Assembly (NCBI GenBank): GCA_947589095.1
Contig: CANQBX010000011.1
Location: 1 to 64,000 of the forward strand
Length of the DNA stretch: 64,000 nt
Reading direction: 5' to 3'
Source of the DNA: an uncultured Lachnospiraceae bacterium
GTDB lineage: Bacteria; Bacillota; Clostridia; Lachnospirales; Lachnospiraceae
The notes under the pieces are model-generated. The model saw only the letters and a list, made by a program, of their open reading frames with translations, did no database searches and was not told the origin of the DNA. The position numbers were made by a program, and so were the translations under genes. The first letter of the stretch is position 1. Every line of letters begins with the position of its first letter. This document shows, piece by piece, positions 1-64,000 of the stretch.

Positions 1-65
1 ACAGGGCTCGAACCTGTGACCCCCTGCTTGTAAGGCAGGTGCTCTCCCAGCTGAGCTATGACCCC
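1..65 (-). tRNA. tRNA-Val (anticodon TAC), 3' end cut by window edge
   Basis: Read on the minus strand, the 5' acceptor strand GGGGTCA starts at 65. It is followed by a D-arm, an anticodon arm with 5-bp stem CCTGC/GCAGG around loop CTTACAA (anticodon TAC), a short variable region and a T-arm with stem ACAGG/CCTGT around TTCGAGC. The 3' acceptor strand lies beyond position 1. A TAC anticodon reads valine GUA codons. Confidence 0.93.
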
Positions 66-223
66 ATAACAGCGCGTTTTGCGCGATTGCCTAATCAGTA
101 TATATGCTGTTTTATAAATTGTCAAGCCTTTTGTGAAAATTTTTGCGGGCGTCTCTGGAGCGTTTGCGGCAGAGCCTGTGCGGTCTCGGCAGCCTTGCGG
201 CGGCCTGCCGCTTTGCGGAATGA

Positions 224-1906
224 TCATCCCGCCAGGTGCATCACCTTAAGAAGCAGAAGCCAGCTGAGCCCATAATATGTCACAACCGCCACCAGATCGT
301 TCATCGTGGTAATCAGCGGCCCGGAAGCCACCGCCGGGTCCACGCTGATGCGGTGGAAAAACAGCGGAACCAGGGTTCCGACCGCGCTGGAGATCACCAT
401 AGCGGCCAGAAGCGCGGCGCCGATACAGGCAGAGATCGCGAAAGCCGTCGCTCCGCCGTATCCCTTGAAAACCACGATGTAGACGCCCAGCGCCGCAAAC
501 GACGCGATCCCCAGAAGCAGGCCGTTGGAAAATCCCACCCGGATCTCCTTCCACACCAGTCCCAGCTTCTGGGAACCGGTCAGGGACTCGTCCATCAGAA
601 CGCGGATCGTCACGGCCAGGGACTGGGTACCCACATTGCCGGCCATATCCAGGATCAGGGACTGGAACGCCATGATCAGCGTCAGCTGCGACACCACCGG
701 CTCAAACATTCCCACCACCGTGGACACGACCATGCCCAGCCCCAGCAGGATGAAAAGCCACGGCAGACGCTTCTTCATGCTCTCCCGAAGCGGCTCCGTC
801 AGATCCTCCTCCGCGGCCAGACCGGCCAGTTTCGCGTAGTCCTCGCTCATCGCGTCGTCTACTACCTGGATCACGCTCTGGGATGTGATCACGCCCAGCA
901 GATGGTTTTCATTGTCCAGTACCGGGATCAGATCCTCGGAATAATCCTTCAGTTTCTCGATACAGTCGTCGATATCCTCGTGCCCGTACACATACGGATA
1001 CGACGTCATGATCAGATCGGCGAAGCTGGCGTCATAGCGGGCGATGATCAGTTCCTTCAGATCCACCGCACCGTAATAATATCCGTTCTCATCCACCACG
1101 AACAGCGTGGAAATGTTGTCGTTGTCCGGCGCCTGCCTGGTCAGCTCCCGCATGGCCTGCTTCACCGTCAGGTTCTCACGCAGAACGATATGATTTGTCG
1201 TCATGCGGCTGCCGATCTCGTCCTCATCAAAGGACGACAGAAGCGTCAGGTCCCGGCGCGTCTCCTCGTCCATGCAGCTGATGATCAGCGACCTTCTGGA
1301 TTTCTCGATCTCGCGCAGGATCTCCAGGGCCGCGTCCGACTCCATGTGCCCCGCCACGACGGCGGCCTTGCGCACATCCATCTCCGTAAGGTACGTCCCC
1401 GCGTCCTCCCGCTCGGCGTACTCCAGGATCTCCGCCAGAAAATCCGTATCCAGAACGCGGTACAGCTTCTTCCGCTCCGCCTCCGTCAGATGCGCAAGAA
1501 CATCCGCGATGTCGTTGGCGTGATAGTCCTCCAGCTTCAGGCTCATGGCCTTCGGGGAAATGCTGCTGCGAATGATCGCTGTAATCTCGGCGGCGTAGTC
1601 CGGGCGGGCCGCGGTCTCCGCAGGTTCCGCGTCGGGAGCCGCAGCGCTCAGCACGACTGTCGGCACCGCCACAGTGGCCTGAGACACGGATTCCGGCGCA
1701 AAATCCGGATTCACCGGCTCTGACGCTGAGACCGGAACTACCGACTCTGACGCTGAGTCCGCAACTGACGGTTCTGCAGATTCCGTTCTACTGCTCGGGA
1801 CTACATTCGTATCAGGAGTCTCAAGCACATTATCTGTCTTCAAACAGTCCTTCTCTTCCACGCCCAATTTCCCCCTTTCTCCATCATCTCCACCGACAGA
1901 CGGCAT
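224..1906 (-). CDS. mgtE: Magnesium transporter MgtE (downstream copy, with long acidic N-terminal tail)
   Basis: This is a membrane Mg2+ channel/transporter of the MgtE family. From about residue 105 it carries the cytosolic MgtE N domain, a CBS pair (the motif YVYGHEDIDDCIEKL lies in it) and the C-terminal helical pore domain (GNVGTQSLAVTIRVL, then PLITTMNDLVAVVTYYG). It closely resembles the gene directly upstream. The extra N-terminus, about 100 residues rich in Ser, Glu, Pro and Val, is unlike the family and looks disordered. I chose ATG at 1906, preceded by GGCGAAAGAAA. A TTG at 1957 is in frame but upstream of this site and poorly placed. It lies 112 bp (62 bp with the longer start) downstream of the first mgtE with no visible promoter, so the two are probably co-transcribed. 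No convincing terminator follows. Confidence 0.93.
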   Translation of the reverse strand: MPSVGGDDGERGKLGVEEKDCLKTDNVLETPDTNVVPSSRTESAEPSVADSASESVVPVSASEPVNPDFAPESVSQATVAVPTVVLSAAAPDAEPAETAARPDYAAEITAIIRSSISPKAMSLKLEDYHANDIADVLAHLTEAERKKLYRVLDTDFLAEILEYAEREDAGTYLTEMDVRKAAVVAGHMESDAALEILREIEKSRRSLIISCMDEETRRDLTLLSSFDEDEIGSRMTTNHIVLRENLTVKQAMRELTRQAPDNDNISTLFVVDENGYYYGAVDLKELIIARYDASFADLIMTSYPYVYGHEDIDDCIEKLKDYSEDLIPVLDNENHLLGVITSQSVIQVVDDAMSEDYAKLAGLAAEEDLTEPLRESMKKRLPWLFILLGLGMVVSTVVGMFEPVVSQLTLIMAFQSLILDMAGNVGTQSLAVTIRVLMDESLTGSQKLGLVWKEIRVGFSNGLLLGIASFAALGVYIVVFKGYGGATAFAISACIGAALLAAMVISSAVGTLVPLFFHRISVDPAVASGPLITTMNDLVAVVTYYGLSWLLLLKVMHLAG

Positions 1907-2018
1907 TTTCTTTCGCCTTTGCCTCTCTGGCTTCCTTTTTTCCGTCTCTGGAAGCAACTGGCATTTTCTTTCACCGTTTTTTTCTTCATCTATCTGCCTG
2001 TCTCCGCAGACAACCGCT

Positions 2019-3440
2019 TTACGCCAGATGCATCACCTGCAGAAGCAATACCCAGCTGAGCCCGTAATACGTCACCACCGCCACCAGGTCGTTGACCGTC
2101 GTGATGAGCGGCCCCGACGCCACAGCCGGATCGATCTTTATTTTCTTAAAGAACAGCGGGATCATGGTTCCCACCGCGCTGGAAAATACCATCGCCACCA
2201 CCAGCGAGATCCCGATGCAGCCGGAGATCGCGAAGGCCATCATGCCCTGCCGGCCCTTCACCACCATCACATACAGGCCCAGTATCACGAAGGACGCCAG
2301 TCCCAGAAGCAGGCCGTTGGAGAATCCGACCCGCATCTCCTTGAAAATCAGTCCCAACTTCTGCCGCCCGGTCACCGAATCGTCGGTCAGGACCCGGATC
2401 GTCACGGCCAGGGACTGGGTGCCCACGTTGCCGGCCATGCCCAGGATCAGCGACTGGAACGCCATGATGATCGTAAGCTTCGACACCACCTGCTCGAACA
2501 GTCCCACCACCGTGGACACCATCATGCCCAGCGCCAGCAGGATGAAAAGCCAGGGCAGGCGCTTCTTCATGCTCTCTCGAAGCGGCTCCTTCAGATCCTC
2601 CTCCGCGGTCAGACCGGCCAGCTTGGCGTAGTCCTCGCCCATCTCGTCGTCCACCACCTGGATCACGCTCTGGGACGTGATCACGCCCAGAAGGTGGTTG
2701 TTATTGTCCAGAACCGGGATCAGATCCTCGGAATAGTCCTTCAGCTTCTCGATACAGTCGTCGATATCCTCGTGACCGTACACATAGGGGTACGACGTCA
2801 TGATCAGATCCTCAAACGCCGTCCCCGGGCGGGCAATGATCAGTTCCTTCAGATCCACCGCCCCGTAATATTCGCCATTCTCATCCACCACGAACAGGGT
2901 GGAAATGTTGTCGTTCTCCGGCGCCTGGGCGATCAGTTCGCCCATCGCCTGCTTCACCGTCAGATTCTCCCGGATCACGATGTGGTTCGTCGTCATGCGG
3001 CTGCCGATCTCGTCCTCATCGAAGGACGACAGAAGCACCAAGTCCCGCTTGGACTCCTCATCCATACAATCGATGATCAGCGCCCGCTTCTCCTTCTCGA
3101 TCGTATGTAACGTCGCCAGGGCCGCGTCCGACTCCATGTGCTCCACCACCGTGGCCGCTTTCTTCACGTCCATCTCCGTCAGATACTGCCCCGCCATCTC
3201 TTCCTGGGCATACTCCAGGATACCGGCCAGGATCTCCACATCCATGATGCGGTACAGTTTCTTCCGCTCCGCCCCGGTAAGCTGGTCAAGACTCTCCGCG
3301 ATATCATTTTCGTGATAGTCCTCCAGCTTCTCGCTCATGACCTTGGGGGAGGCGTTGCTTCGGATGATCCCGACGATCTCTGACGCATAGTCCGGTCTGA
3401 CAGAAGTCATTTCTTCTGTCCGTTCCATCTCATTTTCCAT
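2019..3440 (-). CDS. mgtE: Magnesium transporter MgtE (promoter-proximal copy)
   Basis: A 473-residue MgtE family Mg2+ transporter, about the usual family length. Order: MgtE N superhelical domain (about 10-130), CBS pair (about 135-260) and a five-helix pore domain (about 285-473) with the conserved GNVGTQSLAVTIRVL and PLITTVNDLVAVV stretches. AAGGAGG sits 10 bp before ATG 3440 and supports the start. It is the first gene of a two-gene mgtE unit read from a promoter near 3719-3748. The roughly 270-nt leader suggests post-transcriptional control, though no known M-box consensus could be matched by eye. Tandem MgtE paralogues may differ in Mg2+ threshold or assemble together; that is inference. 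Confidence 0.95.
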   Translation of the reverse strand: MENEMERTEEMTSVRPDYASEIVGIIRSNASPKVMSEKLEDYHENDIAESLDQLTGAERKKLYRIMDVEILAGILEYAQEEMAGQYLTEMDVKKAATVVEHMESDAALATLHTIEKEKRALIIDCMDEESKRDLVLLSSFDEDEIGSRMTTNHIVIRENLTVKQAMGELIAQAPENDNISTLFVVDENGEYYGAVDLKELIIARPGTAFEDLIMTSYPYVYGHEDIDDCIEKLKDYSEDLIPVLDNNNHLLGVITSQSVIQVVDDEMGEDYAKLAGLTAEEDLKEPLRESMKKRLPWLFILLALGMMVSTVVGLFEQVVSKLTIIMAFQSLILGMAGNVGTQSLAVTIRVLTDDSVTGRQKLGLIFKEMRVGFSNGLLLGLASFVILGLYVMVVKGRQGMMAFAISGCIGISLVVAMVFSSAVGTMIPLFFKKIKIDPAVASGPLITTVNDLVAVVTYYGLSWVLLLQVMHLA

Positions 3441-3538
3441 GCCGGAAAGCCTCCTTATTCAGCTATGAAAACATTGGAAAATAATGCCAGAAAATGGCCG
3501 GAAGATCATTAAAATCCACGTATAACACAACCAGGCGC

Positions 3539-3639
3539 ACAGAACTGGACGCCCGATGTCATGGGAAATGCCGCGTCTTCCGGTCTTATCTGACCGTAGC
3601 CAGTCGATCGTTCGTGACTGTCGCTTCCGTCCACTCTGT
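3539..3639 (-). other. Candidate structured RNA domain in the mgtE leader
   Basis: In the leader RNA, 3639-3628 can pair with 3551-3539 (ACAGA and TGGACG against CGTCCA and TCTGT, 11 pairs with a small internal loop). Inside this closing stem are hairpins CAGTC/GACTG (3620-3601) and CGGTC/GACCG (3596-3581), with a weaker CCC/GGG arm at 3565-3552. This multibranch layout upstream of a Mg2+ transporter suggests a sensing leader. It does not match the M-box core that I know, and the pairing was found only by eye. Confidence 0.4.
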
Positions 3640-3718
3640 TCACCTGCCTTTATCTCTGAATTCGTAAGTCAAAGCATTCCTGCCCGCAGCATCGCGAAAG
3701 CATTCCTGCTACGGAATC

Positions 3719-3748
3719 AGTATAGCACGAAGACATCTTTTGTGGCAA
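3719..3748 (-). promoter_or_regulatory. Sigma-A promoter for the mgtE pair
   Basis: TTGCCA (3748-3743), an 18-bp spacer and TATACT (3724-3719) on the minus strand. Transcription should begin near 3711, leaving a leader of about 270 nt before mgtE. Two direct copies of AAAGCATTCCTGC (3671-3683 and 3697-3709, plus-strand reading) lie just inside the leader. Confidence 0.7.
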
Positions 3749-3792
3749 GGAAAATTTTTTAAAATAAGAAAAGCTTTTTGGAAATGCGATAG

Positions 3793-4149
3793 TTATACGC
3801 AATATGTATTAACTAGATCTATGATTTCCTGATTAGATGGAATCCGATTGTCATCCTTCTTACTGTAAATCGTCAAAAGATAGATCTCCAAATCATCCCG
3901 TATTACGTAGTAGATAACTCGGTACCCGTTCGACTGCCCAGCTCTGGTATCTGTATTCGCTGAGCGAACTTTATAGGTATGACCACTAACCTCAAGCTTT
4001 AAATTCGGGATTTCCATGCCTACCAGGTTTCCGGCCTCCAGCTCGTCTGTAATGGCCTTAATATCCTGACGGATATGAAGATATTTCTTTTTCCGAATAT
4101 AATACTCTACATCCTCTTCAAACTGCCGTGTCGGTATTACTGTGTACAT
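3793..4149 (-). CDS. RelE/ParE-like type II toxin
   Basis: A 118-residue basic protein of RelE/ParE-like fold: N-terminal helix (FEEDVEYYIRKKKY), central strands (HTYKVRSANTD, YRVIYYVIRDD) and C-terminal strand IYLLTIYSKKDD. In this superfamily the toxin usually cleaves ribosome-bound mRNA or blocks gyrase; which applies here cannot be told. GAGGAGAAGTCAG directly before ATG 4149 fixes the start. The start lies within the end of the preceding small gene (32-bp overlap), as in toxin-antitoxin pairs. AT-rich relative to its neighbours, suggesting transfer. Confidence 0.75.
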   Translation of the reverse strand: MYTVIPTRQFEEDVEYYIRKKKYLHIRQDIKAITDELEAGNLVGMEIPNLKLEVSGHTYKVRSANTDTRAGQSNGYRVIYYVIRDDLEIYLLTIYSKKDDNRIPSNQEIIDLVNTYCV

Positions 4150-4303
4150 CTGACTTCTCCTCACCTGCCCATTCATCGATTTTCGCAAAGAGCGAACTCA
4201 ACGAGCGTTTCGGTGCCTGACCCGTGCGCATACTCTTTACTTCCTGACAGGACCTGGCAATGGATTCAGATACCGTACATGGTCTTGTATCCACAGCCCT
4301 CAT
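4118..4303 (-). CDS. Putative antitoxin partner of the RelE/ParE-like toxin
   Basis: A 61-residue protein encoded immediately before, and overlapping, the toxin gene. GGGGG about 7 bp before ATG 4303 selects this start over an upstream in-frame ATG at 4351. I do not recognise a named antitoxin family. It contains an Arg/Lys-rich middle (SMRTGQAPKRSL) and an acidic C-terminus (FAKIDEWAGEEKSD), which would fit a DNA-binding plus toxin-binding layout. The function is inferred from position and size only. Confidence 0.55.
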   Translation of the reverse strand: MRAVDTRPCTVSESIARSCQEVKSMRTGQAPKRSLSSLFAKIDEWAGEEKSDVHSNTDTAV

Positions 4304-4365
4304 TCGCTGAACCCCCTTTCTGCAAAGTTTCTCATATACCCGTATTATCATTTTCTATCACTTTT

Positions 4366-4394
4366 ATTATACTTTAGATTGCGAAAATGTGCAA
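4366..4394 (-). promoter_or_regulatory. Promoter of the toxin-antitoxin pair
   Basis: TTGCAC (4394-4389), a 17-bp spacer and TATAAT (4371-4366) on the minus strand, giving a start near 4359 and a leader of about 56 nt before the antitoxin ATG. Confidence 0.7.
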
Positions 4395-4421
4395 TATAAA
4401 ATATCTCTACATAAGACCTCA

Positions 4422-5288
4422 TCAATTCGTCAAAAATCCTTTCCCGATGATCTCACTGGAATTCGTGATCAGCATGAACGCCGTCGGCTCCGCCTGACGG
4501 ATGAAGTTCCGCAGATGCATGGCCTCTCCACGGCGCATGGTAGTCATGATCACCGTCTTCTCGTGATGGGTGAACGCGCCCTCCGCCCGGTAGACCGTGG
4601 CGCTGTGATGGAGCTTATTGATGATGTAATCGCAGATCGGATCCGCGTCGTCGCAGACGATATTGAAGCATTTGCACTGGTTGATATTCTCGATGACGCC
4701 ATCCACCACCAGGGACTTGGCCAGAAGTCCCAGCACGGAGAACAGACCGGTCGTGGCGTCGAATACGAAGAACGCCAGCACCACCGACAACAGATCCACC
4801 AGGAAAAGCACCGTGCCGATATTCAGGCTGGTATGCTTCTTTAAGATCATCGCGATGATATCCGTGCCGCCGCTGGACGCGCCGATATTGAACAGCACCG
4901 CGGAGCCCGCGCCGGGCAGGAAGACCGCGAAGATCAGCTCCAGAAGCGGCTCATCGGTCAGTGGGCTTTCAAGCGGCCAGAGCACCTCGCACACCTCCAG
5001 AAGCACCGACATCAGCACGCTGGCATAGACTGTGCGCATACCGAAGCCCTTCCCGATGAAAATGAAGCCGATCACCAGAAGTCCCATATTCACCACGAAC
5101 GTAAACTGGCTGGCCGACAGGTTCGTCGCCTCGCTGACCACCGCGGAGAAGCCGGTGACGCCTCCGAACGCAAAATGATTGGGGAATTTGAAGAAATAGA
5201 CGCCTATTACCATGACCATGATGCTCAGGGTAATCATTCCGTACTCCCATACCGTGTTCTTTACCGGATCCTTAAAATCTTTTGCCAT
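4422..5288 (-). CDS. YitT family membrane protein (DUF161/DUF2179)
   Basis: A predicted integral membrane protein of 288 residues. The N-terminal two thirds hold about five hydrophobic segments with the Gly-rich YitT motifs FKFPNHFAFGGVTG and FNIGASSGGTDIIA. The last 80 residues form the soluble DUF2179 domain (motif HHEKTVIMTTMRRGEAMHLR). Many paralogues occur in Firmicutes; the transported substrate is unknown. I use ATG 5288. In-frame TTG 5318 and GTG 5309 lie upstream, and none of the three has a clear ribosome site, so the start is uncertain. No terminator separates it from the toxin-antitoxin promoter. Confidence 0.88.
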   Translation of the reverse strand: MAKDFKDPVKNTVWEYGMITLSIMVMVIGVYFFKFPNHFAFGGVTGFSAVVSEATNLSASQFTFVVNMGLLVIGFIFIGKGFGMRTVYASVLMSVLLEVCEVLWPLESPLTDEPLLELIFAVFLPGAGSAVLFNIGASSGGTDIIAMILKKHTSLNIGTVLFLVDLLSVVLAFFVFDATTGLFSVLGLLAKSLVVDGVIENINQCKCFNIVCDDADPICDYIINKLHHSATVYRAEGAFTHHEKTVIMTTMRRGEAMHLRNFIRQAEPTAFMLITNSSEIIGKGFLTN

Positions 5289-5462
5289 TCTTATTCGGTT
5301 TGGACGCACAAAAAACAAGACTTCCGTCTGAACTCCGTCCGTCTTATTCTCGCGCAGCCCCTTTGCCGCCTCCTGTATAATCCCAAAATAAGCTGCCCGC
5401 GCGGCCGCATCCTGAACCGGTCCGGACTCCCGCCGCGCTTTTCATGTTCCCATTCCTGCTTC

Positions 5463-5491
5463 AATATACTCCTGCTGAGTCACAATTGCAA
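5463..5491 (-). promoter_or_regulatory. Promoter of the yitT-like gene
   Basis: TTGCAA (5491-5486), a 17-bp spacer and TATATT (5468-5463) on the minus strand. The start would be near 5456, leaving a leader of about 170 nt. Nothing else was recognised between 5319 and 5587. Confidence 0.6.
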
Positions 5492-5587
5492 TCACTATTA
5501 TGATTGTCATTTTCACAGGAAATACATTGTAAATATTCGGATGTTGCGTTATTCGAAGATTGAAATTATAATTCATACAAACATATA

Positions 5588-5883
5588 GCCAGGACGTCAT
5601 TGGCATCCTGCCCGCTTGGAAATACGAAAAAAGCGGCGCCGACGATTATGTCGTAAACCCATTTGAATTCAAGGTATTGTATTCGCGGCTTCGCGCGGTA
5701 CTTCGCGGAACCGGCGGAGCAGTATCTCTCCTGCGGCGGGATCACGATCGACCAGAACCGTCACGTCGTATTCTGCCATTTGGAGGAAATATCTTTAAGC
5801 GCGGCTGAATTCCGCTTTTATTGTATCTGATGCAGAACAAAGGGCGGACCGTCACCAGGGCAGGTATCTTACAAAATCTATAA
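5588..5883 (+). pseudogene. Decayed OmpR-family response regulator
   Basis: Three reading frames together recover the end of a response regulator. The first gives the receiver tail GADDYVVNPFEFKVLYSRLR. A frameshift near 5735 gives the start of the winged-helix domain (GGITIDQNR, then ISLSAAEFRF), which ends in a stop. The third gives LYLMQNKGRTVTR before another stop. The receiver start with the phospho-acceptor Asp and the recognition helix are missing. It is followed directly by a kinase fragment, so this is a relic of a two-component operon. Confidence 0.75.
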
Positions 5884-5887
5884 AACC

Positions 5888-6175
5888 GTGACATTTCTTT
5901 ATCAGACAAAAGAGCAGGCGGTGCAGGTCAAAAATGATTTCGCTGAGAATCTATCCAATATCGCGCACCAGATCAAAACGCCGAGCACCGCTATCTCTTT
6001 GGCTGTTCAAAGAATGAAGCAGGGTGTTGACTGCGCAGACCCGGAACAAGCGAAGACCCGTCATGCTCCGAAGCGAAAGGAGGGACTTACAGTCTGGGAA
6101 CAGAAGGAGACTGAAAACAGGAAATCCAAATTATGTATTGCTATTGTCCGCACAGAATGGTATAATACCACATAG
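5888..6175 (+). pseudogene. Fragment of a sensor histidine kinase (HisKA region)
   Basis: An open stretch of 95 codons in which only residues 14-46 look like a kinase: FAENLSNIAHQIKTPSTAIS matches the HisKA H-box, including the phospho-accepting His. The membrane/sensor part and the ATPase domain are absent, and the sequence turns unrelated after about residue 46. It is the downstream partner of the decayed response regulator and ends just before the RelB promoter, so the toxin-antitoxin module may have replaced the rest. Confidence 0.7.
6138..6171 (+). promoter_or_regulatory. relBE promoter with palindromic operator over the -10
   Basis: TTGCTA (6138-6143), 17 bp, TATAAT (6161-6166). The perfect 13-bp palindrome TGGTATAATACCA (6159-6171) covers the -10 box, the expected place for an autorepressing RelB/DinJ antitoxin to bind. 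Confidence 0.65.
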
Positions 6176-6208
6176 CAGCAATTTCTACTCAGAAAGGAGC
6201 GCTATTAT

Positions 6209-6517
6209 ATGGCGACAAAGTCAGCAAATCTATACGCACGGATTGAGCCGGATGTAAAGGAAGAGGCTGAGCGAATTCTGGCAGTCCTCGGCATTCCTGC
6301 ATCGAATGCGATCAATATGTTTTATAAGCAGATTATTTTGAATCGAGGTCTTCCCTTTCCTGTCAGAATTCCCGCTGCCAAACCTGTGAATGCAGCAGAA
6401 TTGACTGAAGAAGAGTTGAATATGGAATTAGAAAAAGGGTATGAGGACATGCTTGCTGGCAACGTGAAATCCGCCCGGCAGGCGTTTGCAGACATACGCA
6501 AGGATTATGGCCTATGA
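6209..6517 (+). CDS. RelB/DinJ family antitoxin
   Basis: A 102-residue antitoxin. The N-terminal ribbon-helix-helix is visible as SANLYARIEPDVKEEAERIL followed by LGIPASNAINMFYKQI, the typical DinJ signature, and then LPFPVRIP. The acidic C-terminal half (TEEELNMELEKGYEDM) would wrap the toxin. GAAAGGAG precedes ATG 6209. It overlaps the toxin gene by four bases (ATGA), giving translational coupling. Confidence 0.92.
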   Translation: MATKSANLYARIEPDVKEEAERILAVLGIPASNAINMFYKQIILNRGLPFPVRIPAAKPVNAAELTEEELNMELEKGYEDMLAGNVKSARQAFADIRKDYGL

Positions 6518-6843
6518 CTTATGCGGTTGTCACAACTCATCAGGCAGATGCCGACTTGCGCAGTATTTATGAATATATTGCATTCGAACTGCTTGCCCCG
6601 GACAACGCCGTCGGTCAGCTTGGCCGCTTGGAAAAGCATATCCTGCAGCTTGCGGATTTTCCTGAAAAATTCAGCCGATATGAAAACGAGCCGTGGAAAA
6701 GCCGCCAGTTAAGGGTTATGCCGGTTGATAATTATCTGGTTTTATATATTCCTGACAGCATTGCGCAAGTTGTCACCGTAATTCGTGTCCTATATGAAGG
6801 TATGGATGTCGAACGTCAGCTACGGACAACCCAGACCACTTAG
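6514..6843 (+). CDS. RelE/ParE family toxin
   Basis: A 109-residue RelE/ParE superfamily toxin: helix pair (ADADLRSIYEYIAFEL, then AVGQLGRLEKHILQL) followed by strands SRQLRVMPVDNYLVLYIPD and VVTVIRVLYEGMD, with the usual YxGMD-like ending. The start codon overlaps the antitoxin stop. Such toxins act on mRNA at the ribosome or on gyrase. This is the second toxin-antitoxin pair within 3 kb. Confidence 0.92.
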   Translation: MTYAVVTTHQADADLRSIYEYIAFELLAPDNAVGQLGRLEKHILQLADFPEKFSRYENEPWKSRQLRVMPVDNYLVLYIPDSIAQVVTVIRVLYEGMDVERQLRTTQTT

Positions 6844-7021
6844 AGAGATATATACATAAAAGTATTTGCATCTGCCGAAAAATTCTCATCGGTTTTTGAC
6901 TCGTCAACACCAAGCAACTCCGCCATCATATCATCAGATGCTCAGGGATGATACGATGATGTAAACAGCAAAACAACATAGTTTCGATCAATTTAGAAAA
7001 CGCTAAAATGTCCTTCCACGG
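6844..7021. other. AT-rich intergenic stretch upstream of the regulator gene
   Basis: No gene is supported here. It contains the dyad TTTAG-N6-CTAAA at 6992-7007, just upstream of the regulator promoter, which could be an operator. A 29-codon minus-strand frame begins at an ATG near 6927 but has no ribosome site. Confidence 0.4.
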
Positions 7022-7050
7022 TTGGAATTTGCCATAAAATATGGTATAAT
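7022..7050 (+). promoter_or_regulatory. Promoter of the LacI-sensor/C-terminal-HTH regulator
   Basis: TTGGAA (7022-7027), 17 bp, TATAAT (7045-7050). The leader is about 138 nt and can form several hairpins: GGCGC/GCGCC-type near 7069-7080, 7102-7127 (ACCATC/GATGGT with a tandem GA mismatch and a GAC/GTC upper stem) and 7141-7169 (GGAAATG/CATTTCC). Confidence 0.65.
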
Positions 7051-7194
7051 CTCGAGGGAAGCACTGATGGCGCTTGCGCCGATCGGCGTTTAACGAGCAT
7101 CACCATCGAGACGTTAGTCGAGATGGTATATTAGTATGCAGGAAATGGATGGAACCCCACGGCATTTCCACCGGAAAAGGAGCGTTTTGAAAAT

Positions 7195-8310
7195 ATGGTT
7201 ATGCAAATCATCATCGAACCGGAATACCGCAATTCCTTCTGGTGCTCCGAAACACTGAAGGGGCTTTCAACGCAGGCCTCCCTTAAGAAATCCCACTTAA
7301 GCGAAATCAAGGAAGCTTCCCTTGCGAAGCTTACACGGAAGCGTCAGAATGAAGTAATCACGGTTATCGGCACGTCTGTCAACTGGATCCGCCGCATCGC
7401 GGCCCAGATTCAGGAGAAGGGATATCTGTGCCTTCTGGTGACCGGCGATCAGGATACACGGACCATCAGCCGTACCAACAGCATCCTTCTGGATTACAGG
7501 GACAGCATGCACGCCCTTCTGACCTATCTCAGGCAGACAGGCGAACGGAGGATCGCCCTGTTCGGCGTCAACCCCAGTTCCTACGCCGATTCCGTTAAAG
7601 AACAGTATTTTCCGCAAAAAAAGGACATTTATTATAATTTCGGATCCATTGTCACCTGTACCCATCAGTTGTTCAGCCAGCTGGATTCCTACACCGCGGT
7701 CATCTGCACCAACGACATCGTCGCGGTCTACCTGCTGCATTACCTGAAGGAAAAAGGCGTGGATGTTCCCCGACAGCTCCGGCTGATCAGCTTCGGCGAC
7801 TCGTTCCTGTCCAGGCTGATGCAGCCGTCGATCACCAGCGTAGAACAGGATTTCCGTGTATTAGGCGCACAGGCTGTCAATGTATGCGCGTTTCTGGAGA
7901 AAAATCCCCAGCTGGTGGTCAACGCCTTCATCAAGTGCCCTCTGCGGATACGGGAATCAACTCCGTCGGGTCAGAACATAATGACCGGGGCCAGCGAATA
8001 TACCGACACGGCCAACGTCAATTTTTATATTGATGAATCCATTTCGTCCCTTCAGTCGCTGGATCAGCTTCTGGTGGAATCGGACGAACTGGATATTCAG
8101 ATTCTCAGGCACCTGATCGCAAAAGATACGCACGAGAAGATTGCGGAAGCCCTGAACCTGGCCCCTTCCTCCCTGCGTTACCGTATACGCAAGCTGCGGG
8201 CCTGCTTTCCGGAGCCTTTCCGGAAGACCATGCTGAACATTCTTCAGGAATACCTTCCGCCCGAAGCCCTTGACAGGGCGGAAGCCATTAAGCGATCTCA
8301 GAACGAATAA
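7195..8310 (+). CDS. Transcriptional regulator: LacI-type sensor domain with C-terminal helix-turn-helix
   Basis: A 371-residue protein. Residues 1-265 resemble the periplasmic-binding-protein-like sensor of LacI/GalR regulators (GERRIALFGVN, TAVICTNDIVAVYLLHYLKEKGV, LRLISFGDSFLSRL, SITSVEQDFRVLGAQAV). The usual N-terminal LacI helix-turn-helix is missing. Instead residues 300-345 (ELDIQILRHLIAKDTHEKIA, then LNLAPSSLRYRIRKL) form a LuxR- or FIS-like helix-turn-helix at the C-terminus. It converges on the 8.4-26.2 kb glycan locus and is the natural candidate regulator, perhaps an activator. AAGGAG lies 12 bp before ATG 7195; ATG 7201 is an alternative start. Confidence 0.8.
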   Translation: MVMQIIIEPEYRNSFWCSETLKGLSTQASLKKSHLSEIKEASLAKLTRKRQNEVITVIGTSVNWIRRIAAQIQEKGYLCLLVTGDQDTRTISRTNSILLDYRDSMHALLTYLRQTGERRIALFGVNPSSYADSVKEQYFPQKKDIYYNFGSIVTCTHQLFSQLDSYTAVICTNDIVAVYLLHYLKEKGVDVPRQLRLISFGDSFLSRLMQPSITSVEQDFRVLGAQAVNVCAFLEKNPQLVVNAFIKCPLRIRESTPSGQNIMTGASEYTDTANVNFYIDESISSLQSLDQLLVESDELDIQILRHLIAKDTHEKIAEALNLAPSSLRYRIRKLRACFPEPFRKTMLNILQEYLPPEALDRAEAIKRSQNE

Positions 8311-8354
8311 GAAGCGGAGCAGAACGTCACCTGCGCTCTGTCCGCACATAAAAA

Positions 8355-8385
8355 CAGGGCCTGTATATCACATATACAGACCCTG
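8355..8385. terminator. Bidirectional terminator between regulator and GH2
   Basis: Inverted repeat CAGGG-c-CTGTATAT / ATATACAG-a-CCCTG with a 3-nt loop between two convergent genes. A/T-rich flanks are present on the minus-strand exit (TTTTATG). Confidence 0.75.
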
Positions 8386-8401
8386 CCGCAATTCGATTTC
8401 A

Positions 8402-10141
8402 TCACTCCAGCCGCTCGATCGCAGCCGGACCGCTGTTGATTTTCTTTATGATATCCATATCAAATTTTGGAACGCGGTGATAGGTATAAAGGCCGTTTCT
8501 CTCCTGCTCTACGTCATATAACTGAGTATAGCAGAACCCGAACAGCTTTTCATTGTCCAAAAGCGCCTGCGTCAGCCCCCGATACCTGCCGATGAATTCC
8601 TCTTCTGTCTTCGGCCCGTTCCCATATCCCCATCCGTTCTCTTCGCCTTCCGGATCCCATTTGATGCCGCCGTATTCACTGATGAATACCGGCTGACCAT
8701 CGTAGCGCTGCCGTCTGGAATGCCTGTCCGCAAGCACTCCGTCCGTCGCCAGCGGCCGGTACCTCTCTCGGAACGCGTCCGGATCCTGGTCATAATCATG
8801 AAGATCGAAAATATCCGTCTCTACATGGAAATTCCCGCTGGTATCGATACAAGGCCTGGTCGGATCCGTCCGCTTCGTCATCTGCCAGACCAGACGCAGT
8901 ACATCGTCACACTGTTTCCGTCCCTCGAAATCCCAGGTCTCATTAAATGGACACCAGCCGATGACAGACGGATGGTTGAAATCCCGGTCCACCGCCTCCA
9001 GCCATTCCGGCAGAAAGACAGCCAATGCGCCTGCCTCCGTCACATCCATTCCCCAGTTGGCGTACTCTCCCCATACCAGATATCCCATACGGTCACAATA
9101 ATACAAAAACAACGGATCAAACACTTTCTCATGGAGCCGGGCGCCATTAAAACCGGCCGCAAGGGACAGTTCAATGTCCTGAAGCAGCGCCTGCGCGGTC
9201 GGCGCCGTATAGATCCCATCCGGGTAGAAACCCTGATCCAGCACCAGCCTCTGGAACACAGATCTTCCGTTAATCAGAAATTTCATTCCTTCCAGCCGGA
9301 CGCTTCGCAGGCCGAAATAGCTTCCCACGCGGTCTTCCCCAAAGATCAGACACAGATCATAAAGCCGTCCGGCTCCGGGCTCCCACAGATGCTTCTCCGT
9401 AAGCGTAAGGATCACATCGCCTTCTGCGCGCAGATACGTCTTCGCCGTTCCCTGCAGCCTGCCTCCATAGAATGCGGAAACTTCAAGGCTGCCCTCGCCT
9501 TCCGCCTCCACATGGATACGGACAGAGGCGTTCTCCACATCCGGATAGATACGGAAAGAACGTATATGGTTCTTCGGCGCCTTCTCCAGCCACACGGTCT
9601 GCCAGATTCCCGTAGTTCTCGTATAGAAACAGCCGTGCGACGCATATTCAGCGCACTGCTTTCCTGCCGGCTGCCTGTGCCCCCTGACGTCGTCTTCGGC
9701 GCAGACAGTAACCACCTGCGGGCCTTTCTCTTTCAGAAACGCTGTAATATCCGCCGTGAACGGCGTGTACCCGCCGCGATGGTTTCCCGCCTCTTCACCG
9801 TTCACATACAGAGCGGCACTGTAGTCGACCGCGCCGATATGGAGATACACCGACGCCATGTTCCTCCTGATATCCTCCATCCAGTCCGGCGGAAGTTCCA
9901 CCTCCCTGCGATACCACACACATGACATGAAATCCTTATTCCCCACGCCGGACAAGCTGCTCTCCGGACAGAACGGCACCAGAATATGTCCGGACAGATG
10001 CTCCGTCCTATAAAGCCCACGGGACTTGCCGCTTCCCGCCTGGTCGATCTCAAATTCCCATTCCCCGTTCAGATTCATCCAGGCTTCCCGTGTCATCTGC
10101 GGCCGCGGGTACTCCGGGCGCGGAATATCATGCTGGCTCAT
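8402..10141 (-). CDS. Glycoside hydrolase family 2 (beta-galactosidase/beta-glucuronidase-like)
   Basis: A 579-residue cytoplasmic GH2 enzyme: jelly-roll sugar-binding domain (about 15-185), immunoglobulin-like domain (about 190-285) and TIM barrel (about 290 to the end). The catalytic acid/base is Glu401 in GWCPFNETW and the nucleophile is Glu489 in VFISEYGG. The barrel start FLINGRSVFQRLVLDQGFYP is typical. It lacks the large C-terminal domains of LacZ, so substrate is uncertain; family members cleave beta-galactosides, beta-glucuronides or beta-mannosides. GCAGGAGGAAACAGAC before ATG 10141 decides the start, although a TTG lies 18 bp upstream. Last gene of the locus, with its own upstream dyads at 10173-10203. 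Confidence 0.93.
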   Translation of the reverse strand: MSQHDIPRPEYPRPQMTREAWMNLNGEWEFEIDQAGSGKSRGLYRTEHLSGHILVPFCPESSLSGVGNKDFMSCVWYRREVELPPDWMEDIRRNMASVYLHIGAVDYSAALYVNGEEAGNHRGGYTPFTADITAFLKEKGPQVVTVCAEDDVRGHRQPAGKQCAEYASHGCFYTRTTGIWQTVWLEKAPKNHIRSFRIYPDVENASVRIHVEAEGEGSLEVSAFYGGRLQGTAKTYLRAEGDVILTLTEKHLWEPGAGRLYDLCLIFGEDRVGSYFGLRSVRLEGMKFLINGRSVFQRLVLDQGFYPDGIYTAPTAQALLQDIELSLAAGFNGARLHEKVFDPLFLYYCDRMGYLVWGEYANWGMDVTEAGALAVFLPEWLEAVDRDFNHPSVIGWCPFNETWDFEGRKQCDDVLRLVWQMTKRTDPTRPCIDTSGNFHVETDIFDLHDYDQDPDAFRERYRPLATDGVLADRHSRRQRYDGQPVFISEYGGIKWDPEGEENGWGYGNGPKTEEEFIGRYRGLTQALLDNEKLFGFCYTQLYDVEQERNGLYTYHRVPKFDMDIIKKINSGPAAIERLE

Positions 10142-10172
10142 GTCTGTTTCCTCCTGCAATAAAGTTGTGGTG

Positions 10173-10203
10173 GTTAGATACCTAACAGCCAGTTAGGACT
10201 AAC
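10173..10203. promoter_or_regulatory. Tandem dyads upstream of GH2
   Basis: Two inverted repeats with the same arms, GTTAG-N4-CTAAC (10173-10186) and GTTAG-N2-CTAAC (10192-10203), with centres 18 bp apart in the gap before GH2. This looks like a cooperative operator. No clear promoter box was assigned. Confidence 0.4.
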
Positions 10204-10278
10204 GTTTCATTACTTAAGCTATATAATGGCGGGGCATTTGTATGACGGCCTCCTCCTGTTGATTTGTCATCCTTCTCT

Positions 10279-11478
10279 TTAAAAATGGATCATCACTCCA
10301 TCGCGGCCAAGCCGCTCCTGAAGCTTTGAAATGCGGATCTCATGAAGCGTTTTTCCTTCCTTCACTGCCATGGCAGCAGCAGTTCCAGCGGCCTGTCCGG
10401 TCAGTACTGCCGGCGGGATCACCCTCGTGATCTCCCAGGCATCGCCGGCGGAAGAAATGCAGCGCCCCGCTGTAATCACATTTTTAAGCCTTCCGGTAAT
10501 AAGGCAGCGGTACGGGATCTCATAGGACGGCCCGACCCTTCTCCACTCGCAGACGCTTCCCACAGAATCATCGAAATGCCTGCCCGCGTCCTGCCCGCAC
10601 AGCGTATATTCTCCTTCCAGACGGTATGTGGTGCGTGTCTGAGCCATGCCGGGGATCGTAGTCACCGCGTGGGTAGTATGATCCAGGTCCCGGATCCCGT
10701 CAAGAACACACCTGCGGCCGCGAAGGATAAACTGTGTAATGTCTCTGGCATCATGCAGAACCATTTTCGGATAAGCCGGATGCTCTTTGTACAGTCCGTC
10801 TCCCCAGCTTGTCAGATTGATCCCGGTCATCACCCTGTTTTTACCTGCAGCTTCCGCCATATGTTCCGTGTCCGCCGTGTAGCACCAGTAGGAGACCCAG
10901 TTGTCTCCCTCGGCTGCAGACGCGCCCGCACGCCGCATCAGATCGCAGTCTCCGGTGGCGTCCACGAACATCCTTGCCGTATATGCCCTGCGGCCGCCCT
11001 TTTCCTCCACGACGACCGCCCGGCAGGTGTCCTGCTCCATCACAGGCACGGAAAATACCGTATCGAACACGAAATCGATTTTCTCAGCCTCCAGAAGCTC
11101 ATCGATCGCCATCACAAACTCTGCCGGTGAAAACCGCGTCCGATACCTCTGCGTACCGTCAATATGATCAGGCCTGCTCTTCCACGCATCCGGCAGTGTA
11201 TTATAGCTGTAGCGGATCGCCAGATGCAAAAGCTCCTCCGAGATCCCGCCGATGATCCTGCGTCCTTTGCCGTCGCAGATCGGATGATATTCCGTGACCA
11301 GCCCTAACGTCGCCAGACCTCCCATCATCACGCTCTTCTCAAGGATCAGGACGCGGCTGCCGCATCTGGCCGCTGCCAGAGCCGCGCCGATTCCCGCCAC
11401 TCCGCCGCCGACAACGATTACATCATACTCACCGGCGATTTCAATCTGCTCCTCCGGGATCCGGATCGTCTTCTCCAT
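10279..11478 (-). CDS. FAD-dependent oxidoreductase (FAD_oxidored type)
   Basis: A 399-residue flavoprotein. The N-terminal dinucleotide-binding motif is YDVIVVGGGVAGIGAALAAA (residues 18-37). The Gly-rich segment MMGGLATLGLVTEYH and FVDATGDCDLMRRAGA (around 190-205) are typical of the PF12831 group, and the C-terminal FAD segment ITAGRCISSAGDAWEITRVI lies near 340-360. Related genes occur in polysaccharide loci with no settled reaction; oxidation or reduction of a sugar or aglycone is possible. Lies 42 bp downstream of the GH5-like gene in the same direction. Confidence 0.88.
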   Translation of the reverse strand: MEKTIRIPEEQIEIAGEYDVIVVGGGVAGIGAALAAARCGSRVLILEKSVMMGGLATLGLVTEYHPICDGKGRRIIGGISEELLHLAIRYSYNTLPDAWKSRPDHIDGTQRYRTRFSPAEFVMAIDELLEAEKIDFVFDTVFSVPVMEQDTCRAVVVEEKGGRRAYTARMFVDATGDCDLMRRAGASAAEGDNWVSYWCYTADTEHMAEAAGKNRVMTGINLTSWGDGLYKEHPAYPKMVLHDARDITQFILRGRRCVLDGIRDLDHTTHAVTTIPGMAQTRTTYRLEGEYTLCGQDAGRHFDDSVGSVCEWRRVGPSYEIPYRCLITGRLKNVITAGRCISSAGDAWEITRVIPPAVLTGQAAGTAAAMAVKEGKTLHEIRISKLQERLGRDGVMIHF

Positions 11479-11520
11479 AACCAGTCTCTCCTTCTCATCT
11501 CATAGGATGCGGCGTTCGGT

Positions 11521-12615
11521 TCACACCCTTTCATCCGCCAGACGGCACAGCTGTCCGATCAGTTCGATCTCCTGCGGATCATAAGGTCTTAAGCTGGGCC
11601 TATACAGGTCATGGAACCAGACCGTAAAATCCAGATCCCTTGCACCGCCCCGGTCATAAGCCTCCCACATGGATTCCCAGGGCTCATAGGTCTGGGAGAG
11701 TCCTGCAACCAGCCCCCAGTTAAAGCAGCCTACCTTCTCCAGGAAAAACAGAGGGAACAGTTCCTGAATCGTATTCTTCCGTATCCTTGCCAGCCACTCT
11801 GTATTGATGACAGGCCGGCCGAATGCTTTCAGTTTATGGAGAATCTTTACGTTCTCAAGATAAGAGTTATAATTATGATAACTCACAAGATCCGAATTTT
11901 CCAGTACAAATTGCTCCACCTCCGCCAGCTTCTGCGCCGGATCGCCGTTAATCCGCCATGCCGCGGATGTAATGGGCTGAATCGGATTGACCTCCCGCCC
12001 GATCTCATAAAACCGTTTCAGATGCGGCATCGTCAGTTCGTTCCGTCTGGCATTGCCCGGCTCGTTATACAGATCCCATATCAGCACGCGCTCGTCCGAG
12101 CGGTAGGCCTGCATGATCTCGCCGACCCAGCGGTAGACCTTCTTCGCTTCCTCCGGATCGTCCAGCCAGCTGTAGCCCGGCTCTGTGTTAAGCGAACTGT
12201 GCTGCGACCGTTTACGGCCCCCGTGATATCCCAGATCATATTTCTGCGGCCCCAGCCGCTGGTTCAGAACACACCAGGGACTGTCCTTCGGCGTCATACA
12301 GTCATTTCCCAGCGTGATCACCGCCCTGAGACCGTGCCGGTAGGCCGTATCCAGATATCGGTCCAGCCGCTTCATGAATCCGTCCCTGTCTTCCCGCCAG
12401 ACAATATACTCCATAATCAGACGGACGGCGTTAAAGCCGGTATCCGCCGCCAGCTTAAGCTCCCTGTCCGCGGTGGCAAGCCGCTTTTCAAAGCCGTCCT
12501 TCTGCCACTGGTCGATCCGGTTCGCACAGTCGCTGCCCAGATAGTTACAGCCGCGAATCCACGGCTCCTTGTCGTACCAATCCCAGACCCGTTCCTTTGT
12601 CCACTGCCTCTCCAT
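11521..12615 (-). CDS. GH5-like (cellulase-superfamily) glycoside hydrolase
   Basis: A 364-residue TIM-barrel hydrolase of clan GH-A. The acid/base Glu185 lies in LIWDLYNEPGN and the likely nucleophile Glu273 in RPVINTEWLAR. RLIMEYIVWRE and LVSYHNYNS carry other barrel-strand residues. No signal peptide, so it acts inside the cell on imported oligosaccharides. ATG 12615 is preceded by AAAGGCGGGGA. In-frame codons upstream to 12693 overlap the esterase gene and look non-coding. The exact family (GH5, GH39 or unclassified) cannot be set here. Confidence 0.85.
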   Translation of the reverse strand: MERQWTKERVWDWYDKEPWIRGCNYLGSDCANRIDQWQKDGFEKRLATADRELKLAADTGFNAVRLIMEYIVWREDRDGFMKRLDRYLDTAYRHGLRAVITLGNDCMTPKDSPWCVLNQRLGPQKYDLGYHGGRKRSQHSSLNTEPGYSWLDDPEEAKKVYRWVGEIMQAYRSDERVLIWDLYNEPGNARRNELTMPHLKRFYEIGREVNPIQPITSAAWRINGDPAQKLAEVEQFVLENSDLVSYHNYNSYLENVKILHKLKAFGRPVINTEWLARIRKNTIQELFPLFFLEKVGCFNWGLVAGLSQTYEPWESMWEAYDRGGARDLDFTVWFHDLYRPSLRPYDPQEIELIGQLCRLADERV

Positions 12616-12640
12616 ATTCGTCCCCGCCTTTCCGCCGCTT

Positions 12641-13351
12641 TTACGGCATACTGACCACGTTCTGGTCTTCCTCCAGTTCCTTATACTTTTCATAATACCG
12701 CCGTCCGAATTCCCTGAGAGACGCCGCGTTGATATGGAGATGATCCGGATTGGGCGTCAGGCCTTCCGCCGGTACATACCGGCACCGCGGCAGGGTCTTT
12801 TCGACCCACAAAAGCGCTTCATTAATATGCGGATAATTTCTCGCTATATCTTCTCTCGGGAAATCCGCCAGATAGTCGCCAAGACCGCCAACCAGTACCG
12901 GCAGCTCCGTCTGCCCAAGCTCCTGACGGAGCGCGCGAAACATCTGCAGACATTTCTCCCCATAAACGGGATACCGGTCCGACGCCGTATCCGCCTCCCC
13001 CTGGTGCCACAGGATTCCCGCAAGTTCGGAAGTCCTCTGCGCCAGACGGCACTGCATCACCGCGTGATCAAAAAGCAGTTCTCCGGGCATCCATTGATAA
13101 ATCGCCGTGGCGCTGTCCGCACAGGGAATCAAGCCGATGTAGTCCTCATGATCCGCAGTCCAGGCATCGGCAAAGCTCTCCGCCAGGTTGATGCCGGCCG
13201 TCTTTCTGTCCGGATTGATCGGTACAAACATCGGCTGCCACCGGCCGTTGCGCAGCACGCGGATTCTGTCATTGACAATCGGTTCTACTTCCTCCGGGCG
13301 GCCCCTGCCTCCCATATTTGACTGTCCGATCAGTAAAAATGAATGTATCAT
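12641..13351 (-). CDS. Sialate O-acetylesterase-like SGNH hydrolase (SASA domain)
   Basis: A 236-residue SGNH/GDSL-type esterase. The nucleophile is Ser11 in LLIGQSNMGGRG, the oxyanion Gly/Asn segment follows, and GILWHQGEADTAS (about 112-124) is the SASA family signature. HLHIN near residue 210 probably supplies the catalytic His. These enzymes remove acetyl groups from carbohydrates such as acetylated xylan, mannan or sialic acids. No signal peptide, so deacetylation would follow import. 13 bp downstream of the permease gene. Confidence 0.9.
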   Translation of the reverse strand: MIHSFLLIGQSNMGGRGRPEEVEPIVNDRIRVLRNGRWQPMFVPINPDRKTAGINLAESFADAWTADHEDYIGLIPCADSATAIYQWMPGELLFDHAVMQCRLAQRTSELAGILWHQGEADTASDRYPVYGEKCLQMFRALRQELGQTELPVLVGGLGDYLADFPREDIARNYPHINEALLWVEKTLPRCRYVPAEGLTPNPDHLHINAASLREFGRRYYEKYKELEEDQNVVSMP

Positions 13352-13364
13352 CGCTGTCCACCTC

Positions 13365-14264
13365 TTATCCTTTCACGCCGCCGAGTTTGATCCCTTTTAC
13401 GAAATATTTCTGCAGGAACGGATATACGCACAGGATCGGAATGACGGCTATGATGATCTGGGCGCATTTTAAAGTATCATCTGTCAGAAGATCCAGAAGC
13501 GCCATATCGCCTGTGCTGAACTGGGATGCTTCATTAACGATCACGACGTTGCGCAGATAGGTCTGTAACGGCAGCTTCTCCGGCGACCGCATATAAAGCA
13601 TTCCGGAAAACCATGAATTCCAATGGCCTACCATACAGAACAGGGATATTGTTGCTATGGCCGGCTTCGAAAGGGGCGCGAAAACCATAGTAAGAATTTT
13701 TATCGGCCCGGCGCCGTCTACTCGGGCCGCGTCCTCCAGTTCAACCGGAATCTCCCGAAAGAAATTGATCATCAGAACCAGATTGAAAATTGGAAGTCCG
13801 CCCGGCAGAAACAGCGCCAGAATGTTATCCCGCAGTCCCAGACTGTTAATCAGAATGTAATTGGGGATCAGGCCGCCGCCTACCAGCATGGTCACAAAAA
13901 AGTACCAGGCGTATAAAGTGCGTCCCTTCAGACGGTCGTTACTCTTCGAAAGCGGATAAGCCGTCAAAAGCAGCATAACCAGATTTAACAGCGTTCCAAA
14001 GAAGGTAACCTTCACCGTCATAAAAAAGGCGTTCCAGAAGGCTTTGTTCTGCAAAAGATACTGATAGGCGGCTGTTGTAAAGCCTCTCGGCCACAGCCAG
14101 ACCTTTCGCGACATCACATAGTTTTTGCTGCTCAGCGATACCGACAGCGTATATAGGAACGGCAGCGCGCAGCTTAACATAAGGATTGTCAAAATAATCA
14201 GATTACACACGTTAAATACTTTACGGGACGTAGATGTCCTTATTCCTGTTTTCGGTTTCTTCAT
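13365..14264 (-). CDS. Carbohydrate ABC transporter permease (LplC/MalG type)
   Basis: A 299-residue inner permease of a CUT1 importer, with six predicted helices and the EAA loop ELEDAARVDGAGPIKIL that contacts the ATPase. GAAAGGAGCGCAGAAT before ATG 14264 fixes the start (an in-frame codon at 14300 overlaps the upstream permease). No ATPase gene is in the locus; a shared MsmK-like ATPase encoded elsewhere is expected for this importer type. Confidence 0.93.
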   Translation of the reverse strand: MKKPKTGIRTSTSRKVFNVCNLIILTILMLSCALPFLYTLSVSLSSKNYVMSRKVWLWPRGFTTAAYQYLLQNKAFWNAFFMTVKVTFFGTLLNLVMLLLTAYPLSKSNDRLKGRTLYAWYFFVTMLVGGGLIPNYILINSLGLRDNILALFLPGGLPIFNLVLMINFFREIPVELEDAARVDGAGPIKILTMVFAPLSKPAIATISLFCMVGHWNSWFSGMLYMRSPEKLPLQTYLRNVVIVNEASQFSTGDMALLDLLTDDTLKCAQIIIAVIPILCVYPFLQKYFVKGIKLGGVKG

Positions 14265-14280
14265 ATTCTGCGCTCCTTTC

Positions 14281-15210
14281 CTAGAACAGCTTATAATCAA
14301 AGAATTTATTGGCTATATAGTAAGAAAGCGAGATTAAAACCGTGGAGATTGCAGACTTAAAAAGCCCTGCTGCCGCAGCCGCCCCATACATTGCTCTCTG
14401 CAGACCCAGACGGTATACCAATGTATCAATGATATCTCCGGTTTCATAAACAGAAGTATTATACAGATTGTAGATCTGATCGAAACCGGCATTCAAAAAG
14501 TCATCCATTCTCAGCACCATCATCAGAATAATCAGGGCCCTCAGACCAGGAAGCGTAACATGCCAAAGCTGCCGGAGACGTCCTGCGCCATCGATCGAAG
14601 CAGCGTCATAAAGTTCCGGATCGATCGAAGTAATGGATGCCAGATATACAACGGTACCGTAGCCGAAATTCTTCCATATACTGCTTACGATCATCGTCCC
14701 CCTGAAATACCGGTTATCACCCAGGAAATAAATTGGCTGTACCCCGATAAATTCCAATATCCGGTTTACAATTCCGGTAGAAGGCGAAAGAATGTTCAGC
14801 AATATGGAACTCATGATAATCCATGATATAAAATGCGGAAAATAAATCACCGTCTGAATGACCCTTTTGTATTTCAGGTTTATCATCTCGTTCAGAAGCA
14901 ACGCGACTACAATAGGGGTGATCAGGCCTAAAACTACCTTCCAGCCGGCAATAATCACCGTATTTTTTAAGACACTCGGAAAATTAGGCAATTTGAACAG
15001 ATATTCAAAATTACCCAGACCAATCCATTCCTGGTTTCCGAAAAGTCCCTTCGCCACCTTGAAATCCTGAAAAGCAATAATGATTCCACCCAGAGGAATA
15101 TAGTGGAAAATAAAGATCAGAAGCACGCCGGGCAGAAGCATAAGATGAAGGGGCAGTTCCCTCTTTATTCTCCGCATGCTCGTGTTGCTAACAACCTTTT
15201 CTTTTTTCAA
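14281..15210 (-). CDS. Carbohydrate ABC transporter permease (LplB type)
   Basis: A 309-residue partner permease. The N-terminal helix (LPLHLMLLPGVLLIFIFHYI) precedes the LplB signature GGIIIAFQDFKVAKG. The EAA loop ELYDAASIDGAGRLRQLWHV appears near residue 210. It lies 100 bp after the binding-protein gene and 16 bp before the second permease. Confidence 0.93.
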   Translation of the reverse strand: MKKEKVVSNTSMRRIKRELPLHLMLLPGVLLIFIFHYIPLGGIIIAFQDFKVAKGLFGNQEWIGLGNFEYLFKLPNFPSVLKNTVIIAGWKVVLGLITPIVVALLLNEMINLKYKRVIQTVIYFPHFISWIIMSSILLNILSPSTGIVNRILEFIGVQPIYFLGDNRYFRGTMIVSSIWKNFGYGTVVYLASITSIDPELYDAASIDGAGRLRQLWHVTLPGLRALIILMMVLRMDDFLNAGFDQIYNLYNTSVYETGDIIDTLVYRLGLQRAMYGAAAAAGLFKSAISTVLISLSYYIANKFFDYKLF

Positions 15211-15310
15211 AGTCTTTCACCTCTGTCTTTCTGAAAGAAAACACATCGTACCTGCACCCGAAAGCAGCATACGCCTTTCCCAGGTACAGGTACGATAACC
15301 GCCAGATTAA

Positions 15311-17197
15311 TTATTTCGCGTTCTGTGCGCACCAGTCCCGCACTTCCTGAGTAATCTCGTTGCCATGCATGTTGTCCCAGAAATCAAGCCACTGCGCAAA
15401 GCCTTCGTCGGCGCTTACCTCCCCGTTAATAATGCTCTTGAATATCACCGATTTCTGATCCATAAGTGTCGTCCAGTAATCATTCATTAGCTTTGTATTT
15501 GGCCCGGTAAAGGAAGCCCAGAACAGATTACCACTGTCCTTCTGCTGCGCAATAATTGCATGAGCGGAATTATCCTGAGGTCCGAACATTTTAACCCAAC
15601 GGTAACCATCGTTCTCATCATGCATCATTCTGTAATGGGCAACGCCGCCGCCATGGAGCAGGGATGTATCTTCGCCGTTATCGTAGCACTCTTTCACATT
15701 CAAATAAATGTCCAGATTGCCGAATGCCGATCCATAACATCCTACAGGGCTGAAATTCCACGAAACCTCATCGTCATACGCCCACCATTCTACATAATCG
15801 GCGCTGTTATACATAATATGGTCGATCACGTTGAGCATCTTAAACACAAGCTCCGGATGTTCGAAATCTTTATTGACAACAATATATCCTACATTATACG
15901 GGGCTAATATGCTCTTCACCGGACTTCCCGTGGCCGACGGAAGCGGAACGCAGATCCAGTCTGCATTCGGATCCGACTCATGGCAGGTCTCCACCCATTT
16001 TCCAAGAGAATGATTGTAATAACGCATTCCTGCAGTACCATCGGCAACCTTTGCGTTCGCATCCGCAGCAGATGTGGTAATATACTCCGGATCAATGTAC
16101 CCCTTCTTGTACCACTCAGCCAGCTTTGCCAGCGCGTTTTTCGTAGCCTCCGTAGTACCGCCATAGACGATCTCGCCGTTCGCATCCTCATGCCATTCGT
16201 TCGGATAAGATCCATAAGCCGCATATAGTCCCTTAAAGGCGGACGATGTATCCGAATTTACCGCAAATCCCCATGTGTCGTCCACACCGTTTCCATCCGG
16301 ATCTTTTGTCATAAAAGCATCTATCACAGTTTCCAGCTCATCGACCGTGGTCGGCGCTTCCATCCCCAGGTTTTTCAGCCAGTCTGACCGTATCCACAAA
16401 AGAGACAGGTTATTGGTTGCCGATGTGGCGCAGGGAATTGCAAAGATCTTCCCATCCATCGTTGTTTCCCGCAGCGCAGCCCCATCGTCCGACGCCATAT
16501 TCGCCTTCACCTGAGCACTGGCATATTCATCTATATAACCTGACATATCTGCCAGCAGCCCTTCTTCAGCTAACGCCATCAGATCCGACTGGCTCGAAAC
16601 AATAAAGATATCCGGCAAATCCAAGGCGGCCATATCCAGACTTAACTGGGTGGAATAATCCGATGACGGCCTCATGCTCATATTGATATCCACATTGAAC
16701 AAACGCTTATACAGATCTTCCCAGCGGTTATAACTGTATGATTCCCCATATTTTTCCTCATAACCTGCCATGCCTGTTTCCATTGATGTAGAATAGTACC
16801 GCATCATATCAACTGTGACAGGCTCATCATAACCGGTCAGAAGTTCTGTTTCCCCATTCGCCTCGAACACATCAAACAGTTCATCGATCAGTCCGTCCAT
16901 TTGTTCCGTATACTTTTCCGCAGCGGTACCGCTCGGCGTAAACACCGGCTCATACGTCACTCTCCCGGCAGCCTGCGCCTGCGTTTCCTGACCGGCAGTC
17001 TCCGCTGTACCCGCAGCAGCCTGGGCCGTCGTTTCCGCGCTGGTCTGGGCGGTCTGCGCGGCGGCCGTAGTGCCCTCCGTCGCGGAACTGCCTCCGCTCC
17101 CGCTTCCGCAGCCTGCTGCCGTGACGGTCATAACAGCCGCCAGACCGACTGCCAGCCATCTGGATATCTGCTTCTTGGTTGCAATCTTCTTTTCCAT
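15311..17197 (-). CDS. Extracellular solute-binding lipoprotein (LplA type)
   Basis: A 628-residue lipoprotein: signal peptide with lipobox VTAAGC (Cys30), a Ser/Thr/Ala/Gln-rich linker to about residue 75, then a large family 1 binding domain. It should capture an oligosaccharide at the cell surface and pass it to the two permeases encoded downstream. Its length (over 500 residues) is typical of LplA-like proteins, which often bind larger glycans. AAAGGAGGAGAAGGTAC precedes ATG 17197. Confidence 0.92.
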   Translation of the reverse strand: MEKKIATKKQISRWLAVGLAAVMTVTAAGCGSGSGGSSATEGTTAAAQTAQTSAETTAQAAAGTAETAGQETQAQAAGRVTYEPVFTPSGTAAEKYTEQMDGLIDELFDVFEANGETELLTGYDEPVTVDMMRYYSTSMETGMAGYEEKYGESYSYNRWEDLYKRLFNVDINMSMRPSSDYSTQLSLDMAALDLPDIFIVSSQSDLMALAEEGLLADMSGYIDEYASAQVKANMASDDGAALRETTMDGKIFAIPCATSATNNLSLLWIRSDWLKNLGMEAPTTVDELETVIDAFMTKDPDGNGVDDTWGFAVNSDTSSAFKGLYAAYGSYPNEWHEDANGEIVYGGTTEATKNALAKLAEWYKKGYIDPEYITTSAADANAKVADGTAGMRYYNHSLGKWVETCHESDPNADWICVPLPSATGSPVKSILAPYNVGYIVVNKDFEHPELVFKMLNVIDHIMYNSADYVEWWAYDDEVSWNFSPVGCYGSAFGNLDIYLNVKECYDNGEDTSLLHGGGVAHYRMMHDENDGYRWVKMFGPQDNSAHAIIAQQKDSGNLFWASFTGPNTKLMNDYWTTLMDQKSVIFKSIINGEVSADEGFAQWLDFWDNMHGNEITQEVRDWCAQNAK

Positions 17198-17233
17198 GTA
17201 CCTTCTCCTCCTTTGGTTGTAATTGCCTCGTTC

Positions 17234-20200
17234 TTATATGACTCCCAGCTTCTCCAGGATCGTCACCAATGGGTTGTCCGGATCGATCTCCTTAAGCGCC
17301 CGCTTCTCGCCCTCGAAAGCTGCCGTCTTCCTGAGTCCCCTCCATGCCAGCATCCGCAGCAGATACGCTTTTATAAGATTGTTCCTGCGAATGTCGCTCT
17401 CAAACGGAAGCGGGGTTTCCATTCCCACGCCAAAGTACCCGTACCGTTCCGGATTCGCGGCATATTCTTCGCCTGCCGCCAGCAGCATCTGATAATAATG
17501 CTCCGCCGTGTCCTGATGTCCCAGCTTTTCCTCGCACAGCCCGGTGAAGAACAGGATCTCGTTTACCAGCTTCGGCTCCTGCGCCGCTTTCCGGTAAGCG
17601 TTCTCCGCCTCCTGCGGATGTCCAAGCTTCTCTTCCAGCTGTCCGGCCAGATAATGGACGTTGGCGTCCTGTTCCAGATAGCCCTTGCCCTCGCCGTAGC
17701 TCAGCGGATAGATCAGGGCATCCGTCAGCTTTTCCTGCGCCTCTTTGTATCTTCCTCCTTTCATAGCCTCCCACGCCTCCAGTACAGAAAGCCACCGGTG
17801 GTATTTGGTCAGCTTGCCTTCCCCGCCCTCATAGATATGAAAACTCTTCGCCAGCAGCATCCGGCGGGCGCGGTCATATTCACCGTTCTGTATCCGCAGG
17901 ATCGCCGCGTCCAGCCAGGCGTCGTCACGGTCAAAGACCTGCTTCTCGTACCGTTCGGTCGTTTCGATCCGCTGATCAAGCGGCAGACGTTCCGCCTTCT
18001 CGATCTGCATCAGCTCGTAGATCAGCCTCGGATCCTCCGGATTTAAGGAAACCGCTTTTCTCATATAGGGAAGCGCCTTCTCTGTCTGTCCGAGATGATC
18101 GTAACAGGCAAGCGCCAGGTTGCGCCAGGTATATCCGTAAGCGTCGTTCATGCGCAGGGATCGCTCCCAGGCAGCCGCGGCCGCCTCATAGTTCTCCTTG
18201 TCATAGTACAGGCAGCCGAGCATATACCGGGCTCTCCAGCCGCCGTTCTTCAGAACCGCGATATCTTCAAGACGGTTCGGGAGATATTCATGCAATGGCG
18301 CCAGACCGGCCGCTGCCGCATCCTCTGCCTTCGTCCGTTCTGCGTTTTCCGCCGCTTCCGCGCCGTCCGGCATATCCGCGCCGCTTCCCGCATCCCGGCT
18401 GTCAGACATTTTCCGGCTGCGCAGCGCTTCCCTGTGATACCACAGATTCCAGGACGGCTTTGTGCAGCTGTTCAGAATGGTTTCCGCTTCTCCGTAAAGC
18501 CCGGCCTTCTCAAACAACAGCGCCGCGTCGAGCACATATTCCGGATTTCCGGTTACAAATTCCTCCACCGGCCTTCCGCCCAGAAGGCAAAGCGCATAGC
18601 GGGCGGAGCCGTCCAGCGGGAATTCTGTCAGAATCTTTTCAAGCATCTTTCGGTCGTCGGTCAGATATCCCAGAAGCGTCCGCGCCCCGAAGAATCCGGC
18701 GTTGACCGAGACAGCTTCCTTAAGCTTCCGAATGGCCTGCTTCCGGTCCCCTTCCGCGCAATCGATGCACGCGCTCTCGAAATATCCCACGGCGCGGAAC
18801 GGATACTGCCAGGCAGCAGCCCTGAAATATCCATAGGCTTCCTTTCGCCGTCCCGTCAGCCGCATAAGACGCCCCATCTGGTAATAGCTCTCCGCGTCCT
18901 CCGGGCTTGTATCCTCGAACGCGATCCGTTCCAATGCTTTCCGCAGATAAACCTCTGCTTCATGGAAACGTCCCTTTTCCATCTCCAGTTTGCCCATTTC
19001 CAGGTTGCAGCGGTAATCACCGGGCTCCCGGCGCAGGGCTTCCGTGTAATAGTCCTCCGGCCGGTACGTGCCGTGCTTATACTGGGCCAGATGCCTCCCA
19101 TATATGTAGAGCATGTCAATGGATTCCACATCCTCTGGCTCAGGCGCCCGTTTTCTCGGCTTCGGCGGAAGCTTCTTTCCCTTCTCCGGGATCCGGTAGG
19201 CGACCAGTACGCGACCTTCCCCGCCGTCCGCAGCATCCGTCAGGCTGAGAACCAGAGACCCGGCCGGCACGCCGTCCGGAATCCTAACTTCCTCCAGCCA
19301 GAATTCTTCCGGCTTAAGCGCCCCATTCTTCTCCCACAGAACCTTTCCATCCGACGCAAGCGTAAGCTTCAAACCATTGCGGCAGGATGTCACCGCCGCG
19401 CCCAGCCGCCATACGCCTTCGCCTTCCGCAGGCGCCAGAAGGATCGCTCCCTCGGTACTGGCGTTGGAGATATCGCCGAGACCGTTTACCGGATACCAGT
19501 AATTCGAAAATTCCTTCGTCTCTCCTGGTTCGATGTAAGCGAAATCCGGCTGATTGTCCGTATAGCTGCCGGTCATCAGCTCCATGTAATGGTCGCCGTT
19601 GTCTGTCAGGTTGGCGCACCATTTTTCGCCGAATTCTCCCGCGCCCCAGGTGAACATCTTCGCTCCCGGCGACTCATGGTGGTCGTGGATCATGACCGTC
19701 CCCGCGCCGCGGGAATAATCATAGCCGCCCAGAAAATCCATATCCGTCCAGCCTCTGGGGATCATCAGGGACGTGGGAACCTTCACATTGCCGAACCAGG
19801 TCGTATCCGTGCCGTCCCCGTAGTCATAAGGCCTGGCCGTCTCAAATACTCCCTTCATCACCGGAAATGAGATGATCGCCCGGCGGTCATGGTCAGAGCC
19901 GAATTCAATATCCGGCGGGAATATGGCCTTATACTGGTTGTGGACCCGTACCGCCGTATTATTCCACCACATGAACGGCAGCGCTCTGTCCGTACAGTTT
20001 GTGACGATTCCTTTCGCCTCTACTACCGTGCTGTCGGGACGGACCGTCACGGCCACCATTCCGCGCATATGTTTAAGCGGTTCCAGTTCCCCCATGAAGC
20101 AGGTCACCGATCCGTCCGGATTCTCCTGCAGCTTATACTCCATAGGCATGTAAGTCGTGGGCCTGTGGTGCTGGGGCCAGTTAAACTCCACGCCTCCAGA

Positions 20201-20548
20201 TACCCATGGCCCGCACAGGCCGATCAGCGCGGGTTTGACTACCGGATTCTCATAGATGAATTCATAGCCGTTACTTTTGGCCACGGCTCCGTAGATCTTC
20301 CCGCCGATCTCCGGCAGCAGATGCACCGCAATCAGGTCGTTTTCCAGATAAACCATATCGTATTCCCGGTCTTCCGTCTCATCCAGGATCTGATCGATCA
20401 CCGGAAGCGGATAAACCTTTCCGCAGGCGCCCTGATACTGCTTCTTCTCGATAAAATGGGGCGCCTTATTTCCTTTGCCTGTTTTATACGTTTTCAGCTT
20501 CACCTTTTCGCTGTGTATCCGTGCCTTCATATTCTGATTTGTCCTCAT
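17234..20548 (-). CDS. DUF5107 domain protein with C-terminal TPR array
   Basis: A 1104-residue protein with no signal peptide. Residues 1 to about 450 form the DUF5107 region, a mutarotase-like beta-sandwich probably binding carbohydrate (ALIGLCGPWVSGGVEFNWPQ, FMWWNNTAVRVHNQYKAIFP, GYDYSRGAGTVMIHDHHESP). From about 470 onward there are many tetratricopeptide repeats (for instance CNLEMGKLEMEKGRFHEAEV and YTWRNLALACYDHLGQTEKA). The family recurs in glycan loci but its chemistry is unsettled. TAAGGAAAG before ATG 20548 supports the start. It heads its own transcript, from the promoter at 20628-20656, followed by the importer genes. Confidence 0.88.
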   Translation of the reverse strand: MRTNQNMKARIHSEKVKLKTYKTGKGNKAPHFIEKKQYQGACGKVYPLPVIDQILDETEDREYDMVYLENDLIAVHLLPEIGGKIYGAVAKSNGYEFIYENPVVKPALIGLCGPWVSGGVEFNWPQHHRPTTYMPMEYKLQENPDGSVTCFMGELEPLKHMRGMVAVTVRPDSTVVEAKGIVTNCTDRALPFMWWNNTAVRVHNQYKAIFPPDIEFGSDHDRRAIISFPVMKGVFETARPYDYGDGTDTTWFGNVKVPTSLMIPRGWTDMDFLGGYDYSRGAGTVMIHDHHESPGAKMFTWGAGEFGEKWCANLTDNGDHYMELMTGSYTDNQPDFAYIEPGETKEFSNYWYPVNGLGDISNASTEGAILLAPAEGEGVWRLGAAVTSCRNGLKLTLASDGKVLWEKNGALKPEEFWLEEVRIPDGVPAGSLVLSLTDAADGGEGRVLVAYRIPEKGKKLPPKPRKRAPEPEDVESIDMLYIYGRHLAQYKHGTYRPEDYYTEALRREPGDYRCNLEMGKLEMEKGRFHEAEVYLRKALERIAFEDTSPEDAESYYQMGRLMRLTGRRKEAYGYFRAAAWQYPFRAVGYFESACIDCAEGDRKQAIRKLKEAVSVNAGFFGARTLLGYLTDDRKMLEKILTEFPLDGSARYALCLLGGRPVEEFVTGNPEYVLDAALLFEKAGLYGEAETILNSCTKPSWNLWYHREALRSRKMSDSRDAGSGADMPDGAEAAENAERTKAEDAAAAGLAPLHEYLPNRLEDIAVLKNGGWRARYMLGCLYYDKENYEAAAAAWERSLRMNDAYGYTWRNLALACYDHLGQTEKALPYMRKAVSLNPEDPRLIYELMQIEKAERLPLDQRIETTERYEKQVFDRDDAWLDAAILRIQNGEYDRARRMLLAKSFHIYEGGEGKLTKYHRWLSVLEAWEAMKGGRYKEAQEKLTDALIYPLSYGEGKGYLEQDANVHYLAGQLEEKLGHPQEAENAYRKAAQEPKLVNEILFFTGLCEEKLGHQDTAEHYYQMLLAAGEEYAANPERYGYFGVGMETPLPFESDIRRNNLIKAYLLRMLAWRGLRKTAAFEGEKRALKEIDPDNPLVTILEKLGVI

Positions 20549-20627
20549 TCTTTCCTTAATTTCTGCAATTTATATGATTGTGCTGATTATTGGATATTTT
20601 GCGGTGTCTCTCATTAATTCTGCTTCT

Positions 20628-20656
20628 ATTTTACAGTTCTGTCTTTTTAATTAACA
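20628..20656 (-). promoter_or_regulatory. Promoter of the DUF5107-importer transcript
   Basis: A poor -35 TGTTAA (20656-20651), 17-bp spacer and -10 TAAAAT (20633-20628) on the minus strand. Seven bases upstream of the -35 is the dyad at 20664-20687. The design is the same as for the GH43 promoter. Confidence 0.6.
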
Positions 20657-20663
20657 GGCGAAT

Positions 20664-20687
20664 ATTTTCGGATTTTTTCCGAAAAAT
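20664..20687. promoter_or_regulatory. Dyad (candidate activator site) upstream of DUF5107 promoter
   Basis: Two 9-bp arms, ATTTTCGGA (20664-20672) and TCCGAAAAT, around a 5-T spacer; the extra A in the right-hand run allows one base of slack. A copy with one mismatch per arm lies at the same distance from the GH43 promoter (26308-26331). Confidence 0.55.
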
Positions 20688-21647
20688 TTAGTCGTTATCT
20701 TTTATTATGACCGGCAGATTCCAGACAGGCCGGATGCGAAACGGCCGGGCATACTGCCTTTTTATCGCCCCTTTTTCCTCCAGGTGCGCGTAACACGCCC
20801 GGTCGCAGGCCCGCCCGCAGATGCAGGCCACATAGCCGTGCTTGATGGGAGGATAAAAATACGTCTCCTCCATGATCGCCTCTGCCTTCTCAAAATCAAA
20901 CCGGGCCACGCCCTCCGCGATCTCCCTGCGGTCTTCAAAGTTCTCATAAGCCTCCGGCGGCATAAACGGATTGGTATGCATACCTGCTCCCCGGTAATAT
21001 ACGGCGCACCGTACCGCATCCGGCCCGCCCTCTTCCTTCATCGCATGGCCCGGACAGGCCCGGACACATGCTCCGCAGCGGTCGCAGAGATGCGGCTTGA
21101 CCGGCTCATCCGGCTCGATCTCCGCATCCGTCAGAACAAACGCATACCGCTGGAACGGTCCGAAATCATCCGTCAGCAAAGCGCCTGACATCCCGATCTC
21201 TCCCAGTCCGCAGGCAGCGGCGGCGGCGGTAAAATCCATCTGCGGTTCCCTTTCTCCGGCCCGATACCAGCGGGTATGCAGCATTTCCGGATTCGGAACC
21301 TCCCTTTGGGGACGCAGAAGCTGGTTCCGGCGCTGAGGCACGGCAAGGTATCCTTCGTCCTCCAGACAGGCGCAGAGCTTCAGAAGCGCTCCCGGCATCA
21401 GCGCCTCCTCGATCGTCTCCACGCCGGTCGTCGTATACTGGTAATAGGTCGTTCCTTCTTCCACTCCCCGGTAGGAGCCGCGGAGTACGCGGAAAGCGAT
21501 GCCTATGACCGTTCTGGTTCCGGGGAATATTTCCGTAACCGCATCGTCACGGAAACGATCGACGCTCCCGATCCCGACCAGATCCGCGCCGGCCCCGCGC
21601 GCGCAGTCAATGATCTTTTTCCGGAGAATCCGGCTATCTGTCTTCAA
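20688..21647 (-). CDS. QueG/reductive-dehalogenase-like 4Fe-4S protein (copy 3 of 3)
   Basis: A 319-residue iron-sulfur protein related to epoxyqueuosine reductase and reductive dehalogenases, which bind cobalamin and 4Fe-4S clusters. The N-terminal GADLVGIGSVDRF is the family opening. Residues 188-198 hold a full cluster motif, CDRCGACVRAC followed by PG, and Cys275, 277, 281 and 285 (CICGRACDRAC) form a second Cys group. About 60 residues shorter than QueG, without its HEAT-like tail. The start is a TTG with AAAGGAGG 9 bp upstream, and it overlaps the previous gene by 14 bp, so translation is coupled. The substrate is unknown. Confidence 0.82.
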   Translation of the reverse strand: MKTDSRILRKKIIDCARGAGADLVGIGSVDRFRDDAVTEIFPGTRTVIGIAFRVLRGSYRGVEEGTTYYQYTTTGVETIEEALMPGALLKLCACLEDEGYLAVPQRRNQLLRPQREVPNPEMLHTRWYRAGEREPQMDFTAAAAACGLGEIGMSGALLTDDFGPFQRYAFVLTDAEIEPDEPVKPHLCDRCGACVRACPGHAMKEEGGPDAVRCAVYYRGAGMHTNPFMPPEAYENFEDRREIAEGVARFDFEKAEAIMEETYFYPPIKHGYVACICGRACDRACYAHLEEKGAIKRQYARPFRIRPVWNLPVIIKDND

Positions 21648-22545
21648 GCAGACCCACCTCCTTTAAATGCGCATAGCACGCCGTTTCACAGGCTCTGCCG
21701 CAGAGACACGGCGCATAGCCGCAGAACTCCGGCAGAAAATCCAGCTCCGGGTAGATCTGTCTGGCGCTTTTCGCGTCAAAACGATACCTTCCTTTCAGGA
21801 TCTCCTCCCGGCGGGGATCGTCCTTCAGAAACTCCTCCGTCATAAACGGATTGCTCTCATGGGCGCCGCGATAGTACACGCTGCACTGCCAGGTGTCTTT
21901 CCCCTCCGCGCCGATGGCATGTCCCGGACAGGCATGTTCGCACATCCCGCAGCCGTCGCAAAGCTCTCGGTTAAAGGGAGAATCACAGGCAAGCGGAGCG
22001 TCTGTAACAATAAACACAAACCGGACATACGGCCCGAATTCCGGCGTCAGAATCGCTCCTGATCTGCCCTTTGCGCCGAGACCGCAGATCCTGGCTGCCT
22101 GAGCGAAATCGAGGATCACATCCGGAGCGGGCTTTCCCGGCTCCACCGGTTCGGCATATATAAGTTCATAGGTATCGGTCAGCTCCGGATTCTGGCTCTT
22201 GTCCCCTTTGATGCGCAGGTTGGACACATTCCGCTGCACGCACGCGTCGTACCCTTCATCCTCGATAAAGGCGGCGATCCGCAGCAGAAAGATCTCCGCC
22301 AGCTCTTCATCATAATATTTGACTCCCAGCGGCACATAATTGATAAACTGCGTCCGGTCACGCATACAGTTGTAAAGCCCGCGCGGCACTCGGAAGCCGG
22401 CGCCGATTACGCACCTGCCCTCCGGAAGGATCCGGCGCGGATCACGCTGAGGGGCGGTCCCCTCAAACAGCGCAATATCGCCGATCCCGCACAGATCCGC
22501 CCCAAGTTCGCGGCATTTCCTCTTGACGCTCTCAGCCGTAAGCAT
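21634..22545 (-). CDS. QueG/reductive-dehalogenase-like 4Fe-4S protein (copy 2 of 3)
   Basis: A 303-residue paralogue of its neighbours. The opening LGADLCGIGDIALFEG, the cluster motif CDGCGMCEHACPG (Cys196, 199, 202, 206) and the C-terminal CLCGRACETAC (Cys282, 286, 290, with Cys280 before) line up with copy 3. GGAGGAAG precedes ATG 22545. It lies 17 bp after copy 1. Three consecutive paralogues suggest different substrates or a multi-subunit complex; neither is shown by the sequence. Confidence 0.82.
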   Translation of the reverse strand: MLTAESVKRKCRELGADLCGIGDIALFEGTAPQRDPRRILPEGRCVIGAGFRVPRGLYNCMRDRTQFINYVPLGVKYYDEELAEIFLLRIAAFIEDEGYDACVQRNVSNLRIKGDKSQNPELTDTYELIYAEPVEPGKPAPDVILDFAQAARICGLGAKGRSGAILTPEFGPYVRFVFIVTDAPLACDSPFNRELCDGCGMCEHACPGHAIGAEGKDTWQCSVYYRGAHESNPFMTEEFLKDDPRREEILKGRYRFDAKSARQIYPELDFLPEFCGYAPCLCGRACETACYAHLKEVGLLEDR

Positions 22546-22562
22546 CGTCTCTTCCTCCTCTC

Positions 22563-23648
22563 TCAGCGGTCCAGGCGCCAGGGCTTTCTGGTTCTGAGCG
22601 GCCGGTTAAAGCGTCCTTCCATACATCCGCCCTTTTTCTCCAGCATGCTGACACAGGCCCGGATGCAGCCGCCGCATTTCGCCATATTATATCCCACCCA
22701 GGTGGGAAAATAATCCTCCAGAGCCGTATAGACCCGCATGATCTGGGCCTCATCCGCCTTAGCCTTTCCCTCCAGGACATCCAGATCGCCGTTCTCGTTG
22801 CGGTCGAATACCTCCTTAGGAACAAAGGGATTATAGTATCTGCCCGCATGCGTATAGAAAGCGTAGCATTTCCACATATCGATATCGCCCCATTCGCACA
22901 GCTTACTGCCGCCGAGAAGAACGGATATCTTTTTCCCGCTTCGGATATCCGGGATGCACTGACCCGGACATTCCCGCACGCACGCCATACATCTTCTGCA
23001 CAGGGGCGGTCCGGAATACATCTCGTCGTATTCCAGTTCCGCATCCGTAAACAGAAACGCCACCCTTTGTAGCGGCCCGAACTGCGGGGTCAGAAGCATT
23101 TTACTCCAACCGATCTCTCCCAGGCCGCACGCCACTGCCGCCAGACGGAAATGGAACTGCAGATCAGGCGCCACGCCGCCTTCCCTCGCCGGGCGTGTAA
23201 ACTGCACAGAACGGTGATGAGCCGCCTTCGTCTCTGCCTGTCTGGAAACATTGATCTGCTCTTCCGGAGATAATGTATTGCCGGGAGAGCCGTCCATATC
23301 AGAAATACTTCCCCTGGCGCCGGTATTGCGGTATACCATCGCCTCATAGCCCGCGTCCTCGATCAGGCGGCCCACCTGGTAGAGCACGGCCGGAGCGTAT
23401 ATTTCATTAATACCGCCGTATGCCATGGACGGATACTGGTAAAACTGAGTCCCTTCCTCAATTCCCCGCTGTACGCCGCGGGGAATCCGAAAGGCCAGAC
23501 CGACCACGCTCTTCGCCTCCGGGAACAGATATCGCGGATCCATGTCCCTGGGCGCTCCTTCAAAGCGGTCCATACTGCCGATACCGCACAGATCCGCGCC
23601 GGCGGCCAGGGCCGCCTCCTTGATCATGGCGCTGGTAAGCGTCTTCAT
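22563..23648 (-). CDS. QueG/reductive-dehalogenase-like 4Fe-4S protein (copy 1 of 3)
   Basis: A 361-residue paralogue with the same opening (GADLCGIGSMDRFEG) and cluster motif CRRCMACVRECPG, but a divergent end: the second Cys group is reduced to AKCGGCIRAC, and about 30 extra residues (IRSGKKISVLLGGSKLCEWG) follow the first cluster. GGAGGAGG before ATG 23648 fixes the start; the frame is open further upstream but overlaps the U32-like gene. Confidence 0.82.
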   Translation of the reverse strand: MKTLTSAMIKEAALAAGADLCGIGSMDRFEGAPRDMDPRYLFPEAKSVVGLAFRIPRGVQRGIEEGTQFYQYPSMAYGGINEIYAPAVLYQVGRLIEDAGYEAMVYRNTGARGSISDMDGSPGNTLSPEEQINVSRQAETKAAHHRSVQFTRPAREGGVAPDLQFHFRLAAVACGLGEIGWSKMLLTPQFGPLQRVAFLFTDAELEYDEMYSGPPLCRRCMACVRECPGQCIPDIRSGKKISVLLGGSKLCEWGDIDMWKCYAFYTHAGRYYNPFVPKEVFDRNENGDLDVLEGKAKADEAQIMRVYTALEDYFPTWVGYNMAKCGGCIRACVSMLEKKGGCMEGRFNRPLRTRKPWRLDR

Positions 23649-23670
23649 AACCGTTATTCCTCCTCCATGT

Positions 23671-24696
23671 TCATTCTTCCAGAAAGACTGCCGCACCTTC
23701 AAAGGCGTCCCGGCAATATGTGCAGGGCGCCCGGCCGCATACCTGCCCGCAGCCCGCGACTCGTTCCCCGAAATCCGCCGGCAGCTTTCCATTCTCGATC
23801 ACAAGCGGATAGAGTTCCCCGGCATAATCAGGTTCCAGAAGATCCAGCAGATTCCCGGCATAGGTTCCCCGGGCATAGGCGCGCAGTACCCGTTCCGGAG
23901 CGGGATTCACGCGGGTCGCCAGCTTCATGGCGGACGTCACTTCCTCATAAAGTCCCGTATCCTCCGGCCGTACAAAACTCAGGCGGCGCAAAAGGACGCT
24001 TTTATCCTTCTCCCGCCGCAGATAATCCCTGCAGATGCCGTGGAAGACCACGGCGTTGTCCATCTGCATGATCCCGCGCTCATGCGCCACCAGATTGTCA
24101 TGGAACTGCCGCGCCGGGCAGAAATTCAGGCATCCGCTGTTGGCCAGAAGAAAGCATTTCTTCCCATGCTCCCGGCACCATGCGGACAGCTTCCGAAGCG
24201 CCGGCAGATTCCGGTTCCACTCCCGTCTGATATAGAAGCTGTCGAAATCGCCGCCCAGATACTCCATCGCCTCCACGGTTCCGATCTCCATATTGACGGA
24301 AGCCCTCACCTCCAGCCGCGGGAAATTCTCCTTTACCAGATGGGCCAGAACCGGCGAAGTGGTCGTGACCGAACGTAAACCGAAACGCCCGGCCACCTCG
24401 TCCACGGTTTCGCAGACCTCCGTAAAAAAGCTGCGTGCCAGGCTCCTTTCTCCGTAACAGCCGCCGTTCAGCAGCAGATTAAAAGACAGTCCGGCCCGGC
24501 TGAGGACCTCCAGATCCGCTTCCATGCATCGCCTGGCTTCCCAGGCGGTAAGATGACGGTGGACGTCGCCAGTATGGCGGCCATTCGGCATATCGCCCCA
24601 GGAAAAATAGACCTCCTGGATCTGATCCTTCCGCTGAAGAATCTCCTGCATGAACCGGTCCGATTCCGTAAGCTGATACCCAACAAGCCATTTCAT
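23671..24696 (-). CDS. U32 peptidase-like iron-sulfur protein
   Basis: A 341-residue protein with features of the U32 family (UbiU/UbiV, TrhP and related), whose studied members bind a 4Fe-4S cluster and often do tRNA or quinone hydroxylation rather than proteolysis. Visible: LLLNGGCYGE (first Cys, about residue 79), ASVNMEIGTVEAMEYLG (barrel segment), FLLANSGCLNFCPARQFHDN (Cys pair), a lone Cys in VVFHGICRDY and a C-terminal GCGQVCGRAPCTYC. The clustered Cys residues and the three iron-sulfur genes next door support a redox role. Assignment to U32 is by motif only. Confidence 0.65.
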   Translation of the reverse strand: MKWLVGYQLTESDRFMQEILQRKDQIQEVYFSWGDMPNGRHTGDVHRHLTAWEARRCMEADLEVLSRAGLSFNLLLNGGCYGERSLARSFFTEVCETVDEVAGRFGLRSVTTTSPVLAHLVKENFPRLEVRASVNMEIGTVEAMEYLGGDFDSFYIRREWNRNLPALRKLSAWCREHGKKCFLLANSGCLNFCPARQFHDNLVAHERGIMQMDNAVVFHGICRDYLRREKDKSVLLRRLSFVRPEDTGLYEEVTSAMKLATRVNPAPERVLRAYARGTYAGNLLDLLEPDYAGELYPLVIENGKLPADFGERVAGCGQVCGRAPCTYCRDAFEGAAVFLEE

Positions 24697-24727
24697 CCGT
24701 TCACTCCATCCTCCCGCTTATGCGCCG

Positions 24728-26215
24728 TCACGTTTCCTGCTCCGTCTTCGGGATCAATCCCTTTTGCGGAGTCCCGGTCGGTCCGTGTACGACAAGGACG
24801 TCGATTCCTTCCTCTGTCTCCACAAATTTCATCGGATCATAACAGATATAGCGCGGCGATATCTCCGTCGGGCTGAAATGCTGATGATAGAACATAATAT
24901 ACCGGCCGTCCGCCGTCTTTGTATATACGGAATCCCCTGTCCCCCGCGTAAAGCCGGTTGAACGCAGGATCGGGTTATAGCGGTATTTCCTGTACGGTCC
25001 TAAAGGATGCTCCGCAACGGCAAATCCTTCCGCGTAGCTGCCCTTATAATGAGAACCCGCGTACATCATATAATAAAGCCCCTTATGCTTTATGATCACT
25101 CCGCCTTCGACAATACGCGCATAATCACACTCCCATTCCTCCGTCGGCACCAGAAGCTTTGTGATCGTATCGTCAAGAGGCGTGATGATCCCGTCCTCAA
25201 GCTTCACCTCATAGGCCCAGATCTCATTGCCTTTATTGAAACGGACGACCGACAGGTACGTTCTTCCGTCGTCATCCACAAACGGATGTCCGCAGATCTC
25301 CTGAAAATCCTCGTGCAGCGGCTTCATGGTCTTAGAACGGAACGGCCCTAACGGCGACGTACTCGAGGCGAACGCAACCTGTACTCTGCGCCTGCCTGTT
25401 TCATCCGGGGCCGTATGGGAAGCGTAAGTCATATAGAACAGACCGTCCTTATAGAACACATTGGGGCTCATATATTCATTGTCGCCCCAGCCGTCCGTCC
25501 CGTGGAAAACCACCGTCGGTTCCGCCCAATGGATCAGATCCTTCGACGTATAGCACTGGAAAAGGGACATATCCTGCGTATCCGTGAAGTACAGGTAGTA
25601 GGTCCCGTTCCAGTACAGGATGTCCGGATCCGCTCCATAGATCACGGGATTGCGGTAACAGCTGTCCCTGTCATAAACCGGCGCTTCTTCCAGCTCCGTA
25701 AGCGTTACGCCGCGGAATTCCGCCGCGCCCTCGCCGAATTCCAGTCCCACGGTTCCTCTCGGAAAATGCCGAAGCTCCAGATCGAACTTCGGATAGGGAT
25801 CCGTCTCCTTCAAAAAGTTATTGAACCAGATCCGCGCGAAGGAGCCCTGCATTTCCACGCGAATCTTATACCAGCGGTTCTTCTCAAACGGATATCTCAT
25901 AGAGCCGAGCACGCTGTTGTTCCGGTCTCCTCCGTTTACCTTTGAGAGTTTCACCGTGCAGTCCGCCGCGTTCACGGACAGGCAGTAACCGGCGATCCAG
26001 GAAAAGCCGTTTTCCCCTTCTGCTCGGAAGTATACGCCCGCCTCGCCATCCCGCACCAGCCTGATCTCGCACTCGAACGCGAAATTGGCCGGCGCCCTGT
26101 CCCGTGAAAACAGCACCGCTCTGTCCTGCGCCGCGGAAAACAGCACATTCCCCGTATCCGCAGTCAGAACGCCGTCTTTTTCCGTTACTCCCGCGCCAAG
26201 CTGAATCCATTCCAT
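24728..26215 (-). CDS. Glycoside hydrolase family 43 with N-terminal beta-sandwich domain
   Basis: A 495-residue protein. Residues 1 to about 165 form a concanavalin-like sandwich (FAFECEIRLVRDGEAGVYFR, WYKIRVEMQGSFARIWFNN). Residues 175-495 form the GH43 five-blade propeller: base Asp in YGADPDILYWNGTYYLYFT, pKa Asp around CGHPFVDDDGRTYLS and acid Glu in RIVEGGVIIKHKGLYYMMYA. GH43 enzymes remove arabinose or xylose side groups. The sandwich is more often C-terminal in this family. AAAGGAGG before ATG 26215 fixes the start. First gene of the locus. Confidence 0.9.
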   Translation of the reverse strand: MEWIQLGAGVTEKDGVLTADTGNVLFSAAQDRAVLFSRDRAPANFAFECEIRLVRDGEAGVYFRAEGENGFSWIAGYCLSVNAADCTVKLSKVNGGDRNNSVLGSMRYPFEKNRWYKIRVEMQGSFARIWFNNFLKETDPYPKFDLELRHFPRGTVGLEFGEGAAEFRGVTLTELEEAPVYDRDSCYRNPVIYGADPDILYWNGTYYLYFTDTQDMSLFQCYTSKDLIHWAEPTVVFHGTDGWGDNEYMSPNVFYKDGLFYMTYASHTAPDETGRRRVQVAFASSTSPLGPFRSKTMKPLHEDFQEICGHPFVDDDGRTYLSVVRFNKGNEIWAYEVKLEDGIITPLDDTITKLLVPTEEWECDYARIVEGGVIIKHKGLYYMMYAGSHYKGSYAEGFAVAEHPLGPYRKYRYNPILRSTGFTRGTGDSVYTKTADGRYIMFYHQHFSPTEISPRYICYDPMKFVETEEGIDVLVVHGPTGTPQKGLIPKTEQET

Positions 26216-26271
26216 TCTGCATCCTCCTTTGTCTGTAAACAATAAGATCAGAAAACATTTATGATAAAATG

Positions 26272-26300
26272 ATTCTACAGCTTCTATGGAAAATGAAACA
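26272..26300 (-). promoter_or_regulatory. Promoter of the GH43-led transcript
   Basis: -35 TGTTTC (26300-26295), 17-bp spacer, -10 TAGAAT (26277-26272) on the minus strand, start near 26265. The -35 is poor, and a dyad starts exactly 7 bp upstream, as at the DUF5107 promoter. Confidence 0.55.
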
Positions 26301-26307
26301 GACGAAG

Positions 26308-26331
26308 ATTTGCGGAATTTTTTCTGAAAAT
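26308..26331. promoter_or_regulatory. Dyad (candidate activator site) upstream of GH43 promoter
   Basis: Arms ATTTGCGGA (26308-26316) and TCTGAAAAT (26323-26331) around an A/T spacer, each one base different from the dyad at 20664-20687. The flanking 7-bp gap to the -35 (GACGAAG) also resembles the other copy (GGCGAAT). Confidence 0.55.
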
Positions 26332-26458
26332 TTTGACGTTTTCTTTCGGGCGTTTTCGGGAGCGGGACTGCCTTTGCTCCGTGCGTAGTTTCGTGCATAG
26401 TTTGCAGGGAAATACAAGCAGGACGTAACCGACGCTCCTCTTGAATGAAAAAGAAAAA

Positions 26459-26493
26459 GCCGGATACAGTTTTCATGAATCACTGTATCCGGC
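26459..26493 (-). terminator. Terminator after the GT2 gene
   Basis: Perfect 12-bp inverted repeat GCCGGATACAGT / ACTGTATCCGGC with an 11-nt loop, followed on the minus strand by TTTTTCTTTTTC. It insulates the GT2 unit from the GH43 promoter. Confidence 0.9.
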
Positions 26494-26505
26494 CTTCTCA
26501 TTCTC

Positions 26506-27525
26506 TTAATTAAACCCAAAGAACTTCTGGCTGATCTTATATCCCGCCTCGGAGATCTTCCGGCCGCCCTTTCCCGGCAGGTTCATGCCCTGGCCCAGGA
26601 AGCCGAACCGCAGCCGCAGCCACAGCGGGAAGCTCTTCTTCTTCAGGTACTGCCACAGCTCCTTCTTCTTCGCCAGATTCTCCTCGGTGCCGGAGCGGAT
26701 CGCCAGGATCGAGGAAACGACCATCATGATTTCCAGATAGCGGACCATATAGTGGCGCAGCTTCCGATTGGAGATCTTGCCCATATCGTAGTAATCCAGC
26801 ATCAGCTTCGTCACCTTCAGCTGCTGATCGATGCGGCCGATCATCACCTGCTCATTGACCGACTGGTCCTCGCGCCCGATATAGTACCGGTAGAAATTCA
26901 CGTCCAGATAGTACATGGTCTTCACGTGGGGCAGGGGCTGGTAGACGAAAATATTGTCCACGTAAAAGGTGTGCTTCGGCAGCTCCAGACAGCAGTCCTT
27001 CAGAAGCTGGGTCCGGTAGATCACCGAATGCATCAGGATATACTGCCCCAGAATAAATACCTTCACGTCCTTCCAGGTAAACAGCTGGTCCTTGGGCAGG
27101 GCCGTCCGATAATTCATGATCTTCTTATGGGCCGCCCCCTGCTTGTCATAGACAAAATTGCTGATCAGCATGTCCAGCGTCTGGCTGCCGTAAACATAGC
27201 GGCGCAGGGTATCCAGGATCGCCCGGTAGGCGCCGGCGTCCACGCAGTCGTCGCTGTCCACCACCTTAAAATAGACGCCTGTGGCATTGCGAAGCCCCGT
27301 ATTCACCGCTTCGCCGTGGCCGCCGTTCTCCTGATGGATGGCCCGGCAGATGCCCGGGTAGTTCTTCTCGTATTCATCGGCGATCCGGGCCGTGTCGTCC
27401 TTCGTGGAACCGTCGTCCACGATCAGGATCTCCACCTCGTCGCCGCCGGCCAGCAGGGATTCGATACATTTGCTCATGTAAGCCGCCGAGTTGTAACAGG
27501 GTACTGCGATCGATAACAGTTTCAA
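26506..27525 (-). CDS. Glycosyltransferase family 2
   Basis: A 339-residue GT2 enzyme: start LKLLSIAVPCYNSAAYM, nucleotide-binding VEILIVDDGSTKDD and metal-binding VVDSDDCVD. No membrane helix. It probably adds a sugar to a cell-surface polymer. CTGGAGGGAAAAGAC stands 7 bp before TTG 27525, so I choose this start over an ATG at 27549 that precedes the ribosome site and overlaps the CPBP gene. Same direction as the CPBP gene, with a 16-bp gap. Confidence 0.9.
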   Translation of the reverse strand: MKLLSIAVPCYNSAAYMSKCIESLLAGGDEVEILIVDDGSTKDDTARIADEYEKNYPGICRAIHQENGGHGEAVNTGLRNATGVYFKVVDSDDCVDAGAYRAILDTLRRYVYGSQTLDMLISNFVYDKQGAAHKKIMNYRTALPKDQLFTWKDVKVFILGQYILMHSVIYRTQLLKDCCLELPKHTFYVDNIFVYQPLPHVKTMYYLDVNFYRYYIGREDQSVNEQVMIGRIDQQLKVTKLMLDYYDMGKISNRKLRHYMVRYLEIMMVVSSILAIRSGTEENLAKKKELWQYLKKKSFPLWLRLRFGFLGQGMNLPGKGGRKISEAGYKISQKFFGFN

Positions 27526-27541
27526 GTCTTTTCCCTCCAGA

Positions 27542-28204
27542 TTATGCAAAATGTTCTGCGAAAACCGCCGTCAGGTTGGCAGCCGCATGGACAGTCACCG
27601 CTGCCCAAAATCCCCCTCGATGTTCATAACTCTCTGCAAGGACCAGCCCCATGCAGATTCCGTAAGCTCCCTGAACCACGCTTCCGTGGTAGAGGCCAAA
27701 AATGGATGCCGACACGATCATCGCGACCGGAAATGAAAACCGCGGCCGCAATGTGCCGTAGATCATCCCGCGGAAGACCAGCTCTTCCGCCGCCGGGATC
27801 AGAATCCCCGCAAGCGCGATCTGCTGCCACAGAGGCGGCTCGTAGATCCGCACCAGATTATCCTGGTAACCTGTAAACACCTGCTGCAATCCGCTGATAG
27901 CGATCAGGTTATTAAACAGGAAACAGGACACGCTGCCGATGCAGGCGCACTGGAAAAGACGCTCGTACGGGGATCTGGGAATGAGATAGCGGTTGAGGTC
28001 GTCCTGCTGCCCCTCCGGCCATCCTGTATAGAATCTTCCGTCCGCCGTTCCGCGCGCATATAGGACCCCCAGGATCACCAGAACCGCAGCCGCGGAGATT
28101 CCCTGCGCCGGGAGCGCCTGCATATCCGGAAACAACAGAAACATCCCCGCCGTCAGGATCTCGTACACAGCGATCGGATAAACAATCCGCCACACCAGCT
28201 TCAT
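27542..28204 (-). CDS. CPBP family intramembrane protease
   Basis: A 220-residue membrane protein with about six helices and the CPBP (CAAX/Rce1-like) motifs in order: EExxxR in PAAEELVFRGMIYG, FxxxH in FGLYHGS and HxxxN in VTVHAAANL. These are glutamate-type intramembrane proteases; bacterial members are linked to bacteriocin immunity or signalling. AGGGGAGCAGGCAG precedes ATG 28204. Its promoter (28301-28329) is nearly identical to that of the next gene upstream. Confidence 0.92.
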   Translation of the reverse strand: MKLVWRIVYPIAVYEILTAGMFLLFPDMQALPAQGISAAAVLVILGVLYARGTADGRFYTGWPEGQQDDLNRYLIPRSPYERLFQCACIGSVSCFLFNNLIAISGLQQVFTGYQDNLVRIYEPPLWQQIALAGILIPAAEELVFRGMIYGTLRPRFSFPVAMIVSASIFGLYHGSVVQGAYGICMGLVLAESYEHRGGFWAAVTVHAAANLTAVFAEHFA

Positions 28205-28300
28205 CTGCCTGCTCCCCTCTTACAGCCTGCCCCGGAAGGGCCGCCGCGCCGTTTCTTCGGCATGCGTTTTCGATATGCCACAAATTTCCATACCGATTAA

Positions 28301-28329
28301 AGTATACCACAATTCTTGCCACATTTCAC
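28301..28329 (-). promoter_or_regulatory. Promoter of the CPBP protease gene (copy of the 30.1-kb promoter)
   Basis: GTGAAA (28329-28324), 17 bp, TATACT (28306-28301) on the minus strand. The 38 bases ending at the -10 match those at 30098-30135 at 33 positions. The stop codon of the AlbA_2 gene lies at its upstream edge. Confidence 0.6.
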
Positions 28330-28332
28330 TTA

Positions 28333-29910
28333 TTAGTTACTTTTTCCAGAGCGAATCGTAACATACTTCTGATTTCCGCTTCTGGGTTTATCAGGAATCG
28401 TCATTCTTAATTGTCCGCTTTCGAGCAACGGCGTTATATAATACTGTGTAAACCGCTTTTTGCTTCTATGGCCGCAAAAAGCAAGGATTTCCTGTTTGCT
28501 TCTGGGCGTTACACAATATTCAAGGATTTGCTGATATATCTTTTTGAGGGTTGTGTCTTGGGTCATATCTTGGGTCATATCTTGGATCGTATCTTGGGTC
28601 ATGCCCTGTTCTAATCTTACCTTTGTGCCTCCGAAATTACCTCTTCCGTAGCTTTCATTAATTACATAATCTGCACAGCCACCATCATGAATAACACTTG
28701 CCGAATCACTTCTGCCCACTGTGTAATCATAAGAGTAGGAATCATCCAGCGGAACAATGATCCGGAATATATCACCCTCGCTGAGCTTCGGATCGCTCCC
28801 GGAATAAAAGCGGCTATATTTGAACAAATTTCTTACGCCGGAACCAAGTCTGTCAGCCCTGCCAATATTTCTAAAGAACGTCGCTATAATCGGATTTTTG
28901 GAAACAGGCTCCAGATTATCCGGTGTGATCAGCCCATCCCTCACTGCCCGGTTCGCATTCTCCGTATACATTCTGTCTCGCATAATAACAAATTTCGCCG
29001 TATAAGAACTGATAAATTCCCGATGCATCAAAATATTGCTCACTATCTCCCGCGCAAGGACATCCCGAAGGCTGACACGATCCACTCCCTCCAAGAAAAA
29101 CTTGTCCGATAAATGCTTTCGGGCAAAATCCATCAAAATATCATAGCTTTCAATCAGGTTCGTACGCACAATCTCTCGATCGTCGTACCTGTCAAGATTT
29201 ACGCGCCGCACGATCGCGTCCGTCTCATATGCAGGACAGACATTTTGAATTACCTCATCCTTTCCCAGCAGGAGAATCGCGGCAAGATTAAAGCCTTTTT
29301 CACCTGTCGCGACATCCAGACCATACAATCCCGCGCTTTTCAGCAGTTCCATATCATCCATATCCTGCCACGGGTGCCTCCCCATCGCATGATTAGCCGC
29401 AGCCTGGCGCACGCGCGGAAGCAAATCAAGCCGCAGATCATCTATTTTAGCGTATGGATATATTCTCTTCTCTGTAAACACATTCTGCTTTCTGATATAC
29501 ATTGCCGCAATCGCACCGGTCGCCGTTACTTTCACATCTGCATCATCTACACGGTCATAGATCACCTTTTTGTAGCTATGAACCTCTGAACTGGGCGGCA
29601 CATGGACATGAATCACCATGTGTCCATCAAATTCTATCAATTCAGGAGCAATATAAACAGTCGGATGAAATAAACCATCATTGCTTATAACGCTTATAAA
29701 ATTTTTGACCATATCTGGTACTGCTTTTTCCGGTACTCCAATTACGGTTCCGTCATCCAATACTCCCATGAAAATATCACCGCCAAAACGGTTCAGAAAG
29801 GCGCAGACACTCTCATAAACATCATGCTCGATTCCGTTTCCACAGCGTTTAAATTCTACCGTCACAGTCTCGCCAACCATAAGAATAGAACGAAATGTTT
29901 CCTGATTCAA
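28333..29910 (-). CDS. AlbA_2 (Schlafen-like) ATP-binding regulator
   Basis: A 525-residue protein. Residues 10-110 carry the AlbA_2 domain (VEFKRCGNGIEHDVYESVCA, GGDIFMGVLDDGTVIG). A central part has an HATPase_c_4-like region (EIVSNILMHREF, then GRADRLGSGVRNLFKY). A C-terminal winged helix follows a tandem MTQD run. Such proteins are usually annotated as putative regulators. The start is TTG 29910 with GGAAGGAAG upstream. Lower GC than its neighbours, which suggests horizontal acquisition. Confidence 0.85.
   Translation of the reverse strand: MNQETFRSILMVGETVTVEFKRCGNGIEHDVYESVCAFLNRFGGDIFMGVLDDGTVIGVPEKAVPDMVKNFISVISNDGLFHPTVYIAPELIEFDGHMVIHVHVPPSSEVHSYKKVIYDRVDDADVKVTATGAIAAMYIRKQNVFTEKRIYPYAKIDDLRLDLLPRVRQAAANHAMGRHPWQDMDDMELLKSAGLYGLDVATGEKGFNLAAILLLGKDEVIQNVCPAYETDAIVRRVNLDRYDDREIVRTNLIESYDILMDFARKHLSDKFFLEGVDRVSLRDVLAREIVSNILMHREFISSYTAKFVIMRDRMYTENANRAVRDGLITPDNLEPVSKNPIIATFFRNIGRADRLGSGVRNLFKYSRFYSGSDPKLSEGDIFRIIVPLDDSYSYDYTVGRSDSASVIHDGGCADYVINESYGRGNFGGTKVRLEQGMTQDTIQDMTQDMTQDTTLKKIYQQILEYCVTPRSKQEILAFCGHRSKKRFTQYYITPLLESGQLRMTIPDKPRSGNQKYVTIRSGKSN
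28553..28608. repeat. 12-bp in-frame tandem repeat in the AlbA_2 gene
   Basis: About four to five copies of a 12-bp unit (plus-strand TTGGGTCATATC with variants) encode the run MTQDTIQDMTQDMTQD just before the winged helix. Length may vary by slippage without a frameshift. Confidence 0.8.
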
Positions 29911-30097
29911 TCGTCTGTCACTTCCTTCCTATTTGCTTAAATGTTCTTTCTTTTATCATTTCGCAAACCGTTTTACCGATTTTGGGGGTATACTCCCCAG
30001 AATAGCGCTTAATCCAGAACTTTATCCTTCTCTTAACCAAGTAGCGAACGATTTTACGGTAAAAAATATCTATTTTCTGCCGTAAAACTTTGTAGTG
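29911..30097 (-). other. Leader region of the AlbA_2 gene with a large inverted repeat
   Basis: The transcribed leader (about 180 nt) holds an inverted repeat at 30052-30087: TTTTACGG and CCGTAAAA arms with further A/T pairing inside. A related half-site TTTTACCG lies at 29968-29979. It may be an operator or an RNA hairpin. No small gene is credible here. Confidence 0.4.
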
Positions 30098-30126
30098 ATT
30101 ATAACACAGTTCTTCCCATATTTCAC
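30098..30126 (-). promoter_or_regulatory. Promoter of the AlbA_2 gene
   Basis: GTGAAA (30126-30121), 17 bp, TATAAT (30103-30098) on the minus strand. The sequence around it, out to about 30146, is repeated at 28301-28349 ahead of the CPBP gene. Confidence 0.6.
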
Positions 30127-30216
30127 TTATTAGTTGCTTTTTTTCCATATAAAGTTTATACTGTTTTTATCCGCTTGAAACATTTTTCGTATTGTTTGGG
30201 AAATGCAGCAAAAAAT

Positions 30217-30295
30217 ACAGAAGGCGTGCACCGGCACCCTTTCTGCCTAGAAATACGAACAGAGCATCACGGGCGCCCTTCTCTCACGGGATTAC
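30217..30295. repeat. Two adjacent copies of an intergenic repeat (about 37-42 bp each)
   Basis: Copies at 30217-30257 and 30259-30295 share the pattern CAGAG, TCAC or CACC, GGCGC and a closing AAATAC-like end. The second matches a copy at 53176-53212 at 29 of 37 positions. The first copy can also fold (CAGAA...TTCTG with an inner GTGC/GCAC stem), and 30266-30322 can fold as CACGG-GCGCC against GGCGC-CCGTG. These lie in the leader region of the carbamate kinase gene. Confidence 0.5.
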
Positions 30296-30365
30296 AGAAG
30301 GCTTGGCGCTCCGTGAGCTTTCCCTGAAATGAATACAGTCAATCCAAGAAAGAGAGGTATCATAT

Positions 30366-31301
30366 ATGCCGAAGAAACGCATCGTCATGGCGCTTGGCCA
30401 CAAAGCTCTGGGAACGAACCTGCCTGAGCAGAAGGAGGCCGCTCAGCATATGTCCAGAATCATCGCCGATTTTGTCCAGGACGGATGGCAGGTAGCCGTA
30501 GTCCATTCCAACGCTCCCCAGGTAGGTATGATCCACACCGCCATGAATGAGTTCGGGAAGGCGCACGAGGGCTACACGCCCGCCCCCATGTCCGTCTGTT
30601 CCGCCATGAGCCAGGGCTACATCGGCTACGACCTGCAGAACGCGATCCGCGCGGCCCTCTTAGGCCGCGGCATCTATAAACCGGTATCCACGATCCTGAC
30701 CCAGGTTACCGTAGACCCTTACGACGAGACCAGCCACACGCCGGCCAAGTCTATCGGCCGCATCCTGACGGCAGAGGAAGCTGAGGCCGAAGAAGCAAAA
30801 GGGAACTTCGTTCGCGAGATCCCCGGCAAAGGCTTCCAGCGTATGGTAGCCGCACCGAATCCGGTAGCTATCGTGGAAATCGACGCCATCCGTGCCCTTC
30901 TCGACGCCGGACAGATCGTCATCGCCTGCGGAGGCGGCGGCATCCCGGTCATGGTTCAGGGTCACTCCTTAAAGGGCGCCAGCGCCGTCATCGAGAAGGA
31001 CCTGGCCGCCGGCCTTCTGGCCCGCGAGGTCGACGCCGACGTGCTGATGATCCTGACCGCCGTGGACAACGTGACGCTCAACTACGGCCAGCCCGACGAG
31101 CACCCCATCCACACGATGAACCTGGACGAAGCCAGGGACTACATCGCCCAGGGCCAATTTGAGTTCGCCTCCATGCTGCCGAAGGTGGTCGCCAGCGTCG
31201 ATTTCATCCAAAGCGGCAAAGGCCGCCGCGCCGTCATCACCTCGCCGGAGAAGGCGGTGCTGGGGCTTGCGGGGAAGGCCGGGACAGCTATTACGGAGTA
31301 G
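30366..31301 (+). CDS. arcC: Carbamate kinase
   Basis: A 311-residue amino-acid-kinase-fold enzyme that makes ATP from carbamoyl phosphate and ADP, releasing carbamate. Family segments are clear: NAPQVGMIHTAM, SQGYIGYDLQNAI, TILTQVTVDPYD, VIACGGGGIPV, IEKDLAAGLLAREVDADVL and ITSPEKAVLGL. The usual N-terminal GGNAL reads GHKAL here (residues 11-15). No arginine deiminase or carbamoyltransferase gene is nearby, so the carbamoyl phosphate source is elsewhere. GAGAGG precedes ATG 30366. Confidence 0.96.
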   Translation: MPKKRIVMALGHKALGTNLPEQKEAAQHMSRIIADFVQDGWQVAVVHSNAPQVGMIHTAMNEFGKAHEGYTPAPMSVCSAMSQGYIGYDLQNAIRAALLGRGIYKPVSTILTQVTVDPYDETSHTPAKSIGRILTAEEAEAEEAKGNFVREIPGKGFQRMVAAPNPVAIVEIDAIRALLDAGQIVIACGGGGIPVMVQGHSLKGASAVIEKDLAAGLLAREVDADVLMILTAVDNVTLNYGQPDEHPIHTMNLDEARDYIAQGQFEFASMLPKVVASVDFIQSGKGRRAVITSPEKAVLGLAGKAGTAITE

Positions 31302-31345
31302 GCAAGAAAACGATACAGCGATTTGCACCTTATATATATTACATA

Positions 31346-31360
31346 GTGCAAATTTTGCAC
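31346..31360. promoter_or_regulatory. Palindromic operator, copy 1
   Basis: GTGCAAATTTTGCAC, a 15-bp palindrome, 10-24 bp upstream of the -35 box at 31370. Its centre is 32 bp (three helical turns) from the second copy. A lone half-site TTTGCAC lies at 31322-31328. Confidence 0.65.
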
Positions 31361-31369
31361 TTTTTGAAA

Positions 31370-31398
31370 TTGACAAAGTGCAAAATTTGCACTATACT
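31370..31398 (+). promoter_or_regulatory. Consensus promoter with operator copy 2 filling the spacer
   Basis: TTGACA (31370-31375), a spacer of exactly 17 bp, TATACT (31393-31398). The palindrome GTGCAAAATTTGCAC (31378-31392) occupies nearly the whole spacer, so a bound protein would block RNA polymerase. Start expected near 31405. Confidence 0.8.
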
Positions 31399-31404
31399 GA
31401 CCGC

Positions 31405-31612
31405 CTTCAATCCTGTCGATGAAGATCACGGCATACTCACCCATAGAGAAAAGGAACGCACCGTGATATTTGAAGAACATGAAGTTAATTTCTGCTATCT
31501 TTTCCGATAAGGTAAGATAGAATTGTCAAAGACGAATAAGTATTACGTCTGAGGGCGCAATATAGATTGTACGCCGAAGGGCACGGGCACCTATCATGGT
31601 GTCCATTTTTTT
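31405..31612 (+). ncRNA. Candidate short regulated transcript (about 210 nt)
   Basis: Bounded by the operator-controlled promoter and a strong terminator. It can form AGACG/CGTCT (31530-31550) and GGCG/CGCC with inner AAT/ATT (31554-31575), then the terminator hairpin. The only possible coding unit is a 15-codon frame from GTG 31462 with AAAAGGAA upstream, so it could be a small RNA, an attenuated leader of a lost gene, or a peptide gene. No known RNA family was recognised. Confidence 0.5.
31585..31612 (+). terminator. Intrinsic terminator of the short transcript
   Basis: Seven-pair hairpin GGGCACC / GGTGTCC with a 6-nt loop, followed by A and seven T. Confidence 0.88.
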
Positions 31613-31664
31613 CGCTAAATAATATCACGCAGAATAAAGAATCACAATAGCAAACATAAAAACA

Positions 31665-31696
31665 GGGCTATGGTCACCATCAGGCAATCATAACCC
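31665..31696. terminator. Bidirectional terminator downstream of GH32
   Basis: GGGCTATG (31665-31672) pairs with CATAACCC (31689-31696) through eight pairs including one G-T. T-rich runs follow on both strands (TTTTT on plus, TGTTTTTATG on minus). It ends the GH32 transcript. Confidence 0.8.
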
Positions 31697-31727
31697 TTTT
31701 TAATTATAACTCTATTCCTGTCCGGCT

Positions 31728-33218
31728 TCACGCCTCCAGCTCATAGCACTCCACATCCATCACCACTCCCCCGTCGGCGCAGAAGCTGATCCCCTCCGCC
31801 GCCAGATCCGTGTAAATGGTGCCGGTCACCACATGCTCGCCGTCGTTGATGAAGACCTCGGCGCTGAACCGATCCAGGATCAGGCGCAGCTTGATCTCGC
31901 CGCCGCGGTTGCGCACCTGGGAACGGCGCTGATGGATGATCGCGCGGCGGGAACCGGAGAACTTCCGGTCGATCTTAAAGACCGACTCCGACGGATGGTA
32001 GCTGACGGAGGTTCGGAACTCCTCATTCTGGGCGAAGCGGACCGCGAACTTGCGGTAAACCGCGTCCGGATCGGCCGGGCGCACGGTCACGGTCAGATCC
32101 ACGCAGCGGCCTTCCACGCCGGGAAGCCGGACCTCGCCGTCTGTAACTGCTACATCCTTATACTCCGCTTTCGCGCCTCGCAGGCTTTCGATCTCCCGGA
32201 TCGGGCGCTGCCAGAGCCGTCCGTTCTGAATCCAGATCTCCCTCGGGATCGTCATCTGGCCGTACCAGCGGTGGATCTCGGTGCGCAGATTGGAAGTATC
32301 CCAGTTCTGCATCCAGCCGATCATCACCCGCCGCCCGTCCGGCGTCAGGATGGTCTGGGGCGCGTAGAAATCGATTCCGTAATCGATGGACTGGTTGGCC
32401 TCTTCCACGAAATCCCCGCTCTCCGGGTCCATATGACCGATCAGGCATAAAGTGCCGTTGCCGTTGTGATATTCAAAGCCCTGGGGCATCATGTCCTGGG
32501 GACTTGTGAGAATGACCACCTTGCCGTCCAGCTCGAAGAAATCGGGGCACTCCCACATCTTGCCGATGCGGTTATGGTTCTCCGCCAGGATCCGCTTAAA
32601 GCTCCAGTGGAAGCCGTCCGGACTCTCATACAGCAGGATCTGGCCGCTGCCGTCCGCCGGCCGGTTGCCGATGACGCATCTGAAAGTACCATCCGCATTC
32701 CTCCACATCTTCGGATCCCGGAAATCATACCGGCTGCCGCCCTCGGGAAGGTCCGTCTCGTCCAGCACCGGGTTGCGGGCGTATTTCACATAATCCATGC
32801 CGTCGCCTACAGCCAGGCACTGGGTCTGGACCTCCCGGAACGTCCCGTCGGCCTGCTGCTGTTTCTGTACTCCCGTGTACATCAGAAGCTGGCGTCCGTC
32901 GTCCAGTTCGAGGGCGCTTCCGGAAAAGCAACCATCCTTATCGTAGATCTCATCCGGTGCCAAGGCCGCAGGCAGGACCTTCCAGTGGAGCAGGTCGTCG
33001 CTGACCGCATGGGCCCAGTGCATGGGTCCCCACATGGTGGAATACGGATGATACTGATAGAACATATGGTACTCGCCCTTGTAGCGGGAGAATCCGTTGG
33101 GGTCGTTCATCCAGCCGACCCGGGCCGACAGATGGAACTTGGGCCGGTCCTCCGGCGGGATCATCCTGTCGTATACTTCTTCGTATTTACGCGCCTCACG
33201 CAATGTCTGGCTGCTCAT
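31728..33218 (-). CDS. GH32 beta-fructofuranosidase / sucrose-6-phosphate hydrolase
   Basis: A 496-residue cytoplasmic GH32 enzyme. The nucleophile Asp39 is in GWMNDPNGF, the transition-state Asp168 in YDFRDPKMW and the acid/base Glu223 in MWECPDFF. The C-terminal beta-sandwich begins near residue 345. It cleaves terminal fructose from sucrose, sucrose-6-phosphate or short fructans. Because the neighbouring transporter is an ABC importer and not a PTS, the substrate is probably unphosphorylated. GGATCGGAGG precedes ATG 33218. It lies 574 bp downstream of the binding-protein gene. Confidence 0.94.
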   Translation of the reverse strand: MSSQTLREARKYEEVYDRMIPPEDRPKFHLSARVGWMNDPNGFSRYKGEYHMFYQYHPYSTMWGPMHWAHAVSDDLLHWKVLPAALAPDEIYDKDGCFSGSALELDDGRQLLMYTGVQKQQQADGTFREVQTQCLAVGDGMDYVKYARNPVLDETDLPEGGSRYDFRDPKMWRNADGTFRCVIGNRPADGSGQILLYESPDGFHWSFKRILAENHNRIGKMWECPDFFELDGKVVILTSPQDMMPQGFEYHNGNGTLCLIGHMDPESGDFVEEANQSIDYGIDFYAPQTILTPDGRRVMIGWMQNWDTSNLRTEIHRWYGQMTIPREIWIQNGRLWQRPIREIESLRGAKAEYKDVAVTDGEVRLPGVEGRCVDLTVTVRPADPDAVYRKFAVRFAQNEEFRTSVSYHPSESVFKIDRKFSGSRRAIIHQRRSQVRNRGGEIKLRLILDRFSAEVFINDGEHVVTGTIYTDLAAEGISFCADGGVVMDVECYELEA

Positions 33219-33792
33219 GCTTCTCTGTTCCTCCGATCCTGTGCGCCGCGCTGTCTCACGCGGTTCTGCTTCGTCATCTTATGCGGTTCTTCCGCTTCGT
33301 TTTACGCGATTCCGCCGCCTCTGTCTTACGTGGTCTTCCGCCTCCAACTTACGCGGTTTTACCCTTTCCGTTTCTCGCGGTTCTGACGTTTCCGGCCGCG
33401 GTTCTCTGCCTTCTCAAGCTTTTAAGCGTATTTTCACACTTTCCAACGGACATTCTATCACGACGCCCGCAAAGTATGCAACTGGTTTTCTGCACATACT
33501 TTGTAAACTTATTCTTAAATTTTTGTACTTCCGCGCCTCAGACAATTCCCGACTGCTCTTTCGCTGCCCGTCCGAAATCCGATCGTGAAAGGCTGTTTTT
33601 TCGACAACAGGGGAGCGCCCCGCAAAAGACGCTCCCCCGTTGTCATCCTTACTTCACTTCTTATCCCTCCGGCGGCCTTTTCCGCCGGATCTCTTCTTTA
33701 AGCCGGGCGCGTTCATGGTCTGCCGATACAGCCGGGCCCATGCGTACCATGTCCGTCATTTCTTCCGCTCGCAGTGAAACCCTTCGCGTTTC
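33219..33792. other. Gene-free gap between GH32 and its importer: hairpins and repeats
   Basis: No coding frame is supported. From left to right it holds a 7-copy degenerate repeat (33258-33405), a stable inverted repeat at 33603-33644 (GACAAC and GGGGAGCG arms) and another at 33668-33689 (TCCGGCGG / CCGCCGGA). Neither hairpin has a good T-tract, so they may stabilise mRNA rather than end transcription. Confidence 0.55.
33258..33405. repeat. Seven degenerate 23-bp tandem repeats
   Basis: The core ACGCGGTTCT (plus-strand reading, with one to three changes) begins at 33258, 33281, 33304, 33328, 33351, 33375 and 33396, giving spacings of 23, 23, 24, 23, 24 and 21 bp. The array starts 40 bp upstream of the GH32 start codon. 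Confidence 0.75.
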
Positions 33793-35472
33793 TTACTCCG
33801 CCTGCGCCGCCGCGTACCGGTCGTAAGCCGCCTGGTACACTGCCTGAAGCTCGCCCATGCCGCAGTTGTTGTTCAGCGTATCCAGATAGGTCTGCCATGC
33901 AGCGTCGTCCGGGCCGCCGTCACGGAGCCACAGGCCCTCGTTCTCCGCTACGATGCTCTCGAAATCGGACTTATACATATCGATCGTATCCAGCTCATCC
34001 TTCGTGTACACGCAGTCGACCGGGTAGGTCGTGGTGCTTGACACATAAGGCATCCAGAAGTCATACAGGTCGGTCAGACGCTCGATGGCGCGGTCCTCCA
34101 TCTTGAAGGTGGTGCTGTAGTAGTCGCTTAAGATCAGCTTCGGTCCCTGAACCTCGTTCTCGCCCTTCAGCTCGCCGGCGCCCTTGTTGTACTTGGCCTG
34201 GCTCTCCTCCTCGGTGATGCTCAGCCATACGCCGTTCTCATCCTGCTCGTTGAAATACACGCCGATGGGGCCGTACTGCAGCTGCATCACGTTCTCCGGC
34301 TCATACCACAGATCGAAGAACTTGAGCAGATTCGCCGGGCTCTTGCAGGCGCTGGTAATGGACAGCTGGCCGGAGTTGGTGCCGCCGCCGGTCCTTACGG
34401 TCACGTTGTGGGTGCCGTCCGGGCCGTCCAGGATCGGAAGGAACACATAATCCTTCGCGTAGTCGCCCATCAGCTCCTCGATGTACCACCAGGTGGAGAC
34501 GCCCACATAACCCTGCTGGCACTTACTCATCAGCTGCGTATCGCTCTGGCTGAACATTTCCACATCCATCAGCCCTTCCGCGTACCAGTCATGGAAATAG
34601 GTGATCGCATTGCGGTACTCGTCGCTGGCGCAGACGAAATCTACCTTGCCGTCGTCGTTTAAGCGCAGGTCGTTGATGACGTCGTTGGGCCAGTTGGTGA
34701 AGCCGAAGCCCGCGTAGAAAATGTTCTGGCCCCAGCACCACTGATCGAAGCCGGTGCTCATCGGGATCGTGGTCCCCGGATCATTTCCGTAATACTTGGC
34801 GCTCATGTCGTTGTCCTTGAACGCCTTCAGAGCCGTATGCAGCTCGTCAAGGGTGGTCGGAACCTCCAGTCCAAGATCGTCCAGCCACGCCTTGTTGATC
34901 ATCGAGAACTGCGGGATCGTGTAAATGCTGTAATCCTCATCCTTGCCGATACCGGCGGTACCCATCTGCTCCGCGGCCGGCAGTCCGTAGATCTTGCCGT
35001 CGCTCATCGTGATCGCGCTCTTGATATTCGGATGCTCCTCCAGGATCTTAGCCAGGTTGGGCATATACTCCTCCGTCAGATACGGAGTCAGGTCGATAAA
35101 CGTTCCGTCCTCGCCGTAGCGGGTCAGGTCATAGTTAGAAAACCCTACCGCGGAGAACGCGTCCGGAAGCTCCTGACCGGCGATGCGGATGTTGACCTGC
35201 TCGGCCAGGGAATCGCTCATCGTGTTCCAGTTGATCGTAACGCCGGCTTCCTCCGCCATCGCGTTCAGCACGGTGTTGTCCTGATATCCCTTGCTCAGCG
35301 CGCTCATGCCGCCGATGATATCGAACGTGGTCTGAGAGGTATCCGCGTTGGCCTCGCCGGGGGCTGCGGTTTCGCCGGTATCGGAACTGCCGGAACCGCC
35401 GCACGCTGTGAGGGAAGCCGCCATACTGACTGCCAGTGCGCTGCAGAGCAGCATTTTAACTGTCTTTTTCAT
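33793..35472 (-). CDS. Extracellular solute-binding lipoprotein (LplA type)
   Basis: A 559-residue lipoprotein with lipobox SLTAC (Cys24), a short Gly/Ser/Ala-rich linker and a family 1 binding domain. It delivers a sugar, possibly a sucrose- or fructan-like oligomer given the adjacent GH32, to the two permeases encoded upstream. AAAGGAAGG before ATG 35472 fixes the start. A 267-bp gap with a hairpin separates it from the permeases, a layout often linked to higher expression of the binding protein. Confidence 0.92.
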   Translation of the reverse strand: MKKTVKMLLCSALAVSMAASLTACGGSGSSDTGETAAPGEANADTSQTTFDIIGGMSALSKGYQDNTVLNAMAEEAGVTINWNTMSDSLAEQVNIRIAGQELPDAFSAVGFSNYDLTRYGEDGTFIDLTPYLTEEYMPNLAKILEEHPNIKSAITMSDGKIYGLPAAEQMGTAGIGKDEDYSIYTIPQFSMINKAWLDDLGLEVPTTLDELHTALKAFKDNDMSAKYYGNDPGTTIPMSTGFDQWCWGQNIFYAGFGFTNWPNDVINDLRLNDDGKVDFVCASDEYRNAITYFHDWYAEGLMDVEMFSQSDTQLMSKCQQGYVGVSTWWYIEELMGDYAKDYVFLPILDGPDGTHNVTVRTGGGTNSGQLSITSACKSPANLLKFFDLWYEPENVMQLQYGPIGVYFNEQDENGVWLSITEEESQAKYNKGAGELKGENEVQGPKLILSDYYSTTFKMEDRAIERLTDLYDFWMPYVSSTTTYPVDCVYTKDELDTIDMYKSDFESIVAENEGLWLRDGGPDDAAWQTYLDTLNNNCGMGELQAVYQAAYDRYAAAQAE

Positions 35473-35544
35473 AATACGTTTTCCTTCCTTTTCATACATG
35501 GTTTGTTGATGAAAGTTTATTTTTGCCGCGCAGTCCTTCCGCGG

Positions 35545-35562
35545 CTCCGGCATTCGCCGGAG
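35545..35562. other. Hairpin between permease and binding-protein genes
   Basis: CTCCGGC / GCCGGAG with a 4-nt loop and no T-tract. Probably a processing or stability element inside the operon, not a terminator. Confidence 0.45.
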
Positions 35563-35739
35563 ATGCGCGTTTTCAGGCCCAAAGGGCTGCGCGGGTGGAA
35601 CTCTTTTCTGTCGGTTATATCCGTTCTGAACGTCCGCTCTGCTGCCGCATAGCATTATTCTCTGCTGTCTGGTTCCGCCTTTACAGTGTCAGACGCATTT
35701 TCATATTCTCCAATGCAGCCGTATTATTGCTGGTACCGG

Positions 35740-36645
35740 TCATCCCTTGACCGCACCGGCCATCATGCCCTTCTCGAAATACTTCTGTACGAACGGGTAG
35801 ATGATCAGCATCGGCGCAGCCGCCACGATGATCGACGAGAACTTGATCATCTCGGTCAGCTTATTTAACTCCGCGTAGCCGCCGGAGATCGTACTCGCCT
35901 GGGCTGCGGAAGCGGAGCTCCGGATCAGGATATTGCGGAGAACCAGCGGAAGCGGTGCCTTCTCCGGTCCGGTCAGGTAGATCAGGGCTGTAAACCAGTC
36001 GTTCCAGTAGGCGACCATGCTGAACACCACCATAACCGCCATCATGGACATGCTGAGCGGAATGACCACCTGCAGGAAGATGCGGAACTTGGATGCTCCG
36101 TCGATCTCCGCCGCCTCGATCAGCTCCTTCGGAATGCTGTTCTGGAAGAAGTTCCTCACGATGATCATGTTGCCGACCGCCACGCCGCCCGGCAGGAACA
36201 GGGCCCACATGTTATTGATCAGGCCGGTCTGCTTGACGATCAGGTAGGTAGGAACCAGGCCGCCGCCGAAATACATCGTAAAGATGAAGAACAGGCTGAA
36301 AAACTTCCGTCCCGGCAGATCCTGGATGCTGAGCGGATACGCCGTCAGGTACAGCATGGTCACAGAGAAGATCGTACCGATGACCGTGTACTTGATGCTG
36401 TTGATGTAACCGGTCAGGATGCTGGAATCCGCGAACACCGCCTTATAGCCGTCCAGCGTGAAGCCGCTGGGGAACAGGAAGGTCTTGCCGGCGTACACAT
36501 CGTAGGGGTTCGATACGGAAGCGACCAGCACGTAGAACAGCGGGTACGCCACCAGGAACAGGAATATGGCGCAGATCACGACCAGAACGATATCGCTGGT
36601 CCTCTCAGAGAAACCGTGAAGCTCTCCACTTTTCTTTTTTGCCAT
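35740..36645 (-). CDS. Carbohydrate ABC transporter permease (LplC type)
   Basis: A 301-residue CUT1 permease with six helices and the EAA loop ELIEAAEIDGASKFRIFLQV (about residue 190). TAGGAGGTGGAAGAG before ATG 36645 places the start; an in-frame GTG at 36654 lies inside the ribosome site. Second gene of the operon, 12 bp after its partner. Confidence 0.93.
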   Translation of the reverse strand: MAKKKSGELHGFSERTSDIVLVVICAIFLFLVAYPLFYVLVASVSNPYDVYAGKTFLFPSGFTLDGYKAVFADSSILTGYINSIKYTVIGTIFSVTMLYLTAYPLSIQDLPGRKFFSLFFIFTMYFGGGLVPTYLIVKQTGLINNMWALFLPGGVAVGNMIIVRNFFQNSIPKELIEAAEIDGASKFRIFLQVVIPLSMSMMAVMVVFSMVAYWNDWFTALIYLTGPEKAPLPLVLRNILIRSSASAAQASTISGGYAELNKLTEMIKFSSIIVAAAPMLIIYPFVQKYFEKGMMAGAVKG

Positions 36646-36657
36646 CTCTTCCACCTC

Positions 36658-37605
36658 CTATACGAAGCTGACGTCTTCGGAAAGCGTCTTCGTGATCTTA
36701 TTGACAATAATTAACAGGACGATATTGATCACCGTGTTGAACAGGCCGATGGCCGTCGAGTAGCTGTACTGGGCGCGCTCGATACCTTGCTGGTACACGT
36801 ACACCGCGATGGTATCGCTGGTGGCCTTGTTCAGATCCGTCTGCAGCAGGTAAACCTTCTCGAAGCCTACGTTCATCAGTCCGCCGGCCGCCATGATCAG
36901 CATCAGCACAATGGTGGGCATCAGCTCCGGAATGTCAATGTAAAGGATCCGCTGGAACATGCTGGCTCCGTCGATCTTCGCCGCTTCATAGTGGGAAGTA
37001 TCAATGTTGGACAGCGTCGCCATGTAAACGATGATGCCCCAGCCTGCGTCCTGCCAGATGCCGGACGCGATGTAAATCGTACGGAATGCGTTGGCCTGCG
37101 TCATGAAGTCAATGTTCGTTCCCGCGATCAGGTTGATCAGACCGCCGGAGGGACTTAAGAAGATCCGGATCATACCGCAGACGACCATGGTGGAAATGAA
37201 ATGCGGCGCGTACAGGACGGTCTGGGTCACTCTCTTGAACTTCTGGAACCGCAGCTGGTTGATCATCAGCGCCAGGACGATCGGGATCGGGAAGCTCCAC
37301 AGGAGGCTGAACAGGCTCAAAAGCACCGTGTTCTTAATCATCCTCCAGAATGTCGGGGCCTTGAAGAACCTCTGGAACCACTGGAACCCTACCCACTCGC
37401 TGCCCCAGTATCCTCTGGACGCCACAAAATCGCGGAAGGCGATCTGGATACCGTACATGGGCTGGTACTTGTAGATCAGCGTCAGCACGAAGGGAACAGC
37501 CAGCATCGCATACAACTGCCAGTTCTCGATGATGCGCTGCTTGAGCGGCTTGCCCGATTTGGGCTTCGCTGCGGCCACTGCTTTGGCGGCCTGTTTCTTG
37601 CTCAT
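36658..37605 (-). CDS. Carbohydrate ABC transporter permease (LplB type)
   Basis: A 315-residue permease with an N-terminal Lys/Ala-rich tail (KKQAAKAVAAAKPKSGK) and the LplB signature PMYGIQIAFRDFVASRG. The EAA loop is HYEAAKIDGASMFQRILYID. First gene of the operon, preceded by AGAAAGGAGAGG and by the operator-flanked promoter at 37834-37862. Confidence 0.93.
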   Translation of the reverse strand: MSKKQAAKAVAAAKPKSGKPLKQRIIENWQLYAMLAVPFVLTLIYKYQPMYGIQIAFRDFVASRGYWGSEWVGFQWFQRFFKAPTFWRMIKNTVLLSLFSLLWSFPIPIVLALMINQLRFQKFKRVTQTVLYAPHFISTMVVCGMIRIFLSPSGGLINLIAGTNIDFMTQANAFRTIYIASGIWQDAGWGIIVYMATLSNIDTSHYEAAKIDGASMFQRILYIDIPELMPTIVLMLIMAAGGLMNVGFEKVYLLQTDLNKATSDTIAVYVYQQGIERAQYSYSTAIGLFNTVINIVLLIIVNKITKTLSEDVSFV

Positions 37606-37782
37606 ACGAACCTCTCCTTTCTGTCCGCCGGGAAGGCGCCTGCATGAAAATGAGTTTCTCTTTTCGCATCAGTCCCGGCCCGCGGGCCACGTTTCCCGAA
37701 TCCGGAAGTCTTTCTGCGAAACGCCGGCCGTTCCTTTATGTAAGGATCCTTATCCGTAAAACAGTCCCGGTTTCGGCTTTCG

Positions 37783-37816
37783 TGAAATTGATTTCATGTA
37801 TTCGTGAAACGTTATT
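37783..37816. promoter_or_regulatory. LacI-type operators downstream of the importer promoter
   Basis: TGAAATTGATTTCA (37783-37796) is a palindrome and TGAAACGTTA (37805-37814) is a second half-conserved copy. Both match the pattern of the perfect TGAAACGTTTCA at 37980-37991 and sit just after the predicted transcription start, where a repressor would block the importer operon. Confidence 0.6.
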
Positions 37817-37833
37817 TTATTTTTGTTGTGTTT

Positions 37834-37862
37834 ACGATAGCACTAACTGGCAGGATTGTCAA
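37834..37862 (-). promoter_or_regulatory. Promoter of the second importer operon
   Basis: TTGACA (37862-37857), 17 bp, TATCGT (37839-37834) on the minus strand. The surrounding DNA is AT-rich. Confidence 0.65.
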
Positions 37863-37979
37863 TATAAAATTTTATATTTTTGTGTTTGAAATCACTTTTT
37901 GGATATTATCACTGCATTTCGGTTTATATTTTGTGCATTATATCCAAATTACATCCCACAGCTTCCTTCTTTCGTTTCG

Positions 37980-38032
37980 TGAAACGTTTCATGAAATTTC
38001 AGCTTTACAAATATCAAAAAATATGCTATACT
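37980..38032 (+). promoter_or_regulatory. lacI-family gene promoter with upstream operator
   Basis: TTTACA (38004-38009), 17 bp, TATACT (38027-38032). The perfect palindrome TGAAACGTTTCA (37980-37991) lies just upstream of the -35, suggesting self-regulation, and looping to the copies near 37.8 kb is possible. Confidence 0.7.
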
Positions 38033-38096
38033 TACCGCATAGTTATCAAACAATAAGCTGCATGAACCGCATTTTGACGATGGAACGGAGAGCATT

Positions 38097-39116
38097 ATGA
38101 TGAAAAAGATGAGCACGGCGCCAACCATGAAGGATGTAGCCCGCGAAGCCGGCGTGGCCCTCGGAACCGTATCAAAGGTGGTCAACGGCCTGCCTGTAGG
38201 CGAGAATTACCGGATCCGGGTGGAAGCTGCGATCGAGAAGCTGGATTACCAGGTGAACAGCTACGCCCAGGGGCTGAAGTCCAGCCGCACCTATTCCATA
38301 GCCGTACTGCTTCCGAATACATTTAATCCATTCTTCGCGGATCTGGCCTACCAGCTCAACCTGGCGCTGCAGAAGCGCAGATATAAGATGCTCCTCTGCT
38401 GCACGGCCTTCAATCCGACCGAGGAGCAGGAATACATTAATATGGTCCGGCAGAACAAGGTGGACGGCATCATCGGCCTGACCTACAATCCGGACCTGGT
38501 GGTGGAACCGGACACGCCTTACGTGACGATCGACCGCTATATGGGGCCCGGCATCCCCTGCGTAGCCAGCGATAACTACGCCGGCGGGCAGATGGCCGCT
38601 GAGAAGCTGGCCGATCTGGGCTGCAGGAAGGTTGCCTTCCTGCGGATCGGCTCCTCTCTTACCAATGAGCCCAATAAACGCCGTTCCGGTTTTGAAAACG
38701 GCTGCCTGGCCCGGCAGCTGGATTACGAGATGAAGATATTGGACGACGGGGATCCGTTCGACGGTTTCGTAGATTTTCTGAAAGAGCATTTCCATAACGG
38801 AAAGCTGGATTTTGACGGGCTGTTCTGCGTGACGGACAACTTGGCGTTCCAGATCATGAAGGTTCTGGAATCGATGGGAGTTAAAGTTCCGGAAGATGTA
38901 CAGATCATCGGCTTCGACGGCGCGCGGATGTTCGGCGACGGCCGCTACGTCTGCTCCACCATCGTCCAGCCCGCGGACGCCATCGCGGAGATGTGCGTGG
39001 AGCTGGTCCTGATGAACAACGCGGCGCTGCGGCCGCCGCTTGTGTGTCTGCCGGTCAGCTACGCCTACGGCGGGACGACACTGGACGCGCCGCAGGCGCC
39101 CTTTCCCGTGCGCTGA
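38097..39116 (+). CDS. LacI family transcriptional regulator
   Basis: A 339-residue repressor: N-terminal helix-turn-helix (APTMKDVAREAGVALGTVSK), hinge helix (YAQGLKSSRTYSIAVLLPN) and a sugar-binding domain (VDGIIGLTYNP, VTIDRYMGPGIPCVASDN, DVQIIGFDGARMF). Divergent from the second importer operon and flanked by matching palindromes, so it very likely controls that operon and GH32. ATG 38097 is followed by a second ATG; either could be used. Confidence 0.94.
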   Translation: MMKKMSTAPTMKDVAREAGVALGTVSKVVNGLPVGENYRIRVEAAIEKLDYQVNSYAQGLKSSRTYSIAVLLPNTFNPFFADLAYQLNLALQKRRYKMLLCCTAFNPTEEQEYINMVRQNKVDGIIGLTYNPDLVVEPDTPYVTIDRYMGPGIPCVASDNYAGGQMAAEKLADLGCRKVAFLRIGSSLTNEPNKRRSGFENGCLARQLDYEMKILDDGDPFDGFVDFLKEHFHNGKLDFDGLFCVTDNLAFQIMKVLESMGVKVPEDVQIIGFDGARMFGDGRYVCSTIVQPADAIAEMCVELVLMNNAALRPPLVCLPVSYAYGGTTLDAPQAPFPVR

Positions 39117-39134
39117 CGAAAAGCAGGGCCGTTC

Positions 39135-39464
39135 TTAATCGACATATTTTTCCTCATCCCGCAGCGTTTTGTTTTTCGTATGATTTTCAAAATAGACGTA
39201 TTCCCGCTTACTGTTCTTTTTCTCATTCCACTGCTTCCGTGCGGCCGTGTAGAGACCGGCTCCCATCAGGACCGCCGTACCGGCCGCCACCGTGCCGGCA
39301 GAAGGGTCTGCCGGCGCTTCAGACGCCGCCGCACCGGCTCCCGGCGCATCCGCCTCCGTCGTGCCGCCCCCCGCGCCCGGGCTGTATGAGGCAGACGCCG
39401 CAATGCCGGGCCGGGCCAGGATAACCAGAGCAAGCGTCAGCAAAGCGCCGAGCGTCCGGGTCAT
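39135..39464 (-). CDS. Small secreted or membrane protein of unknown function
   Basis: A 109-residue protein starting at ATG 39464 with GGAAG 6 bp upstream. It has an N-terminal hydrophobic segment (LGALLTLALVILARPGIAAS), an Ala/Gly/Pro-rich stretch, a second hydrophobic helix (AGTVAAGTAVLMGAGLYTAA) and a Lys/Glu-rich tail. The start overlaps the 5' side of the MscS-like stop by 20 bp on the other side, so the two genes are adjacent in one unit. No family recognised. Confidence 0.6.
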   Translation of the reverse strand: MTRTLGALLTLALVILARPGIAASASYSPGAGGGTTEADAPGAGAAASEAPADPSAGTVAAGTAVLMGAGLYTAARKQWNEKKNSKREYVYFENHTKNKTLRDEEKYVD

Positions 39465-39483
39465 ACGCCGCTTCCCGTCCGCC

Positions 39484-42400
39484 TCACGCCGACGGTCCAT
39501 CATCCGCCTGCCCGTTCTTCTGTTCGTTCTTCTGTCCATTCCTCTGGCTATTCTCCTCCTCCGGCTTTTCCGCCTTCTCCTGCAGATAACTGAGCGTGAT
39601 CTGCGGGAACGGAATATTGATCCCGTTCTGTTTAAAGATCAGGAAGATCTCCCTGTTCAGATCCCGGCTCAGCTGGATCCGGTCCTGCTCCTTGCACAGG
39701 GCAATGATCTTGATCACCACGCTGCTGTCTCCCAGCGCCGATACGCCTTTGTAGAACGGACCGTCCATGATGGCCGGCAGCCTGCGGCGTACCTTCGGCA
39801 GCTCCTTCTTCAGAACCGCCTCCACCCGCTCCAGGGATTCCCCGTACTCGATGCCGACATCGATGCCGGCATAAGACGCCTCTTTCGTCATATTGATGAT
39901 ACCCGACAGATTCGAGTTATTGAATACCTTGATATTCTTGGACGTATCCTGAATCTTGGTGGTCCGCAGTCCGATATCCAGCACATTGCCCCGGAAATCC
40001 CCGACCGTCACGATATCGCCCACGCGGAACTCTCCCTCGAAAACGATGAACACGCCGGCCAGAATATCCTGGATCATACTCTGGGCTCCGAGACCTATGA
40101 TCAGGGAGAGGATCCCGGCTGACGCCAGGAGGCTTCCGGTGTCCAGCCCGCATAAGTACAGGGAGTAGAACAGGGCGAACAGCGCTGCTCCGTAACGGAT
40201 CACCGAAGCGAACAGATGGCCCAGGGTCTCCGCCCGGCTACCGATGTTCACCGACACCTGATTGATCAGGATCTCAAGCACATTGGCCACAACAAAGATG
40301 ATGATCAGCGTGATCGCGCAGTTTGTCAGCGCAAAGATATTGAAGCCCTTCGTCCACACGCCCTCATATACATAATTGATGGCGTCGATCCTAAATATGC
40401 CCCTGCGGGATACCATGATACAGATGAACAGGAACACCGCGAACACATGGAATACGACGCGGGCCACCGTCGAGAACTTCTGCTCCGGCGTCTTCTCCTC
40501 CCAGGGGATGTACTCCGCGTCCCACCTGGCCGCCGCGGGGCGGACCCGGCGGGTCTTGCCGGAAGGCATGGTCACCGTGATCGTATCCTGGTCGTTGCGG
40601 GCCCTGCGTTCCACTTCATCCGCATTCTCCATATACATCTTCTCTTCCTGCGCGCCGAAGCTGCAGGAATAAATGCAGAGGAGCAGGAGTCCGGCAAGCG
40701 CCGCGAAAAAGGCGGTCAGCGCGATGTCGTCCCTGGTAGCGTATACGGTCGAAAGCGGCACAGCCGTACCGATATAGAGATCGTTCACCCGCTTGAATGT
40801 CTGGAAATACGTATCGCCGTTCACGGTCTCGATCCCGTTATACATCTCGCCGGTCGAATCGAAGGCGCCCGGGCTGCAGCCCATGGCCAGAGCCGAACGG
40901 CCGATATCCGCCGGTTTCGGCGAATAGACGCAGGTATAGGTCTCGTCCGCGTTGCAGATTACCGTAAAGCCGGTACCGTGGACGGTCGTATGATCCGCCA
41001 CATAAGTCAGAGTCGCGGTCTCCATCACGGTCTGCAGGCGCTCCGGCGCGATGCTGATCTGCAGAAGGCCGCGGTGCTTCTCGACGGGTCTTCCGCTCCG
41101 CTCTCCGTCCACCTGCTTCTGGTAGGCGCTTCTGGAGACATAGCCGGTGCTCCCGTCCGGTTCCTGCACCGTATAATAATAGAACACGTTGCCCACATAC
41201 TGGGAGTATTCTCCCATATCGTCCAGCCCCAGATCCTGGGCGTAGAAATCCCTGTGATCCGCCAGGATCTCCCAGAACGGATAGGACTGATGCTCTTCGT
41301 CGTCCGTTATGGCAAAATACCACAGATCGTCATTGGTAGCGATGACCCTCCCGCTCTCGTCAAAGATCATGATCTTCTCGGCGGCGTTGATCTGCGCAAG
41401 CCTCTGCAGAAACGGATGCTCGCTGACGGAATAGACCGGGTTGCCGTAGCTGTCCAGGCCTCCCGTGACCTGCCCGGCCTCATCCTTCTCCAGCGGATGC
41501 TTATGTACATTCTCCCCTTCAGGATCATAATCGAAAATATACTGCGGATTCTCCTCCAGCATCGTCGTCAGCAGCTCGCATTTATTCAGGAACAGCGCCT
41601 TGTACTCCGCGTTCAGCGCCTCGGCGTCGCGGGTATTGTTCGCAAGCTTGTTGCTGATCTCATCGATCGCTTTATTGGACTCATAAGCCACGGAGGCCAG
41701 AGCGTTCACCGACTGGAAATAATAGGTCAGACCGGTCGTGGCCACGATCCCGAGAACCGTGATGGGAAACAGCTTCTCCGCCACCGTAATATTAAAGAAA
41801 AACTTTCCCTTCAGCAGGGCGGCGTAACGGGGCATCCGGCCGATCCGGATATTGTCCCGGTTGATGATCGTCGCGTAAACGCTGACCAGGATCACGAAAA
41901 CGATAAACGTGATGGCGATGAAAACGATCAGGACCAGGTCGTTGGCCAGATCCGTGGTCGTCTTCGTCAGCACGAACACGGCGGCATCATTCCAGCGCTT
42001 CCCCACGGCGCACCACTCGTCTCCGCCGAAGGTAAGCAGCCCCTCGTAGGTCTCTCCCAGCGCCTCGATGGGCACGCCGTTCTGGAGAGCGTCCCGGCCG
42101 GTCAGATCGTCGATCGGATTATACAGGAACGAATAGTCCTGCAGCGAAACGGCGATGGACACCGTATCCACGCTGACCATGCCGCGGAGTACCGCCTCCC
42201 AGGAGGTCATGGTCTCGATGCTCCGCTGCGTATCGGTCCAGTCGACGACAAAGACCAGGATGCGGCCGGAGCGCAGCCGGATTCCGTAGAAGCGCTTCAG
42301 CCCGTCCTCATAATGAATGCTGAACGGCTCCGACGTACCGTCCTGCGCCAGCTGCTCCCGAAGCATCCGGAACCGCTTCCGGGTGAAATCATAATCACAG

Positions 42401-42813
42401 TTGTATGCGGCATAGGTCTTTCCTTCGCTGTCGATGACCGCCGCCGCTTCCACACCGGCGTATTCCGCCGCGTCCTGAACGAATCCGTCGTTAAAGGACA
42501 CGCTCCAGAGATTATCATAGTAATACCATGTATTCTTAAGCTTGGCGATATAGAGCTGGTCATACTCGTCATACAGCTCGTCATTCTCCATAACGCCGGA
42601 TTCCAGACCCTTGATCACCGTATCGATCCTTGTACGGTTGGTAGCAAAGATCTGTTCGCGGGACAGCTTAAAGCGCGCCATGGCGATCACCGCCACCACG
42701 CCGGCCACCACGGTCAGGGACAGAAAGAACGCAAAGATCGTGCGTATATTCACATAACGGTTCTCGGAGGCGTCCATCTGAGGAACCGCGGCTTTCTTCT
42801 TCGTTCTGCTCAT
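39484..42813 (-). CDS. Sensor-coupled mechanosensitive channel (MscS C-terminal domain)
   Basis: An unusually long (1109 residues) MscS-type protein; simple MscS is under 300. The N-terminal 770 residues hold helices at about 20-45, 290-315, 345-370 and 695-720 separating two extracellular sensor-like regions (one ends near 280, one spans about 375-690, with YVSRSAYQKQVDGE in a Cache-like stretch). About 770-900 are the pore helices (GSLLASAGILSLIIGLGAQS), followed by the MscS beta domain (VFEGEFRVGDIVTVGDFRG) and the alpha-beta end (NGINIPFPQITLSYLQ). GGGGG before ATG 42813. Overlap or near-overlap with the binding-protein gene implies joint expression. Confidence 0.85.
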   Translation of the reverse strand: MSRTKKKAAVPQMDASENRYVNIRTIFAFFLSLTVVAGVVAVIAMARFKLSREQIFATNRTRIDTVIKGLESGVMENDELYDEYDQLYIAKLKNTWYYYDNLWSVSFNDGFVQDAAEYAGVEAAAVIDSEGKTYAAYNCDYDFTRKRFRMLREQLAQDGTSEPFSIHYEDGLKRFYGIRLRSGRILVFVVDWTDTQRSIETMTSWEAVLRGMVSVDTVSIAVSLQDYSFLYNPIDDLTGRDALQNGVPIEALGETYEGLLTFGGDEWCAVGKRWNDAAVFVLTKTTTDLANDLVLIVFIAITFIVFVILVSVYATIINRDNIRIGRMPRYAALLKGKFFFNITVAEKLFPITVLGIVATTGLTYYFQSVNALASVAYESNKAIDEISNKLANNTRDAEALNAEYKALFLNKCELLTTMLEENPQYIFDYDPEGENVHKHPLEKDEAGQVTGGLDSYGNPVYSVSEHPFLQRLAQINAAEKIMIFDESGRVIATNDDLWYFAITDDEEHQSYPFWEILADHRDFYAQDLGLDDMGEYSQYVGNVFYYYTVQEPDGSTGYVSRSAYQKQVDGERSGRPVEKHRGLLQISIAPERLQTVMETATLTYVADHTTVHGTGFTVICNADETYTCVYSPKPADIGRSALAMGCSPGAFDSTGEMYNGIETVNGDTYFQTFKRVNDLYIGTAVPLSTVYATRDDIALTAFFAALAGLLLLCIYSCSFGAQEEKMYMENADEVERRARNDQDTITVTMPSGKTRRVRPAAARWDAEYIPWEEKTPEQKFSTVARVVFHVFAVFLFICIMVSRRGIFRIDAINYVYEGVWTKGFNIFALTNCAITLIIIFVVANVLEILINQVSVNIGSRAETLGHLFASVIRYGAALFALFYSLYLCGLDTGSLLASAGILSLIIGLGAQSMIQDILAGVFIVFEGEFRVGDIVTVGDFRGNVLDIGLRTTKIQDTSKNIKVFNNSNLSGIINMTKEASYAGIDVGIEYGESLERVEAVLKKELPKVRRRLPAIMDGPFYKGVSALGDSSVVIKIIALCKEQDRIQLSRDLNREIFLIFKQNGINIPFPQITLSYLQEKAEKPEEENSQRNGQKNEQKNGQADDGPSA

Positions 42814-42815
42814 GC

Positions 42816-43613
42816 TCAATTCCCCCATTTCGTCTTCAGACTGTCGATGGTCCCGTCAGCCAGCCGGTTGCTGACCGCCTCGTCTATCCGTCTCGCGAGC
42901 GGAGAATTCTTTTGTGTGAAAACGCCGTACTCCTGCGCGGAAAAGGTCTCCTCCAGGATCGTCCTTCCCTCGCCGCGGAAGCCGCTCAGGATCGACCAGT
43001 CAGCGGTAAACGCGTCCACATCGCCGTATTCAAGGGCGTCGGACACCTCCTTGTAGGAATCATATTCGGCAAAGGTCACGCCGCCGTCAAAGGACGCCGC
43101 ATCGAAACGGTCGGCGTCGAACGCGGGAATGATTCCGCGCTCCGCCAGATACGAAGCGAACAGCCGGGCATGGCTGGTCCCTTCCATGACGCCGATCCGG
43201 CAGTCCTTAAGCTTCGTCATATCCCCGATCAGGCTGGAATCCTCCACCATGACGGCCATGCTGTCCGTATAGTAGACCGGAGAAATATGATACTTCTCCC
43301 GCCTCTCATCCGTGATCGTAAAAGTGGCGATGATCATATCCACCTTTCCCGCATCCAGCGTCTCCTCGCGGTCGGCGCTGGTAACCGTTACGAAATTGAC
43401 CTGGCCGTAGCCCAGATCCTCGCAGATCTGCTGCGCCAGATCGATCTCCATACCGGAATACCGTCCCGATTCTTCGTCATAAAGGCCGAAATTCGCCACG
43501 TCCGACTTTACGCCTACCCGGATTGTCCCGGTGCGCTGCTCGCCGCAGGCCATGACGCTTAAAACAACCGCGGCCGTCAGCGCCAGCGCTATCCATTTCT
43601 TAGCAGTTCTCAT
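42816..43613 (-). CDS. Family 3 substrate-binding lipoprotein (amino-acid-type)
   Basis: A 265-residue lipoprotein: signal peptide with VMAC (Cys23), then an SBP_bac_3 domain (GTIRVGVKSDVANFGLYDEE, GMEIDLAQQICEDLGY, VDMIIATFTITDERREKYHI, GVMEGTSHARLF). No ABC permease or ATPase is next to it. Instead it is followed 2 bp later by the sensor-MscS gene, so it may serve as a ligand receptor for the channel. AAGGTGAAGG precedes ATG 43613. Confidence 0.88.
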   Translation of the reverse strand: MRTAKKWIALALTAAVVLSVMACGEQRTGTIRVGVKSDVANFGLYDEESGRYSGMEIDLAQQICEDLGYGQVNFVTVTSADREETLDAGKVDMIIATFTITDERREKYHISPVYYTDSMAVMVEDSSLIGDMTKLKDCRIGVMEGTSHARLFASYLAERGIIPAFDADRFDAASFDGGVTFAEYDSYKEVSDALEYGDVDAFTADWSILSGFRGEGRTILEETFSAQEYGVFTQKNSPLARRIDEAVSNRLADGTIDSLKTKWGN

Positions 43614-43789
43614 AACCTTCACCTTTTGTATGTGCATTTTTACAATTTTATCTTACACCAAGTATCGCCCTTCCGCAACAAAAACAGACAGATTTGCATC
43701 AATCCGCCAACATAGTCTTCCTCCCGCGGCAGATACTATACATGACGCACGAAACCATGTCTGACAATATGGAAAGGAGTGTATATTTT

Positions 43790-44038
43790 ATGCTTACAAA
43801 GACATCCTGCGGCCCCGTCCCGCTAAAGCCGTCCCCCACCGGAGCCTCCTCCGCCCTCAGGGAAGGCCTCGGCGGAGTCTGCGGCTGTGAGCCCTGCACG
43901 CCGTATCTGGCCATCGCCACCGTACCGATGCAGCGCTGGGAAACGCCTTATGAATGCTGTAAAGGCCTGTGGTGCGGCACCATATTCCCGAGCCTTCACA
44001 AACCGTTCTTCGCAAAGGGAGGTGACTGCCGTGACTGA
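43790..44038 (+). CDS. cotJA: Spore coat associated protein CotJA
   Basis: An 82-residue protein with the CotJA core LAIATVPMQRWETPYECCKG (residues 43-62). GGAAAGGAG before ATG 43790 fixes the start. First of three linked spore-coat genes; in Bacillus subtilis cotJ is read by sigma-E in the mother cell. A sequence resembling a sigma-E -10 (ATACTAT) lies near 43732-43738, but I am not certain of the -35. Confidence 0.92.
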   Translation: MLTKTSCGPVPLKPSPTGASSALREGLGGVCGCEPCTPYLAIATVPMQRWETPYECCKGLWCGTIFPSLHKPFFAKGGDCRD

Positions 44039-44420
44039 CCGGGACACGATGATGAAGGAGATCGCCGAGACCGGCTTCCTGCTTGACGATCTGCGGCTTT
44101 ATCTGGACACGCATCCCCTGGACGGGGACGCCCTGAACCTGTACGGGGAATACAGCCGGAAGCGCCGGACGCTTCTGGACGAATACGCCGGCCGGTTCGA
44201 GCCGCTGGCCTGCGGCTGCCTCTGTCCGGAGAGCAGCGGCAGCGCGGTCAAACACCGGGCCTGGTGCGGCGGACCCTTTCCCTGGGAAGCGGAAGCCAGC
44301 GGCTGGGCCGCGGAAACCGCCGCAGGAAACGCAGCCGGACAGCCGCAGAATTCCGGCAGCGCGAACGTACAGAGTCAAACGGCAGCCGCGGCCGGCGGCT
44401 CCATGAAAGGAGGACGATAA
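44031..44420 (+). CDS. cotJB: Spore coat protein CotJB with extended C-terminus
   Basis: A 129-residue protein. Residues 1-70 are CotJB-like (MMKEIAETGFLLDDLRLYLD, then LYGEYSRKRRTLLDEYAGRF). The remaining 55 residues form an Ala/Gly/Ser/Gln-rich tail beyond the usual family length (about 90). The start is GTG 44031 with GGGAGGTGACTGCC directly upstream, overlapping the end of cotJA by 8 bp. Confidence 0.9.
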   Translation: MTDRDTMMKEIAETGFLLDDLRLYLDTHPLDGDALNLYGEYSRKRRTLLDEYAGRFEPLACGCLCPESSGSAVKHRAWCGGPFPWEAEASGWAAETAAGNAAGQPQNSGSANVQSQTAAAAGGSMKGGR

Positions 44421-44422
44421 CC

Positions 44423-45034
44423 ATGTGGACTTATGAAAAACGGCTTCAATTCCCGGTTCACATCACCAGAACCTGCCCCAAAACCGCATCCCTCGTGATC
44501 AGCCAGTTCGGCGGACCCGACGGCGAGCTGGCCGCCTCCATGCGCTATCTTTCCCAGAGATACACCATGCCATGCAAGGAAGCCGGCGGACTTCTGACGG
44601 ACATCGGCACCGAGGAGCTGGCCCATCTGGAGATGGTCTGCGCCATCATTTACCAGCTGACCAAGAATCTGACACCGGAGCAGGCGAAGGCGGACGGCTT
44701 CGACGCCTACTATATCGACCATACCTCCGCCCTCTGGCCCACGGCTGCCGCCGGCGTTCCGTTCAACGCCTGCGAGTTCCAGTCCAAAGGCGACGCCATC
44801 ACGGATCTGACGGAGGATCTGGCTGCCGAACAGAAGGCCCGGACCACCTACGACAACCTGATCCGCGTCATCGACGACCCGGACGTACTGGCACCCCTTA
44901 AGTTCCTGCGCCAGCGGGAGATCGTGCATTTCCAACGGTTCGGTGAAGCGCTGGAGAAGATAAAGGACAGCCTGGACGCAAAGAATTTCTACTACTTCAA
45001 CCCGGAGTTCGATAAGCAGTTCGTAAAGGCGTAA
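44423..45034 (+). CDS. cotJC: Spore coat protein CotJC (manganese catalase family)
   Basis: A 203-residue manganese-catalase-like ferritin fold protein. The metal-binding Glu/His pattern is visible in IGTEELAHLEMV and LRQREIVHFQRFGE. Others include MRYLSQRYTMPCKEA and ALWPTAAAGVPFNACEFQSK. It is a coat component, possibly removing peroxide. AAAGGAGG before ATG 44423, 2 bp after cotJB. Confidence 0.95.
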   Translation: MWTYEKRLQFPVHITRTCPKTASLVISQFGGPDGELAASMRYLSQRYTMPCKEAGGLLTDIGTEELAHLEMVCAIIYQLTKNLTPEQAKADGFDAYYIDHTSALWPTAAAGVPFNACEFQSKGDAITDLTEDLAAEQKARTTYDNLIRVIDDPDVLAPLKFLRQREIVHFQRFGEALEKIKDSLDAKNFYYFNPEFDKQFVKA

Positions 45035-45055
45035 AGCGAAAAAACCTGAAAAGCG

Positions 45056-45096
45056 GGCGTTCCCGGAGATCTCGGTCTGCGGGAACGCCTTTCATT
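45056..45096 (+). terminator. Terminator of the cotJ operon
   Basis: Inverted repeat GGCGTTCCCG / CGGGAACGCC (45056-45065 with 45080-45089) followed by TTTCATTTT. Confidence 0.88.
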
Positions 45097-45239
45097 TTCC
45101 GAAGCGGCCGGCCCCGAACGGGAGAAATGCCCCGCCGTCTTGTTTTTATTGCCAAACCATAAATTATGATATATAATGATAATTGTATAAATATTTACTC
45201 TTTTGCCAATGTTTTCAAACTGCAAGGAGATCATAGAGT

Positions 45240-47147
45240 ATGGAAATGCAAGAGAAATTCACCTCCGCGTGGGAAGCCGCCGGCCTGCCGGTGGTCGTGC
45301 TTGCGCGCACGGAAGACGGCTTTGCGCCTGTCTACCAGAACCAGACGGCGGACGCGCTCTGCGGGGAGTTTGGCCGTTTTCTCACGGACTGCATCCCGGA
45401 GGATATCCGGACAAGGCTGCTGGGGGGCGGTCCGTGTCCGGTGGAAGGCGAACTGCCCTTCTTCTGCCGCATACAGAGCGGCGCCTATTCCCTGGTACCG
45501 TTTATCTGGGAGGGCTTCCGCGTCTGCATGCTTCACGAGGTGACCGGTTATTACAATGAAAACCAGCGCATTCTCAACGAGGCGGTCATGGCCAACAAGG
45601 CCAAGACCAGCTTTCTCTCGGAGATGTCCCACGATATCCGCACCCCCATGGGCGCGATCATCGGCATGACGGATATCGCCCTGATGCAGGAAAACATTCC
45701 CGCCCGCGTAAAGGAATGTCTGAATAAGATCAAGGTGGCCTCCGGCCATATGATGTCGCTTCTGAACGAGGTACTGGACATGTCCCGCATCGAAAGCGGG
45801 CGGATCCTTCTTCAGGAGGAGGACGTGGATCTGGCCGATCTGCTCCATGAGATACTGACCGTGATACGCCCCCAGGCGGATGCCGGAGAACTGCATTTCT
45901 CCCTGAAGCTGGGACAGATGGCCGAGGAACGGCTGCGCGGAGACAGTGTGCGCCTAAAGCAGATCTGCATCAATCTCCTCTCCAACGCGGTCAAATTCAC
46001 TCCTGCCGGCGGCAATGTGGAGATGACTATGGAGGTCGTCCCCGCAGGCGAACCGAATCGCGTGTTCCTGAAGATTAAGGTACAGGACAACGGCATCGGC
46101 ATGAGCCAGGAATTTCTCCAGCGTATCTTCGTAGCCTTCGAACGGGAGGAGAAGTCCACCACGAGCAAGATCCAGGGCACCGGCCTCGGCATGGCGATCA
46201 CGAAGAATCTGGTGGAGCTGATGGGCGGCACGATCTCAGTGGAAAGCCGGCTCCGCGAGGGCAGCTGCTTCTCGATAGAGATCCCGTTTACCGCCAGTCC
46301 GGATCAGGAGGAACGCCACAGGCAGGCGCTCTCCGGCCGGCGCGTGCTGCTTTTCAGCGACCGGAAGGAACAGACGGAGCAGATACGCGGTATGCTCGAA
46401 CGCCTCGGCGTCTCGATGGACGCAGCCGCCAGCGCGGACGAGGCCGTGGACCGGATCAATGAGATGGCTTTTTCCGATGGGGAATACTTCGCGCTGCTGA
46501 CCGCCGAGAAGGTGAAAGGCGCCGAAATGCTTCTCTTTCTCCCCCAGGTCCGACAGCGGATGGGAACGGATTTTCCGATCCTGCTGCTGTCCGACAGCGA
46601 CTGGAGCCAGATGGAGTATGTTTATACACGGGCCGGTGTGGACGCGTTCATTCCGCTGCCGCTGTTCCGGACAAGGCTTTCAGCGGGACTCTACGCCTTT
46701 ACGGAGGAGGCCCGGCAGGAACGCAGCGAAGCCGGAGGACAGCGGTGGAATTTCCGCGGCAAGCGGATCCTTCTGGCGGAGGATAATGAGATCAACCGGG
46801 AGATCGCCTTGGAGCTCCTCGGCATGGCCAATCTGCAGATCGAAACGGTGGAGAACGGCCGGGAAGCGGTGGATCGGTTCGCCGAAACCTCCCCGGACTA
46901 TTACGATATGATCCTTATGGATATCCAGATGCCGGTGATGAACGGGCTGGAGGCTACCCGGGCGATCCGGGCCCTGGACTGCTCCGACGCCCGCGATATC
47001 CCCATTGTGGCCATGACGGCCAACGCTTTCGTGGAGGATGTGAAGAATTCCCTGGATGCCGGTATGAACGCCCACATTGCCAAGCCGCTTGACATGAATC
47101 AGGTGTACTCTACTCTGGACTATTTTCTGGGGAGGGGCAGCCGATGA
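45240..47147 (+). CDS. Hybrid sensor histidine kinase/response regulator
   Basis: A 635-residue soluble hybrid kinase. Residues 1-105 are a PAS-like input region. HisKA has phospho-His131 in FLSEMSHDIRTPMGAII, and HATPase_c follows with N249 (INLLSNAVKFT), DNGIGM and GTGLGMAI. Next comes a degenerate receiver-like segment (about 367-485, lacking an obvious phospho-Asp motif), then a true receiver (508-632) with Asp561 in MILMDIQMPVMNG and Lys in IAKPLD. No membrane helix. AAGGAG 10 bp before ATG 45240. Translationally coupled to the next gene. Confidence 0.92.
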   Translation: MEMQEKFTSAWEAAGLPVVVLARTEDGFAPVYQNQTADALCGEFGRFLTDCIPEDIRTRLLGGGPCPVEGELPFFCRIQSGAYSLVPFIWEGFRVCMLHEVTGYYNENQRILNEAVMANKAKTSFLSEMSHDIRTPMGAIIGMTDIALMQENIPARVKECLNKIKVASGHMMSLLNEVLDMSRIESGRILLQEEDVDLADLLHEILTVIRPQADAGELHFSLKLGQMAEERLRGDSVRLKQICINLLSNAVKFTPAGGNVEMTMEVVPAGEPNRVFLKIKVQDNGIGMSQEFLQRIFVAFEREEKSTTSKIQGTGLGMAITKNLVELMGGTISVESRLREGSCFSIEIPFTASPDQEERHRQALSGRRVLLFSDRKEQTEQIRGMLERLGVSMDAAASADEAVDRINEMAFSDGEYFALLTAEKVKGAEMLLFLPQVRQRMGTDFPILLLSDSDWSQMEYVYTRAGVDAFIPLPLFRTRLSAGLYAFTEEARQERSEAGGQRWNFRGKRILLAEDNEINREIALELLGMANLQIETVENGREAVDRFAETSPDYYDMILMDIQMPVMNGLEATRAIRALDCSDARDIPIVAMTANAFVEDVKNSLDAGMNAHIAKPLDMNQVYSTLDYFLGRGSR

Positions 47148-48991
47148 AGGAATACCAGCTGTCATACATCGAGAACCTGAAACAGGTTATCCTCTTAAGC
47201 GACACGGCTTCCGACCTGGGGCTGGACGCGGAACATTTCTTACGCGCCCGGCAGGAAAAGCGTGGCAGGATCCGCGTGCTTGTGGAGGAGAATACAGTCC
47301 TTCTGCGAAAGCATCTCTTCCCGCTTCTGGACGATATCACCACGGCTTCCGCCGAAGATATCGCCGCTCTGGAAGAATTCGCGAATGCTCTTATGCCCAA
47401 TAATCAGGATGTGCCGCTGGCTTACGCAATCCACAACGCGCTGATCGTCTACGCGAGGCATTACCGTCTCCGCGACATGCTGATCCGCGAGCTCTACAAT
47501 ACGGCCATGACCCTGTTCCATCTGAATTCGCTGATCGAGGTCACAGACCCTCACCGTTACCGCTGGAAGATGCAGATGCTGTTCGGGGAAGCGGCCGCTT
47601 ACATCAAAAACTACGACGAGATCGAAGATCCCGAAATCCGCGGCTACATTCACCGCTCGATGGGGAACCTTGCGCTGGGCTATAATACCGGCACCTTGGA
47701 GAACGGGGAGAAGAAAATGCAGATCCTGCGCCGCTCCCTCCAGATCCTGACCGATCCGGTATACCAGCAGAAGACGCCGTCCCTGCCATGGGAGACTTAC
47801 ATCTATAAAAGTCACCAGGAACGGACCACCGGCCTCTCCTTCCTGCGCACCGGCATGGCCAGCCCCCAGATCACCCGCGAGGTCATGGAATCCGCGGAGT
47901 ACGTTTGGGAAAAGCAGCAGGAGATGAGCCGCAGGACGGGCCGGCCCCTTTCCACCCGCTGGCGCGTGACCTACAATACAGCCCAGTACCACTGCGGCAT
48001 CCTGACGCTCAGGCAGCTCCTTATGATCATGGAGGAGCTGTATATGCAGAGGGACGTTTCGGATTTCACCGACGAGGGCAATTACACCAATCTGTTCCTT
48101 CCCACCATGTACGCAGAGTACCTTTCCAAGGACAGCCGGTACAAAGCGGCCAAGAAGGAAGTGCTCGGTCACATGTACCGGATGATGCTGCGCTATGTGC
48201 GCAGCGTACCGCCGGAGAAGATGACCTTCTATTTCGTCCGAAACCTGATGAACACATTCCTTAATTTCATCGAATATCCGGACGGCATTCAGCAGCGGGA
48301 TTTCCTTCTGCAGCTGGCGGTCTGCCGGAATCCGGAGACGTTCGTCTATCTTCAGATGACCGCCAGCGTGTCGCGGATGATCCTTAACCGGATCATCGAC
48401 AGAAAGCCGGAGCTTCTGATCGGCGTTCTGGGATGCGGGAATACGGACGATGTCCTGGCCTCTCGGGAGAAGCTGGCGCAGCTGGCCTATGACAGCGGCA
48501 TGTTCCACAACATCGGACAGCTGAATTTCACCCGCATGACGACCATGGCCGGAAGAAACTGGCTGAAAGAGGAGCAGGAACTGTTCCACTATCATGTGCA
48601 GATCGGCGCCAACATTCTGAAGCGGTGCGAATCCACGAAACGCTTCGCCAGCGCGGCGGAGGGCCATCATTTCTATTATAACACGCTCGGGGGATACCCG
48701 GATGACTACGATCCGAAGGAGCATGAGAACCAGGCGATCGTGGACATCGTATCCCTGGCCGCCTATTTCACCCGTCTTCTTGACGATACGATCGACTACA
48801 CCAGGACGCCGCTGACTCTCGACGAAGCGCTCCGAAAGGTCGCGGAGAAATCGGGGACAAGATTCTCGCCCGCGATTGCCGGACTGCTGCAGGAGATGAA
48901 GGACGAACTGGGGGAATATTTAAAGGACGGACGGCTGAAAGCCTATGAAACGGCCCTTTATTATCTGAAAAGAGAGGATCCTCTTCCGTAA
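47144..48991 (+). CDS. Degenerate HD-GYP domain protein
   Basis: A 615-residue protein. Residues 1-430 are helical with no family that I recognise (possibly TPR-like, for example around 85-205). The C-terminal 180 residues look like an HD-GYP phosphodiesterase with altered metal ligands: FHNIGQ (455-460) in place of HDIGK, FHYHVQIGANIL for the Hp..G segment, GHHFYYNTLGGYP (507-519) in place of HHE..DG.GYP. It may bind c-di-GMP without cutting it. Start ATG overlaps the kinase stop (ATGA), so the two proteins are made together. Confidence 0.75.
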   Translation: MKEYQLSYIENLKQVILLSDTASDLGLDAEHFLRARQEKRGRIRVLVEENTVLLRKHLFPLLDDITTASAEDIAALEEFANALMPNNQDVPLAYAIHNALIVYARHYRLRDMLIRELYNTAMTLFHLNSLIEVTDPHRYRWKMQMLFGEAAAYIKNYDEIEDPEIRGYIHRSMGNLALGYNTGTLENGEKKMQILRRSLQILTDPVYQQKTPSLPWETYIYKSHQERTTGLSFLRTGMASPQITREVMESAEYVWEKQQEMSRRTGRPLSTRWRVTYNTAQYHCGILTLRQLLMIMEELYMQRDVSDFTDEGNYTNLFLPTMYAEYLSKDSRYKAAKKEVLGHMYRMMLRYVRSVPPEKMTFYFVRNLMNTFLNFIEYPDGIQQRDFLLQLAVCRNPETFVYLQMTASVSRMILNRIIDRKPELLIGVLGCGNTDDVLASREKLAQLAYDSGMFHNIGQLNFTRMTTMAGRNWLKEEQELFHYHVQIGANILKRCESTKRFASAAEGHHFYYNTLGGYPDDYDPKEHENQAIVDIVSLAAYFTRLLDDTIDYTRTPLTLDEALRKVAEKSGTRFSPAIAGLLQEMKDELGEYLKDGRLKAYETALYYLKREDPLP

Positions 48992-49010
48992 CGGCGGAAA
49001 AGGATCCTCT
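48973..49010. terminator. Bidirectional terminator between the HD-GYP gene and the ABC operon
   Basis: AGAGGATCCT (48973-48982) pairs with AGGATCCTCT (49001-49010), with CTTCCG/CGGAA pairing inside. It overlaps the stop region of the HD-GYP gene. Confidence 0.82.
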
Positions 49011-49023
49011 TCGTATCTGCGCT

Positions 49024-49812
49024 CTACCGCGTCAGCAGCATCCGGTCGTTGTCAAGCGCCTTGCCGGAGGCGGTCTTAAACTGTTCCAGGAGGTCGGCGA
49101 CCGTAAGCCGGGCTCTCTCCTCTCCCGAAACGTCGAAAATAATCTTTCCGTGATCCATCATGATCGTCCGGTTCCCCAGTTCCAGGGCCGTCTGCATGTT
49201 GTGGGTGACCATCATGCAGGTCAGCTTCCCGCCGTCCACGATCTGCGTGGTCAGCTCCAGCACCTTCTCCGCCGTGGCCGGATCCAGGGCCGCCGTGTGC
49301 TCGTCCAGAAGAAGAAGCTTCGGCGGATTGATGGTGGCCATCATAAGCGTCAGGGCCTGCCGCTGCCCGCCGGAGAGAAGCCCCACCGGCTGCTGCATCC
49401 GGTCCTCCAGTCCCATGTTCAGAAGGGACAGCCGCTCGCGAAACATTTTCTTATCCGCCCTCGACACGCTGGAAAGCCAGCCGCCGTGGCCGGCCGCCAG
49501 CGCCAGATTCTCCTCAATGCTCATGCCCGGCGCGCTGCCCCGCATGGGATCCTGGAACAGCCGCCCGATGCTGCGGGCCCGCTTGAATTCCGGCTCCAGC
49601 GTGATGTCCTTTCCGTCCAGCTCGATCCGGCCGCTGTCGGTGATAAAGCTGCCGCTGATCGCCCCGAAAAGCGTGGACTTTCCGGCTCCGTTGGCGCCGA
49701 TGATCGTGATGAAATCGCCTTTCTCCACATGGATCGACAGATCGTCGATGGCCAGCTTGGCGTTGACCGTTCCGGGATTGAAGGTCTTGGAAATGTGTGA
49801 GATCCTAAGCAT
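49024..49812 (-). CDS. ABC transporter ATPase (TrpXYZ-type)
   Basis: A 262-residue ATPase with Walker A GANGAGKST (about 39-47), signature LSGGQRQALTL, Walker B KLLLLDEHTAALD and switch His in MVTHNMQTAL. It overlaps the permease gene by 8 bp. It belongs to an importer with a PF04392-type binding protein. A Trp T-box upstream indicates tryptophan or a precursor as cargo. Confidence 0.92.
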   Translation of the reverse strand: MLRISHISKTFNPGTVNAKLAIDDLSIHVEKGDFITIIGANGAGKSTLFGAISGSFITDSGRIELDGKDITLEPEFKRARSIGRLFQDPMRGSAPGMSIEENLALAAGHGGWLSSVSRADKKMFRERLSLLNMGLEDRMQQPVGLLSGGQRQALTLMMATINPPKLLLLDEHTAALDPATAEKVLELTTQIVDGGKLTCMMVTHNMQTALELGNRTIMMDHGKIIFDVSGEERARLTVADLLEQFKTASGKALDNDRMLLTR

Positions 49813-50743
49813 GCTCTTCCCTCCTCCCGCTCCGGTTCTCCGCGCGCCGCCTAAGCAGCGGGACCTGGCTCTTCAGATACGGCCCCGAAATGGCGATGAT
49901 AACGATCACCGAGGACACGAACTTCAGCATGAACGCCGGCATATTGAACCGCAGCGCGATCGTATAGACGACGCGGAACAGAAACGCGCCCAGCACCGCG
50001 CCGGCGGCGCGGACCGGGATCCGTCCCTTTCCAAGGAACGCGTTGCCGATCAGCAGGGACGCCAGGGCGATGGTCACCATGCCGGAGCCGATGTCGATGT
50101 TCACCGACCTCTGGGACTGGGCCAGAAGGCACCCGGACAGGGCCGTGAAGGAATTGGAAATGCACAGGCCGACGATCGTCGTGAACACCGGATTGATGGA
50201 CGACGAACGGACCATATCCGGATTGTTTCCGGTGGCCCGAATCGCCAGACCCAGCCTGGTACGCAGAAAGAGCGACAGGAAAAGGATCACCGCCGCCACC
50301 GCGATCATTGCCACGATCACCCGGTACTGGCCGGCTAAAAACGTGGAATCCAGAAGGTCCTTCATTTTCGTAAACACCGTGTCGGTCTTATTCATGTTAA
50401 GCAGCGACGAATTGCCCATGACGGCGATATTCACGGAATACAGGGCCGTATTCACGATAATGCCCGCCAGCAGGCTGTCAATGCCCATCTTCGTCTGCAA
50501 AAGAGCCGTCACAAAGCCGGACGTCACGCCCGCGATCATGGCGCAGGGAATCGCCAGGTACGGATGACCGGCGATTGCGACCACCGCGCCGACGGTAGCT
50601 CCCAGTGTGAAGCAGCCGTCGGTGGACAGATCGCAGACATTTAACATGGAGTAGCTTAAAAACAGGGCCAGCACCGTAAGGGAACTGATCAGTCCCAGCT
50701 CCAGGGCCGTCTGGCCGAGGCTTAAAATTGAGGAAAATGACAT
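49805..50743 (-). CDS. ABC transporter permease (TrpXYZ-type)
   Basis: A 312-residue membrane protein of the branched-chain-type permease superfamily with about nine helices. The segments LNVCDLSTDGCFTLGATVGA and ALLQTKMGIDSLLAGIIVNT are typical of the permease that works with PF04392 binding proteins. Middle gene of the T-box-controlled operon, 137 bp after the binding-protein gene. Confidence 0.92.
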   Translation of the reverse strand: MSFSSILSLGQTALELGLISSLTVLALFLSYSMLNVCDLSTDGCFTLGATVGAVVAIAGHPYLAIPCAMIAGVTSGFVTALLQTKMGIDSLLAGIIVNTALYSVNIAVMGNSSLLNMNKTDTVFTKMKDLLDSTFLAGQYRVIVAMIAVAAVILFLSLFLRTRLGLAIRATGNNPDMVRSSSINPVFTTIVGLCISNSFTALSGCLLAQSQRSVNIDIGSGMVTIALASLLIGNAFLGKGRIPVRAAGAVLGAFLFRVVYTIALRFNMPAFMLKFVSSVIVIIAISGPYLKSQVPLLRRRAENRSGRREEHA

Positions 50744-50880
50744 TGCTACTGTTCTCCTGACTCTTTGTAGCCAACTGCGGACCGGCCATATTACGGCGCT
50801 GGTCCGCAGCCGAACTTTACGTTTTCATCCGCCGCCTTTTATCAAAACCGCGGCTATATTATGATTTCTTTACCCTCGGA

Positions 50881-51921
50881 TCATCCATCCAGGTCGTCAA
50901 AGCTCTCCGCCGTAACGATACCCTTCACCTCCGTGCAGTAGGGGGCAAACGTCTCGGACAGTTCGTTAAAATCATATCCCAGCGCATCGCAGACTTCCGT
51001 GTTGATCGTAGCGGTACCATTGTCAAAGGTCTTGACAGGCGTCGCCGCCGGATCCGCGCCGTCCACCAGGATATCCGCGATCATATTGGCCGTCTCCACG
51101 CCCAGGTTCGCGTAGTCTACGCCGTAGCCCAGGAACGCGCCGTTTAACGCGAAGGAGTCCGCGCCGGTGTAGTGCGGAATCTTCGCCTCCTCCAGCATCT
51201 CATAGATGGAAAGCTCCGCCGTCATAATCGTATTGTCGCTGGGTGTGAAGATCGCGTCCACGCCGTCGGCGATCAGCGCCTGGGCCGCCAGCGTCACCTC
51301 GTCGACCGTGGTCCCGGTGCGCTCCACATACTCGACGCCCTTGGCATCCAGGTACTCCTTGGCCGCCGCGATCGGCGTCGTGGAGGCATCCTGACCGATA
51401 TCGTAAAGCAGGCCGATCTTATCTGCCTCCGGATCAAGCGCGAAGATCAGGTTCATGACCGCGTTGGTGTCCAGGAAATCGGAAGTACCGGTAATGTTGC
51501 TGCCGGGAGCCTCCAGGGACTCGACCAGACCGACGGAAAGCGGATCGGACACCGCGGCGAATACCACCGGGATCTGATTCTCTTCGGTCGCCGACTGCAT
51601 GTTCATCGCCACCGGCGTAGCCACGCCCACCATCAGATCCACCTCGTCGGCGATGAAATTGGACACGATCTGGCTCATCACGTTGGCATCGGCGTTGCAG
51701 TTGTCATAGGAGATCTCGAAGGTGACGCCCTTCTCCGCGCCGATCTCCGCCAGCCGGGTCTGGATGTTGTCCACGATCTGATTCAGGGAAGCGTCGTCTA
51801 CGTAATTGCAGATGCCTACCTTGTAGGTCTTGCCGGCCTCCGTCTTTCCGGAACAAGCAGCCAGGCTGAGCGCCATGGCCGCCGTCATAATTGCAGCTAA
51901 TGCTCTTCTTGTTTTCTTCAT
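50881..51921 (-). CDS. ABC transporter substrate-binding lipoprotein (TrpX-like, PF04392)
   Basis: A 346-residue lipoprotein: signal peptide with LSLAAC (Cys23), then a two-lobed binding domain (KVGICNYVDDASLNQIVDNI, VDLMVGVATPVAMNMQ, PVVFAAVSDPLSVGLVES, IFTPSDNTIMTAEL). GAGGGAGAGAAAGATC before ATG 51921 decides the start over an in-frame codon at 51939. First gene after the Trp T-box, so probably a tryptophan receptor, as in the TrpX group known from streptococci. Confidence 0.92.
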   Translation of the reverse strand: MKKTRRALAAIMTAAMALSLAACSGKTEAGKTYKVGICNYVDDASLNQIVDNIQTRLAEIGAEKGVTFEISYDNCNADANVMSQIVSNFIADEVDLMVGVATPVAMNMQSATEENQIPVVFAAVSDPLSVGLVESLEAPGSNITGTSDFLDTNAVMNLIFALDPEADKIGLLYDIGQDASTTPIAAAKEYLDAKGVEYVERTGTTVDEVTLAAQALIADGVDAIFTPSDNTIMTAELSIYEMLEEAKIPHYTGADSFALNGAFLGYGVDYANLGVETANMIADILVDGADPAATPVKTFDNGTATINTEVCDALGYDFNELSETFAPYCTEVKGIVTAESFDDLDG

Positions 51922-52020
51922 GATCTTTCTCTCCCTCATTGATTGGATTTTGCCGGGACCCGATTCCCGCCGGATGCAGGATACTCCGCTTTCGCCTTAT
52001 TCATTCCCGCGTACCGGCAT

Positions 52021-52366
52021 AAAAAAACCTGTCTCAGCAATTTGTCTGCTGGGACAGGATACGTTGTTGTTCCTGCGGTGCCACCCGGCTTGACGCGCGC
52101 AAGCGCGCCCTCTCTGCGCATACATTCATATGCAGACCTTTTTTACAGAGAGTCATGCTCTGTCTCCCATACTCCGGCTGGCTGACGCCGCGCTTTGCGC
52201 CCGGCCTGACGCTGTGTCCTCACCCGCGCTCCGCCGTTTCCGCAGCTGCTGCCGTTTCCGTTCGCCCTCAGAAGTCCATTCAGCCCTGTATTCTCCGCCG
52301 CGTTTCCACCGTCCGCGGCTCTCTGTGCGAAAAGGGACAGGCCCTACTTACCCTTCCTCAACGGTT
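52021..52366 (-). promoter_or_regulatory. T-box riboswitch, tryptophan specifier
   Basis: The minus strand holds all T-box parts. Stem I is near 52350-52265 with an AGTA bulge, and TGG is at 52278-52276 followed by A in the specifier loop (flanked by GAAG/CTTC and CCTGT/ACAGG pairings). The conserved T-box GGGTGGCACCGC lies at 52086-52075. Next comes a terminator hairpin CCTGTCCCAGCA / TGCTGAGACAGG (52058-52028) with seven T. Uncharged tRNA-Trp should allow read-through into the ABC genes. Confidence 0.93.
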
Positions 52367-52372
52367 TAGTGT

Positions 52373-52401
52373 ATTATAGCGCTAAAGACTTCGGATGTCA
52401 A
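52373..52401 (-). promoter_or_regulatory. Promoter of the T-box transcript
   Basis: Consensus TTGACA (52401-52396), 17 bp, consensus TATAAT (52378-52373) on the minus strand. Confidence 0.9.
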
Positions 52402-52655
52402 TATGCTTTTTTCGCCAAAATCTTCCCGCTAAGTCATTCTGCCAAACGGAACAGCATAGGCAAAGCGCTGAATTCGTTCTATAACATTATTCTCAAATCT
52501 CACAAAGTATTTCAAAAGCAGTCCTGAAACTTAAAGAAACTTAACTTCAGAACTATCTTTTTCATTTTTTGCTTATTTTAAGCCATTCCTACATGCATTA
52601 AAGGATCATGTCCATAAGCAATTCAGAGCCTGATGAAACTTACGGAAACTTAAAA
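52402..52655. other. AT-rich intergenic stretch with paired GAAACTTA repeats
   Basis: Two 20-bp blocks, 52525-52544 and 52634-52653, each contain GAAACTTA twice at 10-bp spacing. No gene is supported. The second block abuts the end of the AlbA_2 remnant. Confidence 0.5.
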
Positions 52656-53033
52656 TCAGTCATTTTCTCGTGCCCAATACGGCACATATTTCATATACCG
52701 CGGAGCCGTTGACGGGTCCACCGGCTTTATGAGCTTCGCTTCCAACGTGTCCCGAATAATCCTGGATGCCTTAACTTTTTCTTTTTCATCTAATCCAAAC
52801 GCATTTCGAATCTCAGAATTCGTAACCACATCGGATGTGACAAACGCAAGACAAGCAATCATATAACATGTACGCACACGGTCTTCTTTCGTCGTCATAT
52901 CAAAATCAATCTTTGAATATAATGTAACCTTTGTAAATTGATTATTCTGATTCTCAACTTTTGGCGCAATAAGGGATTCCGCCCTCGTTGCTGCTATCAC
53001 CTTATCAAATCCACTTCCACGCTCCTCACAAAT
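52656..53033 (-). pseudogene. C-terminal remnant of an AlbA_2-family ATP-binding protein
   Basis: The frame begins right after a stop near 53034 and reads ICEERGSGFDKVIAATRAES, the typical HATPase_c_4 C-terminal motif of AlbA_2 proteins. It continues to a winged-helix end (RIIRDTLEAKLIKPVDPSTA, then RYMKYVPYWA). The AlbA_2 domain and the first part of the ATPase domain are gone. A shorter frame from GTG/ATA near 53000 might be annotated as a 114-residue protein, but no ribosome site supports it. Confidence 0.7.
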
Positions 53034-53175
53034 GTTTCAATCTGTTTCTTGGGGTTATCGGATATATCTAATTATACCACGGATTACAGGTTCTTCGGAA
53101 CCTGTTTTTTCGATTTTTATACATTTCTATGCAGGTCAAACTATGATATCCCTTACCCATTCCCAATAAGTGCGG

Positions 53176-53247
53176 ACAGAGCGTCACCGGCGCTCTATTC
53201 ACACGGAAATACCGGCCGGACGTCACTGGCTCTGCCTTCACATAGAC
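53176..53247. repeat. Two adjacent copies of the intergenic repeat (also near 30.2 kb)
   Basis: Copies at 53176-53212 and 53213-53247, sharing GTCAC-N-GGC and Y-rich middles. The first copy matches 30259-30295 at 29 of 37 positions. Its AGAGCG / CGCTCT arms can form a hairpin. Confidence 0.5.
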
Positions 53248-53260
53248 AATAGACGCAAAA

Positions 53261-53292
53261 GAAGCCTAGCGAAAAACTGCTCTCCAGGCTTC
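53261..53292 (-). terminator. Terminator of the surface-protein gene
   Basis: GAAGCCT / AGGCTTC arms with an 18-nt loop, followed on the minus strand by TTTTGCG. Confidence 0.75.
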
Positions 53293-53328
53293 TTCCTTGT
53301 TATATTACGCGCCGTCTATTCGTTATGC

Positions 53329-56300
53329 TTAAGAAGCGTCTTCTTCGTCCTTCTTCGAAGCCAGTATTCCAAACGCCCCCATCATTCCCAGCGCGATCAG
53401 TCCAAACAGGGCCGCCGCCCCCACGGGCCTGTCGTCGCCCGTCAGAGGAGCCAGGAAAGCCAATGGCACGTCTTCGTCCTCGATTTCTGTCAGAACTGAC
53501 ATCGAGTTCAGCGGTACGCCCTCATCCACGATGTCGACTGTCCCCGGGCCGGCCGGCTGCGTCGGTGTCGGCTCAGCGGGCTGTGTTGGAGCCGGTTCTG
53601 ACGGCCGTGACGGCTGGGTTGGCTCTGTCGGAGCCGGTTCCGTCGACGCCGGTTCAGATGATTCTGATTCAGTGGGCTCTGATTCATCCGGCTCTGATTC
53701 GGTCGGTTCCGGTACATGCGTATTCGTCACCGTGTAAGTACGGATATCTTCACTATATGTGACTTCGGAAGTGTACCCATCCACGGACGTCAGTTCCTCA
53801 AGCGAATAACGAATCCAGGTTCCATCTTCGTGAACTGACGGCAGTTCTGTCCAGATAGAACCCCAATCATTGTCCTTATTCAGTTCAACCGGCTCTCCAT
53901 AAGGTTCTCCATCCGCTTTCAGCTGAACCATGACGCTCTCCGGACGCAGGCCGTCGCTGTCCCCGTCATCATCCCAGACTTTGATCACAGACCGGCTGGT
54001 ATCCGGCGGAATACGCGTGTTTGTAATCGTATAGCCTTTATCGGCATTTCCTTCCGTAACGCTCTTCCAGCCCTCTATACCTTCTTCCTTTACAGAATAT
54101 ACATAATCATTGCCTTCCGGATCCTTAATGTCCAGATCTTCAAATGTATATTTCCATCCTGACTGTGAAGTCAGCTTACCGGTTCTGTACTCGTCGCCAT
54201 TCTGCAGCAGTTTCACGGTAATGGATTCAGGCAGTTCTGACGTTATCTCGGAGCCGTCCCAGTCCCGCCATACCTTTTGCACCGGCACATATTTGTACCA
54301 GGCATTTGTATAGACGACCGCCTGACGGATATCCTCCATAGTTCCCTGTACTTCCGTTCCTTCGGAAATTTCACTGCTATGGCCTACTCCATTTGCCGTA
54401 CCGTAGATTTGCTTATCAACTGTGACCTTCGCAGCCGCCCCGGTTGAAGTTTCTGTGATCACGTACTGCGTTCCTTTCGGAAGATCCATCAGCTGCAGCG
54501 ACTCATCCGCCTTCAATGTCACAGTGATCTTCCCGTCTGTAAAGGTTTTCGTCTCTGTCGCTCCATCATATCTGCGTATATCCACCTTTTCAAAGAGCGT
54601 ACCGTCCGCCTGCCTGAGGCTGATATCAAAGGAAAATTCCGCATCCGCCGGAACCTCGCCCTTCACTTTCTTCTCCAGCTTCAGACTGACCGGCGCGGTG
54701 TTGGTGATTTCCCATTTGGTGTTGTCGCCGTACGTTGTTATAAGGCTCTCATACCCATCTACAGGATCCTCCTCTATCCTGTATGTATACGTCTTACCTT
54801 CTTCATATATCCTATACTTTTTCACTGTAAACAGCGGCGTATAGCTGTCTCTCGACAGTTTCTCGATCGGAACCGTTACTTTTTCAACCGGTTCTGTTTC
54901 TTCATCCCGGTACAGTCTGAATGTCAGCTCCTTGGGCCGGTTCTCCGGGAAATCGTTTACCCATACTTTTTTGACATACAGCGTAATATATTCCTCGCCA
55001 GGTTTGAAAGAACCTATCTGCAAATCTCCATTGGTGCCGATGCCGCCTCCGGCCGCGTGAGAAATATTATGGGTAATGTGGGTAGTCGCCATACCAACCG
55101 CCGTTTTTACAGTTTCGTCCTCTGCGGTTACACCCGAATAGATTGCCACTTCTTCACGCAGACCCTCTTCTTCATCTTTAAGAAGACTTTCATCAATTGG
55201 ATTTCCTTCCGAATCCTTCCAGTCATATGAACCGCCGCCAAGCATACTCGGAGAGATATTCACCTTCGGATATCTCTCCTTGGTATCGCCGTTGTCGCTG
55301 TAGCTTCTGCTATTTGTAATAAATATTTCCTGTCCGCTGTAATCCGCATCACCGTTTGGACCGGATCCGCCCGTATTGTCATAGATTACTCCGCCGCTTG
55401 TCAGACTGACCATAACATTGGAAGCCGGACATCCGGCGATGCCGCCCCCCTGGAACTGCGCCGCATTGTCACTGATTTCCACATTGTAAACCTTCAGATA
55501 GCCAACCGTCAGGGAATTCTGCACCAGCCCATTGACATAGATACCGCCCCCGCCGTAATAACCGTTTGTCAGTTTTTTTCCAAAAAAATTCGGGCGTTGG
55601 TCTGTTGCATCCGCATATTCGGTTCCGGCTTCGTTATAGCTGATAACGCCTCCTGTGATTTGGGCCGCGCTATTCGTATGAATATAGATGCCGCCTCCGT
55701 TAATTCGGGCTTTGTTCCCTTCTTCCAGTGAATCTCCGCCGATCGTACCTCCTTCCATGATCAGCTGCTCCGTAACCTCATCCGGCGGCTTATAGCCTGC
55801 GCCATTCATGGACGGACCGTTCAACGCGATCCCGCCGCCATACGCGGCTACGTTGCCTGAGATGACTCCGCCTTTCAGCGTCATTTTTCCCGCTCCATAC
55901 ACTAACACCCCGCCGCCCCCGCTTTGGTCGTACGAATATGTAATTTTGCCTCCAATATGTTGATTATAAGGTCCCGCTATATTTCCCTTTATCTCTCCTC
56001 CATTCATCTCAAAAGTTGGAGTTTCCTGACTTCTTCCTGGTTTGTATTCAATATACACGCCGCCTCCAAAAGCGGCTGTGCAATTTGTAATCAGTCCGCC
56101 ATTCATGATAATATGGCCGCACGAATAAACCGCCCCGCCGGCTGTTTTTAAAGGGGCAAAAAGCTGATTCAGCTTATTATTATTTCGAAGAACCGTACCG
56201 TTTCCTATCGTTAATACTGTCTTATAATTGTTCACCTTGTTGCCGGACTTGGAATTTGTCCCGACTCCGATCAGGGACATCTTCTCTGTATCTCCCCCTT

Positions 56301-57429
56301 TGATGGAAGCGCCAGACATTCCTTCTTCGCTTCCGCCATCCAGAATGATATTCTCAAGCGTCAGACTGCCGATACTGTCACTATCCTTTACTGCGCTCAC
56401 CTCCAGCAGATATTTGGAATAAAACTTCCCAGCTGCTTCGTCTGTCCATCCTCTCTTTATGGTCACCGGATTAGCCGGATCTGCGGAAGTCAGCGTGATC
56501 GGTTTCTTAATCAATATACTGTCTTTTGTTCCATTTGTGCCGTCCCCATTCGTCCTGTTCACGCCCGTCATAACAATATCGTGCGTCAATTCTATAACAG
56601 CCCCCGCCTCCGCTTTGTCGATGGCGTCCTGCAGATCCTGTGCCGTAAGAATCTCCCCCTCCAGAGCGAGAGGTCTCGGATTGACAACCGCGACCTTTAC
56701 CATCCATCTCAACTGCGTCCCCGCCCTGAGCATTGTTTCCGTACTGTCCGGGGAAGCATTGTTATCCGTACTTATAGGCGTATCGCTGGAAACATCTCCT
56801 TCCGGCCAGAACGAAGACGCGTTACTGTCCGTGCTTCTCGGAATATCGTCAGACGTGACATCTTCCTTCAGGTCGTTATTCTCTTCATCCTTTCTGTCAC
56901 CGGCGTAAGTGAATATCACTTCCGTATATCCTTCGCCTGCCACCAGTGCAGAGCCGTTCGGATACACTTCAAGCACGTCCTTATTCTCTCCGCTCCAGGT
57001 ACCGGGCAGTTCCGGATCCAGTTCTCCATACAGATCCCGGTACTTATCCGTGCTGAGCAGCGCCTGTCCCAACGTCTCGGACGCTCCCTGCAGATCCGGG
57101 TTCTCAGATATTCCATATATCCAGGGAATAAATTCTCCAGTCTCATCATCCAGATATGCGCTCACCAGATAATCATATGCCATTTCTTCCGTATTATCTG
57201 GTTCTTCGTATTCTTCCGTGACAGCTTCCGTATCCTCTGGTTCTCCGTATTCTTCCGTGATAGGGACAAAACTGTCTCCATCCTTCTTAAATCCCACAAA
57301 ACCATCCGCGGCTCTTACCGGCAGCGCATTCGCCGCGACACTCGTAATTACCATTATCAACGCCAGCAGACCGGCCAGGACACGGGCTGTCCGTCTTGAC
57401 GTTCCTGACAGATTCATCCTCTCTTTCAT
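53329..57429 (-). CDS. Cell-wall-anchored adhesin-like protein with Cna-B repeats
   Basis: A 1366-residue surface protein. Signal peptide about 1-42 (VLAGLLALIMVITSVAANAL), then an acidic repetitive segment (EEYGEPEDTEAVTEEYEEPD). A parallel-beta-helix-like region with many GGG-rich turns spans about 260-800 (GGAVYSCGHIIMNGGLITNC, GGGIYVNGLVQNS). Four Cna-B-type stalk domains lie at about 813-1236 (VKKVWVNDFPENRPK, VQKVWRDWDGSEI, VIKVWDDDGDSDGLRP). A Pro/Glu/Ser/Thr-rich spacer and a sorting-type end follow: LAPLTGD, hydrophobic helix, KKDEED. GAGAGGATATT before ATG 57429 fixes the start. Confidence 0.9.
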   Translation of the reverse strand: MKERMNLSGTSRRTARVLAGLLALIMVITSVAANALPVRAADGFVGFKKDGDSFVPITEEYGEPEDTEAVTEEYEEPDNTEEMAYDYLVSAYLDDETGEFIPWIYGISENPDLQGASETLGQALLSTDKYRDLYGELDPELPGTWSGENKDVLEVYPNGSALVAGEGYTEVIFTYAGDRKDEENNDLKEDVTSDDIPRSTDSNASSFWPEGDVSSDTPISTDNNASPDSTETMLRAGTQLRWMVKVAVVNPRPLALEGEILTAQDLQDAIDKAEAGAVIELTHDIVMTGVNRTNGDGTNGTKDSILIKKPITLTSADPANPVTIKRGWTDEAAGKFYSKYLLEVSAVKDSDSIGSLTLENIILDGGSEEGMSGASIKGGDTEKMSLIGVGTNSKSGNKVNNYKTVLTIGNGTVLRNNNKLNQLFAPLKTAGGAVYSCGHIIMNGGLITNCTAAFGGGVYIEYKPGRSQETPTFEMNGGEIKGNIAGPYNQHIGGKITYSYDQSGGGGVLVYGAGKMTLKGGVISGNVAAYGGGIALNGPSMNGAGYKPPDEVTEQLIMEGGTIGGDSLEEGNKARINGGGIYIHTNSAAQITGGVISYNEAGTEYADATDQRPNFFGKKLTNGYYGGGGIYVNGLVQNSLTVGYLKVYNVEISDNAAQFQGGGIAGCPASNVMVSLTSGGVIYDNTGGSGPNGDADYSGQEIFITNSRSYSDNGDTKERYPKVNISPSMLGGGSYDWKDSEGNPIDESLLKDEEEGLREEVAIYSGVTAEDETVKTAVGMATTHITHNISHAAGGGIGTNGDLQIGSFKPGEEYITLYVKKVWVNDFPENRPKELTFRLYRDEETEPVEKVTVPIEKLSRDSYTPLFTVKKYRIYEEGKTYTYRIEEDPVDGYESLITTYGDNTKWEITNTAPVSLKLEKKVKGEVPADAEFSFDISLRQADGTLFEKVDIRRYDGATETKTFTDGKITVTLKADESLQLMDLPKGTQYVITETSTGAAAKVTVDKQIYGTANGVGHSSEISEGTEVQGTMEDIRQAVVYTNAWYKYVPVQKVWRDWDGSEITSELPESITVKLLQNGDEYRTGKLTSQSGWKYTFEDLDIKDPEGNDYVYSVKEEGIEGWKSVTEGNADKGYTITNTRIPPDTSRSVIKVWDDDGDSDGLRPESVMVQLKADGEPYGEPVELNKDNDWGSIWTELPSVHEDGTWIRYSLEELTSVDGYTSEVTYSEDIRTYTVTNTHVPEPTESEPDESEPTESESSEPASTEPAPTEPTQPSRPSEPAPTQPAEPTPTQPAGPGTVDIVDEGVPLNSMSVLTEIEDEDVPLAFLAPLTGDDRPVGAAALFGLIALGMMGAFGILASKKDEEDAS

Positions 57430-57491
57430 AATATCCTCTCTCCTTCTTTTATTTCTTCCAATCGCACACGATTCCATTCTGCTGTTCGTAC

Positions 57492-57953
57492 TCATATTGC
57501 AGCTTCTTTCTCATATCCCCCCGGCGCCAGCGCCGAATGCATCAGCGCCATCAGTTCCAGCGTACTTCGGAAATACAGTCTCTGACTCTTCCAGCAAACC
57601 TCTCCCTGCCAGCTGGTATGCTGGCGGTAAATGATCCGCACCAGGAATGCCTCCTTCCGGCGGGCGGCTCCTCTCCGGGCCTGCCCGGGGCGTCCCGCGA
57701 TGTCCGTCCGGCTCTGCCATACCCGCAATGCAGCCACCGCACGCCGTCCGTCCTTAAACGACCGCAGCCCGGCGCTGATCTCCGGCGGATCCTCGCTGTC
57801 CATCCAGTCATTCATCGTCAGAAACACCGAATCCAGACCCGCAAAAGACACGTCTTCCGTCTTAAGCCCGAACCTGTGGACCGTTCCCGCGATACATCCG
57901 TCCTCCCTGACGGAGGCGCGCAGGAGAAACACGTGATCGTCTTTCTGAGGCAA
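57492..57953 (-). CDS. Small conserved-looking protein of unknown function upstream of the adhesin
   Basis: A 153-residue protein without signal peptide. AAAGGAGGTGGCTGGCA directly before TTG 57953 is an ideal ribosome site, and the promoter start near 58018 lies downstream of the longer in-frame TTG at 58025, so the short form is right. Visible segments: FGLKTEDVSFAGLDSVFLTM, RAVAALRVWQSRTDIAGRPG and an Arg-rich middle followed by FLVRIIYRQHTSWQGEVCW and YFRSTLELMALMHSAL. Similar small proteins accompany Cna-B surface proteins in related bacteria, as I recall; the role is unknown. Confidence 0.7.
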   Translation of the reverse strand: MPQKDDHVFLLRASVREDGCIAGTVHRFGLKTEDVSFAGLDSVFLTMNDWMDSEDPPEISAGLRSFKDGRRAVAALRVWQSRTDIAGRPGQARRGAARRKEAFLVRIIYRQHTSWQGEVCWKSQRLYFRSTLELMALMHSALAPGGYEKEAAI

Positions 57954-58024
57954 TGCCAGCCACCTCCTTTGAACTGCCGTGAACTCCTTTCCTGACGGCA
58001 GATTATCCTTCTCTATGATCTCCA

Positions 58025-58053
58025 ATTATACATTACTATCCTTCAAAAAGCAA
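58025..58053 (-). promoter_or_regulatory. Promoter of the small protein-adhesin operon
   Basis: TTGCTT (58053-58048), 17 bp, TATAAT (58030-58025) on the minus strand. The leader is about 65 nt. Confidence 0.7.
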
Positions 58054-58093
58054 TATATCTTTTTCAATTTATTTAAAATATAAATCTGGAGGA

Positions 58094-58109
58094 TATAATT
58101 TAAATTATA
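58094..58109. promoter_or_regulatory. 16-bp palindrome before the XRE regulator
   Basis: TATAATTTAAATTATA is a perfect palindrome. It contains a TATAAT that may be the regulator's -10 (its -35 is weak) and sits 1 bp before AGGAGG, so a bound repressor could block both transcription and the adhesin-side promoter region. Confidence 0.5.
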
Positions 58110-58121
58110 AAGGAGGTTTTC

Positions 58122-58436
58122 GTGAACAATAAGATTGTTGGAATAAATGTGAAGAAATACCGCCGGGCCGCAGGGCTGACCCAGGAGCAGCTGGCTGAAA
58201 TACTTGATATTTCAACAGTGCATATGTCTCACATCGAATGCGGCCATGTCTCCATGTCGATTGAAATCCTCATTCGTTTATGTGAGATTCTTAGAGTTAC
58301 CCCTAACCATATCCTAAATGGCGCCTACACGGATTCTATGGATGTGCCTTCCGATTCTATCCTGGCCGGTATCCCAGAAAAGCGGCAACTTCTTGCGCAC
58401 AAATTAATAGAAGTATTGCGGAATTGTCCTGAATGA
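58122..58436 (+). CDS. XRE-family helix-turn-helix regulator
   Basis: A 104-residue DNA-binding protein: HTH_3 domain at residues 8-62 (VKKYRRAAGLTQEQLAEILD, then VHMSHIECGHVSMSIEILIR) and a short C-terminal helix. The start is GTG 58122 with AAAGGAGG 5 bp upstream. Divergent from the adhesin operon, so it is a candidate regulator of it and of itself. Confidence 0.9.
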   Translation: MNNKIVGINVKKYRRAAGLTQEQLAEILDISTVHMSHIECGHVSMSIEILIRLCEILRVTPNHILNGAYTDSMDVPSDSILAGIPEKRQLLAHKLIEVLRNCPE

Positions 58437-58455
58437 ACAAATTGAAATTAAAAGA

Positions 58456-58488
58456 AGACTCCCCTCGGTGTCACACAAAGGGGAGTCT
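58456..58488. terminator. Bidirectional terminator between the XRE gene and carB
   Basis: AGACTCCCCT / AGGGGAGTCT arms with a 13-nt loop. T-rich runs follow on both sides (ATTTTGTTT on plus, TCTTTTAATTT on minus). Confidence 0.9.
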
Positions 58489-58530
58489 ATTTTGTTTCCA
58501 TGCGAAAAGAGAAGCAGTGAAGTTCGATTC

Positions 58531-61500
58531 CTATTTCCCTTTCACCGTCGCGATATCCACAAGCGTCAGCTCCCTCGCCCGGTTCTCCAGGCTGGTCGCC
58601 AGCGCCCCCGCCGTATCTAACGACGTCAGCACATGGACGCCGGTTTCGATGGCGTTGCGGCGGATCACGAAGCCGTCGTGGCTGCGTTCCGCCCCCTGCT
58701 GCGGTGTATCGATGACCAGATCGATCTGATGGCCCAGGATCAGATCCAGCATATTCGGCGACTCCTGCTCGATCTTATTGACCGCCACCGCGCGGACGCC
58801 GTGGGCGTTTAAGATCTTCGCCGTGCCCTTCGTGGAGAAGATCCTGTATCCCACCGCCGCGAACCTTCTGGCGATCTCCACGACGTCTTCCTTGTCCTCG
58901 TCGCGCACCGTGATGATCATGTTCTTATGCTTCGGAAGCTTGATCCCGGCGCCCTCAAACGCCTTATAGAGCGCCTCGTTAAATGTCTTCGCGATCCCCA
59001 GGCATTCGCCGGTAGACTTCATCTCCGGGCCAAGGCTGATGTCCGCGCCGCGGATCTTCTCGAAGGAGAACACCGGCATCTTGATCGCGATATAGTCCGC
59101 CTTCTTCTGAAGCCCCGGCTCGTAGCCCAGCTCGCGCAGGCTGTGGCCGCAGATCACCTGCGTCGCCAGCGGCACGATCGGAATACCCGTCACCTTGCTG
59201 ATGTATGGCACCGTGCGGGAAGAGCGCGGGTTCACCTCGATGATGTAGACCTTCTCGTCCGCCACGATGAACTGGATATTGATCATACCCTTCACATGAA
59301 GGGCGCGGGCCAGCTTCTCCGTATAGTCCACCAGCGTCGCCTCCACCTTCGGCGTGATGCTGGGCGCCGGATAGACGGAAATGCTGTCGCCGGAATGGAT
59401 GCCGGTCCGCTCGATGTGCTCCATGATGCCGGGGATCAAGATGTCTGTGCCGTCGCAGACCGCGTCCACCTCGATCTCCTTGCCGACAATGTATTTATCC
59501 ACCAAGATTGGATGGTCCTGGGCGATCTGGTTGATAATGCCGATAAATTCGTCGATGTCGTGGTCGCTGACGCAGATCTGCATGCCCTGGCCGCCCAGCA
59601 CGTAGGACGGACGCACCAGAACCGGATAGCCCAGATTGTGGGCCGCCGCCTTCGCTTCCTCCGCCGTGAAGACCGTGTGGCCCGCCGGCCGCGGGATCTG
59701 ACATTTCTCCAGGATCCGGTCGAACAGTTCCCGGTCCTCCGCCGCGTCCACGTCCTCGGCCGCGGTTCCCAGGATCGGCACGCCCATTTTCATCAGGGAC
59801 TCGGTCAGCTTGATGGCCGTCTGGCCGCCGAACTGGACCACGGCCCCGTCGGGCTTCTCCAGATCCACGATGGACTCTACGTCCTCCGGCGTCAGCGGCT
59901 CGAAATACAGCTTGTCCGCGATGTCGAAGTCGGTGCTGACCGTCTCCGGGTTATTGTTGACGATGATGGTCTCGTAGCCTTCCTTCTCAAACGCCCAGGT
60001 GCTGTGAACCGAGCAGAAATCGAACTCGATGCCCTGGCCGATACGGATGGGACCGGAACCGAGAACCAGAACTTTCCTGCGGCGATGTTTGTTTTCCGGC
60101 TGTGATGCCGCGGAAATCCCCGCGTCCGGGCACCCCGGCTGCATCTGCGGTTCCACCTCTACTTCATTTTCACTCCCGAAGCAGGAGTAATAGTAAGGCG
60201 TCTCCGCCGCAAACTCCGCGGCGCAGGTATCCACCATTTTATATGCAGCCGTGATGCCGTTTGCGCGTCGCATGGCCTTTATCTCCGCCTCCGGCACGCC
60301 GCTTAAGCGGGCGATCACATTGTCGGGGAACTCGATGCGCTTGGCCTCGGCGAGAAGTTCCGGCGTCAGCGGCCCCTTCTCAAGCGCTGCCTCCATCTCT
60401 GTCAGGATCGCCAGCTTGTCGATGAACCAGTGATCGATCATCGTGATCTCATGGATCTTATCGTAGGAGAAGCCTCTGCGCAGCGCCTCGGCGATGACCC
60501 AGATGCGGCGGTCGTCCACCTTCGCAAGCTGCGCTTCCAGCTCCTCATCATTTAAGCCCGTAAAGTCGTAGGAGCGCAGGCAGTCCACATGCTGCTCGAG
60601 GGAGCGGATCGCCTTCATCAGCGCCCCCTCGAAATTGGTGCAGATGCTCATAACCTCTCCGGTCGCTTTCATCTGCGTACCAAGGTTACGCTTGGCGTTT
60701 ATGAACTTGTCGAAGGGAAGCCTGGGCATCTTCACGACGCAGTAATCCAGCATCGGCTCGAAGCTGGCGTAGGTCTTCTTCGTCACCGCATTCTTAATCT
60801 CGTCCAGCGTGTAACCTAACGCGATCTTGGCCGCCACCTTCGCGATCGGGTAGCCGGTAGCCTTGGAGGCCAGGGCCGACGAACGGCTGACGCGGGGGTT
60901 CACCTCGATGACGCAGTATTCGAAGGACGTGGGATGCAGGGCGAACTGGACGTTGCAGCCGCCTGTGATCCCCAGCTCGGTGATGATATTGAGCGCTGAG
61001 GTACGCAGCATCTGGTACTCCTTGTCGCCCAGCGTCTGGGACGGGGCCACCACGATGCTGTCGCCGGTATGGACGCCCACCGGGTCGATATTCTCCATAT
61101 TGCAGACCGTGATCACGTTGCCGGCGCTGTCGCGCATGACCTCGTACTCGATCTCCTTCCAGCCGGCGATGCAGCGCTCCACCAGCACCTGCCCCACGCG
61201 GGACAGACGAAGGCCGTTCTGCAATATCTCCACCAGCTGCTCCTGATTGCGGGCGATACCGCCGCCGCTGCCGCCCAGCGTGTAAGCCGGCCGCAGCACC
61301 ACCGGATAACCGATGGTATTGGTAAACGCGATGCCCTCCTCCACCGACTCCACCACCTGGGACGGAGCCACGGGCTCGCCGATCTTCTCCATCGTCTCCT
61401 TGAATTCCAGACGGTCCTCCGCCTTCTTGATCGTGGCCGCCGTCGTTCCGATGAGACGCACATTATGTTCTTTCAGGAAACCGGCCTCTTCCAGCTCCAT

Positions 61501-61797
61501 GGCCAGATTCAGCCCCGCCTGTCCGCCCAGGGTAGGCAGCACGCTGTCCGGCTTCTCTTTAAGGATCAGCTGCTCCACCACCTCCAGGGTCAGCGGCTCG
61601 ATGTAGACCCGGTCGGCGATGTCCTTGTCTGTCATGATCGTAGCCGGGTTAGAATTTAAGAGCACCACCTCGATGCCCTCTTCCTTCAGGGAGCGGCAGG
61701 CCTGGGTCCCGGCGTAGTCGAACTCCGCCGCCTGGCCGATGATGATGGGGCCGCTGCCCAGCATAAGCACCTTCTTGATATCCGGATTCTTAGGCAT
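58531..61797 (-). CDS. carB: Carbamoyl-phosphate synthase large subunit
   Basis: A 1088-residue enzyme that makes carbamoyl phosphate from bicarbonate, ammonia from CarA and two ATP, feeding pyrimidine and arginine synthesis. Two homologous ATP-grasp halves start at VLMLGSGPIIIGQAAEFDYA and VLVLGSGPIRIGQGIEFDFC. The MGS-like allosteric domain is at the C-terminus. Slightly longer than usual because of a low-similarity insert of about 20 residues between the halves (VEPQMQPGCPDAGISAASQP). It overlaps carA by 8 bp, so translation is coupled. Confidence 0.98.
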   Translation of the reverse strand: MPKNPDIKKVLMLGSGPIIIGQAAEFDYAGTQACRSLKEEGIEVVLLNSNPATIMTDKDIADRVYIEPLTLEVVEQLILKEKPDSVLPTLGGQAGLNLAMELEEAGFLKEHNVRLIGTTAATIKKAEDRLEFKETMEKIGEPVAPSQVVESVEEGIAFTNTIGYPVVLRPAYTLGGSGGGIARNQEQLVEILQNGLRLSRVGQVLVERCIAGWKEIEYEVMRDSAGNVITVCNMENIDPVGVHTGDSIVVAPSQTLGDKEYQMLRTSALNIITELGITGGCNVQFALHPTSFEYCVIEVNPRVSRSSALASKATGYPIAKVAAKIALGYTLDEIKNAVTKKTYASFEPMLDYCVVKMPRLPFDKFINAKRNLGTQMKATGEVMSICTNFEGALMKAIRSLEQHVDCLRSYDFTGLNDEELEAQLAKVDDRRIWVIAEALRRGFSYDKIHEITMIDHWFIDKLAILTEMEAALEKGPLTPELLAEAKRIEFPDNVIARLSGVPEAEIKAMRRANGITAAYKMVDTCAAEFAAETPYYYSCFGSENEVEVEPQMQPGCPDAGISAASQPENKHRRRKVLVLGSGPIRIGQGIEFDFCSVHSTWAFEKEGYETIIVNNNPETVSTDFDIADKLYFEPLTPEDVESIVDLEKPDGAVVQFGGQTAIKLTESLMKMGVPILGTAAEDVDAAEDRELFDRILEKCQIPRPAGHTVFTAEEAKAAAHNLGYPVLVRPSYVLGGQGMQICVSDHDIDEFIGIINQIAQDHPILVDKYIVGKEIEVDAVCDGTDILIPGIMEHIERTGIHSGDSISVYPAPSITPKVEATLVDYTEKLARALHVKGMINIQFIVADEKVYIIEVNPRSSRTVPYISKVTGIPIVPLATQVICGHSLRELGYEPGLQKKADYIAIKMPVFSFEKIRGADISLGPEMKSTGECLGIAKTFNEALYKAFEGAGIKLPKHKNMIITVRDEDKEDVVEIARRFAAVGYRIFSTKGTAKILNAHGVRAVAVNKIEQESPNMLDLILGHQIDLVIDTPQQGAERSHDGFVIRRNAIETGVHVLTSLDTAGALATSLENRARELTLVDIATVKGK

Positions 61798-62941
61798 CTG
61801 CGCTCACCTCCATCATCTTAAGGAAACGGTCGAATAAGTAGCTGGAATCCTGGGGCCCCGGACAGGCCTCCGGATGGTACTGGACCGTGAAAATGTTCTT
61901 GCCCACATAGCGGAGTCCCTCGTTGGTGCCGTCGTTTACATTGACGAAGGCGGGCACCGCCACATTCGGGTCCAGGCTGTCCGTATCCACCGCGTAGCCG
62001 TGGTTCTGGGAGGAAATGTAGACGCGACCGGTCGCCAGATCCTTCACCGGATGGTTGCCGCCCCGGTGGCCGTATTTTAATTTATAGGTATCCGCGCCGG
62101 TGGCCAGCGCCATCAGCTGATGTCCCAGACAGATCGCGAAGATCGGCACGTCGGATTCGTAGAGCTTTCGGATCTGACGGATCACTTCCACATTCTCCTT
62201 GGGATCGCCGGGGCCGTTGCTGAGCATGATGCCGTCGGGATGGGCGGCCAGGATCTCCTCCGCAATTGTGTCGCTGGGATAGACCGTCACCTGGCATCCC
62301 CGCTCCGCCAGGGACTGGGCGATATTCTTCTTCGCGCCCAGGTCCAGAAGCGCCACGCGCCGGCCGGTTCCGGCCCGCACCTTAAGGCTTTCCGGCTTCT
62401 CGGCGGTGCGGATCGATGTGGGCTCCGCCGTCGGATCGCTGGGCTTTATGACGTATTTCTCCTTACAGGAGGTGGCCGCCACCACGCCCCGCACGCGGTA
62501 GGCTCGGATGCGGCTTAATGGCTCGCTGAGATCACCGTATGACGTCGTCGTGATCATACCGTTCATTGTGCCTTTTTCTCTTAACAGCTTTGTGAGGGCT
62601 CTTGTATCGATACCGCTGATACCGGGAATGTTCTGCTCGGATAAGAAATTCTGAATGGTGTCTTCGCTTCGGAAATTGCTGGGAATTCTGGATAATTCGC
62701 GGACGATGTAGCCGTCCGGCCACGCTTTCTTCGATTCCATGTCCTGACGGGCGACGCCGTAATTACCGATCAGGGGGTAGGTCATGACGACTGCCTGTCC
62801 CGCGTAAGAGGGGTCGGTAAGGACTTCCAGGTAACCGGTCATCGACGTGTTGAAGACGATCTCACTGACGGCTTCCCTGGGAGCGCCGATGCTTTGGCCT
62901 TCGAATACGGTGCCGTCTTCCAGTATCAGGTACGCTTTCAT
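61790..62941 (-). CDS. carA: Carbamoyl-phosphate synthase small subunit
   Basis: A 383-residue glutamine amidotransferase subunit supplying ammonia to CarB. The N-terminal CPSase domain opens with AYLILEDGTVFEGQSIGAPR. The class I amidotransferase domain has the catalytic Cys in IFAICLGHQLMALATGA and the His/Glu pair in VQYHPEACPGP. AAAGGAATGG precedes ATG 62941. The promoter lies at 63013-63041; the short leader (about 65 nt) shows no PyrR-type attenuator that I can see. Confidence 0.98.
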   Translation of the reverse strand: MKAYLILEDGTVFEGQSIGAPREAVSEIVFNTSMTGYLEVLTDPSYAGQAVVMTYPLIGNYGVARQDMESKKAWPDGYIVRELSRIPSNFRSEDTIQNFLSEQNIPGISGIDTRALTKLLREKGTMNGMITTTSYGDLSEPLSRIRAYRVRGVVAATSCKEKYVIKPSDPTAEPTSIRTAEKPESLKVRAGTGRRVALLDLGAKKNIAQSLAERGCQVTVYPSDTIAEEILAAHPDGIMLSNGPGDPKENVEVIRQIRKLYESDVPIFAICLGHQLMALATGADTYKLKYGHRGGNHPVKDLATGRVYISSQNHGYAVDTDSLDPNVAVPAFVNVNDGTNEGLRYVGKNIFTVQYHPEACPGPQDSSYLFDRFLKMMEVSADA

Positions 62942-63012
62942 GAATCACCATTCCTTTCACTATGTAACTGCGCAGGCGCGTCCGTGCCGCGCCCCGGGCC
63001 TGAACCGATAGC

Positions 63013-63041
63013 ATTATACAGGATGTTCCCCTGTTTTGCAA
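63013..63041 (-). promoter_or_regulatory. Promoter of carAB
   Basis: TTGCAA (63041-63036), 17 bp, TATAAT (63018-63013) on the minus strand. Confidence 0.82.
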
Positions 63042-63129
63042 TCGCTTTTTTCATGATTTTTCCGGCTCCGATACATCTTTTTTCGTCAGGTTCTATATAC
63101 TGATAATAATCAGAAAAATCAGGAGCTCT

Positions 63130-64000
63130 ATGTATAAAAATATCCATATCTGCGCCGCGGACGGAACCTCGCACGGTCTTCTGCAGGTCAATGCGGTCTC
63201 CATCGCCGACAGTTTCCCCATCGCAGGCGCTAAGGTGCGGATCTCCTACGCCGGGGAGCCGGACCGGACGATCCGGGAAGCGACCACCGATTCTTCCGGA
63301 CATACTCCGCTGATCTCCCTCGAAGCACCGCCCCCGGAGTACAGTCTGGCGCCTTCCGGCGAACAGCCCTACGCAGAATATAACCTGGAGGTTACAGCTC
63401 CGGGTTATAAACCGCTCACGATCCTGGGAACCGAGATCCTTCCGGACGCCACCGCCATCCAGCCGGCAGCCCTTGCGCCTCTTTCCGGCGATCTGCAGGC
63501 AGAAAACCCGGTCGTGATCCCCAACCACGTACTCCGCGGCAGCTACCCGCCCAAGATCGCGGAAGCGGAAGTGAAGCCTGTCCGCGAGACCGGTGAGATC
63601 GTCTTAAGCCGTGTTGTGGTACCACAGACTATCATAGTCCACGACGGCGCGCCTACGGACCGCTCCGCCCAGAACTACTACGTTCCCTACCGGGATTATA
63701 TCAAGAATGTGGCTTCCAGCGAGATCTACGCCACCTGGCCCCGGTCTGCGATCACTGCCAACGTACTGGCGATCATGTCGTTCACCCTCAACCGGGTCTA
63801 CACCGAATGGTACCGGAACCAGGGCTACGATTTCACGATCACGTCCTCCACCGCCTTTGATCACAAATGGATCTACAGCCGCAACATCTACGAGAGCATC
63901 TCCCTGGTCGTGGACGAGATCTTCGATAACTACCTTTCCCGTCCGGATGTGAAGCAGCCGATCCTGACCCAGTACTGCGACGGGCGGAAGGTGAAATGCT
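63130..64000 (+). CDS. Peptidoglycan-binding/SpoIID-like protein (3' end beyond window)
   Basis: An open frame from ATG 63130 (CAGGAG upstream) runs without a stop for 290 codons to the window end. The first 100 residues look like a carboxypeptidase-regulatory or SpaA-type beta domain (PIAGAKVRISYAGEPD, EYNLEVTAPGYKPLTI). From about 190 there is a SpoIID/LytB-like segment (YYVPYRDYIKNVASSEIYAT, then ANVLAIMSFTLNRVYTEWY). I recall related Clostridia proteins with a C-terminal peptidoglycan-binding domain; that part is outside the window. Divergent from carA. Confidence 0.8.
   Translation, partial: MYKNIHICAADGTSHGLLQVNAVSIADSFPIAGAKVRISYAGEPDRTIREATTDSSGHTPLISLEAPPPEYSLAPSGEQPYAEYNLEVTAPGYKPLTILGTEILPDATAIQPAALAPLSGDLQAENPVVIPNHVLRGSYPPKIAEAEVKPVRETGEIVLSRVVVPQTIIVHDGAPTDRSAQNYYVPYRDYIKNVASSEIYATWPRSAITANVLAIMSFTLNRVYTEWYRNQGYDFTITSSTAFDHKWIYSRNIYESISLVVDEIFDNYLSRPDVKQPILTQYCDGRKVKC

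Follow-up and report, generated by a model that had tools for sequence, protein, structure and literature searches.

The window, i.e. the whole stretch of DNA that was analysed, comprises 64,000 nt of an uncultured Lachnospiraceae bacterium (GCA_947589095.1, contig CANQBX010000011.1, positions 1-64,000 of the forward strand). Two transcription units follow each other on its minus strand. The first begins with a GH43 gene (24728-26215; PF04616 with an N-terminal PF06439, the start being a chosen one), which lies 31 bases ahead of, and in one transcription unit with, the gene of a U32-like protein of 341 aa with a predicted TIM barrel (23671-24696). Three tandem [4Fe-4S] paralogues come next, named here Q1 (22563-23648), Q2 (21634-22545) and Q3 (20688-21647); the reading frames of the last two overlap by 14 bases, and each of the three matches Fer4, and QueG and RDH below the curated cut-offs. 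We call cassette the U32-like gene plus Q1-Q2-Q3.

The second unit, for import and hydrolysis, starts with a DUF5107-TPR protein (17234-20548), followed by an extracellular solute-binding protein (15311-17197; PF01547, E 2.9e-19) and two ABC permeases with PF00528 (14281-15210 and 13365-14300), which we take by name to be LplB-like and LplC-like respectively. Then come a SASA-family carbohydrate esterase (12641-13351; PF03629, E 3.2e-45), a GH5-like enzyme (11521-12693; PF00150, E 8.4e-9), an FAD-dependent oxidoreductase (10279-11478; PF12831, E 2.9e-63) and a GH2 enzyme (8402-10159; PF02837 and PF02836). The latter, slightly beyond the interval 10279-26215 of the initial annotation, is the last gene ahead of a terminator-like hairpin of 16 pairs on the same strand (8353-8387), found by a consensus scan that does not exceed shuffles in its total (19, against 15.7 with sd 4.5). 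All the genes that had been named from GH43 to GH2 are indeed on one strand and in the claimed order. On the plus strand, a candidate regulator (7195-8310; PF13377, E 5.8e-18) has a periplasmic-binding-protein-like sensor and a possible C-terminal HTH, the HTH matches being under their cut-offs. A role in anti-phage defence was discarded: PADLOC matched none of the trio, U32-like and DUF5107 proteins, and the FAD oxidoreductase weakly matched one desaturase model (E 1.8e-5, at the FAD-binding start).

A putative promoter/operator block of 34 bp, on the minus strand, is found upstream of GH43 (26297-26330) and again upstream of DUF5107 (20653-20686); the second copy contains the inverted repeat TTTTCGGA-N5-TCCGAAAA, as read from the sequence. 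The two copies align with a score of 62, against maxima of 39 for 2000 shuffles and 33 for 350 other pairs. Because the block heads both units and occurs nowhere else in the 4.1-Mb assembly, the redox cassette and the import/hydrolase operon are probably co-regulated in this genome, and the proposal that the iron-sulfur genes are regulated with the glycan genes gains support. An orthologue of the AraC regulator of the related locus L017 was not retained in the window genome: there are 24 matches (best E 1.1e-12) and, among the matches listed, the alignment is confined to the C-terminal HTH part.

The U32-like protein gives a confident AF2 model (pLDDT 92.6), whose top PDB match is the U32 protein Mk0906 (5d88, E 2.8e-9, TM 0.71 on the target and 0.53 on the query). 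Against Pfam the protein itself has nothing over the cut-off, PF01136 reaching just E 0.2. Nevertheless PF01136 is matched by 5/5 of the scanned relatives at 26-29% identity, and hhalign of the U32-like protein with nine relatives, five of which were scanned and all match PF01136, gives 99.9%. The U32 assignment of the initial annotation is thus upheld at the level of the predicted fold. Like the U32 oxidases UbiU/UbiV, TrhP and RlhA, the protein would combine a U32 TIM barrel with four conserved cysteines including a CX3C pair; C80, C189, C193 and C222 are invariant in 48 aligned sequences. It differs from them by its linkage to Q proteins and matches neither TrhP nor UbiV significantly at the profile level: the profile of the relatives aligns with UbiU at 75%, and single-sequence hhalign of the U32 profile gives no signal with UbiV and TrhP. 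Its cysteine spacing also departs from the CX6CX15CX3C stated for U32 oxidases, a motif that TrhP has and that is without literal match in UbiU and UbiV too.

For Q1 the AF2 model (pLDDT 84) retrieves 46 PDB matches at E<=0.001, each of them an RdhA or a QueG, followed by the B12 proteins CblD and CblC/MMACHC, so that the QueG-like trio proposed at first can be placed in the RdhA/QueG superfamily. The TM-scores to RdhA/QueG are low, 0.33-0.44 on the query, a level too low to confirm a corrinoid cavity. Q1 is the most conserved member of the cassette, and it alone carries an insert of about 40 aa in the alignment. In the Q family, ferredoxin-type motifs for two [4Fe-4S] clusters are predicted after a nitroreductase-like B12 domain. 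The suggestion that the paralogues differ in their second Cys group holds for the spacing, CxxCxxxC in Q1 and CxCxxxCxxxC in Q2 and Q3; on the other hand all eight cluster cysteines are kept in the three proteins (234/234 rows). Over six Q subfamilies, P43, Y72, E97, G191, R195 and seven cysteines are invariant in 250/250 rows. The column of R195 is that of PceA Arg305 and NpRdhA Lys488 (profile alignment, positions counted by hand). Excerpts of PMC10463259 describe a Y-K/R dyad in the dehalogenase active site, and those of PMC4646009 have Tyr246 and Arg305 of PceA take part in proton transfer; according to passages of PMC5500849 the proton donor is Tyr246, not Arg305, the latter belonging to a ring around the cobalt. 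By eye, no conserved Tyr stands at the linear spacing of the dyad in Q proteins; the invariant Y72 is a candidate only.

Compared with the known families, Q proteins share with RdhA (PceA, NpRdhA) the fold, the two ferredoxin-type cluster motifs and the Arg/Lys active-site position, and their profile matches PDB 8q4h best (E 7.9e-18), and also 4uqu (E 3.4e-15) and 4ras (E 1.9e-8). They differ as to the catalytic Tyr, for which they offer Y72 only as a candidate, in forming a set of three paralogues together with a U32-like protein, frequently near sugar-type genes, and by TIGR02486 scores that culminate at 58.1 bits (Q2) for a cut-off of 160.35. The likeness to QueG (5d08, E 4.9e-16; 97% hhalign probability with E. 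coli QueG, over the N-terminal and first ferredoxin parts) is similarly limited: TIGR00276 gives at best 46 bits for a cut-off of 200, QueG has a Tyr at the column of the Q-family Arg, and alignment with E. coli QueG reveals in Q1-Q3 neither the DYH motif nor the C-terminal HEAT-repeat domain that define QueG in excerpts of PMC4646009. Class III B12 enzymes consist of the dehalogenases and QueG in the account excerpted from PMC10463259, and the authors of a QueG structure considered, in the same excerpts of PMC4646009, that more families may exist without a recognisable B12 motif. The best reading of these models and profiles is that the Q family represents uncharacterised class III enzymes of the B12/[4Fe-4S] type, RdhA/QueG-like, which would bind a corrinoid.

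Complete relatives of the cassette number 71, in Clostridia, Lentisphaeria and Planctomycetia. The order U32-Q1-(cupin)-Q2-Q3 recurs in 70 of them and the gene set is therefore not due to chance; a divergently oriented AraC-type regulator stands beside the cassette in 38/71 (three members confirmed by Pfam). Among 391 genomes of the class, the U32 subfamily (E<=1e-100) is present in 23, all of which also carry Q matches (E<=1e-40), and 23 of its 26 genes lie less than 1 kb from a Q match. As judged from gene order and neighbours, U32-Q1-Q2-Q3 is a self-contained, regulated redox module. No description of such a module appeared among the openly licensed PMC papers listed. The mean identity is 82% for Q1 (81 sequences) and 51% for U32, in loci selected by Q1; in 20 loci found with the mixed Q profile the pattern is the same, and identity to the window averages 73% for Q1, paralogue-only rows included, and 48% for U32. 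A simpler form, a single Q plus U32, also exists, as do two-Q loci without U32 (L155-L160), and three genomes with two-Q loci (G701, G735, G818) contain no U32-profile match at E<=1e-15 anywhere, which suggests that Q can act without U32. Counting cobalamin riboswitches proved uninformative about B12 dependence, cassette genomes (20/20, 19 over the cut-off) being like the others (18/20, 16 over).

The initial annotation had also expected the iron-sulfur genes to be conserved with the glycan genes. This does not hold for the window's own hydrolases: over 80 loci (E<=1e-8) we count GH43, SASA and DUF5107 in none, GH5 and GH2 in one each, importer genes in 3. The FAD oxidoreductase, with a relative in just 4/80 (L035, L042, L057, L074), was likewise dismissed as a fixed partner. 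It holds in part for sugar genes in a wider sense, since other sugar-type genes directly adjoin the cassette on the same strand in 42/71 complete loci, none being seen in the remaining 29, and since 6 of 33 DUF5696 cases are no more than 10 kb away from a cassette where 0.3-0.7 would be expected, the five DUF5696 genes of the window genome being all away from its cassette. An association with GH28 is suggestive only (3/64 matches within 10 kb in 25 genomes, P 0.02-0.17; 0 of four in the window genome). GH28 is present in 3/5 loci of the one-Q-plus-U32 form.

Altogether, we tentatively favour the explanation that B12-type Q reductases and their U32 partner act on a glycan-derived compound and are co-expressed with the importer and hydrolases. 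The module would probably be expressed together with these genes in the window genome; Q1 would most likely be the catalytic subunit, its two putative [4Fe-4S] clusters passing low-potential electrons to a base-off corrinoid, with R195 assisting in the active site like PceA Arg305 or NpRdhA Lys488. Q2 and Q3 would be dedicated partner subunits, presumably in a complex, and the [4Fe-4S] barrel of the U32-like protein would act on, or prepare, the same substrate as Q1. Plant-type glycans may yield this substrate in the cytoplasm, as a sugar, a sugar acid or an aglycone. The net reaction, supposed to run in the reductive direction, would be a removal or a rearrangement by which the substrate becomes fermentable or electrons are disposed of.

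Alternatively, the U32-like protein could be the catalyst, which hydroxylates without oxygen, dehydroxylates or isomerises a compound derived from a sugar, while Q1-Q3 keep the RdhA/QueG fold as corrinoid-free electron-transfer partners. Characterised U32 oxidases do bind [Fe4S4] and carry out O2-independent hydroxylation, as reported in excerpts of PMC11574389, the cluster cysteines are among the best-conserved parts of the Q family, and no B12 genes were seen inside the cassette. We nevertheless hold this to be unlikely: the two-Q loci devoid of U32 and the genomes without a U32-profile match, the family-wide invariance of an RdhA-type Arg that ligates no cluster, and the higher conservation of Q1 than of U32 in both sets of loci all argue against it.

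That Q1 Co(I) takes the methyl from a U32-held sugar, through a corrinoid-dependent O-demethylation, or another kind of ether cleavage, with methylated plant sugars or uronates as substrates, appears improbable. It would accord with pectin-type neighbours (GH88 in L023, GH28 in L095 and L152, rhamnosidases) and with a metF-like gene, recognised by eye, that lies two genes past the cupin in the one-Q locus L152. However, a Pfam tally of the flanks (259 proteins of 120-900 aa, each standing for one cluster, after prior exclusion of seven large clusters) has AP_endonuc_2 and the AraC-type HTH in the lead, the commonest family reaching at most 5/129 or 4/130, and among the families listed, the commonest 25 of 209 and 25 of 169, corrinoid methyltransferase and other C1 families are absent, an RNA methyltransferase family (2/129) being the sole C1-type exception. 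Moreover, to our knowledge the known class III enzymes reduce and none transfers methyl.

It is distinctly improbable that the cassette is a mobile passenger, its position among glycan genes being incidental: the rarity of the window's hydrolases beside it, the 29 loci without same-strand sugar-type partner and the presence in L017 (a 90%-identical relative) of another GH43 and an only distantly related importer (24-37% identity) in place of the window's genes speak for it, but the promoter block common to both units, the close GH43 and the DUF5696 enrichment speak against. A tRNA/rRNA-modification module incidentally regulated with sugar genes is very improbable, for it has family resemblance alone in its favour (QueG and U32 families both include RNA-modifying enzymes), against the missing DYH motif and HEAT domain and a module that is rare (Q1 in 1/398 genomes of the phylum, the window's own), often AraC-linked and often near sugar-type genes.

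Returning to the B12-type reductases, it is possible, though we put it forward with more reserve than the explanation as a whole, that Q proteins form with their U32 partner a new class III cobamide/[4Fe-4S] family besides RdhA and QueG, devoted to the B12-dependent reduction of a plant cell-wall sugar or sugar-linked group in gut Clostridia, Lentisphaeria and Planctomycetia. With its conserved partner, active-site signature, minimal two-gene form and regulated context, the module is a defined and hence testable candidate. If this is true, B12-dependent chemistry would join plant-glycan breakdown in the rumen and hindgut, and U32 proteins would gain a role beyond the modification of RNA and quinones.

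The locus of the window is made up of two head-to-tail units, both on the minus strand. The first carries a GH43 gene (24728-26215), the gene of the U32-like TIM-barrel protein, hereafter U32 (23671-24696), and those of three 4Fe-4S paralogues of the QueG (epoxyqueuosine reductase) and RdhA (reductive dehalogenase) superfamily, Q1 (22563-23648), Q2 (21634-22545) and Q3 (20688-21647), inner ATGs being chosen as starts for GH43 and Q1; the gaps measure 31, 22 and 17 bases in turn, and Q2 and Q3 overlap by 14 bases. The second unit runs from DUF5107-TPR through a solute-binding protein, two permeases, a SASA esterase, a GH5-like enzyme and an FAD oxidoreductase to GH2, and is followed 3' of GH2 by a terminator-like hairpin of 16 pairs (8353-8387), a kind of match whose total in our scan was not above that of shuffles. 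GH43 bears an N-terminal PF06439 (3-keto-disaccharide hydrolase-like) domain, and a palindrome, CCTAAC-TGGCT-GTTAGG, lies between the FAD gene and GH2 (10160-10278).

The regions upstream of GH43 and of DUF5107 share a block: their local alignment scores 62, against a best of 39 for 2000 dinucleotide shuffles and of 33 for 350 other upstream pairs of the window. An inverted repeat, TTTTCGGA-N5-TCCGAAAA, lies inside the site at 20653-20686. With up to 3 mismatches the block pattern matches the 4.1-Mb assembly (97.6% complete) twice, at the two known sites, and its reversed control 0 times; as the pattern was written from both sites, their matching is by construction, and the finding is that there is no third. 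The initial annotation raised the question of separate regulation of the iron-sulfur and the glycan genes; the shared block without a third site points to a single putative regulator for both units. A candidate is encoded convergently at 7195-8310 (plus strand), with a sugar-binding-protein-like, LacI-type sensor (PF13377); its helix-turn-helix-like part, whose matches are below cut-offs, is C-terminal, an unusual order.

The cassette U32-Q1-Q2-Q3 also occurs outside the window. Scanning genome contigs with Q1 peptide patterns gave 195 encoding stretches, and among the best 80, a choice that biases the loci toward Q1 similarity, U32 is present in 77/80, Q2 in 79/80 and Q3 in 76/80. Where Q2 or Q3 is missing (L031, L049, L058, L067) the sequence stops there; U32 is absent from the covered flank in L029 and L040, while L082 is truncated at its edge. 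Two loci added through U32 (L097, whose Q1 is the same as that of L027, and L098) bring to 82 those considered for gene order; 71 were complete by a simple gene caller, the 11 others having too short a contig or a missed gene. The order U32-Q1-Q2-Q3 holds in 70 of the 71, with an intervening gene (small cupin, EamA or other) in 21 of them, and Q1-Q2-Q3-U32 occurs once. By record title the hosts are Clostridia, Oscillospiraceae, Lachnospiraceae, Lentisphaeria, Victivallales and Planctomycetia, and most are MAGs from the ruminant gut. A Q1 tree groups all 13 Lentisphaerota rows on one side of a branch (95/82), which means that repeated transfer between Lentisphaerota and Bacillota is not needed; the Bacillota rows L032 and L066 branch beside them (99/98). 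The cassette is rare in drawn genomes: Q1 was found in 1 of 398 from the phylum, the window's own, and 3 of 299 from the family, the window's own among them, encode close relatives of U32.

A divergent AraC-type regulator gene lies upstream of the cassette in 38 of the 71 complete loci (three members Pfam-confirmed), and in 42/71 a same-strand gene no more than 350 bases away is of sugar type: Gfo/Idh (19), DUF5696 (13), GH63-like (3), GH116 (2), solute-binding-like (2, labelled by eye, one of them also with DUF5696), and once each a C5-epimerase-like gene, GH3, AP_endonuc_2, and an aldose epimerase with an ABC permease, these family names resting on one scanned member per family. No such gene was found in the other 29, of which 11 consist of the AraC gene and the four cassette genes with no same-strand neighbour. 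Of the 33 DUF5696 genes in 25 cassette genomes, 6 (in G859, G694, G030, G051, G1034 and G729) have a Q or U32 match no more than 10 kb away, versus 0.3-0.7 expected, in a control set that is partly non-independent as G030 and G051 had been seen earlier; 12 of these genomes have no DUF5696 match, and the window's genome has five such genes, 0 near its cassette. In the nearest relative, L017 (Q1 90% identical), the GH43 close by is a different one and the importer is related only distantly. The initial annotation, which proposed a glycan locus that may import a decorated glycoside and, through an embedded redox module, reductively modify a sugar or aglycone, is upheld in part: the shared upstream block links the redox module with the importer and hydrolase genes, while the window's own hydrolases are not conserved with the cassette.

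Searched against the PDB, the Q profile finds PceA (8q4h, E 7.9e-18; 4uqu, E 3.4e-15), QueG (5d08, E 4.9e-16; 5d6s, E 1.8e-12) and NpRdhA (4ras, E 1.9e-8). The AF2 model of Q1 (pLDDT 84) has 46 matches at E<=0.001, all RdhA or QueG, followed by CblD and CblC, yet the TM-scores are only 0.33-0.44 on the query; profile and predicted fold thus make membership of the superfamily clear, but not the cavity. The Q scores fall far short of the cut-offs of the curated QueG and RDH models, and neither the DYH motif nor the HEAT domain of QueG appears in the alignment of Q1, Q2 and Q3.

Passages of PMC4646009 equate QueG Tyr101 with RdhA Tyr246, align PceA Asn272 with QueG Asp130, and implicate Tyr246-Arg305 in proton transfer, Arg305 having there no QueG equivalent; a part of a later paper names a conserved Y-K/R dyad (PMC10463259), and an excerpt of another makes Tyr246 the donor, with Arg305 in a ring around the cobalt (PMC5500849). 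In HMMER alignments (residue numbers hand-counted) R195 of the Q family shares its column with PceA Arg305 and NpRdhA Lys488, whereas both QueG chains have a Tyr there. R195, Y72, E97, P43, G191 and seven of eight Cys are present in 250/250 Q-family rows, filtered by length and some nearly identical; the eighth Cys is absent from all six rows of subfamily C2 and one of subfamily B. Position D162, by spacing near PceA Asn272/QueG Asp130, holds D, E or N in every row. Read by eye, the alignment shows no conserved Tyr at the spacing of the catalytic Tyr of the dehalogenases; Y72 is a candidate for it.

The U32 model (pLDDT 92.6) best matches the U32 structure Mk0906 (5d88, E 2.8e-9, TM 0.71 on target), the next listed matches being to further TIM-barrel enzymes, none of them stronger than E 1e-4. 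U32 oxidases have, in the portion of PMC11574389 consulted, the spacing CX6CX15CX3C, whereas the four Cys invariant in our set of 48 U32-like sequences are spaced otherwise; the modelled protein thus has the U32 fold and not the oxidase motif. In same-family genomes distant U32 relatives adjoin NRPS-like condensation/AMP-binding, LuxE or O-methyltransferase genes (L102:6575-11413, L105:8923-11395, L106:8873-11005), as if U32 proteins served in small-molecule biosynthesis too.

A profile search found Q (E<=1e-40) in 29 of 391 class genomes, and 23 of these 29, but no other genome, have the U32 subfamily (E<=1e-100) as well (Fisher P 6e-32, uncorrected for kinship); G701, G735, G755, G796, G818 and G924 have Q without a U32 match, and six other genomes have distant U32 matches only (E 1e-34 to 1e-17), with no Q at E<=1e-15. 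Of the 26 U32 genes that reach E<=1e-100, 23 have a Q match no more than 1 kb away, the exceptions being in G1034 (C22), G1000 (C23) and one of two in G789. Simpler forms exist: one Q plus U32 (L151, L152, L154, L162; in L153 Q is at the contig end), a form accompanied by GH28 genes in L152, L153 and L162, and two Qs with U32 not nearby (L155-L160), five of these six having an AraC-type neighbour (one such regulator scanned). In a quick tree the subfamilies Q1, Q2, Q3, B, C1 and C2 each form one branch side (Q2 support 77). A metF-like gene, by reading, stands second after Q-U32-cupin (L152:13814-14704), perhaps by chance, and a 779-aa protein, part of which is Q-like (26% to Q1; L163:7336-9675), adjoined by a gene similar to the AraC-type ones, is a possible fused form.

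Mean identities over loci are 82% for Q1, 65% for Q2, 61% for Q3, 51% for U32 and 32% for AraC, figures that favour Q1 since the loci were picked by it. In a second sample, 20 loci found with a mixed Q profile and compared to the window, they are 73% for Q1 (31.5 to 81; 20 loci, some paralogue-only), 58% for Q2 (18), 48% for U32 (14) and 42% for Q3 (10), so that Q1 still ranks above U32. Distances are correlated among the cassette genes (r 0.70-0.89, Mantel 0/300), but those of AraC, Gfo/Idh and DUF5696 also correlate with them (r 0.51-0.88), which indicates that the loci were inherited in common, not that the proteins are in contact.

We found no description of this module in the open-licence PMC papers searched. 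We propose that a trimmed oligosaccharide or glycoside would first be imported; the hydrolases may then free a sugar or aglycone, sensed by the AraC-type regulator or, in the window, perhaps by the PBP-type one, and a low-potential step by Q1 with U32 would alter the freed compound, Q2 and Q3 presumably being conserved subunits. Alternatives are Fe-S-only chemistry, O-demethylation, RNA modification, or a cassette that is a passenger. The module is real and conserved, and assembled from known superfamilies.
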